Assembly (NCBI RefSeq): GCF_004115155.1
Contig: NZ_RDSM01000005.1
Location: 1 to 64,000, forward strand
Length of the DNA stretch: 64,000 bases
Reading direction: 5' to 3'
Origin: Granulicella sibirica
Lineage (GTDB): Bacteria > Acidobacteriota > Terriglobia > Terriglobales > Acidobacteriaceae
Part shown: piece after piece, positions 1 through 64,000 of the stretch
Layout of the letters: each line of letters begins with the position of its first letter
Position numbering within the stretch: the first letter of the stretch is position 1
Made by a program: the position numbers and the translations under genes
The notes under the pieces: generated by a model
Databases searched by the model: none
What the model saw: only the letters and a program-made list of their open reading frames with translations
What the model was told of the DNA's origin: nothing

Positions 1-370
1 GCTGCGACTCAGCCACTTAATGCAACAGAGCCAACTCAACTGCATAAGAAGGAAGATCCGAGTGACACGCACGATGTGCCAGGATACCTGAAGAAGTTGA
101 AATGAGATTTGCGACGGCGTTACCTGCAGTTTTTGCAAATCCAGCCTCAATGGCACCTCTTTTCATGCACGCCCAAAGCTTCCGCTTCTCATCGTGAAGA
201 ATTACGTCATCGTTCGCGCTGTTGGCGATGCCATGGGTATTCCAAGTCTTCTGGATGCAATTTGACCTCGAAAGCCGTGATGCCCACCCCACCCTGCACT
301 TTGTGCAAGCCTGACGAAGAAATTTATGCTCCAATGGTCCTCTTCCAGTGCGGAGCAGGTAGGAGGGGAG
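1..370. other. Left edge, no recognisable gene
   Basis: No reading frame in this stretch resembles a protein family I recognise, although several frames stay open by chance. It ends in a strong Shine-Dalgarno (AGGAGG, 361-366 region) for the GMC oxidoreductase. It may hold the 3' remnant of an upstream gene or that gene's promoter. Confidence 0.4.
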
Positions 371-2245
371 ATGAGCGACAAGGCAACAGCACAAGCGGAG
401 TTCGAATATGTCGTAGTGGGCTCGGGAGCGGGTGGCGGAACGGTCGCCGCTCGGCTAGCAGAGGCCGGACACAGCGTCTGCCTGCTTGAAGCTGGCGGCG
501 ATCCTCGAACTCTCCAGGGCAGCAATCCAAATACTCCTGGGGTCAACTCTCTGCCTGAAGACTATGACGTCCCAGTCTTCCACGGTCTTTCCACCGAAAA
601 CAATGCCTTGAGTTGGGACTTCTTCGTCAGGCACTACGCAGATCTCGATCAGCAGCAGAAAGACGACAAGTTCGTCGCGCGGCAGGATGGTGTCTTCTAT
701 CCTCGGGCCGGCACCTTGGGCGGGTGTACCGCTCACAACGCGCAGATCGTCGTTTACCCAAGCAACGAAGATTGGGATGCGATCGCGGAAGTGACCGGGG
801 ACGCCTCCTGGAGTTCCGACAAGATGCGTGGCTTTTTCGAGAAGCTGGAAGACTGCCATCACCGTCCGCTCGATCGCGCTCTGGACCACACCACCGGGTT
901 GAATCCTTCGCGCCATGGGTTCAAGGGCTGGTTACAGACAGAGAAAGCAATTCCGGCAGAGGCGCTCGGTGATAGCGAGTTGATCCACACCCTCGCGGCC
1001 TCCGCTTTTCGGGCCTTCAGCGAGACAGGACACCCGCTTGAAGAAGTCGCCGAGTTGATCGAGAGCCAGTTGGATCCGAACGATTGGCGTGTGGTCACCA
1101 GGAACGCGGCCGGCATCCGCTACACCCCGCTCATGACGCGGAACCATCAGCGTTCCGGCACGCGGGAACGTGTACTTGACGTCGCCACACAGCATCCGTT
1201 GCACATCGAGATGGACGCGCTGGCCACCGAAGTGCTCTTCGAGGAGGGAACAACCCGGGCGGTAGGGGTTCGCTATCTAAAAGGGACACGGCTCTATCGT
1301 GCGTTCAATCCTCCGGCCACCGCCAAAGGCGAGATTCGCGAGGTAATGGCGACCCGCGAGGTCATCCTTGCCGGGGGCGCGTTCAATACACCACAACTCT
1401 TGATGCTCTCTGGTATTGGACCGAGCGCGCATCTGCAGGAGATGAGCATTCCGGTTCGCGTCTCTCTCGAAGGCGTTGGTAGAAATCTGCAGGATCGTTA
1501 CGAAGTCGGCGTCGTGAACCGCATGAGCAAGCAGTGGGCGGTCCTGAACGGCGCCAAGTTTGCAAGAGGCGATTCTCAGTTCAACGAGTGGGAGCAAAAC
1601 CGTGAGGGCGTCTACACCACGAATGGTGCCGTGCTTGGAGTCGTCAGAAAGTCGGAGGACCAGCAACCTGTCCCGGACCTGCTGTGCTTTGCCCTCCTCG
1701 GATTCTTCAAGGGGTATGTTCCCGGGTACTCTGCCTGGTTCGCACAGAAACTGAACTATCTCACTTGGGCCGTGCTGAAGGGCCATACCGTGAACCGCGC
1801 AGGAGAAGTGAAGTTACGATCACGAGATCCCTTGGACATGCCGCAGGTCAACTTTCACTACTTCCAGGAGGGCACGGATCACCTCGGGAAGGACCTGGAC
1901 GCGGTCGTCGATGGAATCAAGTTCGTACGAACCATGACGCGCTCCCTCATCGAATGCGGATTGATCGCCGAGGAAGAAATCCCCGGCCCCGCCGTACAGA
2001 CCGACGACCAGCTCCGGGAGTTTGTTCGCAACAACGCCTGGGGACACCACGCCTCGTGTACCTGCATGATTGGACCGCCGGAAAACAAAGGTGTGCTGAC
2101 CAGCGACTTCCGCGTCCATGGCGTCGAGAACCTGCGCGTCGTCGACGCCTCGATCTTCCCCCGCATTCCTGGGCTTTTTATCCTGAGCGCCGTCTACATG
2201 ATCGGCGAGAAGGCCGCGGATGTCATTCTGAGCCAGCTTCGTTAA
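371..2245 (+). CDS. GMC family FAD-dependent oxidoreductase
   Basis: A glucose-methanol-choline family flavoenzyme of 624 residues; the family oxidises alcohols, sugars or sugar lactones with FAD. The ADP-binding Rossmann motif GxGxxG is at residues 17-22, the GGCTAHNA segment near residue 118 is the family's FAD/active-site loop, and a GMC signature-2-like stretch (AGGAFNTPQLLMLSGIGP) follows mid-protein. The C-terminal half carries the active-site His pair at 559-560 (WGHHASC) and the FAD-closing DASIFP segment. The start at 371 is chosen because AGGAGG lies directly upstream; longer in-frame starts have no such site. No signal peptide is visible. It is followed after 18 bp by hypA and then hypB, so it probably forms an operon with them. 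The substrate is unknown. Confidence 0.88.
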   Translation: MSDKATAQAEFEYVVVGSGAGGGTVAARLAEAGHSVCLLEAGGDPRTLQGSNPNTPGVNSLPEDYDVPVFHGLSTENNALSWDFFVRHYADLDQQQKDDKFVARQDGVFYPRAGTLGGCTAHNAQIVVYPSNEDWDAIAEVTGDASWSSDKMRGFFEKLEDCHHRPLDRALDHTTGLNPSRHGFKGWLQTEKAIPAEALGDSELIHTLAASAFRAFSETGHPLEEVAELIESQLDPNDWRVVTRNAAGIRYTPLMTRNHQRSGTRERVLDVATQHPLHIEMDALATEVLFEEGTTRAVGVRYLKGTRLYRAFNPPATAKGEIREVMATREVILAGGAFNTPQLLMLSGIGPSAHLQEMSIPVRVSLEGVGRNLQDRYEVGVVNRMSKQWAVLNGAKFARGDSQFNEWEQNREGVYTTNGAVLGVVRKSEDQQPVPDLLCFALLGFFKGYVPGYSAWFAQKLNYLTWAVLKGHTVNRAGEVKLRSRDPLDMPQVNFHYFQEGTDHLGKDLDAVVDGIKFVRTMTRSLIECGLIAEEEIPGPAVQTDDQLREFVRNNAWGHHASCTCMIGPPENKGVLTSDFRVHGVENLRVVDASIFPRIPGLFILSAVYMIGEKAADVILSQLR

Positions 2246-2263
2246 CGCGAGCGAGGAGTTCGC

Positions 2264-2608
2264 ATGCACGAAATATCGATCGCTATCAGCATCGTCGACC
2301 AGGTAGTCGAAGAATCCGAGAGCTTGGGCGGCCTCCTGGTTACGGCTGTCCACCTTAGCCTCGGCCTGCTTGCCGGGGTCGACGAACAGGCACTGCAGTT
2401 CTGCTTCAAGGCTGCGTGTGAGGGAACTCTGCTGGAAGGATCGACTCTCATCATTCAACTCATCCCGGTCACGATCTTCTGCCCGACATGCGGCATGGAA
2501 CGCATGGCGGACTCTGTTCAGCAACCTGTCTGCACGGTATGCCGATCTGCAACCAGGATCATCAAAGGACATGAATTGGAAGTCGCGGCTTTGGAGGTCG
2601 CAGCATGA
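2264..2608 (+). CDS. hypA: Hydrogenase/urease nickel insertion protein HypA
   Basis: A nickel metallochaperone of 114 residues, the family's usual length. It begins with the diagnostic MHE, whose His2 takes part in Ni(II) binding. The structural zinc site is intact as two CxxC pairs, Cys73/Cys76 and Cys90/Cys93. In the family, HypA passes nickel from HypB to the large subunit of [NiFe]-hydrogenase (or to urease). A GAGGAG ribosome site precedes the ATG. Its last four bases overlap the hypB start (ATGA), showing translational coupling. No hydrogenase subunit or other hyp gene lies in the window, so the client enzyme must be encoded elsewhere. Confidence 0.92.
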   Translation: MHEISIAISIVDQVVEESESLGGLLVTAVHLSLGLLAGVDEQALQFCFKAACEGTLLEGSTLIIQLIPVTIFCPTCGMERMADSVQQPVCTVCRSATRIIKGHELEVAALEVAA

Positions 2609-3306
2609 GCTCATCTCCCCGTTTGATCGAAGTCAGGGCCAGAGTACTCAAGCAGAACGACCTGCTTGCACAAAGTCTCCGCGAGCAGTTTCTGGAATTC
2701 GGAGTGTACGTCGTAAGCTTCGTCTCGAGTCCCGGCTCTGGCAAGACGAAGTTCCTCGAGGAGTTGATGAAGTTACTCGGCACAAATCTCCGCGTAGCCG
2801 CGCTCGTAGGAGACCTTGCTACCGACAATGACGCAGATAGACTCAGACGTGCTACTCCGCAGGTCAAGCAGATCACGACCGGCACGGTCTGCCATCTCGA
2901 TGCCTCCATGATTGAGCGAGCGATCGCATCCTGGGACCTCGCCGAGATCGACCTCTTATGCATCGAGAACGTCGGCAACCTCGTCTGTCCTTCGAGTTAC
3001 GATCTCGGGGAGAATCTTCGCTTCGTCCTGCTCTCTACAACCGAAGGCGAAGACAAACCGCTGAAGTATCCGACGATCTTCAACACCGCGGATCTCGCGA
3101 TCATCACGAAGCTGGATATGGCGGAAGCAGCAGATTTCGACTGTGTTGCCGCCTGTGCAAACATCAACGCCGTAAGGCCGGGGATGCGGATCGTTCAGGT
3201 CTCTGCGAAGACCGGGTTCGGCATGGAGGCAGTCGCTTCCCAGCTCCGCGAGTATGTTCTCGCTAACAGGAAGGCAGCACCCTTAGGCTCCGCTGCAGCG
3301 GACTGA
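2605..3306 (+). CDS. hypB: Hydrogenase nickel incorporation GTPase HypB
   Basis: A SIMIBI-class GTPase of 233 residues that powers nickel delivery to [NiFe]-hydrogenase. The Walker A motif (SPGSGKT) is at residues 42-48 and the guanine-specificity motif TKLD at 168-171. The G-domain metal site of the family is retained: Cys96-His97 in GTVCHLD and Cys128 in the NLVCP segment. The N-terminus lacks the His-rich nickel-storage stretch and the CxxCGC motif of some HypB proteins, so this is the minimal form. Overlaps hypA by ATGA at its start. Its last 44 bp overlap the 3' end of the opposite-strand TPR gene. Confidence 0.93.
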   Translation: MSSSPRLIEVRARVLKQNDLLAQSLREQFLEFGVYVVSFVSSPGSGKTKFLEELMKLLGTNLRVAALVGDLATDNDADRLRRATPQVKQITTGTVCHLDASMIERAIASWDLAEIDLLCIENVGNLVCPSSYDLGENLRFVLLSTTEGEDKPLKYPTIFNTADLAIITKLDMAEAADFDCVAACANINAVRPGMRIVQVSAKTGFGMEAVASQLREYVLANRKAAPLGSAAAD

Positions 3307-4552
3307 CTCCACCAGTAGACTCTGGGAAAACTCGTATTTTCATCTTGCTAGAGCGTTCTGTGAGAAAAGCCTTCGCCGGGACCGCATTGAAGGTTCTGGC
3401 GAGTTGAAAGTACCTTTGACTCGCATCAACCCGCCCCGCGGCCGCGAAGATGCAGGCTGCCTGTAGATAGAGCCGGCCACACACCGCAGGGGAGTCCAAC
3501 GCTTTCTCGATCCATTGCTCAGCCTCGGGAAGGCACCCGCTGCGATAGAGCGACCACGCCAGGTTACCCCGCGTCTGATAGTTGCTGCGAAGCGCCTCAT
3601 CCATGCCGGCCCATCGCACAGCCTCCTCGGCTTGGCCCGGCATCTCGCAGCAGAGGTCGACGAGAGCATGCAGGTAATGCACTCCACCATCTTCGATCGA
3701 CACCCTATAGCCGGCGTGCGCCATGAGCTTCCAGCCGTGCGCGCTACTAAGATCGGCCCTCAAGGAATACAGGTCGCCCATCGCATGAGCCCACTCGGGA
3801 CGAGTCTGCGATTCGTGGAGCCGTGCGTACGCCCCGGCAGCCTCATCGAATGCTCCTCGCGCTCCATCGACCTCTGCAATCCGTTCTTCGACAAGCCAGT
3901 AGCCCGAATAAGCCTTCGAGGCGCGACGATAGTGAGATTCCGCCGCCGTGTACCGACCTCGCTGAAAGTCCAGGACACCGCGCTGCACCTCAACCCAGGC
4001 ATAGGCATGCATCTCTTTCGCGGTAAGTTCATCCTGCGCTAAGAGATAAAGCCGGTCTGCTTCGTCGACATCACCAAGCAGGCCCTCGAGATATGCCAAC
4101 CGGGCGAGCGCATCCCAGGTCACGTCCTGCTCAAGCGCGCGCACAATGTGTTCCCGCGCATACGAGTAATCTCCCGCCTGCACATCGAGATCAGCTTGGA
4201 TCAAGCAGGCTTGTGGACACCGGCTGTGGCTCGGGTCAGCCTCAAGAAGATCCCGCGCATCCTGAAATCGGTGAAGCTTCAAAGCAATGCATGCCTGCAC
4301 CAGCCACAAATCGGAGGGCGTCAGAGATAACTCGTCAAATCTCCCGATCTCCCTTGAGAGCCCTTGAAGCTTCCGAAGGTCACCCGTAAGCGAGAGTAAT
4401 TGGAACCTGCGGGAAAACAGTCTGGCTTGCAAATCGACCGCGGAATGAGGAGTCGAACCTGCCTCAACCTGCACACGCAGCTCGATTAAGTCCGATTCAA
4501 GCCGCTGCACATGCGCCTGGTAGTCCGTCAACCCATCCCGCATCGGCATCAC
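3263..4552 (-). CDS. Tetratricopeptide-repeat protein
   Basis: A 429-residue, helix-rich, signal-less protein made largely of degenerate tetratricopeptide units. Several repeats of about 34 residues with the W-L-G-Y-A-F-P spacing can be recognised, for example around ALARLAYLEGLLGDVDEADR and RGNLAWSLYRSGCLPEAEQW. TPRs usually mediate protein-protein contacts; no catalytic domain is visible. It starts with GTG overlapping the stop of the DUF4331 gene (GTGA, 4549-4552), with ATG alternatives at codons 2 and 4, so the two are translationally coupled. The 3' end runs 44 bp into hypB on the other strand. Confidence 0.75.
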   Translation of the reverse strand: MMPMRDGLTDYQAHVQRLESDLIELRVQVEAGSTPHSAVDLQARLFSRRFQLLSLTGDLRKLQGLSREIGRFDELSLTPSDLWLVQACIALKLHRFQDARDLLEADPSHSRCPQACLIQADLDVQAGDYSYAREHIVRALEQDVTWDALARLAYLEGLLGDVDEADRLYLLAQDELTAKEMHAYAWVEVQRGVLDFQRGRYTAAESHYRRASKAYSGYWLVEERIAEVDGARGAFDEAAGAYARLHESQTRPEWAHAMGDLYSLRADLSSAHGWKLMAHAGYRVSIEDGGVHYLHALVDLCCEMPGQAEEAVRWAGMDEALRSNYQTRGNLAWSLYRSGCLPEAEQWIEKALDSPAVCGRLYLQAACIFAAAGRVDASQRYFQLARTFNAVPAKAFLTERSSKMKIRVFPESTGGVSPLQRSLRVLPSC

Positions 4553-6114
4553 CAGGGTGCTGCGATATACGGAAAGTCCGGCAGGAACGCCTTGTCATTC
4601 TGCAAAGGATTCGGTGGCGTCTTTGGCTGAATAGGCACCGCATCCCAAAGCGCCTGGTTGTTCATGATATCGACGTGGTACCGGATACCCTTGAAGCTCG
4701 CGGTCATGTCAAGAAACAGCGACAGAAAGCGCGTCGCGACTTGGTCCTCCGGCCTTCTTCCGAAGGGCCATGTCCCGGTCGTGTCCATATCGATCGAGCA
4801 GACATTCGGGATGAAGATCTCGACCGGCCGACGGAGTGGAATGTTGAGCTTCTTCGGATTCCACGAATCATCGGGCATATTCAGCTCCTGGAAGAGAAGC
4901 TTCTGCACACGTGGAAACGCCTCAACAACTAAGTCATACGTCTTATAAACCGATACGGGTGAGTTATCGTGATCGAAGGCGGTCGCAACCCCAAGCGCGC
5001 TGATCGATGGCCCGAAGCCCCAGCCGAGATGGCCGAGTCTCTTGACGAAGTGCGGAGCGAGCCAAAAATTATTTGCTCCCATCTGACGGCTGTTCTCGCG
5101 CTCACTGAGAGCTGCGTCCGCAAAGGCTTGGCCATCCGTGTCAACCAGCTTGTACGCCTTAAGCTCTTCATCCAGCTTCGCCTGCTCCACAAAGGACCAT
5201 GGATGCTCGAGCAGAAGAGGATGATCTGGAATATCTTCCACCTTGCCAGCAGCCTTCCGAACCCAGCTCTCACCCCACACGTTCACGATGCGGTGAACCT
5301 CCGGCGTCGCCGTGAGGTAGGTGAGGGGCACTTCCAGAATAATCGCGTTGATATTCTTCCCGGCCTGGGCATCCTTGCCTGAATAGACAAACTGGTAGTT
5401 GCCTTCCGCATCTTTCTTGAAGCGATCGCCGCTCCAAGTCAACGGGGTGACTGGCAGGTCTTTCTTGAACCCGTGACCCCAATCAGGAAAAGCTGGGTCA
5501 GAGTTGAAAAGATCATTCCCCTCAAGCTCAAGCAGGGTCTTGGGAATCTTCAGTTCGCGGGCGTCCGTCATCGTATGCGGAACGTGGTAAAACTGCGGCG
5601 CATAGTTGATGGACCGGAAGAATCCCGGCAGGTCGTTGAAGAAGGCATCGTCGCGCCCGCCGATATAGACCTTGATCGTCTGCCCCCCTGGCGCGGTCAA
5701 TTCCGTCACTTGGTTGGTATCGATCGTCTGCGAAAAGCTTCCGCCAGGAAAGTTGATGAACCGTATTGAAGCCTTCTGATTCACATCGACGGACACACGA
5801 ACTTCGAACGGATGCAAAATACTCTCGTACTTATCCTTCACTCCGTCGACGTAGGTGAGCAGCCCTTCCAGGCTGTGATCCTCTTTCGGCGTGCGCTGAA
5901 TTCTAGTATCCGGGGCCATCCGCATGCGGTAGAGCATGTCAGCGTCCAGTTCACCTGCCTTGGGCACAGCCGCGAAGGTAAGCGCCATTACGACGCTCTC
6001 TCCATGGGTATGGTCCGCTGAAGGAAAGCCAAAGATGTCATAAAGATCAGCAGCGCTGACGTCGACATCGGAGAAGATCGTATTCACTGCATTCGGATCA
6101 TTGTGGTCTGCCAA
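4549..6114 (-). CDS. DUF4331 family protein
   Basis: A 521-residue protein whose N-terminus (MADHNDPNAVN, then SDVDVSAADLYDIFGFP) matches the start of DUF4331 proteins. These are beta-rich proteins of unknown function that begin with a conserved Asp-His segment and an ADLYD/F block. No signal peptide is apparent in this reading, which is unusual because many DUF4331 members are exported. It is the first gene of a two-gene operon with the TPR protein (GTGA overlap). A terminator-like hairpin lies in its upstream region at 6264-6293. Function is not known; the family assignment is from remembered motifs only. Confidence 0.7.
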   Translation of the reverse strand: MADHNDPNAVNTIFSDVDVSAADLYDIFGFPSADHTHGESVVMALTFAAVPKAGELDADMLYRMRMAPDTRIQRTPKEDHSLEGLLTYVDGVKDKYESILHPFEVRVSVDVNQKASIRFINFPGGSFSQTIDTNQVTELTAPGGQTIKVYIGGRDDAFFNDLPGFFRSINYAPQFYHVPHTMTDARELKIPKTLLELEGNDLFNSDPAFPDWGHGFKKDLPVTPLTWSGDRFKKDAEGNYQFVYSGKDAQAGKNINAIILEVPLTYLTATPEVHRIVNVWGESWVRKAAGKVEDIPDHPLLLEHPWSFVEQAKLDEELKAYKLVDTDGQAFADAALSERENSRQMGANNFWLAPHFVKRLGHLGWGFGPSISALGVATAFDHDNSPVSVYKTYDLVVEAFPRVQKLLFQELNMPDDSWNPKKLNIPLRRPVEIFIPNVCSIDMDTTGTWPFGRRPEDQVATRFLSLFLDMTASFKGIRYHVDIMNNQALWDAVPIQPKTPPNPLQNDKAFLPDFPYIAAPW

Positions 6115-6263
6115 GGCTTCCTCCTCAACGGCGCTTCACGGACAGAGATACCACTCAGTCATCGATCCTCAACCGTGATTCAGGCAATCTCTGGCGACCG
6201 CTGCGAGCGGTTCAGAATCGTGCGTGAAAGTTAGCACCTGCCCTGAAGCTCGTCAACCTGTAT

Positions 6264-6293
6264 GGTCTATAAAAACTCGCCCTTCCAGGCGAG
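6264..6293 (-). terminator. Intrinsic-terminator-like hairpin upstream of DUF4331 gene
   Basis: Read on the minus strand, CTCGCC-TGGAAG-GGCGAG is followed at once by TTTTTATAG: a perfect 6-bp G+C-rich stem with a 6-nt loop and a U tract. It lies about 150 bp in front of the DUF4331 start codon. It therefore either stops antisense transcripts coming from the cytochrome side or acts as an attenuator in a DUF4331 leader. Confidence 0.55.
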
Positions 6294-6332
6294 CCTGAGA
6301 GCCGTCGCGATCGAAGTTACGCTGAAATCCGC

Positions 6333-6361
6333 TTGACAAACGTTCGGGCGGCTGTTGTATT
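6333..6361 (+). promoter_or_regulatory. Putative sigma-70 promoter of the diheme cytochrome gene
   Basis: TTGACA at 6333-6338, then 16-17 bp and TTGTAT or TGTATT at 6355-6361. The inverted repeat CGTTCGG (6341-6347) / CCGAACG (6364-6370) covers the spacer and the -10 and could be a repressor site. The leader to the ATG at 6465 would be about 95 nt. Confidence 0.45.
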
Positions 6362-6464
6362 TTCCGAACGGCTGAAGTCGTCTTTGACAGTGACGCCTAC
6401 GAATCTACTGGGCCCTTCTCCCCACGTCTTGTGAAGATGCAATCTTCCGTGTTCGAGGTATCTC

Positions 6465-8987
6465 ATGAACCCCGCGCCTAACGAGCCTGGACTGGCTTCC
6501 CGTGTCGCTCGTGTATCGCTTGTTCTCCTCGCCATCGCATTCATTGCGGTTGTGCTCCTCGTGATAGCTATCCTGGTCTTCCCTCTTTCGCAGTCCGGGA
6601 AGGTCAAGGATGAGGCAATGCTTGCGGGCCGATTGGCAGAGAGCTTCCCTGCCGCCGACGAAGACTACTTCCATGACATGGATGGCGGCATCCCACTCAG
6701 CGCGGACGAAGCAAAGGGCCGTAATAACTGGATCGTCTGGACTGCGGGCAACGATCGATTCTGGGATCTTCTCTCGGTCAAGAGCGTAGGTACGCTCGAC
6801 TTTATCAAAACCCTCTCCTCTCGACCGGGTCTTCCTGCGAGCCGCGACAATCGCTGGGAATACCTCGGGCTCGTCAACGAGCCATGCTACGAGAAAGCCA
6901 CGCAACCAGACCCGGTTTACGGTCTCTGGCTCGATAAGCGCAAACCCGAGTGTGGTCCCGATCCCTTCGCGAACGAAGTCAAGTATCCCGGCGTCAAGAT
7001 CGGCGCCCGAGTCTCGCAGACCGGCTCCTTTTACGGTTACGGCACAGGCGTGATCGGTCTTCGGCTTTTCCCCAATCCCGACTTCGACGCCGCCGCCAAA
7101 GCGAAGTGGGACCCTGTCCGCTATTACACCGATCCTGCCTACTACAACGACCGCAACCTCGTGAAGCCATACAGGGTCGGCATGTCGTGCGGCTTTTGCC
7201 ACGTCGGCCCCAACCCCCTCAAGCCACCGGTCGATCCCAACAACCCCAAGTTTGAAAATCTCAGTTCCATGGTCGGCGCGCAATACTTCTGGATCGACCG
7301 TATCTTCGGCTGGGAACACGATCAGTCGAGCTTCGCCTTTCAACTCTTCCACACCTCACGCCCCGGATCCCTCGATACCTCCCTCGTATCGACCGACAAC
7401 ATAGTCAATCCGCGAACCATGAACGCGGTATACGGTCTTCCTGCACGTCTCGCGATGGCCTCGAAATGGGGTCAGGAAAAATTAGCCGACGGCAATTTGA
7501 ACAACAAGCAGTTCAACGACTTTGTCCCGGCAGGTAGTCCGCTGGCGCAGTACTACCAGGCCCCTGACCATGTGGAGGCGGCGCACATCCTCAAGGATGG
7601 ATCAGACTCCGTCGGCGCTCTCGGCGCCCTCAACCGTGTCTTTATCAATATCGGCCTGTTCAGCGAGGAGTGGCTGCAACACTTCAATGCGCTCGTCGGC
7701 GGCAAGAAAGTAACACCCATCGAGATTGCCGTTGCGGAGAAAAACTCGAGTTATTGGAAGGCCACGGAAAATCAGACTCCATATCTCGCACAGTTCATCC
7801 TGAAAGCAACCGGCGCTCATCATCTTGCCGACGCTCCCAATGGCTCGTCCTATCTCACCAAAGACCAGGAGCAGCTCAAAAGAGGGAAGATCGTCTTCGC
7901 CGAACGCTGCGCTCGCTGCCACTCGAGCAAGCTCCCAGATCTCGCTTTCGGAGAAGGTCTCGCGAACTGCGCAGGCAAAGACTATCTCAACTGCTTCGAT
8001 CGATACTGGAAGCTCACCGAGACCGACGACTTCAAAGCGAAGATGCGTGACATCGTCCTTAAGGACGACTTCCTGAAAGATAACTACCTCTCGACCGATG
8101 CGCGCATTCCGGTGACGCTCCTGCAGACCAACGCATGCAGTCCACTCGCGACCAACGCGCTCGAAGGCAACATCTGGGATAACTTCTCCTCGCGCTCCTA
8201 CAAGGACCTTCCCTCGGTCGGCGAGATCACCGTCCGCGACCCATACACCGGCAAGCCGAGCCAATATGCAATGCCGGCAGGCGGCCGCGGATACACGCGC
8301 GTCCCAAGTCTCATCAGCGTCTGGTCAACCGCTCCTCTCCTGCAGAACAACTCGCTTGGACACTTCGAAGCCAGTCCATCGATCGACGCAAGGGTGCGCA
8401 GCTTCAACGACGCCATCGAGCAGCTTCTATGGCCCGAGAAGCGCGCAAAGGACGCCGATCAGAAACAGAACCTCCCGGATGGAGTTGCACTGCTCGATGG
8501 ACCAGGTCCGACGTTGGTGGATAGAACCACACAACGCAGCTATCTGAGAGTCGCAAGCGGCTATCTCCCCGCGCCGCTCTCAAGTCCCACCGCCGCAACC
8601 ATCGAACATGCGCTCATTCCCTGGCTCTTCGGCAAAGACGGCATCCAGATCGGTCCCATCCCAGCTGGAACGCCTGTCAATCTGCTCGCCACGGTTGACC
8701 TGATGAGCGACAGCACCAACCGCCTCGAGCGCATCGAGCACAACACGAAAGTCGTCGCGCTTCTTCTTAAGTTGAAATGGGATCTCCAAAGGCTTCCGGC
8801 GAACCCAACCGACGAGGAGGTGCGAAAGATCTTCGCAAATGTGGAACCCGACCTCGTCCACTTCGACAAGTGCCCCGACTTCGTCGTCAACCGCGGTCAT
8901 TACTTCGGTACCGACCTTCTTCCCGGTGAACCAGGCTTGAGCGATCAGGATAAGATGGCGCTGATCGAGTTCCTCAAAACGTTCTAA
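6465..8987 (+). CDS. Membrane-anchored diheme c-type cytochrome, RoxA/MauG-like
   Basis: An 840-residue exported protein with one N-terminal hydrophobic segment (about residues 17-41, VSLVLLAIAFIAVVLLVIAIL) acting as signal or anchor. It has two covalent heme c sites: CGFCH at 242-246 and CARCH at 482-486, 240 residues apart. The C-terminus (near ...LPGEPGLSDQDKMALIEFLKTF) is the closing helix typical of cytochrome c peroxidase/MauG-type domains. Two widely spaced CxxCH motifs in a large secreted chain recall the rubber oxygenases RoxA/RoxB and their relatives, but this protein is longer (RoxA is near 680 residues). A peroxidase- or dioxygenase-like role in the periplasm is inferred. Single-gene unit with its own promoter; divergent from the DUF4331 operon. 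Confidence 0.75.
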   Translation: MNPAPNEPGLASRVARVSLVLLAIAFIAVVLLVIAILVFPLSQSGKVKDEAMLAGRLAESFPAADEDYFHDMDGGIPLSADEAKGRNNWIVWTAGNDRFWDLLSVKSVGTLDFIKTLSSRPGLPASRDNRWEYLGLVNEPCYEKATQPDPVYGLWLDKRKPECGPDPFANEVKYPGVKIGARVSQTGSFYGYGTGVIGLRLFPNPDFDAAAKAKWDPVRYYTDPAYYNDRNLVKPYRVGMSCGFCHVGPNPLKPPVDPNNPKFENLSSMVGAQYFWIDRIFGWEHDQSSFAFQLFHTSRPGSLDTSLVSTDNIVNPRTMNAVYGLPARLAMASKWGQEKLADGNLNNKQFNDFVPAGSPLAQYYQAPDHVEAAHILKDGSDSVGALGALNRVFINIGLFSEEWLQHFNALVGGKKVTPIEIAVAEKNSSYWKATENQTPYLAQFILKATGAHHLADAPNGSSYLTKDQEQLKRGKIVFAERCARCHSSKLPDLAFGEGLANCAGKDYLNCFDRYWKLTETDDFKAKMRDIVLKDDFLKDNYLSTDARIPVTLLQTNACSPLATNALEGNIWDNFSSRSYKDLPSVGEITVRDPYTGKPSQYAMPAGGRGYTRVPSLISVWSTAPLLQNNSLGHFEASPSIDARVRSFNDAIEQLLWPEKRAKDADQKQNLPDGVALLDGPGPTLVDRTTQRSYLRVASGYLPAPLSSPTAATIEHALIPWLFGKDGIQIGPIPAGTPVNLLATVDLMSDSTNRLERIEHNTKVVALLLKLKWDLQRLPANPTDEEVRKIFANVEPDLVHFDKCPDFVVNRGHYFGTDLLPGEPGLSDQDKMALIEFLKTF

Positions 8988-9059
8988 AGTGACATCGCGA
9001 TATGGGTCGAGTACCGGCAGACCTCCGACACCAATCATCGCGGGTGGGATATCGGTGGC

Positions 9060-11723
9060 CTACTCTGCTCGGAGCGCAACCATGGGGTCGATACGCATGG
9101 CTCGACCCGCTGGGAACAGACACGCCGACAGTGCGACAACGAGCAGGAGACTCAACACCGAGAGAAACGTAAACGGATCCGTGGGCGTCACATCGAAGAG
9201 CAGGCTGCTCATCATCCGGGTCAGCCCGAAAGCGCCCACGAGGCCGACGACGGCGCCTGCAAGAGCCAATCTCATCCCCTGTTGGAAGACCAGCGAAAGA
9301 ATGCTTGCGCGACGTGCACCGAGCGCCATACGGATAGCAATGTCGCCGGTGCCTTGCGTGACCAGAAATGACATCACACCGTAAATGCCAATGACGGCGA
9401 GAATCATGGCAAAGCCTGCAAAGCCGGACAGCATGGTCATGGCAAAGCGCTGGCGCGCCATGGAGTCCTGGACTCGCTGTTCCATTGTTACGACGTCGTA
9501 CACCGGTACATCCGGATCGATGGCGTTAACTAGATGAATGATGGCGGCGGTCGTGGCGCCAGGATCCGATGTGGTCCGTGCGACGACGTACAAGGATCCA
9601 TTCCTGACCTGTGCGTGCGGGTAATAGACAACCATGCGTGAATCGGTGTCGAGTCCATACTCTTTTACAACGCCAACAACGCCGACAACCGTTATCCACA
9701 GAGAATCCTCACTTCGACGGATCCGCTTGCCGATTGCATCGCCATGCGTCCAGAAGCGATCAGCCATCTTTTGATCGATAATCGCGACTGGTGGCATCTT
9801 GTCCGTGTCGGTTTCAGCAAACATGCGCCCGCGGATCAGCGGAATCTGCATTGTGCTGAAATAGGGTGGCGTAGACGATCGCTGATCAACCTGCAACTCG
9901 GGCTCATTGGCAGGCGGAACATAGCCCTCGATGTGCATACCGCCCCACCCGACGGTTGATGTAAGCGGGAGCGCTGAGACTGCACCTGTCGCTGTGACCC
10001 CTGGAAGGCGGCTGACACGCTTTGCCAACTGTTGATAGAACTGAACGCGCGTGATGGGATCTTTGAATTTCGGCCCATAGGCACCGACGTTCATCGAAAC
10101 CACATGTTGCGGGTTGAATCCAGGTGGCACGTTTGCAAGACGCACGAAGCTGCGCACCAGCAAGCCTGCCCCGACCAAGAGCGGCAGCGAGATGGCGAGT
10201 TCAGCAATGACCAGGGTTCCACGCACTTTGTCATGCCGGATACTCAATCCCCCACTGAGCGATCCCTTGCCGCCGGCCTTGAGATTTGCCGTCAGATCGA
10301 CACGCGAGGCTCGCAGAGCTGGCACAAGACCAAAGAGGACTCCGGTAAGAAGTGAAATGACAAGCGTGAAGCCTAGCACTCGGAAATCCATGCCGAGTTC
10401 CTCGAGCCGCGGAATGTTGCCCGGATGCATCTTGCGTGCGATGAAGATGCTCAGTGCAGAGATGGCGAGTCCAGCGACGCCACCCATCAGGCTCAGCAAA
10501 ATGCTCTCAGTCAAGAGCTGGCGCACCATCCGCACACGCCCTGCTCCGAGCGCCGCGCGGATGGCGATCTCACGCTGCCGCACTGCTGCCCGTGACAACA
10601 ACAGATTTGCCACGTTGGTGCATGCGATCAGCAGCACCAGTGCGACTGCGCCGAAAAGAATCAGCACTGCGGCGCGTACGTTGCCAACAACCTGCTCTAT
10701 GAGAGGAACGACACTGATCGTAAAAGAGCGATCGCGATGTTTCTCCTGGCGAAGCCGTCCGGCGATCACGTCGATGTCGGACTGCGCCTGTTGCATCGTG
10801 ACGCCGGGCTTGACCCTCGCCAGGATGTTGTAGTTCTCCGAGCCGTAGTTGCTGGGATTCTTCCCATCATCATCCAGCGGCATAAAGAACTCAGGCTTTT
10901 CGATGCCGGAGATGGTCGGAAGGGCCTCGTGATTCAAACGAAAACCTGACGAGAGAACACCAACGACCGTATGCGGTTCCCCGTCAAGTGTGATTGCGCG
11001 CCCCACAATGCTGGGGTCGCCTGCGAACTCACGCTGCCAGAAGCCATACGTAAGCACCACGGTTGCCGGTTTGCCGGGCTGGTCTTCCTCCGGAAGGAAG
11101 ATGCGGCCGAGCATTGGTTTTGCACCCAGCATCGGTAACAAGCTCGACATTGCCTGGATACCGTCGACCTTCATCGCCTTGGTGCGCTCCGTGAGCGTAA
11201 AGTTGCCTCCGATAGCGAGAGCCGTGTCCTGGAAGACGTGATTCTGAGTAGCGATGTCGTGATACTGTCCGGGCGAAGGCCAATCTTGCGGAATACCAAT
11301 GCCCGGCGAGCGGAGCCACAGGATCGCAATTCGATCCGGAGCGGGATAGGGCAACGGCTTGAGCAACAGCGTGCTGGTGACACTGAAGATTGCCGTGTTG
11401 GCGCCGATGCCGATGGCCAGGGAAAGCACAATCAACGCCGTGAAGCCGGGCGTCCTTGCAAAGGATCGCATCGCATAGCGAAGATCTTGTAGGATCTCTT
11501 CGAAGAACTTCGTGCCGCGCGAATCGCGAGATTGCTGCTTGATCTGCTCATGTCCGCCCAACGCCACACGTGCTCGTCGCACCGCCTCATTGGAATGAAA
11601 GCCTGCGCGGCGATACTTCTCCGCTTCGCGCTCAAGGTGGTAGCGCAGCTCGTCATCGACTTCGGTATCCATCTGCTTGCCGCGGAACAGCGCACGGAGA
11701 CGGTACAGCAGATCACTGAGCAT
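9060..11723 (-). CDS. ADOP-type MacB/FtsX ABC permease
   Basis: An 887-residue inner-membrane permease of the kind very abundant in Acidobacteriota. It has an N-terminal cytosolic helical segment (residues 1-85) and a first membrane span near 92-112 (FTALIVLSLAIGIGANTAIF). A MacB-like periplasmic core follows, then a first FtsX domain (about 360-480), a second periplasmic core and a C-terminal FtsX domain (about 765-880). No ATPase domain is present, so it must use an ATPase encoded elsewhere. The start is supported by AAGGAG seven bases upstream. It is transcribed 11 bp behind its PadR regulator. The family is linked to export or envelope functions; the substrate is unknown. Confidence 0.9.
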   Translation of the reverse strand: MLSDLLYRLRALFRGKQMDTEVDDELRYHLEREAEKYRRAGFHSNEAVRRARVALGGHEQIKQQSRDSRGTKFFEEILQDLRYAMRSFARTPGFTALIVLSLAIGIGANTAIFSVTSTLLLKPLPYPAPDRIAILWLRSPGIGIPQDWPSPGQYHDIATQNHVFQDTALAIGGNFTLTERTKAMKVDGIQAMSSLLPMLGAKPMLGRIFLPEEDQPGKPATVVLTYGFWQREFAGDPSIVGRAITLDGEPHTVVGVLSSGFRLNHEALPTISGIEKPEFFMPLDDDGKNPSNYGSENYNILARVKPGVTMQQAQSDIDVIAGRLRQEKHRDRSFTISVVPLIEQVVGNVRAAVLILFGAVALVLLIACTNVANLLLSRAAVRQREIAIRAALGAGRVRMVRQLLTESILLSLMGGVAGLAISALSIFIARKMHPGNIPRLEELGMDFRVLGFTLVISLLTGVLFGLVPALRASRVDLTANLKAGGKGSLSGGLSIRHDKVRGTLVIAELAISLPLLVGAGLLVRSFVRLANVPPGFNPQHVVSMNVGAYGPKFKDPITRVQFYQQLAKRVSRLPGVTATGAVSALPLTSTVGWGGMHIEGYVPPANEPELQVDQRSSTPPYFSTMQIPLIRGRMFAETDTDKMPPVAIIDQKMADRFWTHGDAIGKRIRRSEDSLWITVVGVVGVVKEYGLDTDSRMVVYYPHAQVRNGSLYVVARTTSDPGATTAAIIHLVNAIDPDVPVYDVVTMEQRVQDSMARQRFAMTMLSGFAGFAMILAVIGIYGVMSFLVTQGTGDIAIRMALGARRASILSLVFQQGMRLALAGAVVGLVGAFGLTRMMSSLLFDVTPTDPFTFLSVLSLLLVVALSACLFPAGRAMRIDPMVALRAE

Positions 11724-11734
11724 CAGGATTCTCC

Positions 11735-12067
11735 TTATGCCATGTCCAGAACATGGCCTACCGCGGACGTCAGTTTGCGCCAGGCGTTGATTTCAATACC
11801 CAATTGTTTCCGGCCATGCGGAGTCAGCGCGTAGTACTTCGCACGACGGTTGTTTTCACTCATCGCCCACTGCGCCTTGATCCAGGCACGACGCTGCAGT
11901 CGATGCAAAGCCGGATAAAGCGAGCCCTGCTGCACCTGCAGCGCCTCCCTGGAGATCTGCTGTAGCCGCTCGGAAATCGCCCAGCCGTGCATCGACTCCA
12001 ACGCCAACGCCTTCAAAATCAACAAGTCCAACGTCCCCTGTGGAAGTTCGATCCGTTCTTCAGCCAT
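11735..12067 (-). CDS. PadR family transcriptional regulator
   Basis: A 110-residue winged-helix regulator. The PadR signature runs from ELPQGTLDLLILKAL through GWAISERLQ, the recognition region QGSLYPALHRLQRRAWIKAQW and the wing SENNRRAKYYALTPHGRKQL. The start at 12067 (MAEERIELPQGT) is chosen over longer in-frame starts because PadR domains begin there and a GGGGT site lies upstream. It is followed 11 bp later by the ADOP permease gene, the standard pairing in this phylum, and probably represses that two-gene operon. Confidence 0.92.
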   Translation of the reverse strand: MAEERIELPQGTLDLLILKALALESMHGWAISERLQQISREALQVQQGSLYPALHRLQRRAWIKAQWAMSENNRRAKYYALTPHGRKQLGIEINAWRKLTSAVGHVLDMA

Positions 12068-13212
12068 AAATGATTTACCCCTGTCACTTCGACACGAGAA
12101 GACTACGCCTTTATGTTGTCGAAGTGCAAGGGGGAGACTAATGAGCAACTTCCGTGCGACACCTTGCACTCCTACGCATCAAGAATGTATGGGTAGAAGC
12201 CGGAAATATCGATAGCCTTGGACTGTTCCGGGGACGCGTACTCCGGAACTGCGGGCAAGCGCTGAAGCGTCGTAGTTAAAGACATCGGTATGCCTGGCTC
12301 CGTCGACTCAAGCTGGCCACACGATGGCTTCCTATCCTCGCGTGCTCCATCCCTGGCCCTTGGACCGCTTCGCCGTCACTTATCCAAGATAGGAGTCGCA
12401 TGCGCTAAGGAGCGCTTGTGCGGATCTGCGCGGGGGGCGATCAATATGATCGTCCCTTCCGCGACCTCATTGAAAGAAATGTCATGGCTTGGCTCGTTAG
12501 AACTGTCAGATTCTAAGGATGGCACGGGGTTTTTATGAGAGCGCGCAATTTGAGGGATCGAAGTATTGAGCGATGTGCGGGTCCGTGTCGGCGAAGGGCC
12601 GCGTTGGTTTGCCTATCACGTTCCCAGGCTCAGCAATGCATTACGGCACCTACGAGAGAGTTCACTCCGCATTTTCAACTCGAGCAATTGTGGCAAGTAA
12701 TTTGGCATATTGGGCAAGTCCGTGGATACCATCCAGTTCAGTAACGAAATCATTACGCACTGCCAAAGGAATGGCGCCGTAGCTCGTATTGGTCGATCCA
12801 GCCGAGACGCGGTGGCTTTTGAGTTGCGACGGTCGTTTCTCCAATAAAGGGCACGCAAACCCCTGCGGTTCAGGACCACTAACGCAATCGCTCTAATGCT
12901 ATTCCTGCTCCTCCCGATGGTCGGGACCTGCGGAGTTCAAGATTTCGGGCGTCATGGCAAACAGACCATACAGGGAAGCTGGCGCCTCTGCTTCAGCACT
13001 AATTGGGCAGGTCAGTTTTTGCACTGATATCCACGTAACGCTCCCATAGAGAGACCATGCAGCCATCCGTTTGGTCGGATCCGATTCCCACTCTGCCTTT
13101 CCGATGCCGAAGGAGAGACTGAAAGAGACTTTCTTCAACAGAGCCGTATCCAAACAACATCCTATTTGATGGAGTATGTTGCGTTATCGAGATCACTGTC
13201 CCTCAGGTAGCG
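12068..13212. other. 1.1-kb gap with no recognisable gene
   Basis: Short frames occur on both strands but none has a good ribosome site, family motif or coding-like composition. The left part must hold the padR promoter; the right part is 3' of the DUF255 gene. It may be decayed coding sequence. I see no inverted repeats typical of an insertion sequence. Confidence 0.45.
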
Positions 13213-14991
13213 TCATCTCTCAGCGCGCAGAAGCCTGTCCTTGAGCACGTTTGCGTCAATAATTGGTGAAGAGCACGCGGTAGCGGTACAAAGAAAGGCT
13301 GCCGCATGTGCCAGCTTGGGATACTGCACGTCAGCCCTCGGCAATGGACCCTCGGCAGGATCCCACCATTCGAGGCGCTTATAGATGGGGCCGGCTGACA
13401 ACGCAGTCTGAAAGAGGGCCTTCGCTGCGCCATCGTCTTTGCGACCCACCACCGTGACATGTACCGGAGGCTGGGTGTACTCCCTCTCCGCCAGGAGAGC
13501 CGGAGCAGAGAGCCAGGCGATCGCCACCTCACGCGTGGCCAGGTACTTCATGGCACGGGCTGCGGTTTTCGTGTCGTCCTGATTGCCACAGTAGTGAGAG
13601 AGCAGCGTTGCGAATCTGGCGACCTGAGAGTTCTCATCGCGCTCGGGTTGTGGATGGTAGCCGTGGCCGGTCTTTGATTTGGAGGTGACGAAGCCAGCGC
13701 CTGAGGCAGCGGCGAAGCTTGTTGAGAGGAACTGCCTCGCCTCCTCGGCGCGGTTGAGCCATTCGGGAGTGCCAGTAACCTCATAGAGCGCGAGAAAGGC
13801 CTGTCCCATCCCCAGCGTGTCACCCAGGAAGGGCCCGGCGGCATCGTGCTCGCTATGGGCAAAGCCACCGTGTGCGATTGCGCGGTGCGACAGCACCCAT
13901 CGTGCCGCCTGTGTGGCTTCGCGGAGCGTAGCTTCGTCGTCTGTCACAGCGTAGAGCGAGCATAGTGCTCGGATCATCCAGCCGTTCTCACGCGCATAGA
14001 GGTTTGTGTCAACTCTTGGCACACCAATCGCTCTCCGTTTTCTGTCGTTCGAGGCAAAATAAGCAGCGCTGTGCTCCCCTTCGATTACGTCCGCGTCCTG
14101 GCTGACGTAGAAGGCGCCTTCGGGGCTCGTCAGGAAGGACCTGACATAGCGATGGACATTTTCAGCTGCGGCAAGCCAGGCGGGATCATGCCACTGCCCA
14201 TAGGCCTGTGCGTAGGTGCGCATGGTCTGCGCCTGGATATACGTAAGCTTCTCAAAGTGCGGCTCGTTCCATTTGCCCCCGGTCGAATACTGGTAGGCGC
14301 CGCCCCATACGGGGTCGAGCAGTTTTTGCGCTTCGTACAGCGTGTCGCCGACACGTTGCTGCTGCACCTTGTCACCGTGGGCCGCGAGGACTTCCGCGTA
14401 CTCGACCGAGTCCGCATCGAGATACTTATGCCCGAAGGCCCAGCCTTTTCCCTGCTGGTCGTACTGCTTCTCGAACTCTTTCTGCACATCGCGCAGCAAG
14501 GCGGCGGAGAGGACCGGGGTCGCGGAGTACGTGATGACTTTTTCCGCTTCGACGGATGGCCCGGGGGATGGATCTTTGATGACGGCGCGCAGGATGGAGG
14601 CCATCTGCACGGGCGGCAGATAGCCCTGGCGCTTGACGATCTCGCCACCCTTCGCGTTGAAGATGACGGTTGCAGGCCAGCCATAGTCTTCGTAGCGGTT
14701 TGAGATATCCGGACGGGAGTCCTGATCGACCTTTACGGCGATGTAGCTCTTCGTCATCAGGCGGCGGACGGCTGGATCGCGGTAGGTCTCCTGGTCCATC
14801 ACATGGCACCAGTGGCACCACACTGCCTCAAGATCGAGCAGGACGAACTTGTGTTCGCGTGCGGCCTGGGCGAAGATCTCGTCCGACCAGGGATGCCAGA
14901 CGATAGGCGCCCCCGCGGGCTGAGCCCAGGCTCCGGCTGCGACGAGAAGCGAGAGGCACACGAGAACGGATCGTACGGTTGAGCGACGCAC
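13213..14991 (-). CDS. Secreted thioredoxin-like DUF255 (SPATA20-type) protein
   Basis: A 592-residue protein with a cleavable signal peptide (residues 1-23, ending AWA). A thioredoxin fold follows with a CHWC redox centre at Cys59-Cys62 in the WCHWCHVM motif diagnostic of DUF255/SPATA20 proteins. The rest (about 170-590) resembles the alpha/alpha-barrel of the six-hairpin glycosidase type found in that family. It starts with GTG that shares one base with the stop of the DUF2063 gene, so it is the last gene of the bufferin-type operon. A periplasmic thiol-disulfide role on the Cys-rich peptide is a reasonable inference, not shown. Confidence 0.8.
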   Translation of the reverse strand: MRRSTVRSVLVCLSLLVAAGAWAQPAGAPIVWHPWSDEIFAQAAREHKFVLLDLEAVWCHWCHVMDQETYRDPAVRRLMTKSYIAVKVDQDSRPDISNRYEDYGWPATVIFNAKGGEIVKRQGYLPPVQMASILRAVIKDPSPGPSVEAEKVITYSATPVLSAALLRDVQKEFEKQYDQQGKGWAFGHKYLDADSVEYAEVLAAHGDKVQQQRVGDTLYEAQKLLDPVWGGAYQYSTGGKWNEPHFEKLTYIQAQTMRTYAQAYGQWHDPAWLAAAENVHRYVRSFLTSPEGAFYVSQDADVIEGEHSAAYFASNDRKRRAIGVPRVDTNLYARENGWMIRALCSLYAVTDDEATLREATQAARWVLSHRAIAHGGFAHSEHDAAGPFLGDTLGMGQAFLALYEVTGTPEWLNRAEEARQFLSTSFAAASGAGFVTSKSKTGHGYHPQPERDENSQVARFATLLSHYCGNQDDTKTAARAMKYLATREVAIAWLSAPALLAEREYTQPPVHVTVVGRKDDGAAKALFQTALSAGPIYKRLEWWDPAEGPLPRADVQYPKLAHAAAFLCTATACSSPIIDANVLKDRLLRAER

Positions 14992-15890
14992 TATTGCACA
15001 CCGATAGCATCGGCCGGGCGATGGCAGAACCAGCCTAACTCGGCCGCGTGCGCGAAGTACTCGCGAATCTTTTCGACCTGTTCTTCGGGGGAATGTGCGC
15101 TTCCCGCAAAGGCGATCTCCAGCGACTCCCCTAGGGGCTTGCGTTCCTGGAGGGCGCGAAGAAGCAGATAAGCCCCGGGGTCGATGCGGCGGTAGTAGAC
15201 CGAGTTATCGAAGCGATGAACCGCAAGATGGATTGGGGTGCGGCGCATGGCCGGGAGCTTCGGCTGGGTCTTCTTCGTCAGCTCGGAGGCGGCGTTACTC
15301 GACATCTCCGACGCGGGGGTCTGCTCTCTGACGGCGAGAACGAGTTCATCGACGGGATAGCGCAGGGTGAGTAACTGCAGGTGCGGCTGAAGCGAGAGCG
15401 TCGAATCGACGTCAAGGCCGGAGAAATCTTCAAGCGTCAGAGGAGTGACCTCGGCGCGGTCGTAGGCTTCCACGTAGGCCCACTCGAGTCTCGCCACGTC
15501 GACGACGAGGTCGTGCCTGTTCTTTGGTTCGAACTCCGGATGGTCGACAAGCCAGACCGGGAGACGCGATCCGAGGTTTCGCAGCGTGAAGGACACGGAG
15601 GGGTTTTCTCTCAAGTAGGCAAGGACCAGAGCATCGAAGCCCTTCGAGCCGATAAGCGCGGCGAGGGCGGGAAAGTCCTCTGAGACTGCGCTGATTACCC
15701 GGAACCAATACTGACGGTTATAGATCTCCAGCCGCTGGAAGGAGGATAACTCCGGGTTTGGCCGGATGTAACTCGCGGCAACCTCGCTCATCGACCGACC
15801 GTCTTCGCGCATCTGCTGCATATCGAAGTTCGCATCGAGCGAGCGACGTACATCATCGGACATTTGTCGCTGTAGCTCAAGCAGGGTCAT
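14991..15890 (-). CDS. DUF2063 family partner protein (BufC/HvfC-like)
   Basis: A 299-residue protein with the N-terminal DUF2063 domain: an LQRQMSD start, then FQRLEIYNRQYWFRVISAVSEDFPALAALIG, the hallmark block of BufC/HvfC proteins. A C-terminal winged-helix-like part follows. In described MbnC/BufC systems this protein is the partner that helps the DUF692 enzyme bind and modify the precursor peptide. Its ATG overlaps the stop of the DUF692 gene by ATGA. Codon-level coupling on both sides places it firmly in the bufferin-type operon. Confidence 0.88.
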   Translation of the reverse strand: MTLLELQRQMSDDVRRSLDANFDMQQMREDGRSMSEVAASYIRPNPELSSFQRLEIYNRQYWFRVISAVSEDFPALAALIGSKGFDALVLAYLRENPSVSFTLRNLGSRLPVWLVDHPEFEPKNRHDLVVDVARLEWAYVEAYDRAEVTPLTLEDFSGLDVDSTLSLQPHLQLLTLRYPVDELVLAVREQTPASEMSSNAASELTKKTQPKLPAMRRTPIHLAVHRFDNSVYYRRIDPGAYLLLRALQERKPLGESLEIAFAGSAHSPEEQVEKIREYFAHAAELGWFCHRPADAIGVQ

Positions 15891-16768
15891 GCGCGGGTCT
15901 CTTCACGGGAGCTTTGCGGAATGGGCAAAGGGGTTGTCGCGGCGTTCAGGTAGCGATTTGCCTTGAGAGCTTCCGCGTGGACCTCGTCAAAGGAGGGGAT
16001 GTTATCGTCCCACTCGAGCAGCGTGGCGGTAACTCCAACGCGCTGGATCGCGTGCTCGTACATCGCCCAGACGGGATCGAGAACGGGGTGATCGTGGGTG
16101 TCGAGAGTGTACTTCTCGAACTTTGAATGGCCTGCAATATGGATCTGGGCTACACGATCTGCCGCGACTGCATTCACGTAGTCCATTGGATTGAAGTGGT
16201 GATTCTGCGAGGAGACGTAAATGTTGTTGACGTCGAGCAGGATACCGCAGTCGGCCGCGTGGACCACCTCGTTGAGGAACTCCCACTCGGTCATTTGGGA
16301 CTCGTGGAACTCGGCGTAGCTGCTTACGTTTTCGACTGCGATGGGAATCTCGAGGAAATCCTGCACCTCTCGAATTCTCGACGCCGTGATGCGCACAGCC
16401 TCGAAGGTGTACGGCAGCGGAAGGAGATCGTGCGTGTAGCGTCCGTCCACGCTTCCCCAGCAGAGATGATCGGAGAGCCACGGCGTTTTGGTTCGTCTGG
16501 TCAACTCTTTGAGGCGCTTCAGGTGCTCGCGATCGAGAGCCTGGGAGGAGCCAAAGTACATGGAGACGCCGTGCTGCACGACGCGGTACTGATCGAGGAT
16601 CTGGTCGAGGACCTGAAGTGGCCTTCCACCATCGACCATGTAGTTTTCAGAGATAATCTCGAACCAGTCCACCACTGGCTTTTCCGCAAAAATGTGTTGA
16701 TAGTGCGGAACACGCAGCCCAATCCCTACGCCGTAGTCCGTGAATCCATTGAAGCGATTGGCCGGCAT
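15887..16768 (-). CDS. DUF692 multinuclear-iron peptide-modifying enzyme (BufB/MbnB-like)
   Basis: A 293-residue TIM-barrel protein of the DUF692 family, whose characterised members are non-heme iron enzymes that convert peptide Cys residues to heterocycles. The probable metal-binding and core residues are present in order: Glu41-Asn42 (ISEN), His66 (QHGVS), Asp100-His101 (SDHLCW), Glu146-Asn147 (ENVSSY), Asp179/Asn181 (DVNNIY), His210 and His214 (HIAGH), His225 and Glu252 (EWDDNIP). A GGGGAG ribosome site precedes the ATG. It lies 85 bp after the Cys-rich precursor gene, behind a strong hairpin, and is coupled to the DUF2063 gene. Confidence 0.93.
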   Translation of the reverse strand: MPANRFNGFTDYGVGIGLRVPHYQHIFAEKPVVDWFEIISENYMVDGGRPLQVLDQILDQYRVVQHGVSMYFGSSQALDREHLKRLKELTRRTKTPWLSDHLCWGSVDGRYTHDLLPLPYTFEAVRITASRIREVQDFLEIPIAVENVSSYAEFHESQMTEWEFLNEVVHAADCGILLDVNNIYVSSQNHHFNPMDYVNAVAADRVAQIHIAGHSKFEKYTLDTHDHPVLDPVWAMYEHAIQRVGVTATLLEWDDNIPSFDEVHAEALKANRYLNAATTPLPIPQSSREETRA

Positions 16769-16817
16769 GAAAAGCGCTCCCCATTGCTAACGTTCGTTCT
16801 GTAAACGATGGATGAAG

Positions 16818-16846
16818 TGGAGGTCTGAGATCGCCTCAGACCTCCA
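16818..16846 (-). promoter_or_regulatory. Perfect 12-bp stem-loop between precursor gene and DUF692 gene
   Basis: TGGAGGTCTGAG and CTCAGACCTCCA form a perfect 12-bp stem around a 5-nt loop, 7 bp after the stop codon of the Cys-rich precursor. No U tract follows, so it is not a classic terminator. A partial terminator or mRNA 3'-end stabiliser that lets the precursor be made in excess of its enzymes is the likeliest role. Confidence 0.75.
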
Positions 16847-16853
16847 TCACAGA

Positions 16854-17129
16854 CTAAGCCTTGCTGGGCTTAGACCCGTCGGTGGCGCAGGCGCCCTTGC
16901 CCTTGCAGCTATTCTTGCCGGCATGCTTGGCATCGCCGCCGCCCTGTCCCTTACAGTCGTTCTTTCCCTTGCAGGAGTGTTTGGTCGCGTCAGGCGTCTG
17001 GGCGAGCAACACACCCGCGCTAGCGGCCGGCGTTCCGTTGGTTGGCTGCGCATTCAGGCGGACAGCGGTGCCACCGAGTAAGCCAGAGACTGCGGCGGCC
17101 AAGACAAGCGACTTTGTGGAGTTCGTCAT
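16854..17129 (-). CDS. Bufferin-type Cys-rich precursor peptide (BufA2-like)
   Basis: A 91-residue exported peptide: Lys6 then a hydrophobic stretch (residues 8-26) gives a signal peptide ending near LNAQ. The mature part is Gly/Lys-rich with four Cys in two matching units, Cys53-x5-Cys59 (SCKGKNDCKG) and Cys75-x5-Cys81 (SCKGKGACAT). Such repeated CKGK/CKGQ motifs next to DUF692 and DUF2063 genes mark BufA2-type bufferin precursors, which after modification bind copper in the periplasm. It is the first gene of the operon, with AAAGG upstream of the ATG. Many cluster members also carry a DoxX gene; here only a ruined copy lies nearby. Confidence 0.82.
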   Translation of the reverse strand: MTNSTKSLVLAAAVSGLLGGTAVRLNAQPTNGTPAASAGVLLAQTPDATKHSCKGKNDCKGQGGGDAKHAGKNSCKGKGACATDGSKPSKA

Positions 17130-17247
17130 GAGAGGAACCTTTCTATGGTTGGCCGAGCGGAGTCCGCTGGACGTTGACGGATGACTGCTGAGGATCTGTA
17201 CGAGGAACGCGACCGCGATGCCGGCGGATTGGAGACCTTCGAAACCC

Positions 17248-17266
17248 GCACTCCCCGTTGGAGTGC
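17248..17266. repeat. 7-bp inverted repeat upstream of the bufferin precursor
   Basis: GCACTCC-ccgtt-GGAGTGC lies in the 210-bp gap between the protease gene and the precursor gene. It has no U tract on the minus strand, so it is either an operator for the bufferin-type operon or a weak transcript end. Confidence 0.35.
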
Positions 17267-17339
17267 CACGGCCCGGAATGGTTACGAAGATAATTTCCGT
17301 TCAGCGCGCATAGTCCCTGGGCTTCTCGCACGGCGAAGT

Positions 17340-18326
17340 TTACCTTAGCGATACATCCATTGGTATGACGGAAGTCATCGCTTTTCGAATATTTGCGAGT
17401 GGCGCGGACGGATCGAAACTAACGCCTTCCGATCCTTTTCTCACTCCAAGCTGTTTCCAAAGCTCTGTAAGATCGACACTTACCGGCGTTGTGCTCCATT
17501 TGGCGTACATCTTCTCGAGTACATGCGTTCCCGTGGCGCGATCTCCGGTCGTCAGGATTCGCTCAAGAGGCCAGTTCTGATCGATCGATCCTCCGCCTGA
17601 GACGAGCGCGCGCAGTGCGTCCTGCAGGCCTTTGCGATTTTTGGTTTCCTTGCGAATCTCGATATCAGCCATGAGGCAGAAGAGGCTTCCGCCCCAGTAC
17701 GTTCGTCCCCAGGTGTGGGTGACGTCCAGGCCACGATCACCCGAGGCCGGCTCACCGTGGGGCATGCCGCTCATCATATCCGCCCAGATTCCTTCAGCGG
17801 GAAGCTGTCCTGCCTGCACGCGCGCGATCGGCTCGACGTAGCTGGCAAGACCTTCCTCGAGCCATTCCTGATCGGCCGGTAATGAAGGCAATGCAGTGTG
17901 GATGAATTCGTGCGTGATGACCCAGTCGGAGGCGAGTTCTTCGGGGGTTGTCGTCTGCCCGATCCGGACGCGTACGTAAGCCGGGAAGCCAGACCGGTCG
18001 CCCCACGTCGTGCCCTGTAGGACACCGTGCGCCCCGGCAACCGGGATGATCAACAGCCTTACACGCGGAACCGGAAAGCGGCCGTAGTAACGAGCTACGG
18101 CGATCGCTGCGAGGCGGATGCGCTGCGCGATCTGGTTCCGCGAAACATTGAGGGCGCCTCCCGCGAAGTCGACCTGAAGCTTAGTGCCCGGAAATAAAAC
18201 AGATTGCGTGAAGGCAACCGCGTCAACCCGTCGCCCAATATCACGTTGGCATAGCGCCTGCTGTCCGGGAGCCACAACAAGAAGCAGAAAGCAGAGCGCA
18301 TGTGCCCTCCGCGTGATTCCGCTCAT
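17340..18326 (-). CDS. Secreted gluzincin-type metalloprotease
   Basis: A 328-residue exported protein with a signal peptide (residues 1-26, hydrophobic FLLLVVAP). The zinc site HEFIH is at 139-143 and a downstream EGLASY supplies the third ligand Glu158, the HExxH-E arrangement of peptidase MA/gluzincin families. The start at 18326 is chosen because AAGGAG lies seven bases upstream; an in-frame ATG ten codons earlier lacks a site. It is upstream of and codirectional with the bufferin-type operon, 210 bp away, so a shared role is possible but unproven. The substrate is unknown. Confidence 0.78.
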   Translation of the reverse strand: MSGITRRAHALCFLLLVVAPGQQALCQRDIGRRVDAVAFTQSVLFPGTKLQVDFAGGALNVSRNQIAQRIRLAAIAVARYYGRFPVPRVRLLIIPVAGAHGVLQGTTWGDRSGFPAYVRVRIGQTTTPEELASDWVITHEFIHTALPSLPADQEWLEEGLASYVEPIARVQAGQLPAEGIWADMMSGMPHGEPASGDRGLDVTHTWGRTYWGGSLFCLMADIEIRKETKNRKGLQDALRALVSGGGSIDQNWPLERILTTGDRATGTHVLEKMYAKWSTTPVSVDLTELWKQLGVRKGSEGVSFDPSAPLANIRKAMTSVIPMDVSLR

Positions 18327-18428
18327 CGTAGACTCCTTGTCGATTGGCATAGACACGTTGCCTCAGATTATTAACGCACACCGATGTAACGGCTGAAACT
18401 GGATGCACCCGAATGATCGCCAGCGCGC

Positions 18429-18925
18429 ATGGGAGTGAGTGCTCGACTGGAAACGAGGCTTCATAACGATGCTGATGCCATGGTACTCGCGCTTTCCACG
18501 GCAGCTTCCTGGCTGCAATCGCCCTTCCTGCTGGTGGTAAGACTGTATTGGGGCTGGCAGTTCGCGCAGACCGGGTGGGGCAAGCTGCACAACCTGCAGA
18601 AGACTATGGACTTCTTCGACAGTCCGGACATCCGTTTCCCTCGACGAACGCGCATTTTGTCACGGGCCTTGAACTGGTTGGCGGCACCCTTCTGATTGGG
18701 TTCGCGATTGATCGGCTTCCTGCTCGTAGGGAATATGCGGCTCGCATACTGGACGGCCGATCACGAGGCGCTGACGTCGATCTTCTCCGACCCGGACAAA
18801 TTCTCGCCCGGTTAGAGAAGCGGAGATGGCGTGCCGAATGGACACTGTCGTCTTCGCGACGCTCACCGCTCTCTTCGCGCCCAGAAAAAAAGCCTTCGAG
18901 GCGGAAGCCCAAGCAACAGAAATAA
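18429..18925 (+). pseudogene. DoxX family membrane protein, multiply frameshifted
   Basis: Pieces of one DoxX protein lie in successive frames. The first frame gives RLYWGWQFAQTGWGKLHN and FFDS. A second frame gives HPFPSTNAHFVTGLELVGG. A third gives GSRLIGFLLVGNMRLAYW and ADHEALTSIFSDPDKF before a stop. A last piece, VVFATLTALFAP, follows in yet another frame. At least three frame changes and a stop mean no functional product. DoxX proteins accompany many DUF692/bufferin clusters (as HvfD/BufD), so this is likely the lost fourth member of the neighbouring operon, although it lies on the opposite strand and beyond the protease. The 3' end overlaps the SSS transporter gene. Confidence 0.8.
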
Positions 18926-20590
18926 CACGCCGACTCCGGCATCGATCCAGTGCGCCGCCGGTGCCTGCGCCAGCGCCCCCGACGATATTAGAAGCAATCC
19001 CACCGCGAGCGTTGCAAGCCGGATGATGTGGTCCGAGGAATTCGATTTCCCCTTCGATATACCGCTCTCCTCCGCCGAGATCGGCGTGTCGATCATGCGG
19101 AAGAAAGCGACCGAACGCTCCTGCTCTTCGGCCGAAACCTTCAAAAGCACACTTCCCAGATACATCCCGAGACAGGTCATACCGATGTTTGTAAAGATCG
19201 AGATTCCTTCTAACTGGAAGTCCAGCGTCTGGGTCGACGCACCGCCCGTCTTCGCCGCGAAGATCGCCTTCGCCGTAAGTGTCGCCACTCCGGAGATCAT
19301 CCCAAACGCAAAGCCCCCAATCACTCCCTTAGAGGTAAGGCCGCGAAAGACCAGTGTGCAAAGCAGAGGAAGAAGCGTAGGCGCGAGCAGGACCCCGAAT
19401 GCCGTTACCATGATGTGAAATAGCGAGTCTCGGCCGCTCCTTCCGATCCAGATGCTTATCCCTATGATGATCGTCCCCAACAGAAGCGTCATCGCGCGCC
19501 CGGCAGCCACCAGCCCGCGCTCGCTTGAAGCAGGCCGAAAGATCCTCTGGTAGACGTCTTTGGTCAGAACGCCCGCAATCGCGTTCAGATCCGCACTGAC
19601 GGTCGCCATCGTCGCCGAGAAGAGCGCCGCTACAATGATCCCGATCATCCCTGCGGGAAGCAGCGTGAAGATCAGATGTACATACACGTCCTGAGGCTTC
19701 TGTGACGTCGCGAACTCCGGCGTCAAGCGCCGCGCCATGAAGGCTGGCAGAAGCATGATCGGCGTGCCAGCAAAGTTTAGCGCAGCCGCAAGATACGCCG
19801 CTTTCTTACCAGACCGCTCATCCGGTACCGAGTAGTACTTCTGCGCAAATGACCAATTCCCGTTATAGCTGATGATGACGATGAGGCAGTAGCTTAGCAT
19901 GTAAGTCCAGCGATACGGCCCGTTTGTTGCGTGCATCAGGTTCGCCGGAATGCTGGTGAGCGCCACATGGACGCCGCCGAGGCGCCATACCGCAAGCGGC
20001 AGAAGCAGAAGTATCGCCAGTGCCTTCATGATGAACTGCAGATAGTCCGTCACCACGAGCGCAAGCAGACCGCCAAGCAGCGTGTAAACGATCACGATGA
20101 CGCCGCACACCAAAATCGATATCTTGATCTCGATTCCCATGCCGGCCGAGAGGAAGACCGCCGTTGTGAAGATCTTCAGCGCATCGTCAAACACTTTTGC
20201 CGGAATCGCCGACCAGGCGAACAACTGGCGCACCGGCAAGCTGCAGCGAGCCTCCAGAAACTCCACCGGAGTAATGATCCGGGCACGCCGCCAGCGTTTC
20301 GCAAACAGCATGCCACCAAGCAGGCATGCGGGTACGCTCGTCCACGAGAGCAGAATCGCGGGCAAGCCATAGCGGTACGCCATCTCCGAGTACACGATGA
20401 ACGTGAACGCGCTGAAGCCCGACATGTAGAGCGAGATTCCCGCCAACCACCACGAGATCTGATGTCCGCCCGCGAAAAAATCGCTCGCCGTCTTTTGCTG
20501 CCTGCGAAAGTAGAGCCCGATCAGGAGGACCAGGGCAAAGTAGCCAAGGATGACCACATAGTCCGACATCAGAAGGTGCGTCGAGTTCAT
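18863..20590 (-). CDS. Sodium:solute symporter (SSS family)
   Basis: A 575-residue inner-membrane transporter with about 13 predicted spans. The SSS start is visible in YFALVLLIGLYFRR followed by SDFFAGGHQISWWLAGISLYMSGFSAFTFIVYSE, matching the Na+-binding TM1 region. Family members import sugars, sialic acid, amino acids or vitamins with Na+. Its ATG overlaps the stop of the 3-hydroxyacyl-CoA-dehydrogenase-like gene (ATGA), so it is the last gene of the deacylase-iclR-dehydrogenase-transporter operon and probably imports that pathway's substrate. The 3' end overlaps the DoxX remnant. Confidence 0.9.
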   Translation of the reverse strand: MNSTHLLMSDYVVILGYFALVLLIGLYFRRQQKTASDFFAGGHQISWWLAGISLYMSGFSAFTFIVYSEMAYRYGLPAILLSWTSVPACLLGGMLFAKRWRRARIITPVEFLEARCSLPVRQLFAWSAIPAKVFDDALKIFTTAVFLSAGMGIEIKISILVCGVIVIVYTLLGGLLALVVTDYLQFIMKALAILLLLPLAVWRLGGVHVALTSIPANLMHATNGPYRWTYMLSYCLIVIISYNGNWSFAQKYYSVPDERSGKKAAYLAAALNFAGTPIMLLPAFMARRLTPEFATSQKPQDVYVHLIFTLLPAGMIGIIVAALFSATMATVSADLNAIAGVLTKDVYQRIFRPASSERGLVAAGRAMTLLLGTIIIGISIWIGRSGRDSLFHIMVTAFGVLLAPTLLPLLCTLVFRGLTSKGVIGGFAFGMISGVATLTAKAIFAAKTGGASTQTLDFQLEGISIFTNIGMTCLGMYLGSVLLKVSAEEQERSVAFFRMIDTPISAEESGISKGKSNSSDHIIRLATLAVGLLLISSGALAQAPAAHWIDAGVGVLFLLLGLPPRRLFFWARRER

Positions 20591-21552
20591 AGCCGTCCGC
20601 TTTCGGCGATGGGGAACACCTCATCCACCACACGCCGAACCCTCCACACCTGCTCGCGGTAGATCTCCTCCCAGCGCGCTGTCTCCTCCGGCGTATACGA
20701 GTGAAACCCCTGACCGCACTTCACACCGGTCAGCCCGTCCCGCATCATCGTCGCCATTGGCTCCGGCACCTCGGCGGTATTCGAAAGCGTCGGCAATACG
20801 CCGCTCATTGCTTTGCCATACAGGGCAGGGCCGCCGGTCAGATCTATCCAGCGAAACGGCCCGCATACACTTGCCCACAGTCCGAAGGTGTTGCTGAATG
20901 CCTTATCGATCGTCTCCGCATCGCCAACGCCGAGCGCAAGCAGATTGCATGCCTCGCGATACATGGCATAGCCCATGCGGTTGGCGATAAACCCCGGCAG
21001 GTCCTGCTGCACCACGCATGGATCCTTGCCAAGGCGCTTCGCCAGCACCGTCGCCGTCTCCATCGTGAAATCGTCGGTGAGATCTCCGCGAATCAGCTCC
21101 AGAAAGCGCGTCGCATGTGCGGGCTCCGCCCAGTGCATGCCAAGGAAACGCTCCGGATGTCGGTGGCCCTTCTGTAGCAGGGAGATCGGCAGCGCGGATG
21201 TGTTGCTTGCGATCGGCACACTCGCGCCCAGCACAGACTCCAGATCCGCAAACAACGAGTTCTTTGCCTCAAGCGATTCTGTAATGCTTTCAAGCACGAA
21301 CCCGCACCCTGCAAGCTCGCCGATCGAGCCGGCCTCGGTGTAGCGCGCCGACCACTCCTCACGCAGCGCAGGATCGTAGCCCGCACGCTCGATCAGTTCC
21401 TCGATCGCTTTCGCGATGGTGACGCGCGCCTCGACGTATTCCTGCTCCAGAAGCGTATACGACACCACCCCCAGACCACTGGCCAGAAGACAGCCCGCAA
21501 CGTTGCGCCCCATGAAGCCAAGGCCCACGATCCCAACCACCTGCACATTCAT
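20587..21552 (-). CDS. 3-hydroxyacyl-CoA dehydrogenase-like NAD-dependent dehydrogenase (copy 1)
   Basis: A 321-residue two-domain dehydrogenase. An N-terminal NAD-binding Rossmann domain has GLGFMG at 10-15. The catalytic block has SNTS (116-119) and His140-x2-Glu143 (GMHWAEP), and a C-terminal 3HCDH domain ends in GVKCGQGFHSYTPEE. The length fits stand-alone 3HCDH proteins, which include L-gulonate 3-dehydrogenase and carnitine dehydrogenase as well as acyl-CoA enzymes, so the substrate may be a beta-hydroxy acid rather than a CoA ester. It is 94 bp after iclR and coupled to the SSS gene. A close paralogue is encoded at 35819-36781. Confidence 0.85.
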   Translation of the reverse strand: MNVQVVGIVGLGFMGRNVAGCLLASGLGVVSYTLLEQEYVEARVTIAKAIEELIERAGYDPALREEWSARYTEAGSIGELAGCGFVLESITESLEAKNSLFADLESVLGASVPIASNTSALPISLLQKGHRHPERFLGMHWAEPAHATRFLELIRGDLTDDFTMETATVLAKRLGKDPCVVQQDLPGFIANRMGYAMYREACNLLALGVGDAETIDKAFSNTFGLWASVCGPFRWIDLTGGPALYGKAMSGVLPTLSNTAEVPEPMATMMRDGLTGVKCGQGFHSYTPEETARWEEIYREQVWRVRRVVDEVFPIAESGRL

Positions 21553-21646
21553 GAAGGTTTCCCGCTCCCTCGAAAGCTGCTTGTGCTACTGAAACCGCCA
21601 ATGCACCGCTATCAGCACGCCCAGCGTTACCACCACCGGCGGCTTA

Positions 21647-22450
21647 TCAGGCTCGCTGATAGGCTGCCGACTCCTTGCCCTTCGGATAGCCCCACGAGTA
21701 GGAGATTGCCGACGTGCAGGCCTTCAGCGTCTCCGCAAGACGCGGCAGGTTGTCGGCGCGAATCTGGTGAATCGTCCCTGCTATGCTGATCGCTGCAACA
21801 GGATTCCCCGCATCGTCGTAGATCGGCGCACCAAGGCAACGCCAGCCGATCTCATCCTCTTCATCGTCGATCGAGTAAGAGCGCTGTCGAATCTTCGCGA
21901 AGTCTTCCTGCAGCTTGCGCAGCGTCGAGATGGTGTTCTCGTTGTGCCGCGGAAACTTGCGCAGCCGGTAGATCGTCTTCAGGTCTGTCCCGCTCATATA
22001 AGCGCCGAGCGCCTTGCCGATCCCGGTGCAGTGAATCTCCATTCGCTTGCCGCGCCATGTAGCCAGACCGTTCGATCCAGGGGGGTTGTACTTCGCAACG
22101 AGCACCGCCTCGTACTGGTCGAGCACCCCAAGGTGCACAGTCAACCCCGTTTGCTCCATCAACTGCATCATGAACGGTGCAGCCTGCTCCCGGATCGGCA
22201 GACCACTCAATGACGTGTTGGCAAGCCCGAACAACTTCAGCCCGAACATGTATCGCCCCGTCTGCGTGCTGCGATGCAGATAGCCCGCCCGCTCCAGCGT
22301 TAGCAGGAGGCAGTGAATCGAGCTCTTCGGGATGTTGGAGCTCTCGACGAGCTGTGAGAGCGAAAGCCCATTCTTCGAACTAGCCAGCGATTCCATCAGG
22401 TTCAAGGCGCGTTCCACTGCGGGTACGGATGGAGTCCGGCTAGCGTTCAT
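21647..22450 (-). CDS. IclR family transcriptional regulator
   Basis: A 267-residue regulator. The N-terminal winged helix-turn-helix (about 8-70, VPAVERALNLMESLASSKNGLSLSQLVE then IPKSSIHCLLLTLERAGYL) is followed by the IclR effector-binding domain (about 85-255, with the TGIGKALGAYMSG and AISIAGTI blocks). Its start overlaps the deacylase stop by 11 bp. A GTCCA-N6-TGGAC palindrome (22539-22554) lies 89 bp upstream inside the deacylase gene. The same palindrome occurs before five other transcription units of the locus. I infer that this protein binds it and controls the whole 18.9-44.6 kb region. Confidence 0.92.
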   Translation of the reverse strand: MNASRTPSVPAVERALNLMESLASSKNGLSLSQLVESSNIPKSSIHCLLLTLERAGYLHRSTQTGRYMFGLKLFGLANTSLSGLPIREQAAPFMMQLMEQTGLTVHLGVLDQYEAVLVAKYNPPGSNGLATWRGKRMEIHCTGIGKALGAYMSGTDLKTIYRLRKFPRHNENTISTLRKLQEDFAKIRQRSYSIDDEEDEIGWRCLGAPIYDDAGNPVAAISIAGTIHQIRADNLPRLAETLKACTSAISYSWGYPKGKESAAYQRA

Positions 22451-24041
22451 AGTGGAGTTCTCCTATCGTGTCAGAGGTCGATGGATGGCTCACGATAGCA
22501 TGCGCAAGTGGCCGTCCCGACCTAAGAATACCGCGCCCGTCCAATAGGCTGGACGACTTCGGCAAGAGTAAAGTTCCCTTGATGACGAGATGAATCCCGG
22601 TTGGAGCTACACTCGGCGACTCGAACGTAGCCCGACTTCCGATCGTCTCCGGGTCGAAGATCGTGATATCCGCAATTGCGCCCGGAGTAAGCAGGCCACG
22701 GTCACGAAGCCCTAAACGAGCTGCCGGAGCCGCCGTAATTTTGCGCACTGCTTCGCTCAGGGAAAGCCACTTTCGCGTTCTCACAAACTCGCCTAGGAAC
22801 GTCGGAAACGCCCCTGCAAGCCGGGGATGCGGCCTCTGCGCCACGTAAAAGCCGTCTGTAATGATGGACGCCAGCGGATGAGTCAGGAGCATCTTCAGGT
22901 TCGCCTCGCTCTGGTTGAACGCGACGATGTTTACCCGCCCCCGCTCTTCCAAAAGAATATCCAGCACCGTCGCCGCAGGGGCCGTTCCGCGGGCCTCGGA
23001 GATCTCGGCGATGGGTTTGCCAATTAGCTCCTTGTTCTCGGCGCTATGCAGCGAAGAGACGAAGATGTCTTCCCAGCCCTGCGCCGTCTCCTCGTTCAGC
23101 GCCCTCTCCAAATCCCCGCGCGATGACGCGATCACGCCCAGCATCCCCGCGAGGCCGCCGACAAGGGCGCTCTGCGGCAGAAGCTGCGTCATCACCGTAC
23201 TTCCAGCCAGATACGGATAGCAGTCGAACCCGATATCGATCCCGGCAACCCGCGCTTCTTCGATCTTCTCCAGAGCTACGCACTGCTTGTACCAGTTCTC
23301 CCGTCCAACAGCCTGCAAATGTGAGATCTGCACCCGGCATCCCGTCCTGCGTGCCAGTTCGAGCTGTTCGTCCACCGACTCCAGAAGCTCCCAGGAATAG
23401 CTTCGCATGTGGCTCGTGTACAGTTTGTCGTGCTTCGCGACCACCCGGCAAAGAGCCTCCAGCTCTGCAAACGGGGCCTGGGAACCCGGCGCGTACATCA
23501 ATCCGGTCGAGAAGCCGATCGCCCCTTCCGTGAGCGCCTCATCCAGCGCGCCTGCAAGCCCATCCAGATCCCTCAACTCCGTCGTATTCGCGTCTTTCCC
23601 CAACCCCGCCGTCCGCAAGGCTCCATGCCCGATCAGGGACTCCACATGCACAAGACGCGAAGCCGCCCTTACCGCGTCGAGATATCCACGCGCGCTTGGC
23701 CAGCACGCCTCACCATTCAGAATCCCCTCATTTTGCTCCCCTAGCAGGTCCGCATGGTGCCCACACGGATAGGGCGAGAACCCGCAGTTCCCAACCACCT
23801 CCGTCGTGATTCCCTGGTCACTCTTCTCGCGCCGGTTCTCCAATACCTTCAAATCCGAATGGCTATGCAGATCGATGAATCCGGGCGACAACACAGCCCC
23901 ATCCAGTTCAATGACACTCGCATCCGCCGGGGCGTCCACCTCCCCAACCGCCTTGATCTTCCCTTCACTCACCAGCACGCTCCCCGCATAGGGAGTAGCC
24001 CTCGAACCATCAACAATCAGTGCATTCCGCAGAAGAAGCAT
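22440..24041 (-). CDS. N-acyl-D-amino-acid deacylase family amidohydrolase (copy 1)
   Basis: A 533-residue zinc amidohydrolase of the D-aminoacylase family, which removes the acyl group from N-acyl-D-amino acids. The metal-site pattern is intact: His59 and His61 (HSHSD), Cys86 (VVGNCGFSP), His in YTSHMRSY, His in QISHLQAVG, and Asp in ITDGFYV. The HPRLAGAFPTFLGEF block that follows is typical. The start at 24041 (MLLLRNALIVDG) is chosen because the longer frame would run through the palindromic site at 24085-24100. It is divergent from a second amidohydrolase and is the first gene of an operon with iclR, dehydrogenase and SSS genes. The paralogue is at 33392-34897. Confidence 0.88.
   Translation of the reverse strand: MLLLRNALIVDGSRATPYAGSVLVSEGKIKAVGEVDAPADASVIELDGAVLSPGFIDLHSHSDLKVLENRREKSDQGITTEVVGNCGFSPYPCGHHADLLGEQNEGILNGEACWPSARGYLDAVRAASRLVHVESLIGHGALRTAGLGKDANTTELRDLDGLAGALDEALTEGAIGFSTGLMYAPGSQAPFAELEALCRVVAKHDKLYTSHMRSYSWELLESVDEQLELARRTGCRVQISHLQAVGRENWYKQCVALEKIEEARVAGIDIGFDCYPYLAGSTVMTQLLPQSALVGGLAGMLGVIASSRGDLERALNEETAQGWEDIFVSSLHSAENKELIGKPIAEISEARGTAPAATVLDILLEERGRVNIVAFNQSEANLKMLLTHPLASIITDGFYVAQRPHPRLAGAFPTFLGEFVRTRKWLSLSEAVRKITAAPAARLGLRDRGLLTPGAIADITIFDPETIGSRATFESPSVAPTGIHLVIKGTLLLPKSSSLLDGRGILRSGRPLAHAIVSHPSTSDTIGELHYER
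22539..22554. promoter_or_regulatory. Palindromic operator GTCCA-N6-TGGAC, site 1 (iclR)
   Basis: GTCCAATAGGCTGGAC, perfect 5-bp arms. It lies inside the 3' end of the deacylase gene, 89 bp in front of the iclR start, so it fits autoregulation. Confidence 0.75.
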
Positions 24042-24084
24042 CGTGCCGAGTCTAGCAACAAAGCTCCCCGCCTTAGAACCCGCT

Positions 24085-24100
24085 GTCCAATGAGCTAGAC
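24085..24100. promoter_or_regulatory. Palindromic operator, site 2 (divergent deacylase/amidohydrolase)
   Basis: GTCCAATGAGCTAGAC, one mismatch in the right arm. It lies in the 114-bp gap between the deacylase (start 24041) and the amidohydrolase (start 24156). Confidence 0.7.
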
Positions 24101-24155
24101 AAGCCCGATGTGCAACTGAGCACAACGCGCTAAGGTGCAGGAAAGGAGTCTCGTC

Positions 24156-24992
24156 ATGGTTGATTGTCACACCCACCTATGGAAGGCCGAGGATTGGAGC
24201 GAAGAGATGGAGCGCGAGGCCAGCATCGCCCGCGGCGCACCCGCCCAGATAGATATCAGCGAAGAAGACCACTGGGCTGCGATGGAGCCTGTCGATCGAG
24301 CGATCGTCTTCGGCTTCCACTCCAGCCATCTCGGCCTCGTCGTGCCCAACGACCGGGTGAAGGACTACGTTGCGCAGCATCCTGAGAAGCTGATCGGCTT
24401 CGCATGTCTCGACCCGCTTGAACCTGACTACCTCGACGAGATGAAGAAGGTCTTCCTTCGCGATGGTTTTCGCGGCCTTAAATTGGCGCCCATCTACCAG
24501 AACTTCCATCCGATGGACGAGCGTATGCTGCCTGTCTACACCTTCTGCGAGAAGCAAGCTATCCCTGTGCTTATCCATCAGGGCACCACCTTTCCGCGTC
24601 GAGCTCCGCTCAAGTACGCGCTGCCCATCCAGGTGGAAGACGTGGCGCTCGCCTATCCTGATCTCAAGATCGTCGTCGCGCACATGGGCCACCCCTGGGT
24701 CGAGGACGCGGTCGTTCTCATTCGCAAGCAGCCCAATGTCTACGCGGACATCTCGGCGCTCTACTACCGCCCGTGGCAGTACTACAACGCGCTTATGCTG
24801 GCGCAGGAATATGGCTGCGGTCATAAGCTCCTTATGGGTTCGGACTACCCCTTCACCACCCCTGCCGAGACCATCGCCTCCCTGCGCAACGTGAACCATA
24901 TCATCGGCAACTCCGGCTTGCCACGCATCACCGAGAAGCTGACCGAGGGCATTATCGAACGCGACACCATCAAGCTGCTTGCGCTGGATTGA
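24156..24992 (+). CDS. Amidohydrolase-2 family metal-dependent hydrolase
   Basis: A 278-residue TIM-barrel hydrolase. The metal motif HTH is at residues 5-7 (MVDCHTHLW). Downstream blocks are GFRGLKLAPIYQNFHP, a metal His in VLIHQGTT, a His in VVAHMGHPWVED, and GSDYPFTTP with the catalytic Asp. The family includes decarboxylases such as ACMSD and lactone or amide hydrolases, so the reaction is uncertain. The start at 24156 is fixed by AAAGGAG eight bases upstream. It shares operator site 2 with the divergent deacylase. No signal peptide, so cytoplasmic. Confidence 0.85.
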   Translation: MVDCHTHLWKAEDWSEEMEREASIARGAPAQIDISEEDHWAAMEPVDRAIVFGFHSSHLGLVVPNDRVKDYVAQHPEKLIGFACLDPLEPDYLDEMKKVFLRDGFRGLKLAPIYQNFHPMDERMLPVYTFCEKQAIPVLIHQGTTFPRRAPLKYALPIQVEDVALAYPDLKIVVAHMGHPWVEDAVVLIRKQPNVYADISALYYRPWQYYNALMLAQEYGCGHKLLMGSDYPFTTPAETIASLRNVNHIIGNSGLPRITEKLTEGIIERDTIKLLALD

Positions 24993-24997
24993 TCGGC

Positions 24998-25013
24998 GTC
25001 CATCCCGCTGAAC
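24998..25013. promoter_or_regulatory. Palindromic operator, site 3 (GHL10 gene)
   Basis: GTCCATCCCGCTGAAC, one mismatch in the right arm, 51 bp upstream of the GHL10 gene start and just after the amidohydrolase stop. Confidence 0.55.
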
Positions 25014-25064
25014 AGACACAACAAAGCTGCAAGGAAATCACCTCAACTCCGATAAAGTGCACGC

Positions 25065-26243
25065 ATGAGTGATTCACTAAGCCGCCGCAGGCTCCTCCAG
25101 CTTCTTCCCACCGCAGCCGCGGCCTCTGCTCTGCCGATCGCCGCACAGACGGCTCCGGTCCAGAAGATGACCCAGGTTCCGCGCGCGCCCAGACCCTCGA
25201 AAGAGGTTCGCGCAATCTGGATCCATCCCGAGCAGCACACCTCGCCCGACGAGAAGACCGGAAAGGCGCAGATCAAGGCTACCGTCGAGCGCTACGCCCG
25301 CGCCAACTTCACGTTGCTTCTTCCCTGGACCGTGAGTGGCTACCTTGCAGCGCTGGATCACCCGCAGTATCGCAAGCTCCATCCCACCGCAGAGTGGGAC
25401 TACCTCGGTTACCTCATCGAAGAAGCAAGCAAGGAAGGACTCGACGTCGATCTCTGGTACAGTTTCACCGATTACCGCGATCCCGCATCTCCTGAGTTCG
25501 ACCCTGCCATGGGCGGCAGCAAAGACTGGATGGCCAAGCGCCTTGACGAGGTCGTTCCCAACCAGACTCTGATGAAGCTCGACGCGCAACGCCCCGACAA
25601 CGTGTGTCCGCAGCACTACCAGGCACGAGCGTGGATGCAAGCCCAGCTTGAGCGTACGTTCGCCCGCTACCCAAAGCTTAATGGCTTCCACATCGAGGAG
25701 CCCGGATACGGCACGAAGGGGTACTGTGTCTGCCCTCTCTGCCGCTCGGTCTTTGAGCAGCTTCACGGCCGCAAACTCACCGAAGTGCTCGATACCCAGA
25801 TCGCTGAAGACTTCCGAACCCTCGGCAACAGCGCCTTCGTCGAAGAGGTTCGCGATCAGATGGCGCAAAGGCATGCGAAGATGACGCTCTCCGCCAACGG
25901 CGGCTTCGACTGGCGTCACGATCGCATCCGTGGCCGCGACTGGGGCCGCTGGGCAAACTCCGGATGGCTCCGCTACTTCATCCCCCAGGTCTACCAATCC
26001 GACATCAACATCTTCCGAGAGCAGCTTGCTCTGACTATCTCGGACATCGGACTCTCTTGTCCCGTCTACGCCGGTATGGCGCTCGACTCGACCTCCGGCA
26101 AAAGCACCATCCAAAATATCGTGCAGCAAATCAACGCGGCACGCGATCTCGGCGCACCCGGCGTCTCGCTTTTTCACGGCGCGGCGTTCACCGACGATGA
26201 CCTCAAAGTTCTAAGAGATGTCCCATTCAAGAAGCCGGTCTAG
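25065..26243 (+). CDS. Secreted glycosyl-hydrolase-like family 10 (GHL10) protein
   Basis: A 392-residue protein with an N-terminal SRRRLLQLLP twin-arginine-like signal followed by an Ala-rich hydrophobic stretch. The body is a TIM barrel of the GHL10/DUF4015-like kind: EVRAIWIHP at the first strand, then ERYARANFTLLLPWTVSG, DVDLWYSFTDYR, LNGFHIEEPGYG (carrying candidate catalytic Glu residues), and a Cys cluster YCVCPLCRS. Family members are thought to act on glycans, but few have been tested. It follows the amidohydrolase by 72 bp with operator site 3 in the gap. It converges on the GH20-like gene with a 6-bp gap. Confidence 0.7.
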   Translation: MSDSLSRRRLLQLLPTAAAASALPIAAQTAPVQKMTQVPRAPRPSKEVRAIWIHPEQHTSPDEKTGKAQIKATVERYARANFTLLLPWTVSGYLAALDHPQYRKLHPTAEWDYLGYLIEEASKEGLDVDLWYSFTDYRDPASPEFDPAMGGSKDWMAKRLDEVVPNQTLMKLDAQRPDNVCPQHYQARAWMQAQLERTFARYPKLNGFHIEEPGYGTKGYCVCPLCRSVFEQLHGRKLTEVLDTQIAEDFRTLGNSAFVEEVRDQMAQRHAKMTLSANGGFDWRHDRIRGRDWGRWANSGWLRYFIPQVYQSDINIFREQLALTISDIGLSCPVYAGMALDSTSGKSTIQNIVQQINAARDLGAPGVSLFHGAAFTDDDLKVLRDVPFKKPV

Positions 26244-26249
26244 CAGCTC

Positions 26250-28259
26250 CTATCGCACGGCCAGCACGTCGTTCAGCGTTGGCCGTGCATTTCCTTCCTT
26301 GAAGCTGCGCGTCACCGTCCAGACGCTCGCCTGGAAGTGCCTCCAGAACTCCTGCTCCGCCCTCCACCTAGCCTGTGCCGTGGCCAGCCGATACGGCTTG
26401 TACTGCTTGCCCCACTCGCGTGTGGACAGCTCCTCCAGCTCCCCGGAAATATCTATCAGATCACCAACTCGGCTATGGTTTCGCGAGCTTGTCTCCCGCT
26501 TCAGCAAGTAGCTAATGTCGGAGGATGTCGGCTTCGCGGGCAGCGCATGGAAGTTCGCCGCGATCTCCGTAGCGTATAGAAACTTCATCCCCGCGAAGTC
26601 CAGCATCTTCGCCGCCAGCAGAAGACTCTCCACCTCATCGGAGTTCCCCGCCGTGATTAGATTTTCCTCAGCCGACTCCGCAGCCAGACGAGCGTCGCGA
26701 AGCTCCTTCGCGTGTACCAAGATCCGCCGCATCACCAACGGTTGAAATGGGTCATCGAACATCCGAAAGCTCGTCTCCGATCCAAGCGCATCCCGCAACA
26801 GAGCCTGCGCCTTCTCGATTTCAGCAAGCGCATCCGCAGCCTTCGCAGCCGCCGTCGGAGCATAGCGCACCCGTGCATATTCGGCGAAGAAGTGCGTCCG
26901 ATCCACTGGCTCCGCCTGCCATGCCGCCACCGCTCCGTACGCCACCGCAGGGAGAGCCTCGCGATGCAGCGCAAGCGCCGAGTCCGACCACTCCGTGTTC
27001 ATCATTCCCATCGCACCCGCCTTACGGCCGACAGCCAGAAAGCCATCGATGTTGATGAAGCTGCTCTCGAAGTCAGGCACAATGCTATCCCAGTCAGAGA
27101 TCCCTGTCGCCACTAGGATCGGTACATGATTCGTTGCAAAGAGATCCAGCAGCTTGCTGTAGTCGGCCCTCGCGTCATAGAACCATGGCACTGCGATCGC
27201 GCCCTTCGGCAGCCCCGCCGCAAGCATCGGGTATTTGTTGAAGATGTACGCTCCTTCGTCAATATCCGCCCAGAACAATGGCCTCTTCCCCAACGACGCC
27301 GTCAACTTGGCGAGGGTCTGCAGATGCTGCAGCCACAACACGTCCGGAGCAACACCGCCTGCGGCCTTGCTTCCCGCCCGCTCCAACTCGAATGGCTCGT
27401 CGAACCCGAGATGCAGCCACCTGCTTGGAAACAAAGCCGCATACTGTCGCAGCCAGTCCTCAAGGATCTTTTGCACTCGCGCATCCGCCGGATTTGCCTC
27501 ACCACCATGCTCCAGCGCGGCAAGATCGCTATAACGTTCCAGCCGAAATAGGTCGTGCAGATGGCCATACAGCTCTACGCAGGGCACTACATCGATGTAC
27601 CTCTCCCGCGCGTAGGCCACGATCGTGCGGATGTCATCCTTGGTCCAGTTCGAGTCCTTATGCAGCAGAGGATAGCCGTCGAGATCGAGGTCCGTCTCCA
27701 CATAGAAGAAGTACTGGTTGGCCTTGAACGCAGCCAGCACGTCGATCTGCTTCTCGACCTCGGCAACGGTCAACACCGCACCATGACTCATGTCCATCAT
27801 GAATCCGCGATACGGCATCGAAGGCACATCTACCAGGTCCGCTAAGGGGAGCGAACTCCCCTCCACCATCTGCCGCAGAGTCTGCACCGCATAGAACAAA
27901 CCCGCGGAGGTCTTTGCATTCAGAGTCACTCCATCGGCCCGCACGGAGATGCTGTAAACCTCGCGCGAGTCCTTCAGCGCGGCATCATCGGTCCCGGGTA
28001 GATCTTCGCCGGCTCTCTCAATACTCAGGGCAATTGGCTTCACACCATGCTCCGGGCACCGCGACAGTATCATCGCTCGCAGTTCATCCAACACAATCGC
28101 GTCCGCGCCAGAAGGAGGCGCAGCCAGCTCACACAGCGGCAAAACTCCCGTGCCATAACGTACCTGTTGCACACGCGGCAGCAACGCAGCATGCTGCGCA
28201 CAGGCAACCCCCGCAAACCCCGCAAACAGCCCACCCCGCAGCATCCATCGCTTCAGCAT
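26250..28259 (-). CDS. Secreted GH20-like beta-N-acetylhexosaminidase-type protein
   Basis: A 669-residue exported protein with a signal peptide ending near VACAQ. The N-terminal GH20b-like alpha/beta domain (about 25-145) is followed by a GH20 TIM barrel: PYRGFMMDMSHG at its first strand, VVPCVELYGHLHDLF, and the catalytic pair Asp287-Glu288 in LHLGFDEPFEL. Classical GH20 enzymes have HxGGDE here, so this is a divergent member. The last 200 residues are helical. It is divergent from a TonB receptor, and operator site 4 lies 76 bp upstream of its start. It probably releases amino sugars in the periplasm or outside the cell. Confidence 0.78.
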   Translation of the reverse strand: MLKRWMLRGGLFAGFAGVACAQHAALLPRVQQVRYGTGVLPLCELAAPPSGADAIVLDELRAMILSRCPEHGVKPIALSIERAGEDLPGTDDAALKDSREVYSISVRADGVTLNAKTSAGLFYAVQTLRQMVEGSSLPLADLVDVPSMPYRGFMMDMSHGAVLTVAEVEKQIDVLAAFKANQYFFYVETDLDLDGYPLLHKDSNWTKDDIRTIVAYARERYIDVVPCVELYGHLHDLFRLERYSDLAALEHGGEANPADARVQKILEDWLRQYAALFPSRWLHLGFDEPFELERAGSKAAGGVAPDVLWLQHLQTLAKLTASLGKRPLFWADIDEGAYIFNKYPMLAAGLPKGAIAVPWFYDARADYSKLLDLFATNHVPILVATGISDWDSIVPDFESSFINIDGFLAVGRKAGAMGMMNTEWSDSALALHREALPAVAYGAVAAWQAEPVDRTHFFAEYARVRYAPTAAAKAADALAEIEKAQALLRDALGSETSFRMFDDPFQPLVMRRILVHAKELRDARLAAESAEENLITAGNSDEVESLLLAAKMLDFAGMKFLYATEIAANFHALPAKPTSSDISYLLKRETSSRNHSRVGDLIDISGELEELSTREWGKQYKPYRLATAQARWRAEQEFWRHFQASVWTVTRSFKEGNARPTLNDVLAVR

Positions 28260-28557
28260 CGTGTCAGCAGGATACCCGCGCTAAGCCGTATACCCAACGC
28301 AAACTCCATTCTTTTGCACTGAAAGCGCAACTGCGTCCATGCCATTGGACGATCCACCCCCAATCTCAAATTCCTCTCTTGGCAATATGTTGCAAACGGA
28401 TGAAAGTGAATCATCGCACCCGGGAATTAACTGCTTTTCGCATGGTTCGTCTCCGAGCAGGCAGCCATGTATCCGCAGACGCGCGGGCAGGCGATCCAGA
28501 GTTCCCTCTCTAACGCTTTAAGTAATTGTGACTACTTTTCGACACGAGGACACCTTT
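28260..28557. other. Divergent regulatory region, GH20-like / TonB receptor
   Basis: 298 bp between divergent genes with operator site 4 at 28335-28350. I see no gene here; promoters for both directions must lie in it. Confidence 0.55.
28335..28350. promoter_or_regulatory. Palindromic operator, site 4 (GH20-like / TonB receptor)
   Basis: GTCCATGCCATTGGAC, perfect 5-bp arms, between the divergent GH20-like and TonB receptor genes. Confidence 0.75.
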
Positions 28558-31500
28558 ATGAAACGACTCTCTCTCGCATACCTTCTTCTCCTCAGCTTGT
28601 GTTTCGTCCCCGGAACTCTTCTGGCGCAGTCGGTCACGGGTGCCCTGGTGGGCCTTGTCACCGATCCAAGCGGCGCGGCGGTAGGCAATGCGAAAGTGAG
28701 CGTGCGGAACGTGGGAACCAACCAGATGGTGGAGGGCTTCACGACCAAGGACGGTACCTACAGCGTGCCGAACCTTCAACCGGCAGACTACGACGTCACG
28801 ATAGCGGCTCCTGGCTTTGCCACGGCCGATATCGCGCATGTGCATCTTCTGGTGTCCGCGTCTATTCGTAACGATGTAAAACTTACGCTGGGTTCGGCGG
28901 AGAGCAAGGTAGAAGTCTCCGCTTCGCCGACGTCGATCACAACCGATGATTCTACGATCGGCGATGTGCTGGAAGGAACGGCTGTCGCGCGTCTGCCTCT
29001 GAACGGCCGCACCATCGACCGTGCTCTCGTCTTTGTTGCCGGCAACACGAACGATAACGCCGATAATCCGCAGATCTCCGGCGGTTTGCACTGGAACGGT
29101 GCGATGTATAACGTCGACGGCGTTCCGGTGAACGATATCTCGAATGGCGCCGCGGCCTACTCCTATGACTCCAACCTGACCACACTGCCATCGACCGAGA
29201 TCGTCCAGGAGATCAAGGTAACGAGCAGCGTTGCGAAGGCCGAGTTCGAGGGCGGATCGGCTATCTCGATGACCACCAAATCCGGCTCCAACAAGTTCCA
29301 CGGCGAGGCCTATTACTTCAACCGCAATCGCTTCGGCGCCGCGCGTGATTACTTTGCTTACGCGGGTACTGTGGTAAAGCCGGGCCTGAACCGCAACGAG
29401 TTTGGCGGCTTTGTCAGCGGCCCGATCTGGAAGGACAAGACCTTCTTCTTGTTCGCAGTGGATACGCTGATTCAGCGCAATGGCAAACCGAACTTCTTCA
29501 CGGTTCCGACGGATGCGGAGCGCACCGGTGACTTCTCCGGCACGACCAAGCAGCTCTGGAACTCATCCACGGGCACGATCATCCCGGGCAATAAGATCAC
29601 GGTGATTGACTCGCGTGCCGCAGCCATCCTTGCCTATATTCCACATGCCAATGTCGCGTCGAGCGGAGCATCTGCCTCCGGCGGCCCAACCAACAATCTC
29701 CTCCAGACCGTGAATAACAAATATGACGACTTCAAATACACCGGCAAGCTGGATCACAATCTGAATCGGCTGAACGCGCTGACAGCAGAAGGCTACTACG
29801 CCTACGGCAATCCGTACTTCTCACGCAACGGGACGCCGGCACAGTATGGCAACTATCAGAATGCCGGTTACATCACGGTCGAAGGCATGCTCCGCGATGT
29901 GTCTGTCTTCTCGCCACGCATGCTGAACGAGATTCACTACTCTTATTTCTCGCACCGCAACATTCGCCTAGGTCAGAATGCATCGTTCGATCCCACCTCG
30001 TTGTTCCCTGGCCTCTACGGTCCGTTCCGGATCGGCGGTCTGTCCACCGTTAATATGACGAACTACACCGCCGTTGGCGACACGGGCGGCGCTGGCCACA
30101 ATCCCGAGACCACGCAGTCGATCGCCGATAACTTCACGCTGGTGCGCGGCAGGCACACCATGAAGTTCGGTGCCTCCGTCAACTTCAACAACGTCATCAT
30201 CAAGTCCGGTACCACATCCAGCTCGCTGGGGACCTTTGGCTTCACGGGCAAGTACACCTCCAGCGCTCCGGGAACGGCTACCAGTAGCCCCACATACAAT
30301 GCGACGGGCGACGCGTTTGCTGATTTCCTGCTGGGTGATCCAGCCTCGACGGTACGCGCCACCCCGCAGATCGCCATCAATCAGACCTATAAGAACTACG
30401 AGTTCTACGGACAGGACGACTGGGCGGTCACGCAACGCCTGACCTTGAACTTAGGCCTGCGTTATGAGGTGCAGACGACACCGAACGAGAAGAACGGCGA
30501 CTTCAGCAACTTTGACTTCGACACCGGCAAGCTGGTCATCCGTAGCTCAGGCGGCGTCATCTCGAAGGACGCCAATGCAACCGTGCTGGCGCTCTATCCC
30601 GGGACCTACACCACCTCCGAAGCAAACGGCTGGGGCAGCAGCGTCACCTTGACGGACAAGACCAATTATGGTCCGCGCGTCGGATTTGCCTACCGTCTCA
30701 CCGCGGATGCAAAGAGCGTGTTGCGGGGTGGTTATGGCATCTACTACGGCTTGATCCCTCCGGGTATCGGACCGATCCGAATCTCGCAGCTCAACTTCCC
30801 GTTTCTGCTCACGCAAAGCTACACGAGCACGTCAGCCTACGCCCCCACGCTGACACTAGCCAACCCGTTCCCGGGTACCGGCACGGTGGCCGCCAATCCC
30901 ACCATCTACGCGTCGCAGCGTGACGGAAAGAATGCCCGCATCCAGCAGTGGAACCTGACGGTGGAACAGGCGCTGCCCGCAGCAGCTGGTTTCCGCGTCT
31001 CCTACGTTGGCAATAAAACCACGCATGCCCCGTATTACGTCTTCGACGAGAACTTCCCCACAGCGCAGCGTCCTCTTACTTCGCTGCAGGCTGGGCGTCG
31101 CTTCCAGCCGTGGGCAAGTATACTCACCAACATCACGGAAGGTTATGCCTTCACCAACCAGATGCAGGTGGAACTAACCAAGCGCACCGGCAACGGACTC
31201 TATCTCCAGACCAGCTATACCTGGAACAGCGGATTGGACGATGTGCCAATCAGCGGTACCACTCAGAATCCTTACAACCCAGGTGGCGACAAAGGGAACT
31301 CGGATGGTACTCACAAAAACAACTTTTTCTTGCAGGCAACCTACGATCTGCCCTTCCACCGCCATGGCTTTGGAGAGCGCGTCGTCAACGGATGGTCCCT
31401 TGCCAGCCTGACGCAGCTTCGCTCGGGCACACCATTCTCGCCCAGCTTCACCATTCCCAGCACCACAACCAACGCGAGCGGAGGAGTTCCAGTTGGAACC

Positions 31501-31878
31501 TCGACCGTCGGCTGGTATGCCACGCGCCCGAACAAGGTTACCGGCGCGAACCCATACGATTTGCACAGCCAGCATGGAAGGTACTTTGACGCGGCCGCCT
31601 TTACCGCACCGGATAACTTCACCTTTGGCAATGCCGGTCGCAACAGCCTGATTGGTCCCCCTGAGGTCGGCTTCGATCTGAGCCTGGAGAAGAAAACAGC
31701 AGTCTCTGAGGGGGTGCAGTTCCTGCTCCGCCTGGATGCCTTCAACGCGCTCAATCATCCGAACTTTGGAACCCCTTCAGCAAACATCTCCAACACAAGC
31801 ACGGCTGGGTTGATTACCTCGACCAATAGCAACCAGCCCAACCGCTCGCTGCAGCTCGGCGGCAAGCTGGTCTTCTAA
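28558..31878 (+). CDS. Oar-like TonB-dependent outer-membrane receptor
   Basis: An 1106-residue outer-membrane protein of the Acidobacteriota Oar-like type. It has a signal peptide (residues 1-23, LLLLSLCFVPGTLLAQ) and a carboxypeptidase-regulatory-like domain (about 25-105, beginning VTGALVGLVTDPSGAAVGNA). A plug domain follows (about 120-235, with GTAVARLPLNGRTIDRAL and a VDGVPVND block). A long beta-barrel ends in a C-terminal LQLGGKLVF with terminal Phe. The start at 28558 is favoured by GAGGA upstream and the immediate signal peptide. It is the likely outer-membrane importer of the locus substrate, controlled through site 4. A strong hairpin containing site 5 follows the stop codon. Confidence 0.9.
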   Translation: MKRLSLAYLLLLSLCFVPGTLLAQSVTGALVGLVTDPSGAAVGNAKVSVRNVGTNQMVEGFTTKDGTYSVPNLQPADYDVTIAAPGFATADIAHVHLLVSASIRNDVKLTLGSAESKVEVSASPTSITTDDSTIGDVLEGTAVARLPLNGRTIDRALVFVAGNTNDNADNPQISGGLHWNGAMYNVDGVPVNDISNGAAAYSYDSNLTTLPSTEIVQEIKVTSSVAKAEFEGGSAISMTTKSGSNKFHGEAYYFNRNRFGAARDYFAYAGTVVKPGLNRNEFGGFVSGPIWKDKTFFLFAVDTLIQRNGKPNFFTVPTDAERTGDFSGTTKQLWNSSTGTIIPGNKITVIDSRAAAILAYIPHANVASSGASASGGPTNNLLQTVNNKYDDFKYTGKLDHNLNRLNALTAEGYYAYGNPYFSRNGTPAQYGNYQNAGYITVEGMLRDVSVFSPRMLNEIHYSYFSHRNIRLGQNASFDPTSLFPGLYGPFRIGGLSTVNMTNYTAVGDTGGAGHNPETTQSIADNFTLVRGRHTMKFGASVNFNNVIIKSGTTSSSLGTFGFTGKYTSSAPGTATSSPTYNATGDAFADFLLGDPASTVRATPQIAINQTYKNYEFYGQDDWAVTQRLTLNLGLRYEVQTTPNEKNGDFSNFDFDTGKLVIRSSGGVISKDANATVLALYPGTYTTSEANGWGSSVTLTDKTNYGPRVGFAYRLTADAKSVLRGGYGIYYGLIPPGIGPIRISQLNFPFLLTQSYTSTSAYAPTLTLANPFPGTGTVAANPTIYASQRDGKNARIQQWNLTVEQALPAAAGFRVSYVGNKTTHAPYYVFDENFPTAQRPLTSLQAGRRFQPWASILTNITEGYAFTNQMQVELTKRTGNGLYLQTSYTWNSGLDDVPISGTTQNPYNPGGDKGNSDGTHKNNFFLQATYDLPFHRHGFGERVVNGWSLASLTQLRSGTPFSPSFTIPSTTTNASGGVPVGTSTVGWYATRPNKVTGANPYDLHSQHGRYFDAAAFTAPDNFTFGNAGRNSLIGPPEVGFDLSLEKKTAVSEGVQFLLRLDAFNALNHPNFGTPSANISNTSTAGLITSTNSNQPNRSLQLGGKLVF

Positions 31879-31879
31879 C

Positions 31880-31925
31880 CCTTGCCGGGTGTCGTCCAGT
31901 CTTTTGGACGGCATCCACGGCAAGG
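31880..31925. terminator. Long imperfect hairpin with operator at its core
   Basis: CCTTGCCG (31880-31887) pairs with CGGCAAGG (31918-31925), and GTCC/GGAC pair inside around a short loop. It starts two bases after the TonB receptor stop. No U tract follows, so termination is likely weak; the tip is operator site 5. Confidence 0.45.
31894..31909. promoter_or_regulatory. Palindromic operator, site 5 (aminotransferase/deacylase operon)
   Basis: GTCCAGTCTTTTGGAC, perfect 5-bp arms, in the 149-bp gap before the class III aminotransferase gene. Confidence 0.75.
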
Positions 31926-32027
31926 CTGCTGTTGCTCATCGGTTCGTCACTCCCGTTGCGTAGAGTGAGATCTCCGCCACTGATACTCTCCACTCAAGCC
32001 GTGGAAGAAGGTTGTTGAAGAAGGCCC

Positions 32028-33386
32028 ATGACTCTTTATCCGAAGTCGCAAGCGATCCTATCCGAGAACTCCCGCTTTATCCCTGGTGGTGTCGTCTCCA
32101 CCAACCGCGCCGTCGATCCACCCATCGTCTTCCGTAGGGCTGAAGGCGCATGGATGTGGGACGTAGACGGCAACCGTTACCTCGACTATCACGCCGCCTT
32201 CGGTCCATATGTTCTCGGCCATAACGACCGCCATGTCAACGCCGCCGTCCTTCGCGTCATCGAAGAAGGCCGCAGCCTCTTCGGCTCCGGCACCACGGAG
32301 CTTGAAGGCGAGCTCGGCCGCCTCATCTGCGACGTCGTTCCCTTCCTCGACAGCATCCAGGTTTTGAACACCGGCAGCGAGGCCACCTACCAGGCCCTTC
32401 GCCTCGCCCGCGCCGCCACCGGCCGCGATCACATCATCAAGCCCCAAGGGGGATACCACGGCTGGCACAATGACGTCGCCTGCAACCTGATGACTCCCCT
32501 CTCCACCCTCGGTCCCCGCCGCAACGCAGACGAGTACCCCTTCCTTCCTATTAGCGGCGGCATCCCCGCCGGACATAGCGAGCTCGTACACGCCGTCAAC
32601 TTCAACGACCTTGAATCTGTCGAAGCTATGTGCCGCAAGTACCCTATCGCGGCCTTCATCACCGAGCCCATTCTCCAGAACGTCGGCCTTATCCACCCGC
32701 AGCCCGGCTACCTCGAAGGTCTCCGCGCCCTAGCCGACAAGTACGGCTTCGTCCTCATCTTCGACGAGGTGAAAACCGGCTTCCGCCACGCATTGGGCGG
32801 CTTTTCCAGTCTGGCGAAGGTGACACCGGACCTCGTCGTCTACGGCAAGGCCATCGCCAACGGATACCCCCTCGCCGTCATTGCCGGCAAGAAATATCTT
32901 ATGGACCTTTTCGTCAGCCCCGACGCGTCGAATCGCGTTCTTCTGGCCGGTACTTACAACGGACACCCGGTCCCTACCGCCGCCGCCATCGCCACCATCA
33001 AGCGTCTCGCCGAGAACAACGCAGCCATCTACACCCACTTCGAAACCCTGGGCGCACGCATGCAGACCGGTCTTGAAAAGATTTTGAAGGAGACCGGCAA
33101 CAGGGCCGTTGTGGCCCGCCAGGGTTCGGCATTCTGCACCTACTTCATGGATCATCTCCCGCTTGATTGGCACGACCTCATCTCCAACAACGACCCCGAA
33201 CAGGACAACCATCTTCGCCGCGATCTCCTGGATCGCAGCATCTACTTCTTCCAACTCCCCATGAAGCAGTGCTCGCTATCCGCAGCCCACACTGAGGCCG
33301 ACGTCGACTTCACTCTCGAAGGCGTTCAAAGCGTCCTCTCCGCGAAGCTGCAAACTAACGGCAAGCAAGGTAGCTTACACGGGTGA
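32028..33386 (+). CDS. Class III aminotransferase, glutamate-1-semialdehyde aminomutase-like (copy 1)
   Basis: A 452-residue PLP enzyme of fold type I. The GSA-aminomutase-like N-terminus (SRFIPGGVVSTNR, then WDVDGNRYLDY) is followed by the phosphate-binding GSEA (116-119), GGYHGWH (141-147), the PLP-ring Asp246 (IFDEVKTGFR) and the Schiff-base Lys274 (VYGKAIANGYP). True HemL proteins serve heme synthesis; the catabolic context, and a second copy at 39675, argue for an amino-acid or amino-sugar-acid transaminase or aminomutase. It overlaps the next gene region (GTGA at 33383). A GAAGG site precedes the ATG. Confidence 0.87.
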   Translation: MTLYPKSQAILSENSRFIPGGVVSTNRAVDPPIVFRRAEGAWMWDVDGNRYLDYHAAFGPYVLGHNDRHVNAAVLRVIEEGRSLFGSGTTELEGELGRLICDVVPFLDSIQVLNTGSEATYQALRLARAATGRDHIIKPQGGYHGWHNDVACNLMTPLSTLGPRRNADEYPFLPISGGIPAGHSELVHAVNFNDLESVEAMCRKYPIAAFITEPILQNVGLIHPQPGYLEGLRALADKYGFVLIFDEVKTGFRHALGGFSSLAKVTPDLVVYGKAIANGYPLAVIAGKKYLMDLFVSPDASNRVLLAGTYNGHPVPTAAAIATIKRLAENNAAIYTHFETLGARMQTGLEKILKETGNRAVVARQGSAFCTYFMDHLPLDWHDLISNNDPEQDNHLRRDLLDRSIYFFQLPMKQCSLSAAHTEADVDFTLEGVQSVLSAKLQTNGKQGSLHG

Positions 33387-33391
33387 GAGCA

Positions 33392-34897
33392 ATGACCGAA
33401 CAACTCGTGCTACAAGGCGGCACACTCGCAGATGGAAGCGGTGTGCCGCTTCTCCGTGGTGACGTCCTCCTCGATGGTGACACCATCGCCGCCATCGGCA
33501 ACTTCCCTATCCCGCCCGACGCACGCATCCTCGACTGCACCAACCACATCGTTGCTCCGGGCTTCATCGACGCTCACAGCCACTCCGACCTGCAGATCCT
33601 CGAAGGCCGCCGCGAAAAGCTTCTCCAAGGCGTTACGTCGGAGGTCGTCGGCAACTGCGGCTTCTCTCCTTATCCGCAGGGCGACCACGCCACCGAGCTT
33701 CGTGATTTCGCCAATGGCATCTTCTGCGGCAACGAGCACTGGGGATGGGAATCCGCACGGGGCTATCTTGCCCAGAGCAACAGCAAGCAGTCTGTGGCTT
33801 CGGTCTTTTCTCTGATCGGCCATGGCAGCCTGCGCATCGCCGTCGCTGGCAACCAGATGAACACCCTTCCCGAAGATAAGATCGTCGCCATGGAGGGCTA
33901 CCTCAGTCGCGCCTTTGCCGAGGGTGCCATCGGCTTCTCCACCGGACTCATGTACGCACCCGGCTCCTCCGCCGATCAGGCGGAACTCATCCGCCTCTGC
34001 CGGGTCGTCGCCGACTTCAACAAGATCTACTGCACCCACATGCGCGACTACGGCTTCCGCCTCCTCGAAGCAATCGACGAGCAGATCGTCCTCGCCGAAC
34101 GCACCGGCTGCCGCCTCCAGATCTCGCACCTGCAAGCCGTGGGCCGCGCCAACCGCGACCTCAACAACCGCGCCCTCGAACGTATCGAAGAGGCACACGC
34201 TCGCGGCGTCGACATCGCCTTTGACTGCTACCCCTACACCGCCGGCAGCACTGTCATGACGCAGCTTCTTCCCCAGTGGGTGCTCGAAGGCGGTACCGAA
34301 ACCCTCATGCATCGTCTCGGCAACAAGGCCGAACGGGACCGCATGGAAGACGAGATGCTCCACACGATGGCCAATCTCTGGAGCGAACTCATTGTCAGCG
34401 CGATCGGCTCCGCGGCCAACGCATCCCTAGTCGGCAAGACTCTCGAAGAGATTGCCTCGCTCCGCCATCAGCGCGCCGCGGACACCGTCTTCGATCTTCT
34501 CCTCGAAGAGCGCGGACAGGTGAATATCCTCGAGTACAACCAGAGCGAAGAGAATCTCCGCCGCAACCTCAATCACCCGCTCGCCATCATCATCAGCGAC
34601 GGCTTCTACGTCAAAGGCCGTCCCCATCCCCGCCTTCACGGGACCTTCCCAGAACTACTAGGCAATCTGTGTCGAGATCGAAAGTGGATGACCACCGAGA
34701 CCGCCATCCACAAAATCACCGGCTTCCCTGCCTCACGGTTCGGAATCGGGAATCGCGGCTTCCTGCGCAAAGGCTACGCCGCCGACATCACCGTCTACGA
34801 CCCCGCTACCATCCGCAGCCTCGCTACCTACGAAGACCCTACCCGAGCTCCCGAAGGCATCCTCCACGTCATCAGGGCAGGACAGTCTCTACTGTAG
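33392..34897 (+). CDS. N-acyl-D-amino-acid deacylase family amidohydrolase (copy 2)
   Basis: A 501-residue zinc amidohydrolase closely related to the protein at 22440-24041. Metal-site residues are in place: His62/His64 (HSHSD), Cys89 (VVGNCGFSP), His in YCTHMRDYG, His in QISHLQAVG, and Asp in ISDGFYV followed by HPRLHGTFPELLG. The ATG at 33392 is taken as start; a GTG at 33383 overlapping the aminotransferase stop is an alternative. Placement behind a PLP aminotransferase suggests sequential deacylation and deamination of an N-acyl D-amino (sugar) acid. It converges with the DMT transporter gene, and the 3' ends overlap by 26 bp. Confidence 0.88.
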   Translation: MTEQLVLQGGTLADGSGVPLLRGDVLLDGDTIAAIGNFPIPPDARILDCTNHIVAPGFIDAHSHSDLQILEGRREKLLQGVTSEVVGNCGFSPYPQGDHATELRDFANGIFCGNEHWGWESARGYLAQSNSKQSVASVFSLIGHGSLRIAVAGNQMNTLPEDKIVAMEGYLSRAFAEGAIGFSTGLMYAPGSSADQAELIRLCRVVADFNKIYCTHMRDYGFRLLEAIDEQIVLAERTGCRLQISHLQAVGRANRDLNNRALERIEEAHARGVDIAFDCYPYTAGSTVMTQLLPQWVLEGGTETLMHRLGNKAERDRMEDEMLHTMANLWSELIVSAIGSAANASLVGKTLEEIASLRHQRAADTVFDLLLEERGQVNILEYNQSEENLRRNLNHPLAIIISDGFYVKGRPHPRLHGTFPELLGNLCRDRKWMTTETAIHKITGFPASRFGIGNRGFLRKGYAADITVYDPATIRSLATYEDPTRAPEGILHVIRAGQSLL

Positions 34898-35822
34898 CCG
34901 GCTTCTCCAGCAGTGTAATCAGCATCGTGCTCGCCAGCACAAGAACTCCACCCACCGCGGCGGCTACGCTGATCCGCTCATGCAGCCAGATGGCAGCAAT
35001 CGGCAGTCCGAAGAAAGCAATTAGGTAGTTAGAAAGCGCCGCCTGGATGGCATCAATCGACTTCAACGCCTTCAGAAACAGAATCATCGACAGCGTCGTA
35101 TGGAACAACATCAGCATCGTCAGCCCGGCCCACGTCGTCAGCGTAAAGTGCGGCAGGTTACGAAAGCTGTATCGCTCCAGCACCGCCACAAACGGCGTCA
35201 TCAGAATCGTCAGCCCCACATACGTCCAGAACAGCATCTCAATCGGCGAGTGCCAGTCGAGTGCCGCCTTGCCGTACGAGTTATAGAACGAACTCCCCAA
35301 AATCGCTGCGAATACCAGCAGATTTCCAAACAACTGGCCTTTGTTCAAACTTACACTGTGCACATCCAGCCCTGAGCAGAGCGCCACACCAAACACCGCG
35401 AGCGCAAAGCTCAACCACCGCAGCCCAGTCATCTTCTCCTTCAAGAAGAAGACGGCAAATATAGCCGTGGTCACCGGTAGCACAAGCGTCAGCAGGGCCG
35501 CATTGCTCGCAAGCGAAAGTCGCGTCCCCCACGTCATGAACAACTGCCCCGGAATCACCCCAAATACACACAACACGAGGTACACCGCAAACAGATTCGG
35601 CCTCTTCTTGCCAATCACCTGCGGATGCACCCCGCCATTCGCCTTCCGCTCCGCCCGCACAAACGGATACAGCACCGCCAGCGAGATCGCCGTCGGAAAC
35701 CACACTGTAAACAGCGGCCCGGCTTGATCCTGCACCAACTTGATACACGTAAACTGCAGCGCCCACATCAGGTTGCACGAGAACAGCAGAGACCACGACA
35801 TCATCTTCGATTGCGTCGTCAT
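34872..35822 (-). CDS. EamA/DMT family transporter
   Basis: A 316-residue membrane protein with about ten spans in two EamA repeats. The first repeat starts MMSWSLLFSCNLMWALQFTCIKLVQD. The second follows the midpoint (GNLLVFAAILGSSFYNSYGKAAL), and GLPIAAIWLHERISVAAAVGGVLVLASTM closes it. The drug/metabolite transporter superfamily exports or imports small metabolites. The start at 35822 is chosen because the ATG overlaps the stop of the upstream dehydrogenase gene (ATGA) and the membrane segment begins there; the longer frame encodes only low-complexity residues. It may export a toxic intermediate or import a monomer. Confidence 0.87.
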   Translation of the reverse strand: MTTQSKMMSWSLLFSCNLMWALQFTCIKLVQDQAGPLFTVWFPTAISLAVLYPFVRAERKANGGVHPQVIGKKRPNLFAVYLVLCVFGVIPGQLFMTWGTRLSLASNAALLTLVLPVTTAIFAVFFLKEKMTGLRWLSFALAVFGVALCSGLDVHSVSLNKGQLFGNLLVFAAILGSSFYNSYGKAALDWHSPIEMLFWTYVGLTILMTPFVAVLERYSFRNLPHFTLTTWAGLTMLMLFHTTLSMILFLKALKSIDAIQAALSNYLIAFFGLPIAAIWLHERISVAAAVGGVLVLASTMLITLLEKPATVETVLP

Positions 35823-36781
35823 ACCTTCGGGGTATACCTCTCCGCGAGCTTCCGCATGTCGTAGGTGAACTGCCCCCAGTCCTTCTCCCACTGCTCCGCG
35901 CTTGCCTTCGTGTACTTGTAAAATCCCTTCTGATTCGCGATCCCCAGCGCCTTGCGCTTCACCATCCTTTGCATCGTCATCGGAACCTCGGTGCTCGTCG
36001 TCAACTCCGGCAGCAAACCTTCCATCACCGCCGCATACGCCGGAATCCCCGTCAGATCCATCCACCGGAACGGTCCCGCCAACAGCGCCCACCACCCAAT
36101 GTCATTGCGAAACGACTGGTCCACCGTCTCCACATCCGCCACTCCGCTCTCCACCAGGTAGCAGGCCTCGCGTATCATAGCGTACATCAGCCGGTTCGAC
36201 AGAAACCCACGGATATCGTGCTTCAACACGGCAGGCTCCTTGCCGCAGGCCACACCGAACGCCAGACAAGCCTTCACCGTAGCATTGCTCGTCTTCTCTC
36301 CGGGAATGATCTCAAGGTACCGCATGATCTGCGCGGGCTCTCCCCAGTGCATGCCGATGTATCGCCCCGGAGCCACGCGTCCCTCCTGCAAAAGAGAGAT
36401 CGGCAGGCTCGAAGTATTCGACGCGATAATGGTCTTTTTCGGCATTACCGCATCTAGCTGCGCGAAAATCTCCCGCTTCAGTGCAAGATCTTCCTTCACA
36501 CACTCGATCACCAACCAGCACGATGCTAGATCGGACATGCTCGCAGCCGCATGCAGCCTGTTCTTCCAACTCTTCGCCATGTCCGCGCCGAGCAGCTTCT
36601 GCTTCTCTAACTCCCGCAGCGCCGCGGCTGCGTGCTTTATAGTCGCCGCATGCTTCGACGCATCCACGTCGAAGGCCACCACCTCGTCTCCGTGCGCCAG
36701 CAGACACGCAGCAATCCCCTGTCCCATTAGGCCAAGCCCAACAATCCCCACCCGCTTCAGAGCCGTTCCCTTGTTTTTCAT
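35819..36781 (-). CDS. 3-hydroxyacyl-CoA dehydrogenase-like NAD-dependent dehydrogenase (copy 2)
   Basis: A 320-residue paralogue of the enzyme at 20587-21552. The NAD motif GLGLMG is at 15-20. SNTSSLPISLLQEG and the catalytic GMHWGEP are both preserved almost word for word between the two copies, and the C-terminal 3HCDH domain ends in GIANQKGFYKYTKAS. The start at 36781 (MKNKGTALKR) is chosen because the Rossmann strand follows at once and the longer frame would cross the divergent control region. It is coupled by ATGA to the DMT transporter and divergent from ridA, sharing operator site 6. Confidence 0.85.
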   Translation of the reverse strand: MKNKGTALKRVGIVGLGLMGQGIAACLLAHGDEVVAFDVDASKHAATIKHAAAALRELEKQKLLGADMAKSWKNRLHAAASMSDLASCWLVIECVKEDLALKREIFAQLDAVMPKKTIIASNTSSLPISLLQEGRVAPGRYIGMHWGEPAQIMRYLEIIPGEKTSNATVKACLAFGVACGKEPAVLKHDIRGFLSNRLMYAMIREACYLVESGVADVETVDQSFRNDIGWWALLAGPFRWMDLTGIPAYAAVMEGLLPELTTSTEVPMTMQRMVKRKALGIANQKGFYKYTKASAEQWEKDWGQFTYDMRKLAERYTPKV

Positions 36782-36836
36782 GGAGATCTCATTGTTCGGT
36801 CCCGCACCCCGCACGTCAAGGCGCAAACCCTTCCCC

Positions 36837-36852
36837 GTCCAGTTCGTTGGAC
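36837..36852. promoter_or_regulatory. Palindromic operator, site 6 (dehydrogenase / ridA divergent region)
   Basis: GTCCAGTTCGTTGGAC, perfect 5-bp arms, midway in the 149-bp gap between the divergent dehydrogenase (start 36781) and ridA (start 36931). Confidence 0.78.
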
Positions 36853-36930
36853 AAGCCCCAACACATCTCATACGAATTTACCCCGCGGGGCGCTATCGTA
36901 ACTCATAACCTCAACGCACCGGAGAAGCCC

Positions 36931-37329
36931 ATGGCCGTCCAGCAGATCAAGAACCCCAACAAGAACGCCGACACCGGAGCCTACTCCGACGGCATCATCG
37001 TCGACGGATGGCTTTACGTCTCCGGCCAGGGCCCCATCGACATGGCTACCGGACAGGCCGTTGCCGGAACCATCGAAGAAGAGGTCCGCCTCACCCTACG
37101 CAACATGGGCGATGTCCTCAAGGCCGGCGGATGCGACTACTCCGACGTCGTCAAGTGCACCGTGCACCTCATCGATATCGAGACCTTCGGCCGTTTCAAT
37201 GCCGTCTACCAGGAGTTCTTCAAAGGCGTCCTGCCCACCCGCACCACCGTCCAGTCCATGCTGAGCCTCGGCATAAAGGTTGAGATCGATGCCATCGCCC
37301 GCATCCCCACCGGAGACCAGCATGCCTGA
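36931..37329 (+). CDS. RidA family enamine/imine deaminase
   Basis: A 132-residue member of the RidA/YjgF/UK114 family, which hydrolyses reactive enamine or imine products of PLP enzymes. The family blocks are visible: AYSDGIIVDGWLYVSGQGP at the start, EEEVRLTLRNMGDVLKAGG, and the C-terminal VLPTRTTVQ with the carboxylate-binding Arg. The start at 36931 has GGAG eight bases upstream and excludes operator site 6 from the coding sequence. It heads a six-gene operon with every junction overlapping. Its presence beside PLP enzymes fits a role in clearing or completing a deamination step. Confidence 0.92.
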   Translation: MAVQQIKNPNKNADTGAYSDGIIVDGWLYVSGQGPIDMATGQAVAGTIEEEVRLTLRNMGDVLKAGGCDYSDVVKCTVHLIDIETFGRFNAVYQEFFKGVLPTRTTVQSMLSLGIKVEIDAIARIPTGDQHA

Positions 37330-38644
37330 GTGGCTCATCGGTTTTGCCCGCACCCGCATCACCCCGCCTCTCGGCTGCGAGATGGCAGGCTTTGACGCGC
37401 GCAAGGGCGTCGCCGATGCCGTCCACGATGATCTATATGCCCATGCGCTCGTCTTCGATGATGACGGTGCGCAGACCGTGCTCATGAGCCTCGACGTCAT
37501 CGCCGTCTCCGCGGAGTTTTCGCTGGCCGTGAGGCGGGACATCGAAGAGGCTACGGGCATTCCGGCAAGCAATATCTTTCTCGCCGCAACCCACACCCAC
37601 TGCGGTCCTGTCACGGTCGACCTCTTCTATCAAGGGCAGCAGCTCGACGTAGCCTATCTCCAGTCGCTTCGTCGCGTTGTTGTGACCGTGGCGATTACAG
37701 CCAGCAACAATAAAAGGCCGCGTACCCTGAAGACGGGCATGGTGCCGGTCGCCGGCATCGCCGTCAATCGGCGCACTCCGGATGGACTTCCGGTCGATCC
37801 ATTCGCAGGGGTCTTCTTCATCGAAGAGCTGGATGGCCAGGCCGCCGCCGTCGCGGTCATCTACGCCTGCCACACAACGGTGCTTGGTCCGGATACACTC
37901 AGCTTCACCCAGGACTTCCCTTTTTATACGCTCGCAAAACTGAAGAGTGTGCTGGGCCAAAGCGTCGAAGCCCTCTATTTCAACGGAGCGCAAGGTGATC
38001 TGAGTATCGGTCATAAGAGCAACCTCAGCGCCGTGGGCGTGATCGATCCGTTCCGCACTTTTGCCACCGCGCAGCGGCTCGGCGAAAGACTCGCGGATGC
38101 TGTGCTCGCTGGCCTGAAGAATCTGGCACTCGAAGCGCCGGGCGTCAAGGTACTGTCGCATAAGGTCGCTCTTCCGCTTAAGCGGTATGAACCGCTGGTC
38201 GCGATGACCCAAGCCCGCGAAGAGGCTGGCCGAAGAATTGATCCCCAACGCATGGATGCCGAGATGCTCGCCATTCGTCAGGACTCTCTCTTCGCTCGTA
38301 TCGAGGAGTATTACGCGAAGCTCTATGAGCAGTCCGACGCTCCCGAACCGAAGACGCTCTCTATCGAATGTGCGGCAATCCTGCTGGGTGAAACGGCCAT
38401 CATCACCCTGCCCGGCGAGGTGTTCGCCCGCGTCGCCCTCGGCATCCGCGCCGCCTCGCCCTTCGCCAAGACCATCTTCCTCGGCCTCACCAATAACTAC
38501 ATCGGCTACCTCCCTGACCACGAAGCCACCCGCGATTCTGGCTACGAGGTCGTCGCCTCTCGCGTCTCCGCTATCGCCGGAGACATATTGCAACAGGAAA
38601 CGTTACAACTACTAAACGCTCTCCAGAAAGCAAGTGCCCGATGA
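37322..38644 (+). CDS. Neutral/alkaline ceramidase-like hydrolase
   Basis: A 440-residue protein resembling the N-terminal catalytic domain of neutral ceramidases. It has the start GFARTRITPPLGCEMAGF, a metal-binding HTHCGP block around residue 91 (AATHTHCGPV), then VIYACHTT, YFNGAQGDLS and the late GEVFARVALGI block. Ceramidases hydrolyse N-acyl amide bonds; bacterial relatives without a signal peptide, like this one, may act on other N-acyl compounds. That activity would match the two deacylases of the locus. The ATG lies 8 bp inside ridA. Cytoplasmic. Confidence 0.75.
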   Translation: MPEWLIGFARTRITPPLGCEMAGFDARKGVADAVHDDLYAHALVFDDDGAQTVLMSLDVIAVSAEFSLAVRRDIEEATGIPASNIFLAATHTHCGPVTVDLFYQGQQLDVAYLQSLRRVVVTVAITASNNKRPRTLKTGMVPVAGIAVNRRTPDGLPVDPFAGVFFIEELDGQAAAVAVIYACHTTVLGPDTLSFTQDFPFYTLAKLKSVLGQSVEALYFNGAQGDLSIGHKSNLSAVGVIDPFRTFATAQRLGERLADAVLAGLKNLALEAPGVKVLSHKVALPLKRYEPLVAMTQAREEAGRRIDPQRMDAEMLAIRQDSLFARIEEYYAKLYEQSDAPEPKTLSIECAAILLGETAIITLPGEVFARVALGIRAASPFAKTIFLGLTNNYIGYLPDHEATRDSGYEVVASRVSAIAGDILQQETLQLLNALQKASAR

Positions 38645-39678
38645 AGATCCGCATCGGTGTCATCGGCGCCGGCATCATGGGCCAGCAGTACGTCCGCATT
38701 TATCAGGACCACCCCTACGCCGAAGTCACTGCAGTCGCCGCGAAGCACCTTAATCGCGCCAGGGAAGCCGCCGCGCGTTTCAACGTCCCACTTGCCACCG
38801 GCGACTGGCACACTATCACCGAGTCCGCCGATATCGACGCCGTCTGCATCGCTCTACCCGATGACGAACACTTCGCCGCGACCCAGAGCGCGCTCCTCAA
38901 CGGCAAACACGTCCTCCTCGAAAAGCCCATGACCACAAGCCTCCCGGAGGCCGATGCTATCGTGGCTCTTGCTGAGGCCACCAACCTCAAGGTCCAGGTG
39001 GCCTTCAACCACCGCTGGCTTGCGCCTTACCATCAGGGCAAGGTCTCCATCGCCAACGGCGACATTGGCGCACCCGTCACCTCCTACGCCCGGAAGGTCG
39101 ACACCATCTTCGTACCAACCAAGTACATCAACTGGGCCCACCAGACCACACCCGCCTGGTTCCTCAGTTGCCACGACATCGACCTTGTCACCTGGTTCTT
39201 CAACGCCGAGCCCATCGAAGCCCACGCCTGGGGCGTCAGGCGCGTCCTCGTCGCGCAGGGCATCGACACCTACGATGTGATCCAGGCGCAGGTCCGCTAC
39301 GACAGCGGAGCCATCGCAACCTTTGAGTCTGGCTGGATCTATCCCAACACCTTCCCTACCATGGTTGACTCCTTTATCAGCGTCATCGGGGAGCACGGTC
39401 ACCTCCACTTCGATCGCAAGCGGGAGAGCCTCGAGATGAGCACCCCCACCGCCTTCACGTACCCCAAAACCTTCCTCTCCGCCGACGTCTTCGGCACCCT
39501 CCGGGGAGCCTTCCCCTCCTGCCTTGACGACTTCGTCAACGCCATCCGAAAAGACCTTCCACCAGCAGTCAACGTGCACGATGGCCGCAAAGTAACGGCC
39601 GTCCTTACCGCCATCCACGAGTCCCTCGCGACCGGGGCTAACGTCCCCGTCCAGCCCTACACCAAGGAATCCCTATGA
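38641..39678 (+). CDS. Gfo/Idh/MocA family oxidoreductase
   Basis: A 345-residue NAD(P)-dependent sugar-type dehydrogenase. The Rossmann motif GAGIMG is at 9-14, the EKP motif with the catalytic Lys at 94-96 (LLEKPMTTS), and a C-terminal alpha/beta domain carries the substrate pocket with the HDIDLVTWF block. The family oxidises or epimerises sugars, inositols and uronic-acid derivatives. ATGA overlaps at both ends place it inside the ridA operon. It gives the locus a sugar-type chemistry next to its amino-acid-type chemistry. Confidence 0.9.
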   Translation: MKIRIGVIGAGIMGQQYVRIYQDHPYAEVTAVAAKHLNRAREAAARFNVPLATGDWHTITESADIDAVCIALPDDEHFAATQSALLNGKHVLLEKPMTTSLPEADAIVALAEATNLKVQVAFNHRWLAPYHQGKVSIANGDIGAPVTSYARKVDTIFVPTKYINWAHQTTPAWFLSCHDIDLVTWFFNAEPIEAHAWGVRRVLVAQGIDTYDVIQAQVRYDSGAIATFESGWIYPNTFPTMVDSFISVIGEHGHLHFDRKRESLEMSTPTAFTYPKTFLSADVFGTLRGAFPSCLDDFVNAIRKDLPPAVNVHDGRKVTAVLTAIHESLATGANVPVQPYTKESL

Positions 39679-41030
39679 CCGCAACCCCCGAGCGCTATGC
39701 CCGCTCCATCGCCGACCTAACCCGCTCGAAGAAGACCCTCGCCGGCGGCGTTAGCAGCAACGTCCGCCTCGGGGACAAGCCCTTCCCGCTCTTCTTCGAT
39801 CGCGGCCTTGGCTCGCATCTATGGGACGTCGACGGCAACGAGTACATCGACTACGTCCTCGGCCGTGGCCCTCTTCTCTTGGGCCACACCCCAAAGGAAG
39901 TTGTCCAAGCCACAGTAGACCAACTCTGGCGCGGCCAGATCTACGCCGCCCAGCACGAGCTTGAGTACGAACTCTCCGAGCGCGTCTCCCGCATCATCCC
40001 GTGCGCCGACCTCGTGCGCTTCGGCATCTCGGGGTCTGAAGCAGTGCATGGTGCCCTTCGCCTCGCCCGCGCCGCCACCGGCCGCCAGACCGTCCTCAAG
40101 TTCGAAGGCCAGTACCACGGATGGCTCGACAACATTCTCTATAGCCTCTCGCCTGATCCCACCCGCGCCGGCCACGCCCTCCATCCAGCGACTCTCGCCG
40201 AGTCCTCCGGCCAATTCAGCGGGGCCGACAGCCACGTCGTAGTCCTTCCCTGGAATAACATCGAAGTCCTCTCGCAGTATCTCGAACAGCACCACAATGA
40301 GATCGCCGCCATCATCACCGAGCCGGTCATGTGCAACACCGCCGTCATCCCTCCGCTCCCCGGTTATCTCGAAGCCATGCGTGACCTCTGCACCCAGCAC
40401 GGCGTCGTTCTCATCTTCGACGAGGTCATCACCGGCTTCCGGCTCTCCCTTGCCGGTGCGCAGGGCCGCTTCAACATCAAGCCCGACCTCACCATCTTCG
40501 GCAAGGCCATCGCCAACGGCATGCCCATATCTTGCCTCGCCGGACGCGAGCAGTTCATGGGCCTCATCGCCCAGGGCAAGGTCGGCCACGGAGGCACCTA
40601 TAATAGCCTCCCGGCCGCCGTCGCCGGGGCCATCGCCACCCTCGACCTTCTGGAGAAAGACGGAGCCGCCGTCTACGACACCCTCGAGACAACCGGCCAA
40701 TCTCTTATGCAGGGCATCCGTAATCTCACCGCGAAACATGACATCCAGGCCGTCATCCAGGGCTACGGAGCCATCTTCTACCTCGGGTTCCCCGTGCAGG
40801 GCGCCAACCTCCCTGTCGGACAGGCCATCACCGATTACCGCAGCTCCCTCGCGATGGACAACGACCTTTATACTATCTTTGTCTCTGCCATGGTCGATCG
40901 CGGCGTACGCATCATCCCCCGCGGCAACTGGTTCCTCTCGTCGGCTCACAATCAGGCTGACGTAGAATCGACTCTCAAAGCTATAGAAGAAGTCTTCGCC
41001 GAAGTCATCGCTTCGAAGGTGACCGCATGA
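39675..41030 (+). CDS. Class III aminotransferase, glutamate-1-semialdehyde aminomutase-like (copy 2)
   Basis: A 451-residue PLP enzyme paralogous to the one at 32028-33386. It shows KTLAGGVSSNVR, WDVDGNEYIDY, GSEA at 120-123, GQYHGWLDN (145-153), the PLP-ring Asp249 (IFDEVITGFR) and Schiff-base Lys277 (IFGKAIANGMP). The two copies differ in the active-site entrance, for example GPLLLGH against GPYVLGH and the 90s segment, so they may handle two related intermediates. It is embedded in the ridA operon with ATGA overlaps on both sides. Confidence 0.88.
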   Translation: MTATPERYARSIADLTRSKKTLAGGVSSNVRLGDKPFPLFFDRGLGSHLWDVDGNEYIDYVLGRGPLLLGHTPKEVVQATVDQLWRGQIYAAQHELEYELSERVSRIIPCADLVRFGISGSEAVHGALRLARAATGRQTVLKFEGQYHGWLDNILYSLSPDPTRAGHALHPATLAESSGQFSGADSHVVVLPWNNIEVLSQYLEQHHNEIAAIITEPVMCNTAVIPPLPGYLEAMRDLCTQHGVVLIFDEVITGFRLSLAGAQGRFNIKPDLTIFGKAIANGMPISCLAGREQFMGLIAQGKVGHGGTYNSLPAAVAGAIATLDLLEKDGAAVYDTLETTGQSLMQGIRNLTAKHDIQAVIQGYGAIFYLGFPVQGANLPVGQAITDYRSSLAMDNDLYTIFVSAMVDRGVRIIPRGNWFLSSAHNQADVESTLKAIEEVFAEVIASKVTA

Positions 41031-41902
41031 GACTAGGCATTGCCGCAGCAGGCAACCGTACGTTCATGGCAGCCGAGTCTGCCGGGAGAATCGTAGATCT
41101 GTCCGCAGCCACCGGTACCCGCGACCTGGTGGCTATCATCCGCGACTGGTCCCAGTGGAAACCAATCATCGAGGACGTCATCGCAAGCGCTCCCAGCCAG
41201 GACATACCCGCTTTGTGGCAGAGCCCAATCCCCAACCCGCCCAAGTTCCTTCTTCTCGCCGGGAACTTCCGCGCCCACGTCGTCGAATCGGGTTTCGAGG
41301 CCGCACCTGAAGATAACCTGACGCCGCAGTTCTTCATGAAGCCCTGCACCACCATCATCGGCCCCACAAACGATATTCCCCTCACCTCTGCCAACCACGC
41401 CCTCGACTACGAGTCCGAGTTGGCCGTCGTGATCGGCACCCGCATCCGCAACGCAACCCTTGACAACGCAATGGACGCGGTCTGGGGCTACACGATCGTC
41501 AACGACGTCTCCGAGCGCAAGCTCAACGCAATGATGCAGGATCGCAAGCTCCGCTCCAACGACAACTTTTACGACTGGCTCGTCGGAAAGTGGTTTGATG
41601 GGTCAGCTCCGATGGGACCATACGTCGTTACTGTAGACGAGATAACCGAACCCTTTACCGTACACGCGCACCTCAACGGAGAACCCGTTCAGGAAGCTCC
41701 AACCACCGCCATGATTCACTCGGTCGCGGAGGCCATCGTCTACATCAGCAGGGTTCTTACTCTCGAACCCGGTGATGTCCTGTCCATGGGCACACCCGCC
41801 GGCGTGGGGGTGGCCCGCAATCGCCTCCTGCAAGCAGGCGATCTCATCGAGTGCGAGGTCACCGGAATAGGCAAGCTAAGCAACCGGGTCATCCAGCGAT
41901 GA
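41027..41902 (+). CDS. Fumarylacetoacetate hydrolase family protein
   Basis: A 291-residue FAH-superfamily enzyme, which cleaves C-C bonds in or decarboxylates 1,3-diketo acids. An N-terminal small domain is followed by the catalytic domain with metal ligands Glu129 and Glu131 (DYESELAVVIG), Asp160 (IVNDVSER), Lys188 (GKWFDGSAPMGP) and the closing GDVLSMGTPAGVG. In sugar-acid pathways such enzymes act on 2,4-diketo-3-deoxy acids. In this operon, coupled between the aminotransferase and the heparinase-like gene, it could do the final cleavage to central metabolites. Cytoplasmic. Confidence 0.9.
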   Translation: MRLGIAAAGNRTFMAAESAGRIVDLSAATGTRDLVAIIRDWSQWKPIIEDVIASAPSQDIPALWQSPIPNPPKFLLLAGNFRAHVVESGFEAAPEDNLTPQFFMKPCTTIIGPTNDIPLTSANHALDYESELAVVIGTRIRNATLDNAMDAVWGYTIVNDVSERKLNAMMQDRKLRSNDNFYDWLVGKWFDGSAPMGPYVVTVDEITEPFTVHAHLNGEPVQEAPTTAMIHSVAEAIVYISRVLTLEPGDVLSMGTPAGVGVARNRLLQAGDLIECEVTGIGKLSNRVIQR

Positions 41903-44610
41903 ATCGATCTGGAGGCACTTGTCATACTGAAAGAAGCGACTGGGTCCCCATATTGTGCTCATGGTGTTTCAACGCGAGGAGGGCCGCGTACACCTTTGGA
42001 GTAACTGTAGCCGCCCTCGCATCAACGGCCCAGACACAAACTCCACATGCGCCTTGGCTCACCTCGGCCGAGTACCAAAGCCACTTCACTCCAAACCCAG
42101 GCTCTGCCGCGGACTCCGGCTCCCGTGACGGCTGGGAGAGCTTTCCGCTCGCCGAAGACGCAGGCTACGATCCCACCCTCCAAGTCCACACCACACCGAC
42201 GGAGAGCGCTTTGGAGCGCGCCGCCTCTCCTACCCAGGATGGGCCTTTCCAACTCGGCTTCATCAAACGCCTCAACATGGTCGCGATTGCGGGCTCGTCT
42301 CTCCACCTTAGGGCCCGCACCCCAGACGTCGCGACTCAAGTCCACATCACGATCTATAGAGAGCGCGAAGCCGAACACCACACCGCAGCCCTACCCTCTA
42401 CCAACTGGCAAACTCTTGCGATCCCTCTCACCTCATCTCCAGAACCCATCACCGCAATAGCCGTCACTGCGAACTTCCCGCAAGGAGTAGCCAGGCGCCA
42501 GGAGCGCTTCGAAATCTCTGATGTCGACCTCAAAGCTTCGGGGCTCGCTCATCTCCCGCTCGCGCAGCCCGAGGCTCTCTGGGACGAAGCACGAGCCATC
42601 TACTACCTTCGGCGCTCCATCGCGCCAAACGAAGATGTCCACCTGACCTTTGCAAGAGCCGCAGATGCAAAGTGGACTCTTACTGGTCCCGGCAACACCA
42701 TCGCAGCCAGCGGCACTGGCACCAGCATTGCGGTCAGACCGACTGTCTCAGGCCTCTGGACTATACATCTCACCACCTCAACCACAGACACCACCGCTCT
42801 CCTCCTGGTTCACTCTAAGAAAGCCCTTCTCTTCGACCAGCCCCAGACGCTCACTCCGGAACTCCTGGCTGCGGTCCACAGGCGCCGCGATGAACTCCGC
42901 AAGCTCGCGCATCCCGAGATGGGCCGCAACATCTCCCAGATGGACCCCGGCTTCCTTCTCCCTGGTCTGGCGTCCTACTTCGTGCTCCTCACCCAGTCGC
43001 CGGAGCTTGCCCTCCTCGACGCCATCGACTTCCGCGCGACCGGCGACACTGCCGCCCTCGCGGAGTCCCGTCGGCTCATCGCCGCCATCGCCTCCTGGCC
43101 CCTCTGGGTCCACCCCTGGTTCCCCGCCCACGGATACCACAGCTACTACCCCGTCGGTATGATGGCTAAGAACCTCGTGGTCGCCGAACAGTTTCTCGGC
43201 GACGTCCTGCCCAAGGAGGAACGCAAGGCCCTCGACCAGGCCCTCTTCAAACAAGCCATCCAGCCGGTCTACGAGGAGTACGTCCACGAAGACCGCCTCC
43301 AGTTCAATACCAGCAACTGGATCGGCAACACTGTCAGTGGAGCACTCCTCGCCGCTCTCGCCAACCCCGACCCCAACGCTGCTGGATATGCTCTTGGGCT
43401 ATACGTGAAGGAGCGCGATCACGTCCGCGCCGCCTACACCCCAGACGGCAGTTACGGCGAAGGAGCCAGTTACCACCGGTTCGATCTCGAAGGCAGTACG
43501 TTCGCCGCTGCTGCCATCAAGCGCATCCTCGGAACATCCATCGACGCATCGCTTCTGCCCGCCGACACCTACTTTCGCTCCGCCACCTACGGCACAGCGG
43601 GCCTACTCGACTACGGAGACAGTCACGTCGATCTGAAGCCCTCCAATACCTGGGCCTACTTAGCCGCACTGAATCAATCCCCATCGCTCACCGACTTCTA
43701 TTTTCAAAACCTCGACAGAAACTCGCCCCAGATCCTCCCGCGCGTCCTCTGGGAGTCAGCGATCACCCCTACCAATGCGCCTGGGCCAGCTCCGGTCTCC
43801 CGGCTCTTCCCCGACCGCGGCGTCGCCATTCTCCGCGATGACTCTACCGTTCTGTCGATCCGCGCGGGAAAGAACTTTAACCACAATCACAACGATCAAG
43901 GCAGCCTCTTCTACACTCACAACGGGACCCTCTGGCTGGGTGAGGCCGGATACAGCGACTACTACAAGGATCCGGCCTACTCAACCTTCGTCGTGCAGGC
44001 CATCGGGCACAACACGATCCTCATGGACCACAATCCGGAGAGCCAGCACCTGCCTGGTAACGCCGTCTTCGGCACCGCTCCCTCTATCCCCGTATCCCGC
44101 ATCACCCCCAGGATCTCCCTCATCCAGATCGACCTCACTTCCGTTTACACCGATCTGAACCGCTATACCCGTACCGTCGTCTTCCAGGCCAACGGCCCCA
44201 CCGTCGTTATCGACCAGATCGACTCGCCCGCACCTCACAACTACACCCAGGTATGGCATCCCAAACAAGCCCTTGCATCCCTCACCGCGGACAGCTTCCG
44301 CCTCACCAACGCCAGCGAGTACCTCACCGCCCAAACCTTTTCCGATACCACGATCACCATCGAGCGCAAGGACGACCCCTACCCACTCGCCAGCTACGAG
44401 CAGGCGGAGTACGAGCTCGTCGACCGGCCCTTCCGAATCGAGATCTCCACCGCGGCACCCGTCACCAAGGCCACGACCGTCACCATCCTCTCGCCCATCG
44501 CGGTCAAAGCTGTCTGGAACCCCGTTACACAAACCCTGTCTCTTCCTGATGCAACGATCTCACTCGCGCCCACCATCTCCGTGACTACACCGACCCAAAC
44601 TCTGCCCTGA
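41899..44610 (+). CDS. Secreted heparinase II/III-like polysaccharide lyase
   Basis: A 903-residue protein. An N-terminal signal-like stretch (FGVTVAALASTAQTQ) is followed by a beta-sandwich module (about 60-230), an alpha-helical toroid (about 300-560) and a C-terminal beta-rich heparinase II/III domain. The signature HNHND at 662-666 (FNHNHNDQGSLFY) is present. This architecture fits lyases acting on uronic-acid polysaccharides. The start at 41899 is chosen because ATG overlaps the FAH stop (ATGA). As last gene of the ridA operon, it suggests that the substrate is a uronate-containing glycan. Confidence 0.82.
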   Translation: MNRSGGTCHTERSDWVPILCSWCFNARRAAYTFGVTVAALASTAQTQTPHAPWLTSAEYQSHFTPNPGSAADSGSRDGWESFPLAEDAGYDPTLQVHTTPTESALERAASPTQDGPFQLGFIKRLNMVAIAGSSLHLRARTPDVATQVHITIYREREAEHHTAALPSTNWQTLAIPLTSSPEPITAIAVTANFPQGVARRQERFEISDVDLKASGLAHLPLAQPEALWDEARAIYYLRRSIAPNEDVHLTFARAADAKWTLTGPGNTIAASGTGTSIAVRPTVSGLWTIHLTTSTTDTTALLLVHSKKALLFDQPQTLTPELLAAVHRRRDELRKLAHPEMGRNISQMDPGFLLPGLASYFVLLTQSPELALLDAIDFRATGDTAALAESRRLIAAIASWPLWVHPWFPAHGYHSYYPVGMMAKNLVVAEQFLGDVLPKEERKALDQALFKQAIQPVYEEYVHEDRLQFNTSNWIGNTVSGALLAALANPDPNAAGYALGLYVKERDHVRAAYTPDGSYGEGASYHRFDLEGSTFAAAAIKRILGTSIDASLLPADTYFRSATYGTAGLLDYGDSHVDLKPSNTWAYLAALNQSPSLTDFYFQNLDRNSPQILPRVLWESAITPTNAPGPAPVSRLFPDRGVAILRDDSTVLSIRAGKNFNHNHNDQGSLFYTHNGTLWLGEAGYSDYYKDPAYSTFVVQAIGHNTILMDHNPESQHLPGNAVFGTAPSIPVSRITPRISLIQIDLTSVYTDLNRYTRTVVFQANGPTVVIDQIDSPAPHNYTQVWHPKQALASLTADSFRLTNASEYLTAQTFSDTTITIERKDDPYPLASYEQAEYELVDRPFRIEISTAAPVTKATTVTILSPIAVKAVWNPVTQTLSLPDATISLAPTISVTTPTQTLP

Positions 44611-45014
44611 CTGTCATCTCGCCCGAGAACATAGGGCAGAAAATGGAGAACCGCACCTACGTCATTTGTCCTTCCTGCGCACGCTCATATCCTGCGAAGA
44701 TAGCCAGAATCCGAGTGCATTGCGGCAAAATAGCAGGTGAGACCAGGCGTATAACATGCTCAACAGCCCGGGGTTTTCACCGGTTCTCGCAAGCCGAACG
44801 ATGTCCGAATCGGCTCATATTTTCTTTCGTTGTCTTGGAGTTGACTGCGCGCAGCTATTACTGCAAGACGCTCTCTCCCAAACGAGCTACTCGCAAAACT
44901 TTCTTGCTGCTTTGAACACAACTGAGATATCCCTGTTGGTGTCTACGTTGGAGCCAGGCATGGAGCGCTGCTCCGCTCGAGTCTTCACACATCGCTATCT
45001 GCAAGGAGAACCGG
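44611..45014. other. Intergenic, no supported gene
   Basis: 404 bp. Small frames starting at 44643 and 44756 have no family match and overlap each other. The region must contain the end of the ridA operon and the promoter of the following glycosidase gene; I found no copy of the GTCCA palindrome in it. Confidence 0.45.
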
Positions 45015-47561
45015 ATGCACAGCCTATCGAGACACGGGTTAGGCCACAAGTTCATGGCCGCTCTCTTTCTGTTGATTCTTTTCCTCGTGCCAGAGCTTCA
45101 GGCACAAGAGATGGTTGTTGGGGTAAACGTCGTCAATCCCCTCCGCGCCAGCCTGGCCGACCAGAACACCCTCCTTGGCCAACTCAAAGCTGCGCAGGTG
45201 CACGTGATCCGCTGCGGCATCTCGAATGACGATAAGGGCATTGACTTCGCTAAGCGTGCAGCTGCGGCAGGCATGCACATCCAGCTGATTATCGGTCCCG
45301 AGTATGCGCCCGGATCACCTTCGCGAGCCTATGATCCCGCTAAGTTCCCGTCCATGTGGGGCGGGCATCCACTGTCATCTGCCGACCCGGAACTCTCCAA
45401 GACGGCTTTTCAGCACCTCTTCGAGAGTCTCGATACAAACGGTATTGCGCTCGCAGGCGTCGAACTGGGCAACGAGATCAATTGGGCTGCTTTCAATCCG
45501 GAGTTTCCGCTGCCTGGCGAGGGAAAGATTCTCTCCCTCGATGATCTGACGCACAATCCCGAGGGCAAGCTAATCGCGAAGGGTTTTCTCCGATATATCG
45601 AGATACTCACTGCCCTCAAAGAGGTCCGCGACCACTCGCGGGTCAATAAGAACACGCCGATCATCTCCGCAGGCATGGTGGGCGCTGAGGACGGCGCAAA
45701 GCTCTACAACGATAAGAAGGAAGATATGGTCAGCCTTTCGGCGACCATCGCGTTTCTCCGCGTCCATGGCCTCGATTCGCTTGTCGATGCGTATGGGATT
45801 CATAGCTACCCCTCCAGCACTCAGCCGGGCAACGCGGTGGCCAAGGCGCAGCGTCTCGGTCGGCTCAACAGCGTGGATCTGGCCGAGTGCCGTGCCAAAG
45901 GAGCCAAAGATGGCAAGCCCTGCTGGATCACGGAATGGGGATTCCCGAACTCTGACCTGTCCTGCCCGGCGAAGGAAGCCAACCGCACCCTGCTCGTGGA
46001 AGAGTTGCGGGGAGACTTTGCCGTAGCCGTCGCGCAGCACCGCCTCGCTGGCATCGACTACTTTTCCTGGGACTCCGATCCATGGTCCAAAACGACGGAT
46101 GCCGACAGCGTCTACCGCTGCGGTGCGCTGACCGAGAGTGGCCAGCAGGCTGTTGCGCCAGAGGGACGCGAGAAAACTGCGGACCTTGGTTCTTCGATGA
46201 AGGTTCGCGTTGGCACACCGCTGGTGGCTCGCGGCCCGGCTCCAAACATCGCCGATGCCGCATTTACCGAGATTCAACTCCCCGACGGCCTCTTTCGCGG
46301 ATTTACCGCTGCCGGAACCACCTTCGCCATCGACGGCAAACACCCTTATGAAATGGAGGGCAAGGCAGCGACGGTGCTGAAGGCGGGGCCGCCAGGGACT
46401 TCCGATTCCTGCGGGCAATGGATCAACCATGTCGAGCTGCAAGGCAAGACGCTCTACGGCTGGGTACACAACGAAACAGCGTGCAACTACGCGAACGGCG
46501 GCCAAACCCACATGATGATGACGATCGGCACCTCGACCGACTACGGGCTTACATGGAAGATCCTGGGACCGATCATCCGGGGCACCGACCCGCCGGCCGC
46601 GAGAAAGGAGACCGGTGATAGCTGCATCATCGCGATCCGCGCGCCGGACGCCTACGATTACTCTTATTGTCTGCACAACGGCGGCCACTCCTGGGACGGC
46701 GGCTACACATTCATCGCGCGCGCGCCGGTCGCCGATCCTGGCCCGGGCAAGTGGAAGAAGTACTACAACGGAAGTTGGAGCGAACCCGGCGTGGACGGCA
46801 AGTCAAGTGCCATCAACGGCACCGGTTCCGGCTGGTGGACCACCACTGGAGAAATCATCGGCACCAACTGGGTCAAAGGCGGCATGGGGCTGGTCGCATC
46901 TACCGATCGCCTGCACTTCGCGCCTGTGCTGTCGCAGCCTCTCATGCTTCTTGAGCCGGGAGACTGGTCGCGCAAGAACGGCCTGGAACTTGTGTCGTAC
47001 GCCCAACTGATCGACGCCAGGACCGGTCTCAACCAGCTAGGCGATCATTGGCTGCTCACCTATATGTATCTCAACCCCGGCGAGAACTTCAGCAAGCGCT
47101 ATCTCGTCTTTCGCCCCGTGGATATCTCCTGGTCGCGCACGCTGGGCGAGCCGCAAGTGGGCGAGATGCTGACTCATTGGTACGACAAATCCCAGCATGA
47201 TCACTGGGCCACCACGGCGCCCGTGCCGGGGAATTGGGCCGCTTACGCCATGGTGGCTCCACTTGGATACATGATGACCGCGCCACCTGACTCCAAACAG
47301 GCCTCCGCGGAACTGGAAGAATGCGTCAGCCAAGGGTCCGGCCACCTGGACCACATCCTCATACAAAAAGGCATATGCGAATCCAAGGGCTACACGCGTC
47401 TGCGCAGCGCTGGCTTCGTCTTCTCTGCCGAGCAGCCTAATACGCAGCCACTATATCGCTGCTACTCGGACTCGGAGAAATCCCACTTCGCCGCCAACCA
47501 GGAAGACTGCAACGGCATGGGTAAGAACGAAGCACTCCTCGGCTACGACCTCAAGCAATAG
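45015..47561 (+). CDS. Secreted clan-A glycosidase-like multidomain protein
   Basis: An 848-residue exported protein (signal peptide about 1-31). A TIM-barrel domain (about 33-385) has the clan-A pattern of a strand-4 Asn-Glu, N153-E154 in VELGNEINW, and a strand-7 Glu307 in CWITEWGFPN. These are the expected acid/base and nucleophile of retaining beta-glycosidases of the GH39/GH79 kind. The middle part (about 440-690) resembles a BNR/sialidase-type beta-propeller (SCGQWINHVE, TDYGLTWKILGP). The C-terminus has two DUF5648-like units (THWYDKSQHDHWAT and LYRCYSDSEKSHFA). AAGGAG precedes the ATG. No operator of the neighbouring regulon was found, so it is a separate unit. Confidence 0.7.
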   Translation: MHSLSRHGLGHKFMAALFLLILFLVPELQAQEMVVGVNVVNPLRASLADQNTLLGQLKAAQVHVIRCGISNDDKGIDFAKRAAAAGMHIQLIIGPEYAPGSPSRAYDPAKFPSMWGGHPLSSADPELSKTAFQHLFESLDTNGIALAGVELGNEINWAAFNPEFPLPGEGKILSLDDLTHNPEGKLIAKGFLRYIEILTALKEVRDHSRVNKNTPIISAGMVGAEDGAKLYNDKKEDMVSLSATIAFLRVHGLDSLVDAYGIHSYPSSTQPGNAVAKAQRLGRLNSVDLAECRAKGAKDGKPCWITEWGFPNSDLSCPAKEANRTLLVEELRGDFAVAVAQHRLAGIDYFSWDSDPWSKTTDADSVYRCGALTESGQQAVAPEGREKTADLGSSMKVRVGTPLVARGPAPNIADAAFTEIQLPDGLFRGFTAAGTTFAIDGKHPYEMEGKAATVLKAGPPGTSDSCGQWINHVELQGKTLYGWVHNETACNYANGGQTHMMMTIGTSTDYGLTWKILGPIIRGTDPPAARKETGDSCIIAIRAPDAYDYSYCLHNGGHSWDGGYTFIARAPVADPGPGKWKKYYNGSWSEPGVDGKSSAINGTGSGWWTTTGEIIGTNWVKGGMGLVASTDRLHFAPVLSQPLMLLEPGDWSRKNGLELVSYAQLIDARTGLNQLGDHWLLTYMYLNPGENFSKRYLVFRPVDISWSRTLGEPQVGEMLTHWYDKSQHDHWATTAPVPGNWAAYAMVAPLGYMMTAPPDSKQASAELEECVSQGSGHLDHILIQKGICESKGYTRLRSAGFVFSAEQPNTQPLYRCYSDSEKSHFAANQEDCNGMGKNEALLGYDLKQ

Positions 47562-47689
47562 CCTCCACACCGAGCCCCAACCGTTCTCGCAGCCAATAGA
47601 AAGTGGCATATGTCGGTCTCGCGGCCATCTATTTCGACTGATGGCCCAACCGATCCATGCCAACGAGGGAACGACTTTAGAATGAGGAG

Positions 47690-47884
47690 ATGTTGCTACA
47701 CTCATGGTTCCTGTTGGCGATAACAGTCAGTACGGCAGAGTACACCGCGAGCGGGGTCAGGATGTCGGCTGATCTGAACCTACCCACCGATCTAGCCGGA
47801 CCACTGCATTGGAATGGAAAGAGTTACATTCTCAAGCCAGGGAGCAACCACTTCGACTTAGCATCACCGGCAGAGAAAGGATAA
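47690..47884 (+). pseudogene. Possible C-terminal remnant of a glycoside hydrolase
   Basis: A 64-codon frame whose second half (SADLNLPTDLAGPLHWNG, then SYILKPGSNHFDL) resembles the closing beta-sandwich of some acidobacterial glycosidases such as alpha-L-rhamnosidases. There is no matching upstream domain, so if real it is a decay fragment. The rest of the gap 47562-48170 shows no gene. Confidence 0.25.
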
Positions 47885-48170
47885 CCAAGGCGACCTACGC
47901 CTTCTTTGCAAAGTCACACGTCCTCATCTAGATGCTTACAAACAAAATAGCAAGCAGGACCCTATATGGGAGGCTACCATGGGCTCTCACGTGAGTCGGC
48001 TACGAGAGTTCAGAATGCCCGAAAGTAGCGTCAGAGCGCGCGAAAGTTCATTTATCTTCGGGCACTGCTGAAGGAACGAGACTACGTTGCTCCAAATCGG
48101 CGGGAGAACCAGTTTTGTCAAGGCTAGTGGCGGGAGGGCGGGAGAAGACCTAGTATTCTGATGAGTGACT

Positions 48171-49229
48171 ATGACATACCCCACAAATAATCTCAGAATC
48201 AAATCGAGCCGCATCGTTCTTCCTCCCATCTTTCTTGAAGAAGAGATGCCAATGACCGATAGCGCTTCGCGCACAGTCTTTGACGCGCGGCTCCAGATTG
48301 TCGATGTGCTCAATGGCAAGGACGATCGGCTGGTGGTTGTGGTGGGACCGTGCTCCATACATGATGTCGCCGCGGCACGCGAGTATGCAGGCTTGTTGAA
48401 GGGTGCGATTGCGGAGTTGTCGGACGAGCTGCTGATCGTGATGCGAGTCTATTTTGAGAAGCCGCGGACTACGCTGGGGTGGAAGGGGCTGATCAACGAT
48501 CCTTACTTCGATGAGTCGTTCCGAATAAGTGATGGGTTGAGGATTGCCCGAAAGCTGCTTCTGGACCTCGCGGAAATGAGAGTGCCCGCAGGGACGGAGT
48601 ACCTGGATATGATCTCACCGCAGTATGTCGCGGATCTGGTTAGCTGGGGAGCGATAGGGGCACGTACGACCGAAAGCCAGGTCCATCGGCAGCTGGCGTC
48701 AGGGTTGTCTTGCCCGGTGGGTTTCAAGAATGGGACGTCGGGGAACACGCAGATTGCGATAGAGGCGATCTTGTCGTCAAATCATCCGCATACATTTCTA
48801 GGGACTTCGGAGACGGGGCAGGCTTCGATCCTGCTGACCTCGGGAAATCCAGATTGCCACATGATCCTGCGGGGTGGCAGGCAGACGACGAACTTCGATG
48901 CGACGTCGGTTGAGGCGACGGCGGTGCAGATGGAGAAGGCGGGTGTGAAACCGCGGCTCATGATTGACGCGAGCCATGCGAACAGCGGGAAAGACTATCG
49001 TAAGCAAGGGTTGGTTTGCAGGGATGTTGCGAGACAGATTGCGGGCGGGGACCGGAGGATCATGGGAGTGATGATCGAGAGCAATCTGGTGGCGGGAGCC
49101 CAGACGTTGGGGAATGGTAAGCCACTCGTTTATGGACAGAGCATTACAGACGCGTGTATCGATTGGGCGGAAACAGAGGAGTTGTTGAAGGAGTTGGCGG
49201 GTGCGGTAGAGAAGAGGCATGCGAGGTAG
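48171..49229 (+). CDS. aroG: 3-deoxy-7-phosphoheptulonate (DAHP) synthase, class I
   Basis: A 352-residue first enzyme of the shikimate pathway, condensing phosphoenolpyruvate and erythrose-4-phosphate. Class I AroF/G/H blocks are intact: VVVGPCSIHD, RVYFEKPRTTLGWKGLINDP, PAGTEYLDMISPQY, SWGAIGARTTESQ, GFKNGTSGN, and the metal-binding DASHANSGKD near the C-terminus. The length is that of the E. coli isozymes, including an N-terminal extension of the feedback-controlled type. ATG at 48171 is taken; a GTG two codons earlier is possible, with no strong ribosome site for either. It stands alone and shows no link to the neighbours. Confidence 0.93.
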   Translation: MTYPTNNLRIKSSRIVLPPIFLEEEMPMTDSASRTVFDARLQIVDVLNGKDDRLVVVVGPCSIHDVAAAREYAGLLKGAIAELSDELLIVMRVYFEKPRTTLGWKGLINDPYFDESFRISDGLRIARKLLLDLAEMRVPAGTEYLDMISPQYVADLVSWGAIGARTTESQVHRQLASGLSCPVGFKNGTSGNTQIAIEAILSSNHPHTFLGTSETGQASILLTSGNPDCHMILRGGRQTTNFDATSVEATAVQMEKAGVKPRLMIDASHANSGKDYRKQGLVCRDVARQIAGGDRRIMGVMIESNLVAGAQTLGNGKPLVYGQSITDACIDWAETEELLKELAGAVEKRHAR

Positions 49230-49850
49230 GTTCGCGCTGCGCACAACGGGCACGGCCCTGTTTTCTGCAGGTCTTCCGTCCCATATCTCCGGACCGACGA
49301 ACTCTACCGACTCGTCTCTCCTTGGCCAATCGCATACCCGCAGTGAGACAGGCCCAGAGTAGACAAGATTCCATCACGCAGACTGGCGGCGAAGATGATA
49401 CCGTCAGCGCGGGTCGATTCGACACACATTTATCCCGATGATCGGCACAGCCCATCTGGCGCGGAATACTACCAGTGCATTTGTAAGGAAAATGTAAGGA
49501 TTCTGTAAGGAACAAAAATGCTCTACTTCTCCTAGTGCCAAGTAGGAGGAGGTCACGTATCTTTTCTTCGGTTTGCTTCAGCCACGGCCACACGCCCTAC
49601 TCGAAGCGTGAACCCGGCGAATTTGGGATCCAGACTGATTATCTGGAAGTCGAGGGCGAGACAGCCCCATCATATGTCTCCCTGCGGGCGATGGCTGACC
49701 CAATCACTAGTCAGCGAGCTAAGCAGCTCCGATGCCTCTCGTATTGGCCGGTATCGTCCCTCGAATCTGGAGATATAGGACGGCCTTGTTAGACACAGCC
49801 CCTGAGAGCACCTCCAACGAGTAATAGAACATGAATCCCCGGAGAGTCGC
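49230..49850. other. Intergenic with response-regulator-type repeats
   Basis: 621 bp between aroG and the DUF190 gene. The notable content is the triple TGTAAGGA repeat at 49482-49511. Two small hairpins (GCTGA..TCAGC and GAGCT-aagc-AGCTC) occur near 49691-49730. No supported gene; a frame from 49535 has an AGGAGG nearby but wrongly placed and no family match. Confidence 0.5.
49482..49511. promoter_or_regulatory. Three TGTAAGGA direct repeats at 11-bp spacing
   Basis: Identical octamers start at 49482, 49493 and 49504, exactly one helical turn apart, so they lie on one face of the DNA. This is the arrangement bound by OmpR/PhoB-family response regulators. It lies 340 bp upstream of the DUF190-TolC-HlyD-RND operon. 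No two-component gene is in the window. Confidence 0.65.
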
Positions 49851-50210
49851 ATGCTGCCAGTTGGACCGGCTATTAAAGTATCGATTTATCTCAACCAGGA
49901 CACTGGATCCAAGCACCGCTTTTTGCGTGACGAGATTCTCTATTTCCTCCAGGAAAGAGGAGTGGGCGCGGGAGGCGCAACGGTACTTCATTCCTACGCC
50001 GGATTCGGCTCTCACGGTCGACTGCATAAGATCGACGAGGGCGACGTCGCTGGGTTGCACCTTCCAGTGGTGATCTTCTTTGTAGAAGAAACAGGCAAGG
50101 TGAAAGCTCTTCTTCCCGCCCTTCTGGAAATGGTGACTGATGGGCTGATCGAGGCCCATCCTACCGAGATTCTGACGAGCATTGTTGGATCGGAGAGGGT
50201 GCTCGCCTAA
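49851..50210 (+). CDS. DUF190 family protein
   Basis: A 119-residue soluble protein of the DUF190 family: an AIKVSIYLNQD first strand, DEILYFLQERGVGAGGATVLHSYAGFGSHGRLHK, then LHLPVVIFFVEE and a helical LLPALLEMVTDGLIEAHP end. The fold is PII-like. The family often sits beside fluoride channels (crcB) but its role is not established. Its stop shares one base with the ATG of the TolC-like gene, so it is the first gene of the efflux operon; an association with RND export rather than a fluoride channel is less usual. Confidence 0.88.
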   Translation: MLPVGPAIKVSIYLNQDTGSKHRFLRDEILYFLQERGVGAGGATVLHSYAGFGSHGRLHKIDEGDVAGLHLPVVIFFVEETGKVKALLPALLEMVTDGLIEAHPTEILTSIVGSERVLA

Positions 50211-51526
50211 TGCCTTGGATCAAGACCCTAGCCGTTGCCTGCGCTCTCAGTCTCACTGTCGCTTCGTATGACATCCATGCGCAGGATGCCCAAACCCTGC
50301 CGTCTGCTACACCTCTGCCTCTATCGCAGGCGGAAGCTATTGCAATCGCGAATCAGCCCCGCATCATGGCCGCCCAACTCAGATCTCGCGCGGCGGCCGC
50401 GAGAGTCCATGAAGCACGATCGGCCTATTTTCCGGCCGTGGGCTTCAATGCCACAGGTGTGAGAGTCGCAGATACAGGAACCTCCACGGCAGCGGGCGCT
50501 TTGACCACATCTTCCATTTCCGATCACTTCGCATATGGCGGACAGATCACACAGCTTGTCACAGATTTCGGTCGTACCAGCGCTTTAGCTGCGAGTTCAA
50601 AGTTGAATTCACAAGCGCAAGAAGATTTCGCGACCCTGACGAAGGCCCAGGTCAGATGCAATGTGCGCGATGCGTACTATCAGGTCCTCGGCGCGGAAGC
50701 GGTTCTCCGCGCAGCAAGAGCCGCCCAATCCAACCGGCATCTTGTCGCTAGACAATTGAGCGCTCTCGCGCAAAACGAATTGCGCTCCACGGTGGATGTA
50801 AACTTCGCGGAAGTATTGGCCAGTGAGGCCGACCTTGCGGTCGTCCGAGCGCAAAGCGCTATGGCGCAACAGCGTGCACATCTTGCGACCGCCATGGGCG
50901 CCACCCAATCAATAAGCGCCCCGCTCATCGATCCTGTCACCCCTGACACTCTTCCTCTTGATCCTGATTCACTCGAGGCATTAGCCCAGAATCAACGCGC
51001 CGATCTGAATGCTGCGGAAGCGCAGCAGAAAGCGGCCCAGCAGATCGCGGCGGCGGAAAAACGGTCGGGCTATCCAACCCTCGGACTTGGTGGTGCAGCG
51101 GGTCAGATCCCATTCCACGATCACACCCTTCACGATAGCTATGCCGCAGCGGGTTTCAATCTCAGCATTCCAATCTTCAATGGTTGGCTCTTCGCCGCTC
51201 GCCGTGCTGAAGCTGAGTCCGAAGCCAATGCACGTGCGAGTGACGTCAAGGAGCTTCATCTTGAGATTACAGAGCAGGTACGGAACAACTGGCAGCGTGC
51301 CAACGAAGCTTTCCAGAGCCTCGATGTAACAGCAAGACTCGTGGTTCAGAGCAAAGAGGCATTGCATCTTGCTCAAGCACGCTACGATGCGGGCCTCGGG
51401 AGCATCGTCGAGTTGAACGAAGCGCAGGTGAACGAGACCTCTGCGGAAATCGCAGCCGCTGATGCGAACTACACCTACCTCTCCCGTAGGGCGGAACTCG
51501 ATTTCGCAGCAGGACTCTTGAATTGA
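50210..51526 (+). CDS. TolC family outer-membrane efflux protein
   Basis: A 438-residue outer-membrane channel subunit with a signal peptide (residues 1-25). The two OEP repeats are visible: LPLSQAEAIAIANQPRIMAAQLRSRAAAARVHEARSAYFP opens the first, and LEALAQNQRADLNAAEAQQKAAQQIAAAEKRSGYPTLGLGG the second. Long coiled-coil helices follow, with LHLAQARYDAGLGSIVELNEAQ near the end. It lacks an obvious lipobox. One-base overlap with DUF190 and close spacing to the HlyD-type gene make it part of one tripartite pump operon. Confidence 0.92.
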   Translation: MPWIKTLAVACALSLTVASYDIHAQDAQTLPSATPLPLSQAEAIAIANQPRIMAAQLRSRAAAARVHEARSAYFPAVGFNATGVRVADTGTSTAAGALTTSSISDHFAYGGQITQLVTDFGRTSALAASSKLNSQAQEDFATLTKAQVRCNVRDAYYQVLGAEAVLRAARAAQSNRHLVARQLSALAQNELRSTVDVNFAEVLASEADLAVVRAQSAMAQQRAHLATAMGATQSISAPLIDPVTPDTLPLDPDSLEALAQNQRADLNAAEAQQKAAQQIAAAEKRSGYPTLGLGGAAGQIPFHDHTLHDSYAAAGFNLSIPIFNGWLFAARRAEAESEANARASDVKELHLEITEQVRNNWQRANEAFQSLDVTARLVVQSKEALHLAQARYDAGLGSIVELNEAQVNETSAEIAAADANYTYLSRRAELDFAAGLLN

Positions 51527-51540
51527 AAGGACCACACGGT

Positions 51541-52758
51541 ATGGCAAACAAAGGGCGCGCGTTGGCGATCGGTCTGATGACTGCTTCCTGCGCCAGCATT
51601 CTGACATCCTGCAAATCGGCCCCGCTTCCGGTAGCTGAAGCCCCTACGGTGCCTGTGGCAGTGGTCGGGCCTGCAACACTTCAGAACAACGTCATTCTCT
51701 CTGCCGAATTTGCACCATTTCAGGACGTCGATGTGATGGCGAAGGTCGCCGGGTACGTGCGGAATATCAAAGTCGATATTGGTTCGCACGTGAGAGCGGG
51801 TGATGTTCTTGCCGTCCTTGAAGTGCCTGAAATACAAGATGAAATGCAGAAAGCGAAGGCTGGGGTTGCGGCGGCACAGGCAAACGTCGTCACCGCCCAA
51901 GCTGGGATCCAACGGGCGGAAGCCTCGGCAAATATCGCGCATCTCTCCTTCCAACGCATCAGTGACGTAGCAACAAAGAACAAAGGCTTGGTCCCACGCC
52001 AGGAGGTGGACGTCGCTCAGTCCAAAGATGCTGAGGCCGTGGCTCAACTCGCCAGCGCCAAGTCGGAACTACAAGCGGCACTGGAATCAAAGTCGGCTGC
52101 CGATTCGGAGTATGCCCGTGCAGGGGCCATGATGCAATACGCAACCATCTGCGCACCTTTCAACGGGATTGTGACCAAGCGTTACGCAAACACCGGCTCG
52201 ATGATCCAGGCCGGCATCTCATCGCAATCACAGGCCATGCCAGTGGTTCGGCTCGCTCAGTATGACGTGCTTCGCCTCACTCTCCCAGTGCCTGTGACAG
52301 ATGCCGCCGAGGTGAAAGACGGTCAATCGGTGGATGTAAACATCTCGAGTCCACCGCGCGCAATCCAAGGCAAAATTGCACGTTTCGCGGGATCGGTGCA
52401 GATGTCGACTCGGACGATGGACACACAAGTTGACGTTCCAAACGCGGACGGGAGCCTCCTCCCGGGCATGTACGCCCAGGTTCATCTCCATCTTGCAGCC
52501 CGTTCGAATGTGATGAGCGTCCCGGTCGATGCGGTGGACGGATTGGGGACCAGTGTCGAGCAGGCCTATGTAGTTCGTGATGGGATGGTTCATGTCGTTC
52601 AGGTGACCACGGGACTGCAGACCGCGACGCGACTCGAAGTTCTTTCCGGTCTTAAGCCCGGCGACCAAGTCATCGTCGGTCGTCATACCGGTCTTTCCGA
52701 AGGTCAGAAAGTTCAGACGCGAGCCGCAACCTACGAGAACGACGCGCCCCACACTTAG
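51541..52758 (+). CDS. RND efflux periplasmic adaptor (HlyD/AcrA family), lipoprotein
   Basis: A 405-residue membrane-fusion protein. A lipoprotein signal with lipobox LTSC (Cys near residue 24) is followed by a barrel-sandwich half (VMAKVAGYVRNIKVDIGSHVRAGDVLAVLEVPE), an alpha-hairpin (about 95-180), the second sandwich half (ICAPFNGIVTKRYANTGSMIQ), a beta-barrel and a membrane-proximal domain ending LKPGDQVIVGR. The ATG at 51541 has AAAGGA upstream; a TTG overlapping the TolC stop is a weaker start. Works with TolC and the RND pump, which is broken here. Confidence 0.92.
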   Translation: MANKGRALAIGLMTASCASILTSCKSAPLPVAEAPTVPVAVVGPATLQNNVILSAEFAPFQDVDVMAKVAGYVRNIKVDIGSHVRAGDVLAVLEVPEIQDEMQKAKAGVAAAQANVVTAQAGIQRAEASANIAHLSFQRISDVATKNKGLVPRQEVDVAQSKDAEAVAQLASAKSELQAALESKSAADSEYARAGAMMQYATICAPFNGIVTKRYANTGSMIQAGISSQSQAMPVVRLAQYDVLRLTLPVPVTDAAEVKDGQSVDVNISSPPRAIQGKIARFAGSVQMSTRTMDTQVDVPNADGSLLPGMYAQVHLHLAARSNVMSVPVDAVDGLGTSVEQAYVVRDGMVHVVQVTTGLQTATRLEVLSGLKPGDQVIVGRHTGLSEGQKVQTRAATYENDAPHT

Positions 52759-52786
52759 TTCCGTTTAGCCGAAAGAGTGAGGAAAG

Positions 52787-55700
52787 ATGTCGGGATTTTC
52801 CATACGAAACCCCTATTTAATCGTGGTGCTATGTCTCGTCATGATGATCCTTGGCAGCGTCAGCGCCAGCGACATGCCCGTTGACATGTTTCCCGCCGTC
52901 AATTTGCCGGTGGTCGCGGTGGCGACGTTCTATTCCGGTATGCCTCCAGCGCAGATCGAAACTAATATTACCTATCACCTGGAGCGGCAGTTCACGCTGG
53001 CCAGTGGCATCGACCATATGGAGTCCCGCTCGCTGCCCGGTGTCAGCCTCATCAAGGTGTACTTTCGTGCTGGAAGCGATCCCGATGCCGATGCCGCGAC
53101 TATATCCTCGCTGGCATTGAGCGACCTGCGTGATATGCCCCCAGGCACCTACCCGCCGATCATCCTAAAGCAGGATGCTGCGAGCATCCCTGTATCGCTG
53201 GTCACACTCGCCGGTTCGGGGCTCGATGAAAGTAAGCTCAAGGATCTTGGACAGAACTTCGTTCGTAACCAGCTTGCCGGTGTGGAAGGGGCATCTGTTC
53301 CGCAACCCTTTGGAGGAAGATGGCGGCAGATCATGCTCTATGCCGATCCTTACAAACTGGAAGCAAACCAGCTAAGCCCCATGGACGTAGTTCGCGCGGT
53401 GAATGAAGCGAACGTGATTCTTCCGGCAGGGGATGTGGAGATCGGCAGGAATGACTATGACCTCTACACAAACTCCATGCTCGGAGCTGCAGCTGACATC
53501 GCGCAGGTTCCATTGAAGATGGTTGGCAGTCACCCGTGAGGGTGGGGGACGTAGCAGTTCCTCAAGACTCCTTCAGCCGTCAATTTAACGTCGTTCGAGT
53601 GAATGGCCAGCGAGCCGTCTATCTCCCAATCTTTAAAGCTGGTGCGGACTCGAACACGATCAAGATTGTCGACGGCGTGAGAGCAACCCTTAAGAAGCTC
53701 TATGATGTCCCATCGGCTCTCAAAACGGATGTAGTGTTCGATCAGTCGCGTTTTGTTAAAACTGCGATCGAGACGCTGATCCACGAAGGCGGTATCGGCC
53801 TGCTCCTGACCTGCCTTATGATCCTGATCTTCCTGAGGAGCACGAGGGCAACGCTTGCGGTCTTCTTTTCCATTCCATTGTCACTTCTGACAACCTTCTT
53901 CGTGCTAAAGCTGACAGGCAGCTCGATTAACAGCATGGTGCTAGGTGGTCTAGCCTTGGCGTTGTCCCGGCTCATCGACAACTCCGTCGTCGTGCTGGAG
54001 AACATCTTCCGCCACCTCGAAGGTGGCGAGGTGCCGGAGGTGGCAGCAGAGAAGGGCGGACAAGAGGTCGCACTCCCTGTCCTCGCGGGAACTCTCACCA
54101 CAGTTGTCGTGTTTTTCCCCGTCACGATGCTCTATGGAGTAAGCCGATTCTTGTTTTCAGCTCTGGCGCTCGCTGTCGTCATCTCGCTCTTCGCGTCGTA
54201 TTTCGTGGCGCTCACGGTGGTGCCGCTCTTTTGCGCGCGATTCATCAAGAGCCATCATGGCGATACTGTTCACGAATCTGCTCAAGGAGAGTACGCGGTC
54301 GCGGCTGCCATTTCGAAAAAGCCCGGTTTCGGAGCGCGCTTCAATGCCAGCTTCACCCGGGGGTTCGACGGGATGTTGCGTCGCTACGATGCTCTTGTCC
54401 AAGGAGTTCTGGGAGCTCCCAGAAAAGTACTCGCAGTTTCTGGCATTGTATTTGTGCTGAGCCTGTTCCTCTTCCCGTTGCTCGGTCTCTCCTTCTTTCC
54501 CCGAACCGATGCTGGTCAGTTCGTTATCAACTTCAAAGCTCCCTCCGGAACGAAGCTGACGGATACCGAGGCGGAAGCGGCCAAGATCGAAGGCATCGTA
54601 CGCGGCATTGTGTCTAAGCACGATATGGGACTAACGCTGACAAACATTGGCGTGGATCCCGGCTTTTCAGCTCTCTTTACACCGAACTCTGCCATGCACA
54701 CCGGCTTTACCCAGGTGGCGCTTAGTGAGGATCACGATGTCAGCAGCTATACCTATATTGACGAAGTGAAGAAAGCCTTGGCCGAGCAGATGCCTGAGCT
54801 ACAAACCTTCTTCTCCAGCGGTAGCCTTGTCGACGGCGTTCTCAACATGGGCGCGCCCGCTCCGATTGATATTCGCGTCGCCGGGAACGATATGATCGCC
54901 GACTACAACACTGCACAGTCAATCGCAGGGAAAGTTCGTCAGATCACCGGCGTAGCCGACGTTTATATCCCGCAGGATATCGACTACCCATCTCTTCGGA
55001 TCGCAATTGACCGGACCCGAGCGGACGAACTGGGCCTCACAGAAAAGGAAATCGTCTCGAACGTCATCACCGCGCTAACCTCAAACCAGATGATCGCCCC
55101 AAGCATCTGGATTGATCCCAAGAGCGGTAATAACTACTTCCTCACGGTGCAGTACAAGGAAGGGCAGGTGAAATCTCTCGAAGACCTGAAGGCTATCCCC
55201 CTACATGGCATCAATATCACAGCGCCTACTCGCCTCGATATGGTCGCTGATATTCAGCAGTTCGAAGCACCGACCGAGATGGACCACACGCAGATTCGCC
55301 GTCTCGTAGACATCTATGTTCGTCCGCAGAAAGAAAGCCTAAATCGGATCACTGATCAGATCAACAAGATTGTCGCCGACGCAAATCCTCCCCATGGCAT
55401 TGATGTGACGCTTACAGGGAGCGTCAACTCGATGAACGCTTCCTTTAGAAGCTTCGCCATCGGCCTCACATTGTCGGTACTTCTACTCTTCCTGATTCTA
55501 GTGGCGCAGTTCCGGTCATTCATTGATCCGTTCATCATCTCTTGGCACTTCCTCCAGGAATCACCGGTGTCATCGTCACTCTCTTGCTCTGGGGTACGAC
55601 GCTGAACGTGATGTCTCTCATGGGTGTTGTGATGCTCGCCGGCATCGTTCTTTCCAACAGTATTTTGATCGTCGAATTCGCTCACCACCTGATGAAGGAC

Positions 55701-55958
55701 GGGATGGCAGTGCGTGAGGCGATCAGTACGTCGTGCCGCGTTCGTCTTCGGCCCATCCTCATGACGTCTCTAGCGACCTTGATCGGTCTGTTGCCAATGG
55801 CGCTTAAGCTCGGTGAGGGTAGCGAAGCGTATGCTCCCTTGGCGCAGGCGCTCATTGGTGGTCTCACGGTTTCCGTCATCTTGACGGTCTTCTTGGTCCC
55901 CGCGGGATTCTTCCTTGTGTACCAGAATAAACCTTTGAAGGGGCCCGAACATGCATAG
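52787..55958 (+). pseudogene. RND efflux pump inner-membrane subunit, two frameshifts
   Basis: One AcrB-type pump of about 1056 residues is spread over three frames. Frame one (52787-53539) holds TM1 and the first porter domain and stops after KMVGSHP. Frame two (53536-55605) continues directly with VRVGDVAVPQDSF, the TM2-TM6 block (including RLIDNSVVVLEN in TM4) and the second porter domain, up to FIDPFIIS. Frame three continues with LALPPGITGVIVTLLLWG and the last spans to 55958. Each junction is repaired by adding one base, in the CCC run near 53533 and the TCTCTT run near 55545. Everything else is intact, so the loss is recent, the lesions are sequencing errors, or a frameshift is programmed. 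Confidence 0.88.
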
Positions 55959-56396
55959 CACGTCCAGGAGAAAACGATACGACCGATGGCTTGTGTCATA
56001 TGTCTGCCAAGAAAGCATAGGAGAACGCAACTGCCACTCAAGAAGGTTGCCGCAAAATGTCATCGCTCCAGAACCGACGGGCAGGGGCCCATGCAGTTAG
56101 CTGACCCAGGCGTAGCATTCGTGCTGAACGAGAAGTCCGTCATAGAAGCGCTGTGCTACGCTGCCATATCTTTGTAGGGACTACCGCAGCACTCTCGCTA
56201 CCATCTCGAGATATGGATTCAGAGTCGCGCTGAGAAGCAGGATCACCGGCTCAATCAAGTTCTAGCAATTGCGCCTCTTAGGATCGAGAGGCTCAAACAA
56301 GAGGACCTCAAATCGCCCGCTATCCCGGCGATCGGAAACGCGCCCGAGAAAGCATCCCGCACCGGCAGAATCTCTCTAGGACCTGCCTTCTTGAGG
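55959..56396. other. Intergenic, no supported gene
   Basis: 438 bp between the RND gene and the convergent fucosidase gene. No frame matches a family and no clear U-tract terminator was seen. Confidence 0.4.
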
Positions 56397-58085
56397 CTAA
56401 AGCCTATTCGGTGTTATCCGAAAGGTGTACGCTATGTCGTTCGGCTTCTGACTGGGAAGCGTCAATACCAGAGCTTCACTGTTGCGTTCCATAACAAGAG
56501 GAGTGGAGCTGCCAAGCATCACAGCTCTTATAATCTCGGCAGGTAGGAGTTTGGAGTTCCGGGCCAGTGACTTGATTCGTAGTTTGCCGTCATTGGGCCA
56601 GCCCAGCGCGATAGCGTAGAGATCTCCATCCTTTGTAGTGAAACGTATATCTTCGGCAGTGTAGGGGCGGCCCTTGCCTTCATTGAAGTTTCCCGTAGAG
56701 ACAATGTCGGGCGGGCCCTCGCCATAGACCTTGAAGGGTCGCGTCCCGAATATGGCCTCACCATTGGTGGGCATCCACGCAGCAAGGTCGTCGAGGACTT
56801 TGCGCTCGTCCGAATCGATGGTGCCATCACCCTTGAGCGGAATATTCAGGCACAGATTCCCGTTCTTGCTAACGATGTCCGCGAGCATGTGGATGACGGT
56901 CTTTGCGCTCTTGTAGGTGTGGTTTTCGAAGACATGGCGGTTGTAGTGCCAGTCGCCGATGCAGGTGTCGGTTTGCCACGGAATGGGCAGGATGTCGTTG
57001 GAGCGCCCGCGTTCGAGGTCCAGGGCAGCTGCACCGCGGTGCTGCGGAACAAACTCTTTGCCGAAAACTACGGCCTCCAGGTTCCCGCCGTGGCGCGCAC
57101 GGTTGGAGTTGTAGAAGTGAGCCGTGATATCGAGCCCTGCCTGACCGAGAGGAAGTTCCGTGTCGTCGAAATAGATCATGTCGGGCTCGTAGGTATCGAG
57201 AAGATCTCTGCAACGGAGAAACCAGGTGTTCACGAACTCTGGGTCGTCGCAGGGCGGGTTCTCATCCCAAATGCGGTCGTTCTTATCGTGCCAAGCCTTG
57301 GCTTCGGCAATGGATGTGACCCCGTCAGGTATGACGAGATTGGGACTCGGCCCAACATAAAGGTCCTGAGGGTTGAGACCGTTGGAAAGCCGGTCGCTAT
57401 TTGTGAAGCCATCGTAACGGACTCCAGCCATCGGTCCCTCGGCATCGTACCCGTAGGCAGTCTGAAGCCAATGCCAGGCATGGGCAGAATGATTCGAAAC
57501 GCCAAAGCGGATCCCGCGTCGCTTACATATCGCTGACCAGGTGCCGACGATATCCTTCATGGGGCCGATTTTCGCCGAGTTCCAGCTATGGTATCTCGAG
57601 GGCCAATTGTCAAAGTTGTCATGATGATTGGCAAGCGACATGAAGTACTTCGCTCCGGCAGCTTGGTAGAGATCCATGAGCCCTTCGGGGTTCCATCCCT
57701 CGGCCTTCCATATCATGTCGATATCCTTGAAGCCCACCTTGGAGGGGTGGCCGTAGGTCTTGACGTGATACTCGTAGGCCGAGTCGCCCTGGATGTACAT
57801 CCGACGCGCATACCAGTCGCCCTCTTCCGGCTGGCATTGAGCTGACCAGTGAGCCCAGATCCCGAATTTGGCGTCCCGAAACCAGTCAGGAGTCTTATAG
57901 TGCGCCTTCAGAGAGTTCCAGGAAGGCTCAAAAGGACCGTGGGCTAGATCGCGCTCGGCCGATGTCGCAAGGCGACCCTTCGGATTGGCGCGGTCGGCGC
58001 CGGCGAGCGAATAGAGTTTCTTCGAAGCGGCGGCTTGCCCGAAAGCAGCAAGAAGGGCGATAGCTGTACGACGATTCATCTTCAC
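56397..58085 (-). CDS. Alpha-L-fucosidase (GH29)
   Basis: A 562-residue exported retaining fucosidase. The signal-like N-terminus (RRTAIALLAAFGQAAA) may be twin-arginine-like. The GH29 barrel begins WFRDAKFGIWAHWSAQCQPEEGDWYARRMY; AKYFMSLANHHDNFDNWPS and FGVSNHSAHAW follow. The nucleophile Asp307 lies in EPDMIYFDDTE, the family's PDxxWFD position. A C-terminal beta domain closes the protein. It removes alpha-L-fucose from glycans such as xyloglucan side chains. Divergent from the GH31 gene, with a LacI-like element between them, so the two are probably co-controlled. Confidence 0.92.
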   Translation of the reverse strand: MKMNRRTAIALLAAFGQAAASKKLYSLAGADRANPKGRLATSAERDLAHGPFEPSWNSLKAHYKTPDWFRDAKFGIWAHWSAQCQPEEGDWYARRMYIQGDSAYEYHVKTYGHPSKVGFKDIDMIWKAEGWNPEGLMDLYQAAGAKYFMSLANHHDNFDNWPSRYHSWNSAKIGPMKDIVGTWSAICKRRGIRFGVSNHSAHAWHWLQTAYGYDAEGPMAGVRYDGFTNSDRLSNGLNPQDLYVGPSPNLVIPDGVTSIAEAKAWHDKNDRIWDENPPCDDPEFVNTWFLRCRDLLDTYEPDMIYFDDTELPLGQAGLDITAHFYNSNRARHGGNLEAVVFGKEFVPQHRGAAALDLERGRSNDILPIPWQTDTCIGDWHYNRHVFENHTYKSAKTVIHMLADIVSKNGNLCLNIPLKGDGTIDSDERKVLDDLAAWMPTNGEAIFGTRPFKVYGEGPPDIVSTGNFNEGKGRPYTAEDIRFTTKDGDLYAIALGWPNDGKLRIKSLARNSKLLPAEIIRAVMLGSSTPLVMERNSEALVLTLPSQKPNDIAYTFRITPNRL

Positions 58086-58167
58086 GAATGGACCTCGCTG
58101 GCTTCCAGAGGGTTGGGCTTTTCCACTTGACCACGTTTCGCCCAGTGGCGTATTTCCCTAGCTTACA

Positions 58168-58187
58168 CCTTACCGGTAACGATACAG
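58168..58187. promoter_or_regulatory. LacI-type operator-like element, copy 1
   Basis: CCTTACCGGTAACGATACAG, containing the pseudo-palindrome GTAACGATAC with a central CG, lies between the divergent GH29 and GH31 genes. A 19/20 match on the opposite strand lies before the TonB receptor at 61141-61160. Confidence 0.65.
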
Positions 58188-58291
58188 TATTTGGAAATGG
58201 CGGTAAATAGTTTCGCCGTCGTTCATCCTGCGGCACCCGGATCCTGCTAACTTCACCACCCGGGTCACTCCACATTACTAAAGGGAACCCA

Positions 58292-60928
58292 GTGACTTTC
58301 TTCTCTAAACGGCATCTAGCAGACCTCTTCGTCCTTGCGTTCGTGGGTACCCTCTCTACCACGCCCTCATCGTTTGCCGCTGAGCGGAGGTCGAGTCCAG
58401 TTGACACAGTGACACGGACGTCGTGGGGGATTCAGATAGCAACAGCCGAATGCGTCCTCTCCCTGCGTCCTCTCACGTCGAGTGCCATGCGTATCCGGTG
58501 CGCCACCGCCGATTCTCACGAAGACCCAAGTCTCGTGCTGACCGAAAATGTGCCCACACCACCCTTCAGACTCCTGGAGAGCCGAACAACGGTCACCCTC
58601 ACCACCGAGAAGATGCGAGCCGTCTACGATCGTCGTACAGGTGCTCTGCAATTCTCCGACGCGGCAGGCAGGCAATTTTTATCCGAGATACCTGGAACGC
58701 GCAGGCTGGCGTCTTCGTCGATACAGGGAGAACCAACTTTCACGGCCGAACAGAGCTTTGTCTCACCAAAGGACGAGCACCTCTATGGAAGCGGCCAATT
58801 CCAGGATGGCTATCTCGATATCCGGGATCTCCCTCGACGGCTCACCCAGGTGAATACCCAGATAGCAATTCCCTTCCTCCTATCGAGCAAAGGGTATGGC
58901 ATCCTATGGCACAACTACGGCTTGACCGACCTGAATCCCGCTGATGCCCGAATCATGTTGACGCCCTCGACAAGCGGAAAGGTTACGACTGTCGACGTCA
59001 CCACGACGGAGGGAACCAAACGACAGAAGATGCAGGAGGGAGAGTTCCTTGGCAAGATAACTGTTCCCAGGACCGGACGATACGCCCTTATGCTGGACGT
59101 TGGACAGGCCATGGCCAAGCGCTACCACGTTGAGATTGACGGTCACGTGGAGGTTGATTTCGCAAATCAATGGCTTCCCCCTACAACAAGTTTGCTCACG
59201 AATCTCTCTGAAGGAACTCATTCGATCCGCGTCATCGGAGAGCAGGCGGATAAGCCAGTTCTGTCCTGGCGAGAGTCAGAGGATCGGACCGTCCTGAGAT
59301 CTCCTGTCGCGGAGGCAGTCGACTATGTCGTCTTTGCCGGCCCAACCCCAAACGATGTCATCGCGACCTACAGGCAACTGACAGGTCCCGCACCCCTGAT
59401 GCCACTCTGGGCCTATGGATACATCCATTGCCGAGAGCGCTTCCACTCCAGCCAGGAGATTCTTGATACAGCCGCGGAATTCCGCAGAAGGAACTTGCCG
59501 GTCGACGTCCTGGTCCAGGACTGGCAGTACTGGGGTAAATACGGATGGAACGCGATGAAGTGGGATGAGCGTTATTATCCTGATCCCGCCGACATGGTGA
59601 GTAAACTCCACGCGATGAACATCAAGCTAATGGTCTCTGTCTGGTCAAAGATCGATCCGGACACAGAAGTCGGCAAGGAATTCGCTGAGAAAAAATATTA
59701 TGTCCCTAACACGCAATGGGTGGATCTCTTCAACCCGGCGGCTGCGCAACTATATTGGAAGAAGTTCAGCCAGCGGATGCTGTCGCTTGGAATTGATGCC
59801 TGGTGGCAAGACGCAACGGAACCCGAAAACGATGATCTGGTGGGAAGGCAAACCTTCGCCGGACCAGGTGAGAAGGTCAGGCTTCTGTTTCCGCTCTACG
59901 TCAACAAGACGGTCTATGAGGGCCAAAGGAAGGACGCCCCGGAGAAGCGCGTCTTCATCCTGACCCGTAGCGCATTTCTTGGGCAGCAGCGATACGCCTC
60001 CGCGACATGGTCTGGCGACATAGGCAATAGCTGGGACACCCTTCGTAGACAAATCACTGCCGGACTCGACTACTCCGCTAGCGGATTGCCTTACTGGACG
60101 ACAGATGCAGGCGGGTTCTTCCGTCCGGGAGAGAGTCAATATACGGATCCTGCCTATCACGAGCGGCTTCTAAGATGGTTTCAGTTCGCCACATTTAGTC
60201 CCCTACAACGCGTACACGGATACCAGACTGACACCGAGCCCTGGCGCTTCGGCGACAAGACAGAGAATGGGGTGCGGCGCTTCCTGGATCTTCGCTACCA
60301 GCTCATGCCATATATCTACTCCGAGGCCGCCGCCGTTACGTTTCACGGCGACACGATGATGCGCCCACTGGTTATGGACTTCTCAACCGACGAAGAGGCG
60401 CTGAATCAGAAATATGAATATATGTTCGGTTCGTCTTTCCTCGTAGCTCCAGTTGTTCAGGCAGACGTACAGCGGTGGCAGGTCTACGCGCCGAAGACAC
60501 AGGGTGGATGGTACGACTTCTGGACTGGTGCTCGCGTCCAATCCGGAACGACTACAATGATCGACGCTCCCATTGAGAGGCTGCCACTTCTCGTTCGAGC
60601 CGGAAGTATTGTACCTCTCGGCCACGTCAGTCAATACGCGGCACAGACTTCCAATGAGGTTCTCGAAATCCGTATTTATCCCGGCGCGGACGGCAACTTC
60701 CAGCTGTACGAAGACGAAGGGACGAACTACAACTATGAGCATGGCGCAAAGAGTACGATCGATTTCCACTGGAATGATCGAGCCTCTGAACTCTCCATTG
60801 GCTCTCGCACTGGAAGTTTTCCCGGAATGCTATCTTCCCGGACCTTCAAGGTTCTGGTGATAGGATCGACGGCTCCGCGCCAGGTCTCGTACGACGGTCG
60901 AAAGGTAAGCCTGACGCTGGGAAAATGA
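58292..60928 (+). CDS. GH31 alpha-xylosidase-like glycosidase
   Basis: An 878-residue exported GH31 enzyme. It has a signal peptide (about 1-29), an N-terminal beta-sandwich with a PA14-like insertion (about 235-325, YHVEIDGHVEVDF), then the barrel with LPVDVLVQDWQYWGKYGWN. The nucleophile is Asp507 (WWQDATEPEND) and the acid/base Asp576 (TWSGDIGNSWD). GLDYSASGLPYWTTDAGGFF and the C-terminal sandwich follow. The PA14 insertion is typical of xyloglucan alpha-xylosidases. It starts with GTG behind AAGGGA. Together with the fucosidase it would trim fucosylated xyloglucan side chains. Confidence 0.9.
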   Translation: MTFFSKRHLADLFVLAFVGTLSTTPSSFAAERRSSPVDTVTRTSWGIQIATAECVLSLRPLTSSAMRIRCATADSHEDPSLVLTENVPTPPFRLLESRTTVTLTTEKMRAVYDRRTGALQFSDAAGRQFLSEIPGTRRLASSSIQGEPTFTAEQSFVSPKDEHLYGSGQFQDGYLDIRDLPRRLTQVNTQIAIPFLLSSKGYGILWHNYGLTDLNPADARIMLTPSTSGKVTTVDVTTTEGTKRQKMQEGEFLGKITVPRTGRYALMLDVGQAMAKRYHVEIDGHVEVDFANQWLPPTTSLLTNLSEGTHSIRVIGEQADKPVLSWRESEDRTVLRSPVAEAVDYVVFAGPTPNDVIATYRQLTGPAPLMPLWAYGYIHCRERFHSSQEILDTAAEFRRRNLPVDVLVQDWQYWGKYGWNAMKWDERYYPDPADMVSKLHAMNIKLMVSVWSKIDPDTEVGKEFAEKKYYVPNTQWVDLFNPAAAQLYWKKFSQRMLSLGIDAWWQDATEPENDDLVGRQTFAGPGEKVRLLFPLYVNKTVYEGQRKDAPEKRVFILTRSAFLGQQRYASATWSGDIGNSWDTLRRQITAGLDYSASGLPYWTTDAGGFFRPGESQYTDPAYHERLLRWFQFATFSPLQRVHGYQTDTEPWRFGDKTENGVRRFLDLRYQLMPYIYSEAAAVTFHGDTMMRPLVMDFSTDEEALNQKYEYMFGSSFLVAPVVQADVQRWQVYAPKTQGGWYDFWTGARVQSGTTTMIDAPIERLPLLVRAGSIVPLGHVSQYAAQTSNEVLEIRIYPGADGNFQLYEDEGTNYNYEHGAKSTIDFHWNDRASELSIGSRTGSFPGMLSSRTFKVLVIGSTAPRQVSYDGRKVSLTLGK

Positions 60929-61140
60929 TATCGCCCACCGTTCCGAGCCGAAGGCACATACCCACGCACTAAATGGGCGAGCGGACTACGCCAGAGTCCC
61001 TATCGCACCCTCCATTAGGCCTTACTTGCGGCATCGAGCAGCTAAAGCTCGTGACCCACGCCCGGCCGCGAGATGCGGCGTTTACCTTGTGCCGCTCCTG
61101 AGACGCGCCTTCCCCCCTCCCAAATAACAATTGTTTCAAC

Positions 61141-61160
61141 CTGTATCGTTACAGGTAAGG
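61141..61160. promoter_or_regulatory. LacI-type operator-like element, copy 2
   Basis: CTGTATCGTTACAGGTAAGG; its reverse complement differs from the element at 58168-58187 at one position of 20. It ends 12 bp before the TTGACA of the downstream promoter. Confidence 0.65.
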
Positions 61161-61172
61161 CTAACTTTGTTC

Positions 61173-61202
61173 TTGACATTCCTATTTCCCTGCGAATAGA
61201 TT
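61173..61202 (+). promoter_or_regulatory. Putative sigma-70 promoter of TonB receptor 2
   Basis: TTGACA at 61173-61178, 18 bp, TAGATT at 61197-61202 (four of six consensus bases). The LacI-like element sits just upstream of the -35. Confidence 0.4.
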
Positions 61203-61417
61203 TGCCTCCGTTCGCAGGCGGTCCCGCGTATCGCGTGTCAAAAGGCTTTCAGGCTCCTAAGAAAGGATTGGGAAGCATGGAAAGCGGGCGAGCCGAAAGC
61301 ACTGCCCAGCCGTCCGAACGGGGAGACCTGGGCCTCGCCGGCTCGTCCTCGTTCACGTGTCAGAGGTAAGGAACATGGAAAAAGCAACGACGCAAAGTGC
61401 AGCCCTTAGGAGGTCAC

Positions 61418-64000
61418 ATGAGCAAACAGTATCAAATTGAGAAATCGTTTATCTCGAGAGGAAAGCTCCTCATTTGGTTGGCCTTGGCAAGCATTGTGCT
61501 CAGCAACTCGATTGCCCCGCTGCACGCCCAGACTCTATACGGATCGATCGTGGGCAGCGTCGCTGACTCCACCGGGGCCGTCGTTCCAGATGCGACCATC
61601 ACGGTCGTTCAGACAGAGACGAATGACACACGCGTTGCAACCACCAACAGCAGCGGTGGCTTCACCCTATCCACAGTTCCCACCGGGACCTATAAGGTGA
61701 CAATCTTCAAATCCGGCTTCTCCCTTTTCGAAGCCTCCGATGTGTCTGTCAGGCTCAATACAACAGTTCGTATTGACGCCGCCCTCAAACCAGGCTTGCA
61801 GACCCAGACGATCACTGTCAGTTCGGAAAGCGCCGAGCTCCAGACCGACCGCGCCGACGTAAGCCACGATGTCACGAATCAGAGCCTGGAAGAGCTCCCT
61901 CAACCTACCCGCACGTATGAGGGTTTGATCGGTCTTCTCCCTGGCATATCCCCACCCGCGGCAAGTACTGGAGGTACAAACAATCCGATGCGCTCGATGG
62001 TCATTCAGGCAAACGGGACAAGTGCCAGCGGCACGAACGTTCGCGTCGACGGCGTCAGCGCGACCAACCCTTGGGTGCAGTTCTACTCCACGGCGGTTCC
62101 TTCAACCGACGCCATTCAGACAGTGAGCGTGGTAACGGGAAGTGCCGACGCCGATCAGGGAATGGTGAACGGCGCGGCGATTAATGTACAGATCAAGACT
62201 GGGTCGAATGCGCTTCACGGTTCCATCTATCTCTACCACATCGATAACCTGCTTAAGGCGCGGCCGTACTTCCTGCCCAGCACCAACACTTTACCGAAGC
62301 TGATTGACAACGACGCGGGTGGGACGATCAGCGGACCAATCTTTAAGAACAAGCTCTTCTTCTTCGGCAGCTATGAAGGTGACTTTCTGCATCAAGGAAA
62401 CACGAATATCGCAACCGTACCGACAGACGCCATTCGAAACGGAGACCTGTCAGGGTCGTCGAGCGCTATTTACGACCCGAGCACGGGCAACTTAGATGGC
62501 ACGGGGCGGACAGCCTTCACGAACAATCAACTTCCGGCAAACCGAATCAGCCCTATCGCACAAAAGATAGTAGCTCTCATACCGCAGCCCAACCTTCCGG
62601 GTATCGCGAATAACTACTATGTCAACACACCCAGCTACTATAAAGCGCAAAAAGTGGACACGAAAGTCCAGTGGAACGCGACGAAGAAACTCAATATGTT
62701 CGTCCGCTTCAGTGATTATCCCTACAATGTGACGCAGGGTACAGTCTTTGGCCCGATTCTGAGCGGTGGCAATAACGCCTTTCAAAAGGGAAATATCTAT
62801 GCGGTCTCAGCGTCCGCAACTTATGTGTCCACCCCGCACCTCGTCTTCGACGCGCTGTTTGGCCTCACGCATTCCAGTCAGAATCTGTCGCCTCCGAACA
62901 CCAACCAGCGCTATGGTTCCGATGTTCTAGGCATACCTGGAGTCAATCTAGGGGCGCTGCCGGAAGCAGGCGGCCTTCCGCAATTCAACGTGTCTGGATA
63001 CAGCGGATATGGCTACGGATACCCGGCCCTTGTCTACAACGATCCCGTGTTCCAATACACCGGAAATGGAAATTGGACCCGGGGACGGCACAACCTGCGT
63101 TTTGGTATCGACATAAGTCAACAGCACATGAATCACATTGAGGTAACTCCTACCGGATTCAGTTTCACCGGAGGCGTAACGTCAGTCAATGGTGGAGCTT
63201 CAGCAAACCAGTACAACAGCTTCGCGGACTTCCTCCTTGGGCTTCCCCAGAACGATACGAACAGTGAGCAAAGCGTCCCAAATGTGACGCTGCGCACCTG
63301 GCAGTTTAGCCCTTACGTCGATGATCAGTGGCAGATCACACCGAAGCTCACCGCCTCCTTCGGTACTCGCTGGGATTACTATCCGGTACCAACCCGGCAA
63401 GGCCGCGGAATTGAATATTTCGATATCCCAACAAAGCAGTATCGGCTCTGCGGCGAAGGCGGGAACTCGACAGACTGCGGAATCTCAGTTCAAAAGACCC
63501 TCTTCTCGCCGCGTGTTGGTATTGCATATCGGCCTACGGAGACGACCGTCGCTCGGGCGGGTTTTAGTCTCATACCGGAACAGATCAACATGTTCCGCGA
63601 CGGCTTGTATAACTACCCGAATACACTGACAGGATCTTACTCGGGCGTGAACTCCTATCAGCCTGCGACCACCCTTGCACAAGGCATACCTACCATTCAG
63701 CCTGTGAGCACGGATACGGCCGTGTTAGTGCTTCCGGCCGGTGTCACCTTCAGCACAACCCCAAAGAACTTCATCCGCGGCTATGTCGAGTCTTTCAACG
63801 GCACGGTCCAACAGGATTTTGGAAAGGGGTGGCTCGGACAGGTCGGCTTCGTTGGCTCGCACACCGTTCACCAACACACGCGGTACGATGCTAACTACGG
63901 CCAGGTCGGGGGTGGTGCGGCCAGCCAGCCGTTCAACAACGGAACTCTGGGCAACAGCATTACAGGGGGAGTCGTATTCATCGAGCCGTTTGAGAGCATG
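61418..64000 (+). CDS. Oar-like TonB-dependent receptor, partial (cut by window end)
   Basis: The frame is open for 861 codons to the last base without a stop, so the C-terminus is outside the window. The start has TTAGGAGGT five bases upstream. A signal peptide (about 1-38, ending PLHAQ) is followed by a carboxypeptidase-regulatory-like domain (about 40-125, GSIVGSVADSTGAVVPDATI), a plug (LEELPQPTRTYEGLI, then RVDGVSATNPWVQF) and the first part of the barrel. It is the same architecture as the receptor at 28558. The shared operator-like element suggests co-control with GH29 and GH31, making it the candidate importer of the oligosaccharide. Confidence 0.9.
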   Translation, partial: MSKQYQIEKSFISRGKLLIWLALASIVLSNSIAPLHAQTLYGSIVGSVADSTGAVVPDATITVVQTETNDTRVATTNSSGGFTLSTVPTGTYKVTIFKSGFSLFEASDVSVRLNTTVRIDAALKPGLQTQTITVSSESAELQTDRADVSHDVTNQSLEELPQPTRTYEGLIGLLPGISPPAASTGGTNNPMRSMVIQANGTSASGTNVRVDGVSATNPWVQFYSTAVPSTDAIQTVSVVTGSADADQGMVNGAAINVQIKTGSNALHGSIYLYHIDNLLKARPYFLPSTNTLPKLIDNDAGGTISGPIFKNKLFFFGSYEGDFLHQGNTNIATVPTDAIRNGDLSGSSSAIYDPSTGNLDGTGRTAFTNNQLPANRISPIAQKIVALIPQPNLPGIANNYYVNTPSYYKAQKVDTKVQWNATKKLNMFVRFSDYPYNVTQGTVFGPILSGGNNAFQKGNIYAVSASATYVSTPHLVFDALFGLTHSSQNLSPPNTNQRYGSDVLGIPGVNLGALPEAGGLPQFNVSGYSGYGYGYPALVYNDPVFQYTGNGNWTRGRHNLRFGIDISQQHMNHIEVTPTGFSFTGGVTSVNGGASANQYNSFADFLLGLPQNDTNSEQSVPNVTLRTWQFSPYVDDQWQITPKLTASFGTRWDYYPVPTRQGRGIEYFDIPTKQYRLCGEGGNSTDCGISVQKTLFSPRVGIAYRPTETTVARAGFSLIPEQINMFRDGLYNYPNTLTGSYSGVNSYQPATTLAQGIPTIQPVSTDTAVLVLPAGVTFSTTPKNFIRGYVESFNGTVQQDFGKGWLGQVGFVGSHTVHQHTRYDANYGQVGGGAASQPFNNGTLGNSITGGVVFIEPFESM

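Follow-up and report, generated by a model that had tools for sequence, protein, structure and literature searches.

Predicted operators of an IclR-family regulator across an 18-gene cluster of Granulicella sibirica

The window analysed here, 64,000 nucleotides from the start of contig C5 in the 6.14 Mb genome of Granulicella sibirica, carries a cluster of 18 genes between positions 18863 and 44610. Its left part lies on the minus strand and begins with a sodium:solute symporter of the SSF family (18863–20590) and a 3HCDH-type dehydrogenase (dehydrogenase 1, 20587–21552), both assigned by Pfam, followed by an IclR-family regulator of 267 amino acids (21647–22450); co-transcription of dehydrogenase 1 with iclR is presumed from their adjacency. 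A D-aminoacylase-like amidohydrolase, deacylase A, comes next on the same strand (22440–24041). Its ORF is open to 24176, with the ATG at 24041 preferred as the start, and overlaps the start of iclR by 11 bases. The plus strand then carries an Amidohydro_2 protein (24156–24992; Pfam) and a GHL10 glycosyl-hydrolase-like protein (25065–26243; 31 bits, cut-off 27.9). A GH20-like protein on the minus strand (26250–28259) contains a D-E pair (GFDEP, residues 287–288), which we take to be the catalytic pair, and is divergent from a TonB-dependent-receptor-like outer-membrane protein on the plus strand (28558–31878; Pfam). Class-III aminotransferase 1 (32028–33386; Pfam and NCBIfam) and a second D-aminoacylase-like amidohydrolase, deacylase B (33383–34897; Pfam), are also on the plus strand, whereas an EamA transporter (34872–35822; ORF open to 36095, start uncertain) and a second 3HCDH-type dehydrogenase (dehydrogenase 2, 35819–36781; ORF open to 36871, start probable) are on the minus strand. 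The remainder is a plus-strand run of six genes to 44610, which starts with a RidA-family protein (36931–37329) and continues with a ceramidase-N-domain-like protein (37280–38644; start uncertain), a Gfo/Idh/MocA oxidoreductase (38641–39678; Pfam), class-III aminotransferase 2 (39675–41030) and an FAA hydrolase family protein (41027–41902), both assigned by Pfam and NCBIfam, and a heparinase II/III-C-like protein (41851–44610; Pfam).

The first-pass annotation had named the IclR protein as the only transcription factor of the region, and it indeed represents the sole Pfam transcription factor family among the 19 larger ORFs tested between 18863 and 47561. Both of its domains score well above their cut-offs (HTH_IclR, 49.4 bits against 22; IclR_C, 151.8 bits against 24), and its recognition helix, PKSSIHCLLLTLE, spans residues 41–53. 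When deacylase A is aligned to an N-acyl-D-glutamate deacylase, the Cys, His, His and Asp positions given for an enzyme of that type (PMC12017989) match, as judged by eye. The gene content makes it conceivable, as a tentative assignment, that an N-acylated amino sugar or amino sugar acid is the substrate that the cluster imports and degrades.

Six copies of the 16-bp palindrome GTCCA-N6-TGGAC had been described in this cluster, four with perfect arms and two with a single mismatch in the right arm. A pattern scan of the window finds all six in place and with those arms; as palindromes they are assigned no strand, and the distances below are counted to the start codons chosen. S1 (22539–22554, perfect) precedes the iclR ATG (22450) by 88 bp. 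S2 (24085–24100, right arm TAGAC) lies between the divergent deacylase A and amidohydrolase genes, 43 bases from the former (24041) and 55 from the latter (24156), and S3 (24998–25013, right arm TGAAC) lies 51 bases upstream of the GHL10 gene (25065). S4 (28335–28350, perfect) is located between the divergent GH20-like and TonB receptor genes, at 75 bases (28259) and 207 bases (28558), respectively. S5 (31894–31909, perfect) precedes aminotransferase 1 by 118 bases (32028), and S6 (36837–36852, perfect) separates the divergent dehydrogenase 2 (55 bases; probable start 36781) and ridA (78 bases; 36931). The earlier description of each site as directly upstream of a transcription unit thus holds in that a site is found near the start of every presumed unit, but not for S1 in the strict sense, which lies, within the region 22440–22600, in the last codons of the deacylase A ORF (stop at 22440) and not in an intergenic gap. 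A seventh site, with one mismatch, occurs outside the cluster at 47336–47351, inside an ORF (45015–47561) without a Pfam match, and is probably due to chance.

Dinucleotide shuffles of the window gave a mean of 2.25 sites with at most one mismatch, and seven were reached in 1 of 100 shuffles. Across the whole genome, 10 perfect sites were counted, compared with 4 for a reversed control pattern, and four of these ten fall in the 14.3 kb between 22539 and 36852. For this interval, the density in the rest of the genome predicts about 0.014 perfect sites, where 4 are seen; with up to one mismatch allowed, the prediction is about 0.4, where 6 are seen. Since the genome total at this looser threshold (179) is close to that of the reversed control (159), lone one-mismatch sites carry little meaning, while their clustering does. 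Six perfect sites in 6.14 Mb remain outside the cluster, in agreement with the chance rate of about one per million positions that had been estimated, and they are few and scattered rather than the many random matches that would have spoken against the proposal. Four of them are contained in open frames of 318 to 912 amino acids; around the other two (L004 and L010), the overlapping frames are shorter, reaching at most 182 and 187 amino acids, and either may be genuine. Sites scattered in this manner and located in open frames, short ones in the case of L004 and L010, give no support to a wide genome regulon.

To place the sites in an evolutionary context, 398 genomes of the family were searched, and four besides the window's own contain a close relative of the IclR protein: three of the same genus, G146 (82% identity), G215 (80%; locus L018) and G074 (72%), and one of the same family, G154 (74%). 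All four share the gene neighbourhood, with its halves in opposite order in G074. As for conservation near orthologous genes, sites with no more than one mismatch occupy 21 of the 24 corresponding positions. S2, S4 and S6 occur in all four relatives (S6 in G215 included), with S4 perfect in each. S1 is present in three and absent in G074, where the best candidate has three mismatches; S5 is present in three and absent in G154, which has nothing up to two mismatches at this position. S3 is likewise present in three, each with a TGAAC arm, and absent in G215. The S3 mismatch is not decay, because the TGAAC arm is kept in all four genomes that have S3, the window's own included.

Arms, spacers and flanks of the orthologous sites differ in conservation. 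Over 26 sites (window included, S6 of G215 left out), the proportion of matching base comparisons is 96% in the arms (423/440), 49% in the spacer (129/264) and 35% in the 15-base flanks (461/1320). The conservation of S1 is partly confounded, since this site lies in coding sequence. An origin of the palindromes as chance matches or as a mobile repeat could appeal to the genome total with one mismatch, which is so near that of the reversed control. Chance or composition is nevertheless ruled out by the local excess together with a conservation across species that covers the arms but does not extend to spacer and flanks. The flanks, moreover, would be alike in a repeat that had moved recently, so that the probability of this origin is negligible. 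Several details of these loci were recorded in passing. The match to the deacylase A ORF in G074 stops short of iclR, and S1 is missing there. In G215, S6 (L127, 7920–7935) and S5 (L127, 12922–12937) agree with each other letter for letter, spacer included. Granulicella aggregans, which also has the locus, contains an extra ORF of 364 amino acids between iclR and dehydrogenase 1 (L017, 10785–11879), which the window does not have.

The first-pass annotation had also proposed comparing genome-wide matches with IclR orthologues. Made by perfect-site counts per genome, this comparison fails to separate owners of the regulator from non-owners: G010 and G018 have 10 and 11 perfect sites, yet no match to the IclR orthologue at E 1e-60, and such counts are of no use as a regulon marker when a perfect site occurs in 61 of the 62 genomes of the genus. 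Owners of the regulon are set apart by the clustering of sites, not by genome totals. All three perfect sites of G074 lie in the orthologous locus, as do four of the six in G146, and among the 18 genomes listed of the 62 of the genus, G074 is the sole one in which two perfect sites fall within 20 kb. Around more distant IclR relatives, at 37–48% identity, several sites are often present (e.g. L060, L065, L132 and L133), and some of these neighbourhoods have genes in common with the cluster described here (GH20, deacylase, aminotransferase, dehydrogenase, RidA). Among other distant relatives, no sites were found in the neighbourhoods of L059 and L064, and a single site with one mismatch was found in each of L061, L066, L067 and L069.

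The relationship between recognition helix and upstream DNA was compared for 92 iclR loci (L113, with only 10 bp upstream, was dropped). In genes whose helix belongs to the P-[KR]-S-[ST] class, a 5-6-5 palindrome of GTCCA or GTTCA type lies within 400 bp upstream in 51 of 62 when up to one mismatch is allowed, and in 36 of 62 when both arms must be perfect, compared with 20/1240 and 0/1240, respectively, in simulated sequences. Neither palindrome was found upstream of any of the 27 iclR genes with other helix types; both helix-class counts are without L019 and L110, which come from the same genomes as L111 and L018. The 11 genes of the P-[KR]-S-[ST] class without an upstream site include the G074 orthologue (72%). 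Within this class, a sister clade of 31 loci with Ser at residue 46 has GTTCA-N6-TGAAC in 30, 26 of them perfect, in a tally whose data set includes the duplicates L019 and L110. Malate synthase or isocitrate lyase lies near iclR in 29 of the 31 (both confirmed by Pfam in L067). Its presence in this clade, beside malate synthase or isocitrate lyase, ties the palindrome to the regulator rather than to a particular group of target genes. Most loci of the Ser46 clade (e.g. L029, L033, L037 and L070) have two GTTCA-N6-TGAAC sites, with the pair 69–80 bp apart in 25 of 31 and often exactly 73.

These observations support the earlier proposal that IclR is the binder, as the palindrome tracks iclR and its helix class through unrelated neighbourhoods. 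That the protein would bind a palindromic operator of the family type is a prediction from motif association, and a well supported one. The sites could instead be real operators of another regulator encoded elsewhere, with iclR among its targets, and G074, which keeps five of the six cluster sites without the one upstream of iclR, would fit such an arrangement. This appears improbable, considering that the same 5-6-5 palindrome with one base changed precedes iclR beside malate synthase or isocitrate lyase, where the targets differ, that none of the 27 iclR genes with another type of helix has it upstream, and that half-sites and spacing fit a known IclR motif class. We therefore favor the six palindromes as predicted operators of the IclR-family regulator encoded at 21647–22450, with a probability of roughly 0.86.

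If IclR is the binder, the recognition helices (residues 41–53) of two subunits would sit on the GTCCA and TGGAC half-sites. A single protein would then govern a local regulon formed by the 18-gene cluster at 18863–44610, its own gene included, because each presumed transcription unit begins near a site. Both activation and repression occur in the IclR family, and its named members include repressors, among them IclR of the glyoxylate bypass and KdgR. By analogy with these, IclR probably acts here as a repressor whose effect a small pathway acid would lift. Activation, whether alone or combined with repression, is the less probable mode given the same analogy; distances of 43 to 207 bp between sites and start codons fit either. 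A promoter scan found 3 promoters where 4.4 are expected by chance, and thus does not tell a repressor from an activator.

The half-site base appears to track residue 46 of the helix, as a pattern with exceptions and not as proof. Among the His46 loci, with the duplicates again included, 16 have a site nearer to GTCCA, 4 are tied, 2 are nearer to GTTCA (L096 and L099) and 9 have neither. A tree of residue 46 and operator base (L113 and L019 left out) contains three operator changes and two changes of residue 46, which form one or two independent pairs and are not significant; covariation was accordingly rejected as proof. A survey of IclR-family motifs reports a weak preference of His at position 32 for C at motif position 10 (PMC8222616). 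We equate its position 32 with residue 46 here, by way of the table of equivalent residues and an alignment to TM0065. In a third clade, with the helix PRS[ST][AG]HALL, GTCCGATTAGCCGGAC is found upstream of iclR in L059 and GTCCGATTAGCTGGAC in L026, and no such site is found upstream of iclR in L025 and L066. The letters of the L026 site are the same as those of S1 in G154 (L053, 10455–10470). G074 holds a paralogue of the third clade as well as the orthologue of the window's IclR.

Among known motifs, the operator most resembles the class NGT-12-ACN, with the consensus NGTYCRAW4TYGRACN (Suvorova and Gelfand 2021, PMC8222616), in its half-sites, GTYCR and YGRAC, and in the six bases between them. 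In the 26 orthologous sites, T2, C3, C4, T12, A15 and C16 are invariant, and the other arm positions agree in 22–25 of 26. The A-W4-T spacer of the class is not seen here: of the 26 spacers, 10 begin with A and 5 end with T. The operator thus resembles the class in half-sites and spacing but falls short of strict membership. Regulons of this class are reported to include sugar and sugar-acid COGs frequently (PMC8222616). The taxon table of the survey lists no Acidobacteria, and the word stem acidobacter is absent from its main text. Our literature search on acidobacterial IclR transcription factor binding found none, and a search on the GTCCA/TGGAC palindrome with its regulator found, by title and abstract start, none on this motif. 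The best NCBIfam model for the window's IclR is BhcR (NF045644), whose score of 177 bits is far below the 350-bit cut-off and rejects BhcR orthology. The best match of solved structure is the Thermotoga IclR TM0065 (PDB 1mkm; residues 12–255, E 1.9e-34), which has an unlike recognition helix; for Thermotogales, only group 2 motifs are reported (PMC8222616).

With respect to gene content, the closest parallel considered is the ong cluster of Pseudoalteromonas (PMC9537276), which also combines TonB receptors, GH20, a D-aminoacylase-type deacetylase, RidA, a sodium symporter and one local regulator; the window has each of these enzyme, receptor and symporter genes, by family only. The genes common in kind raise the possibility that the cluster is related to the ong cluster, which serves oxidised chitin (GlcNAc1A), with its regulator exchanged. 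We consider this unlikely. The ong regulator, OngR, is of the MurR/RpiR family and not IclR, and among the 19 ORFs, tested by protein family, no sugar-kinase family such as a KdgK-type KDG kinase, no OngC-type gene and no RpiR regulator was noted, class-III aminotransferases being the sole PLP family. Deacylase A scores higher against N-acyl-D-glutamate deacylase (260.9 bits) than against PpOngB (212.2 bits), and deacylase B higher against D-aminoacylase (252.5 bits) than against PpOngB (175.3 bits). Strict membership in the ong type is rejected, with both the MurR/RpiR regulator and the kinase missing.

A broader reading, which we regard as speculative and rather doubtful as a whole, would join two proposals. 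One is a simple operator code within one lineage of acidobacterial IclR proteins, with GTCCA and His46 for clusters of the kind seen here, GTTCA and Ser46 at the glyoxylate bypass and GTCCG in the third clade, in which paralogues within one genome (G074) would be separated by about one base pair per half-site. The other is that the regulon is an undescribed land counterpart of oxidised amino-sugar catabolism, with transamination replacing the marine OngC. Returning to the favored reading, the palindrome becomes a predicted regulon in a phylum missing from the taxon table of the IclR motif survey (PMC8222616), for which a regulator and an operator can be named, together with a candidate specificity residue and 18 genes presumed to form one functional unit. 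It also provides a predicted operator for the acidobacterial IclR encoded beside glyoxylate-bypass genes. Control of a gene cluster by IclR through a palindrome is clearly of a known kind, of which the operator and regulon of the window are a new example.
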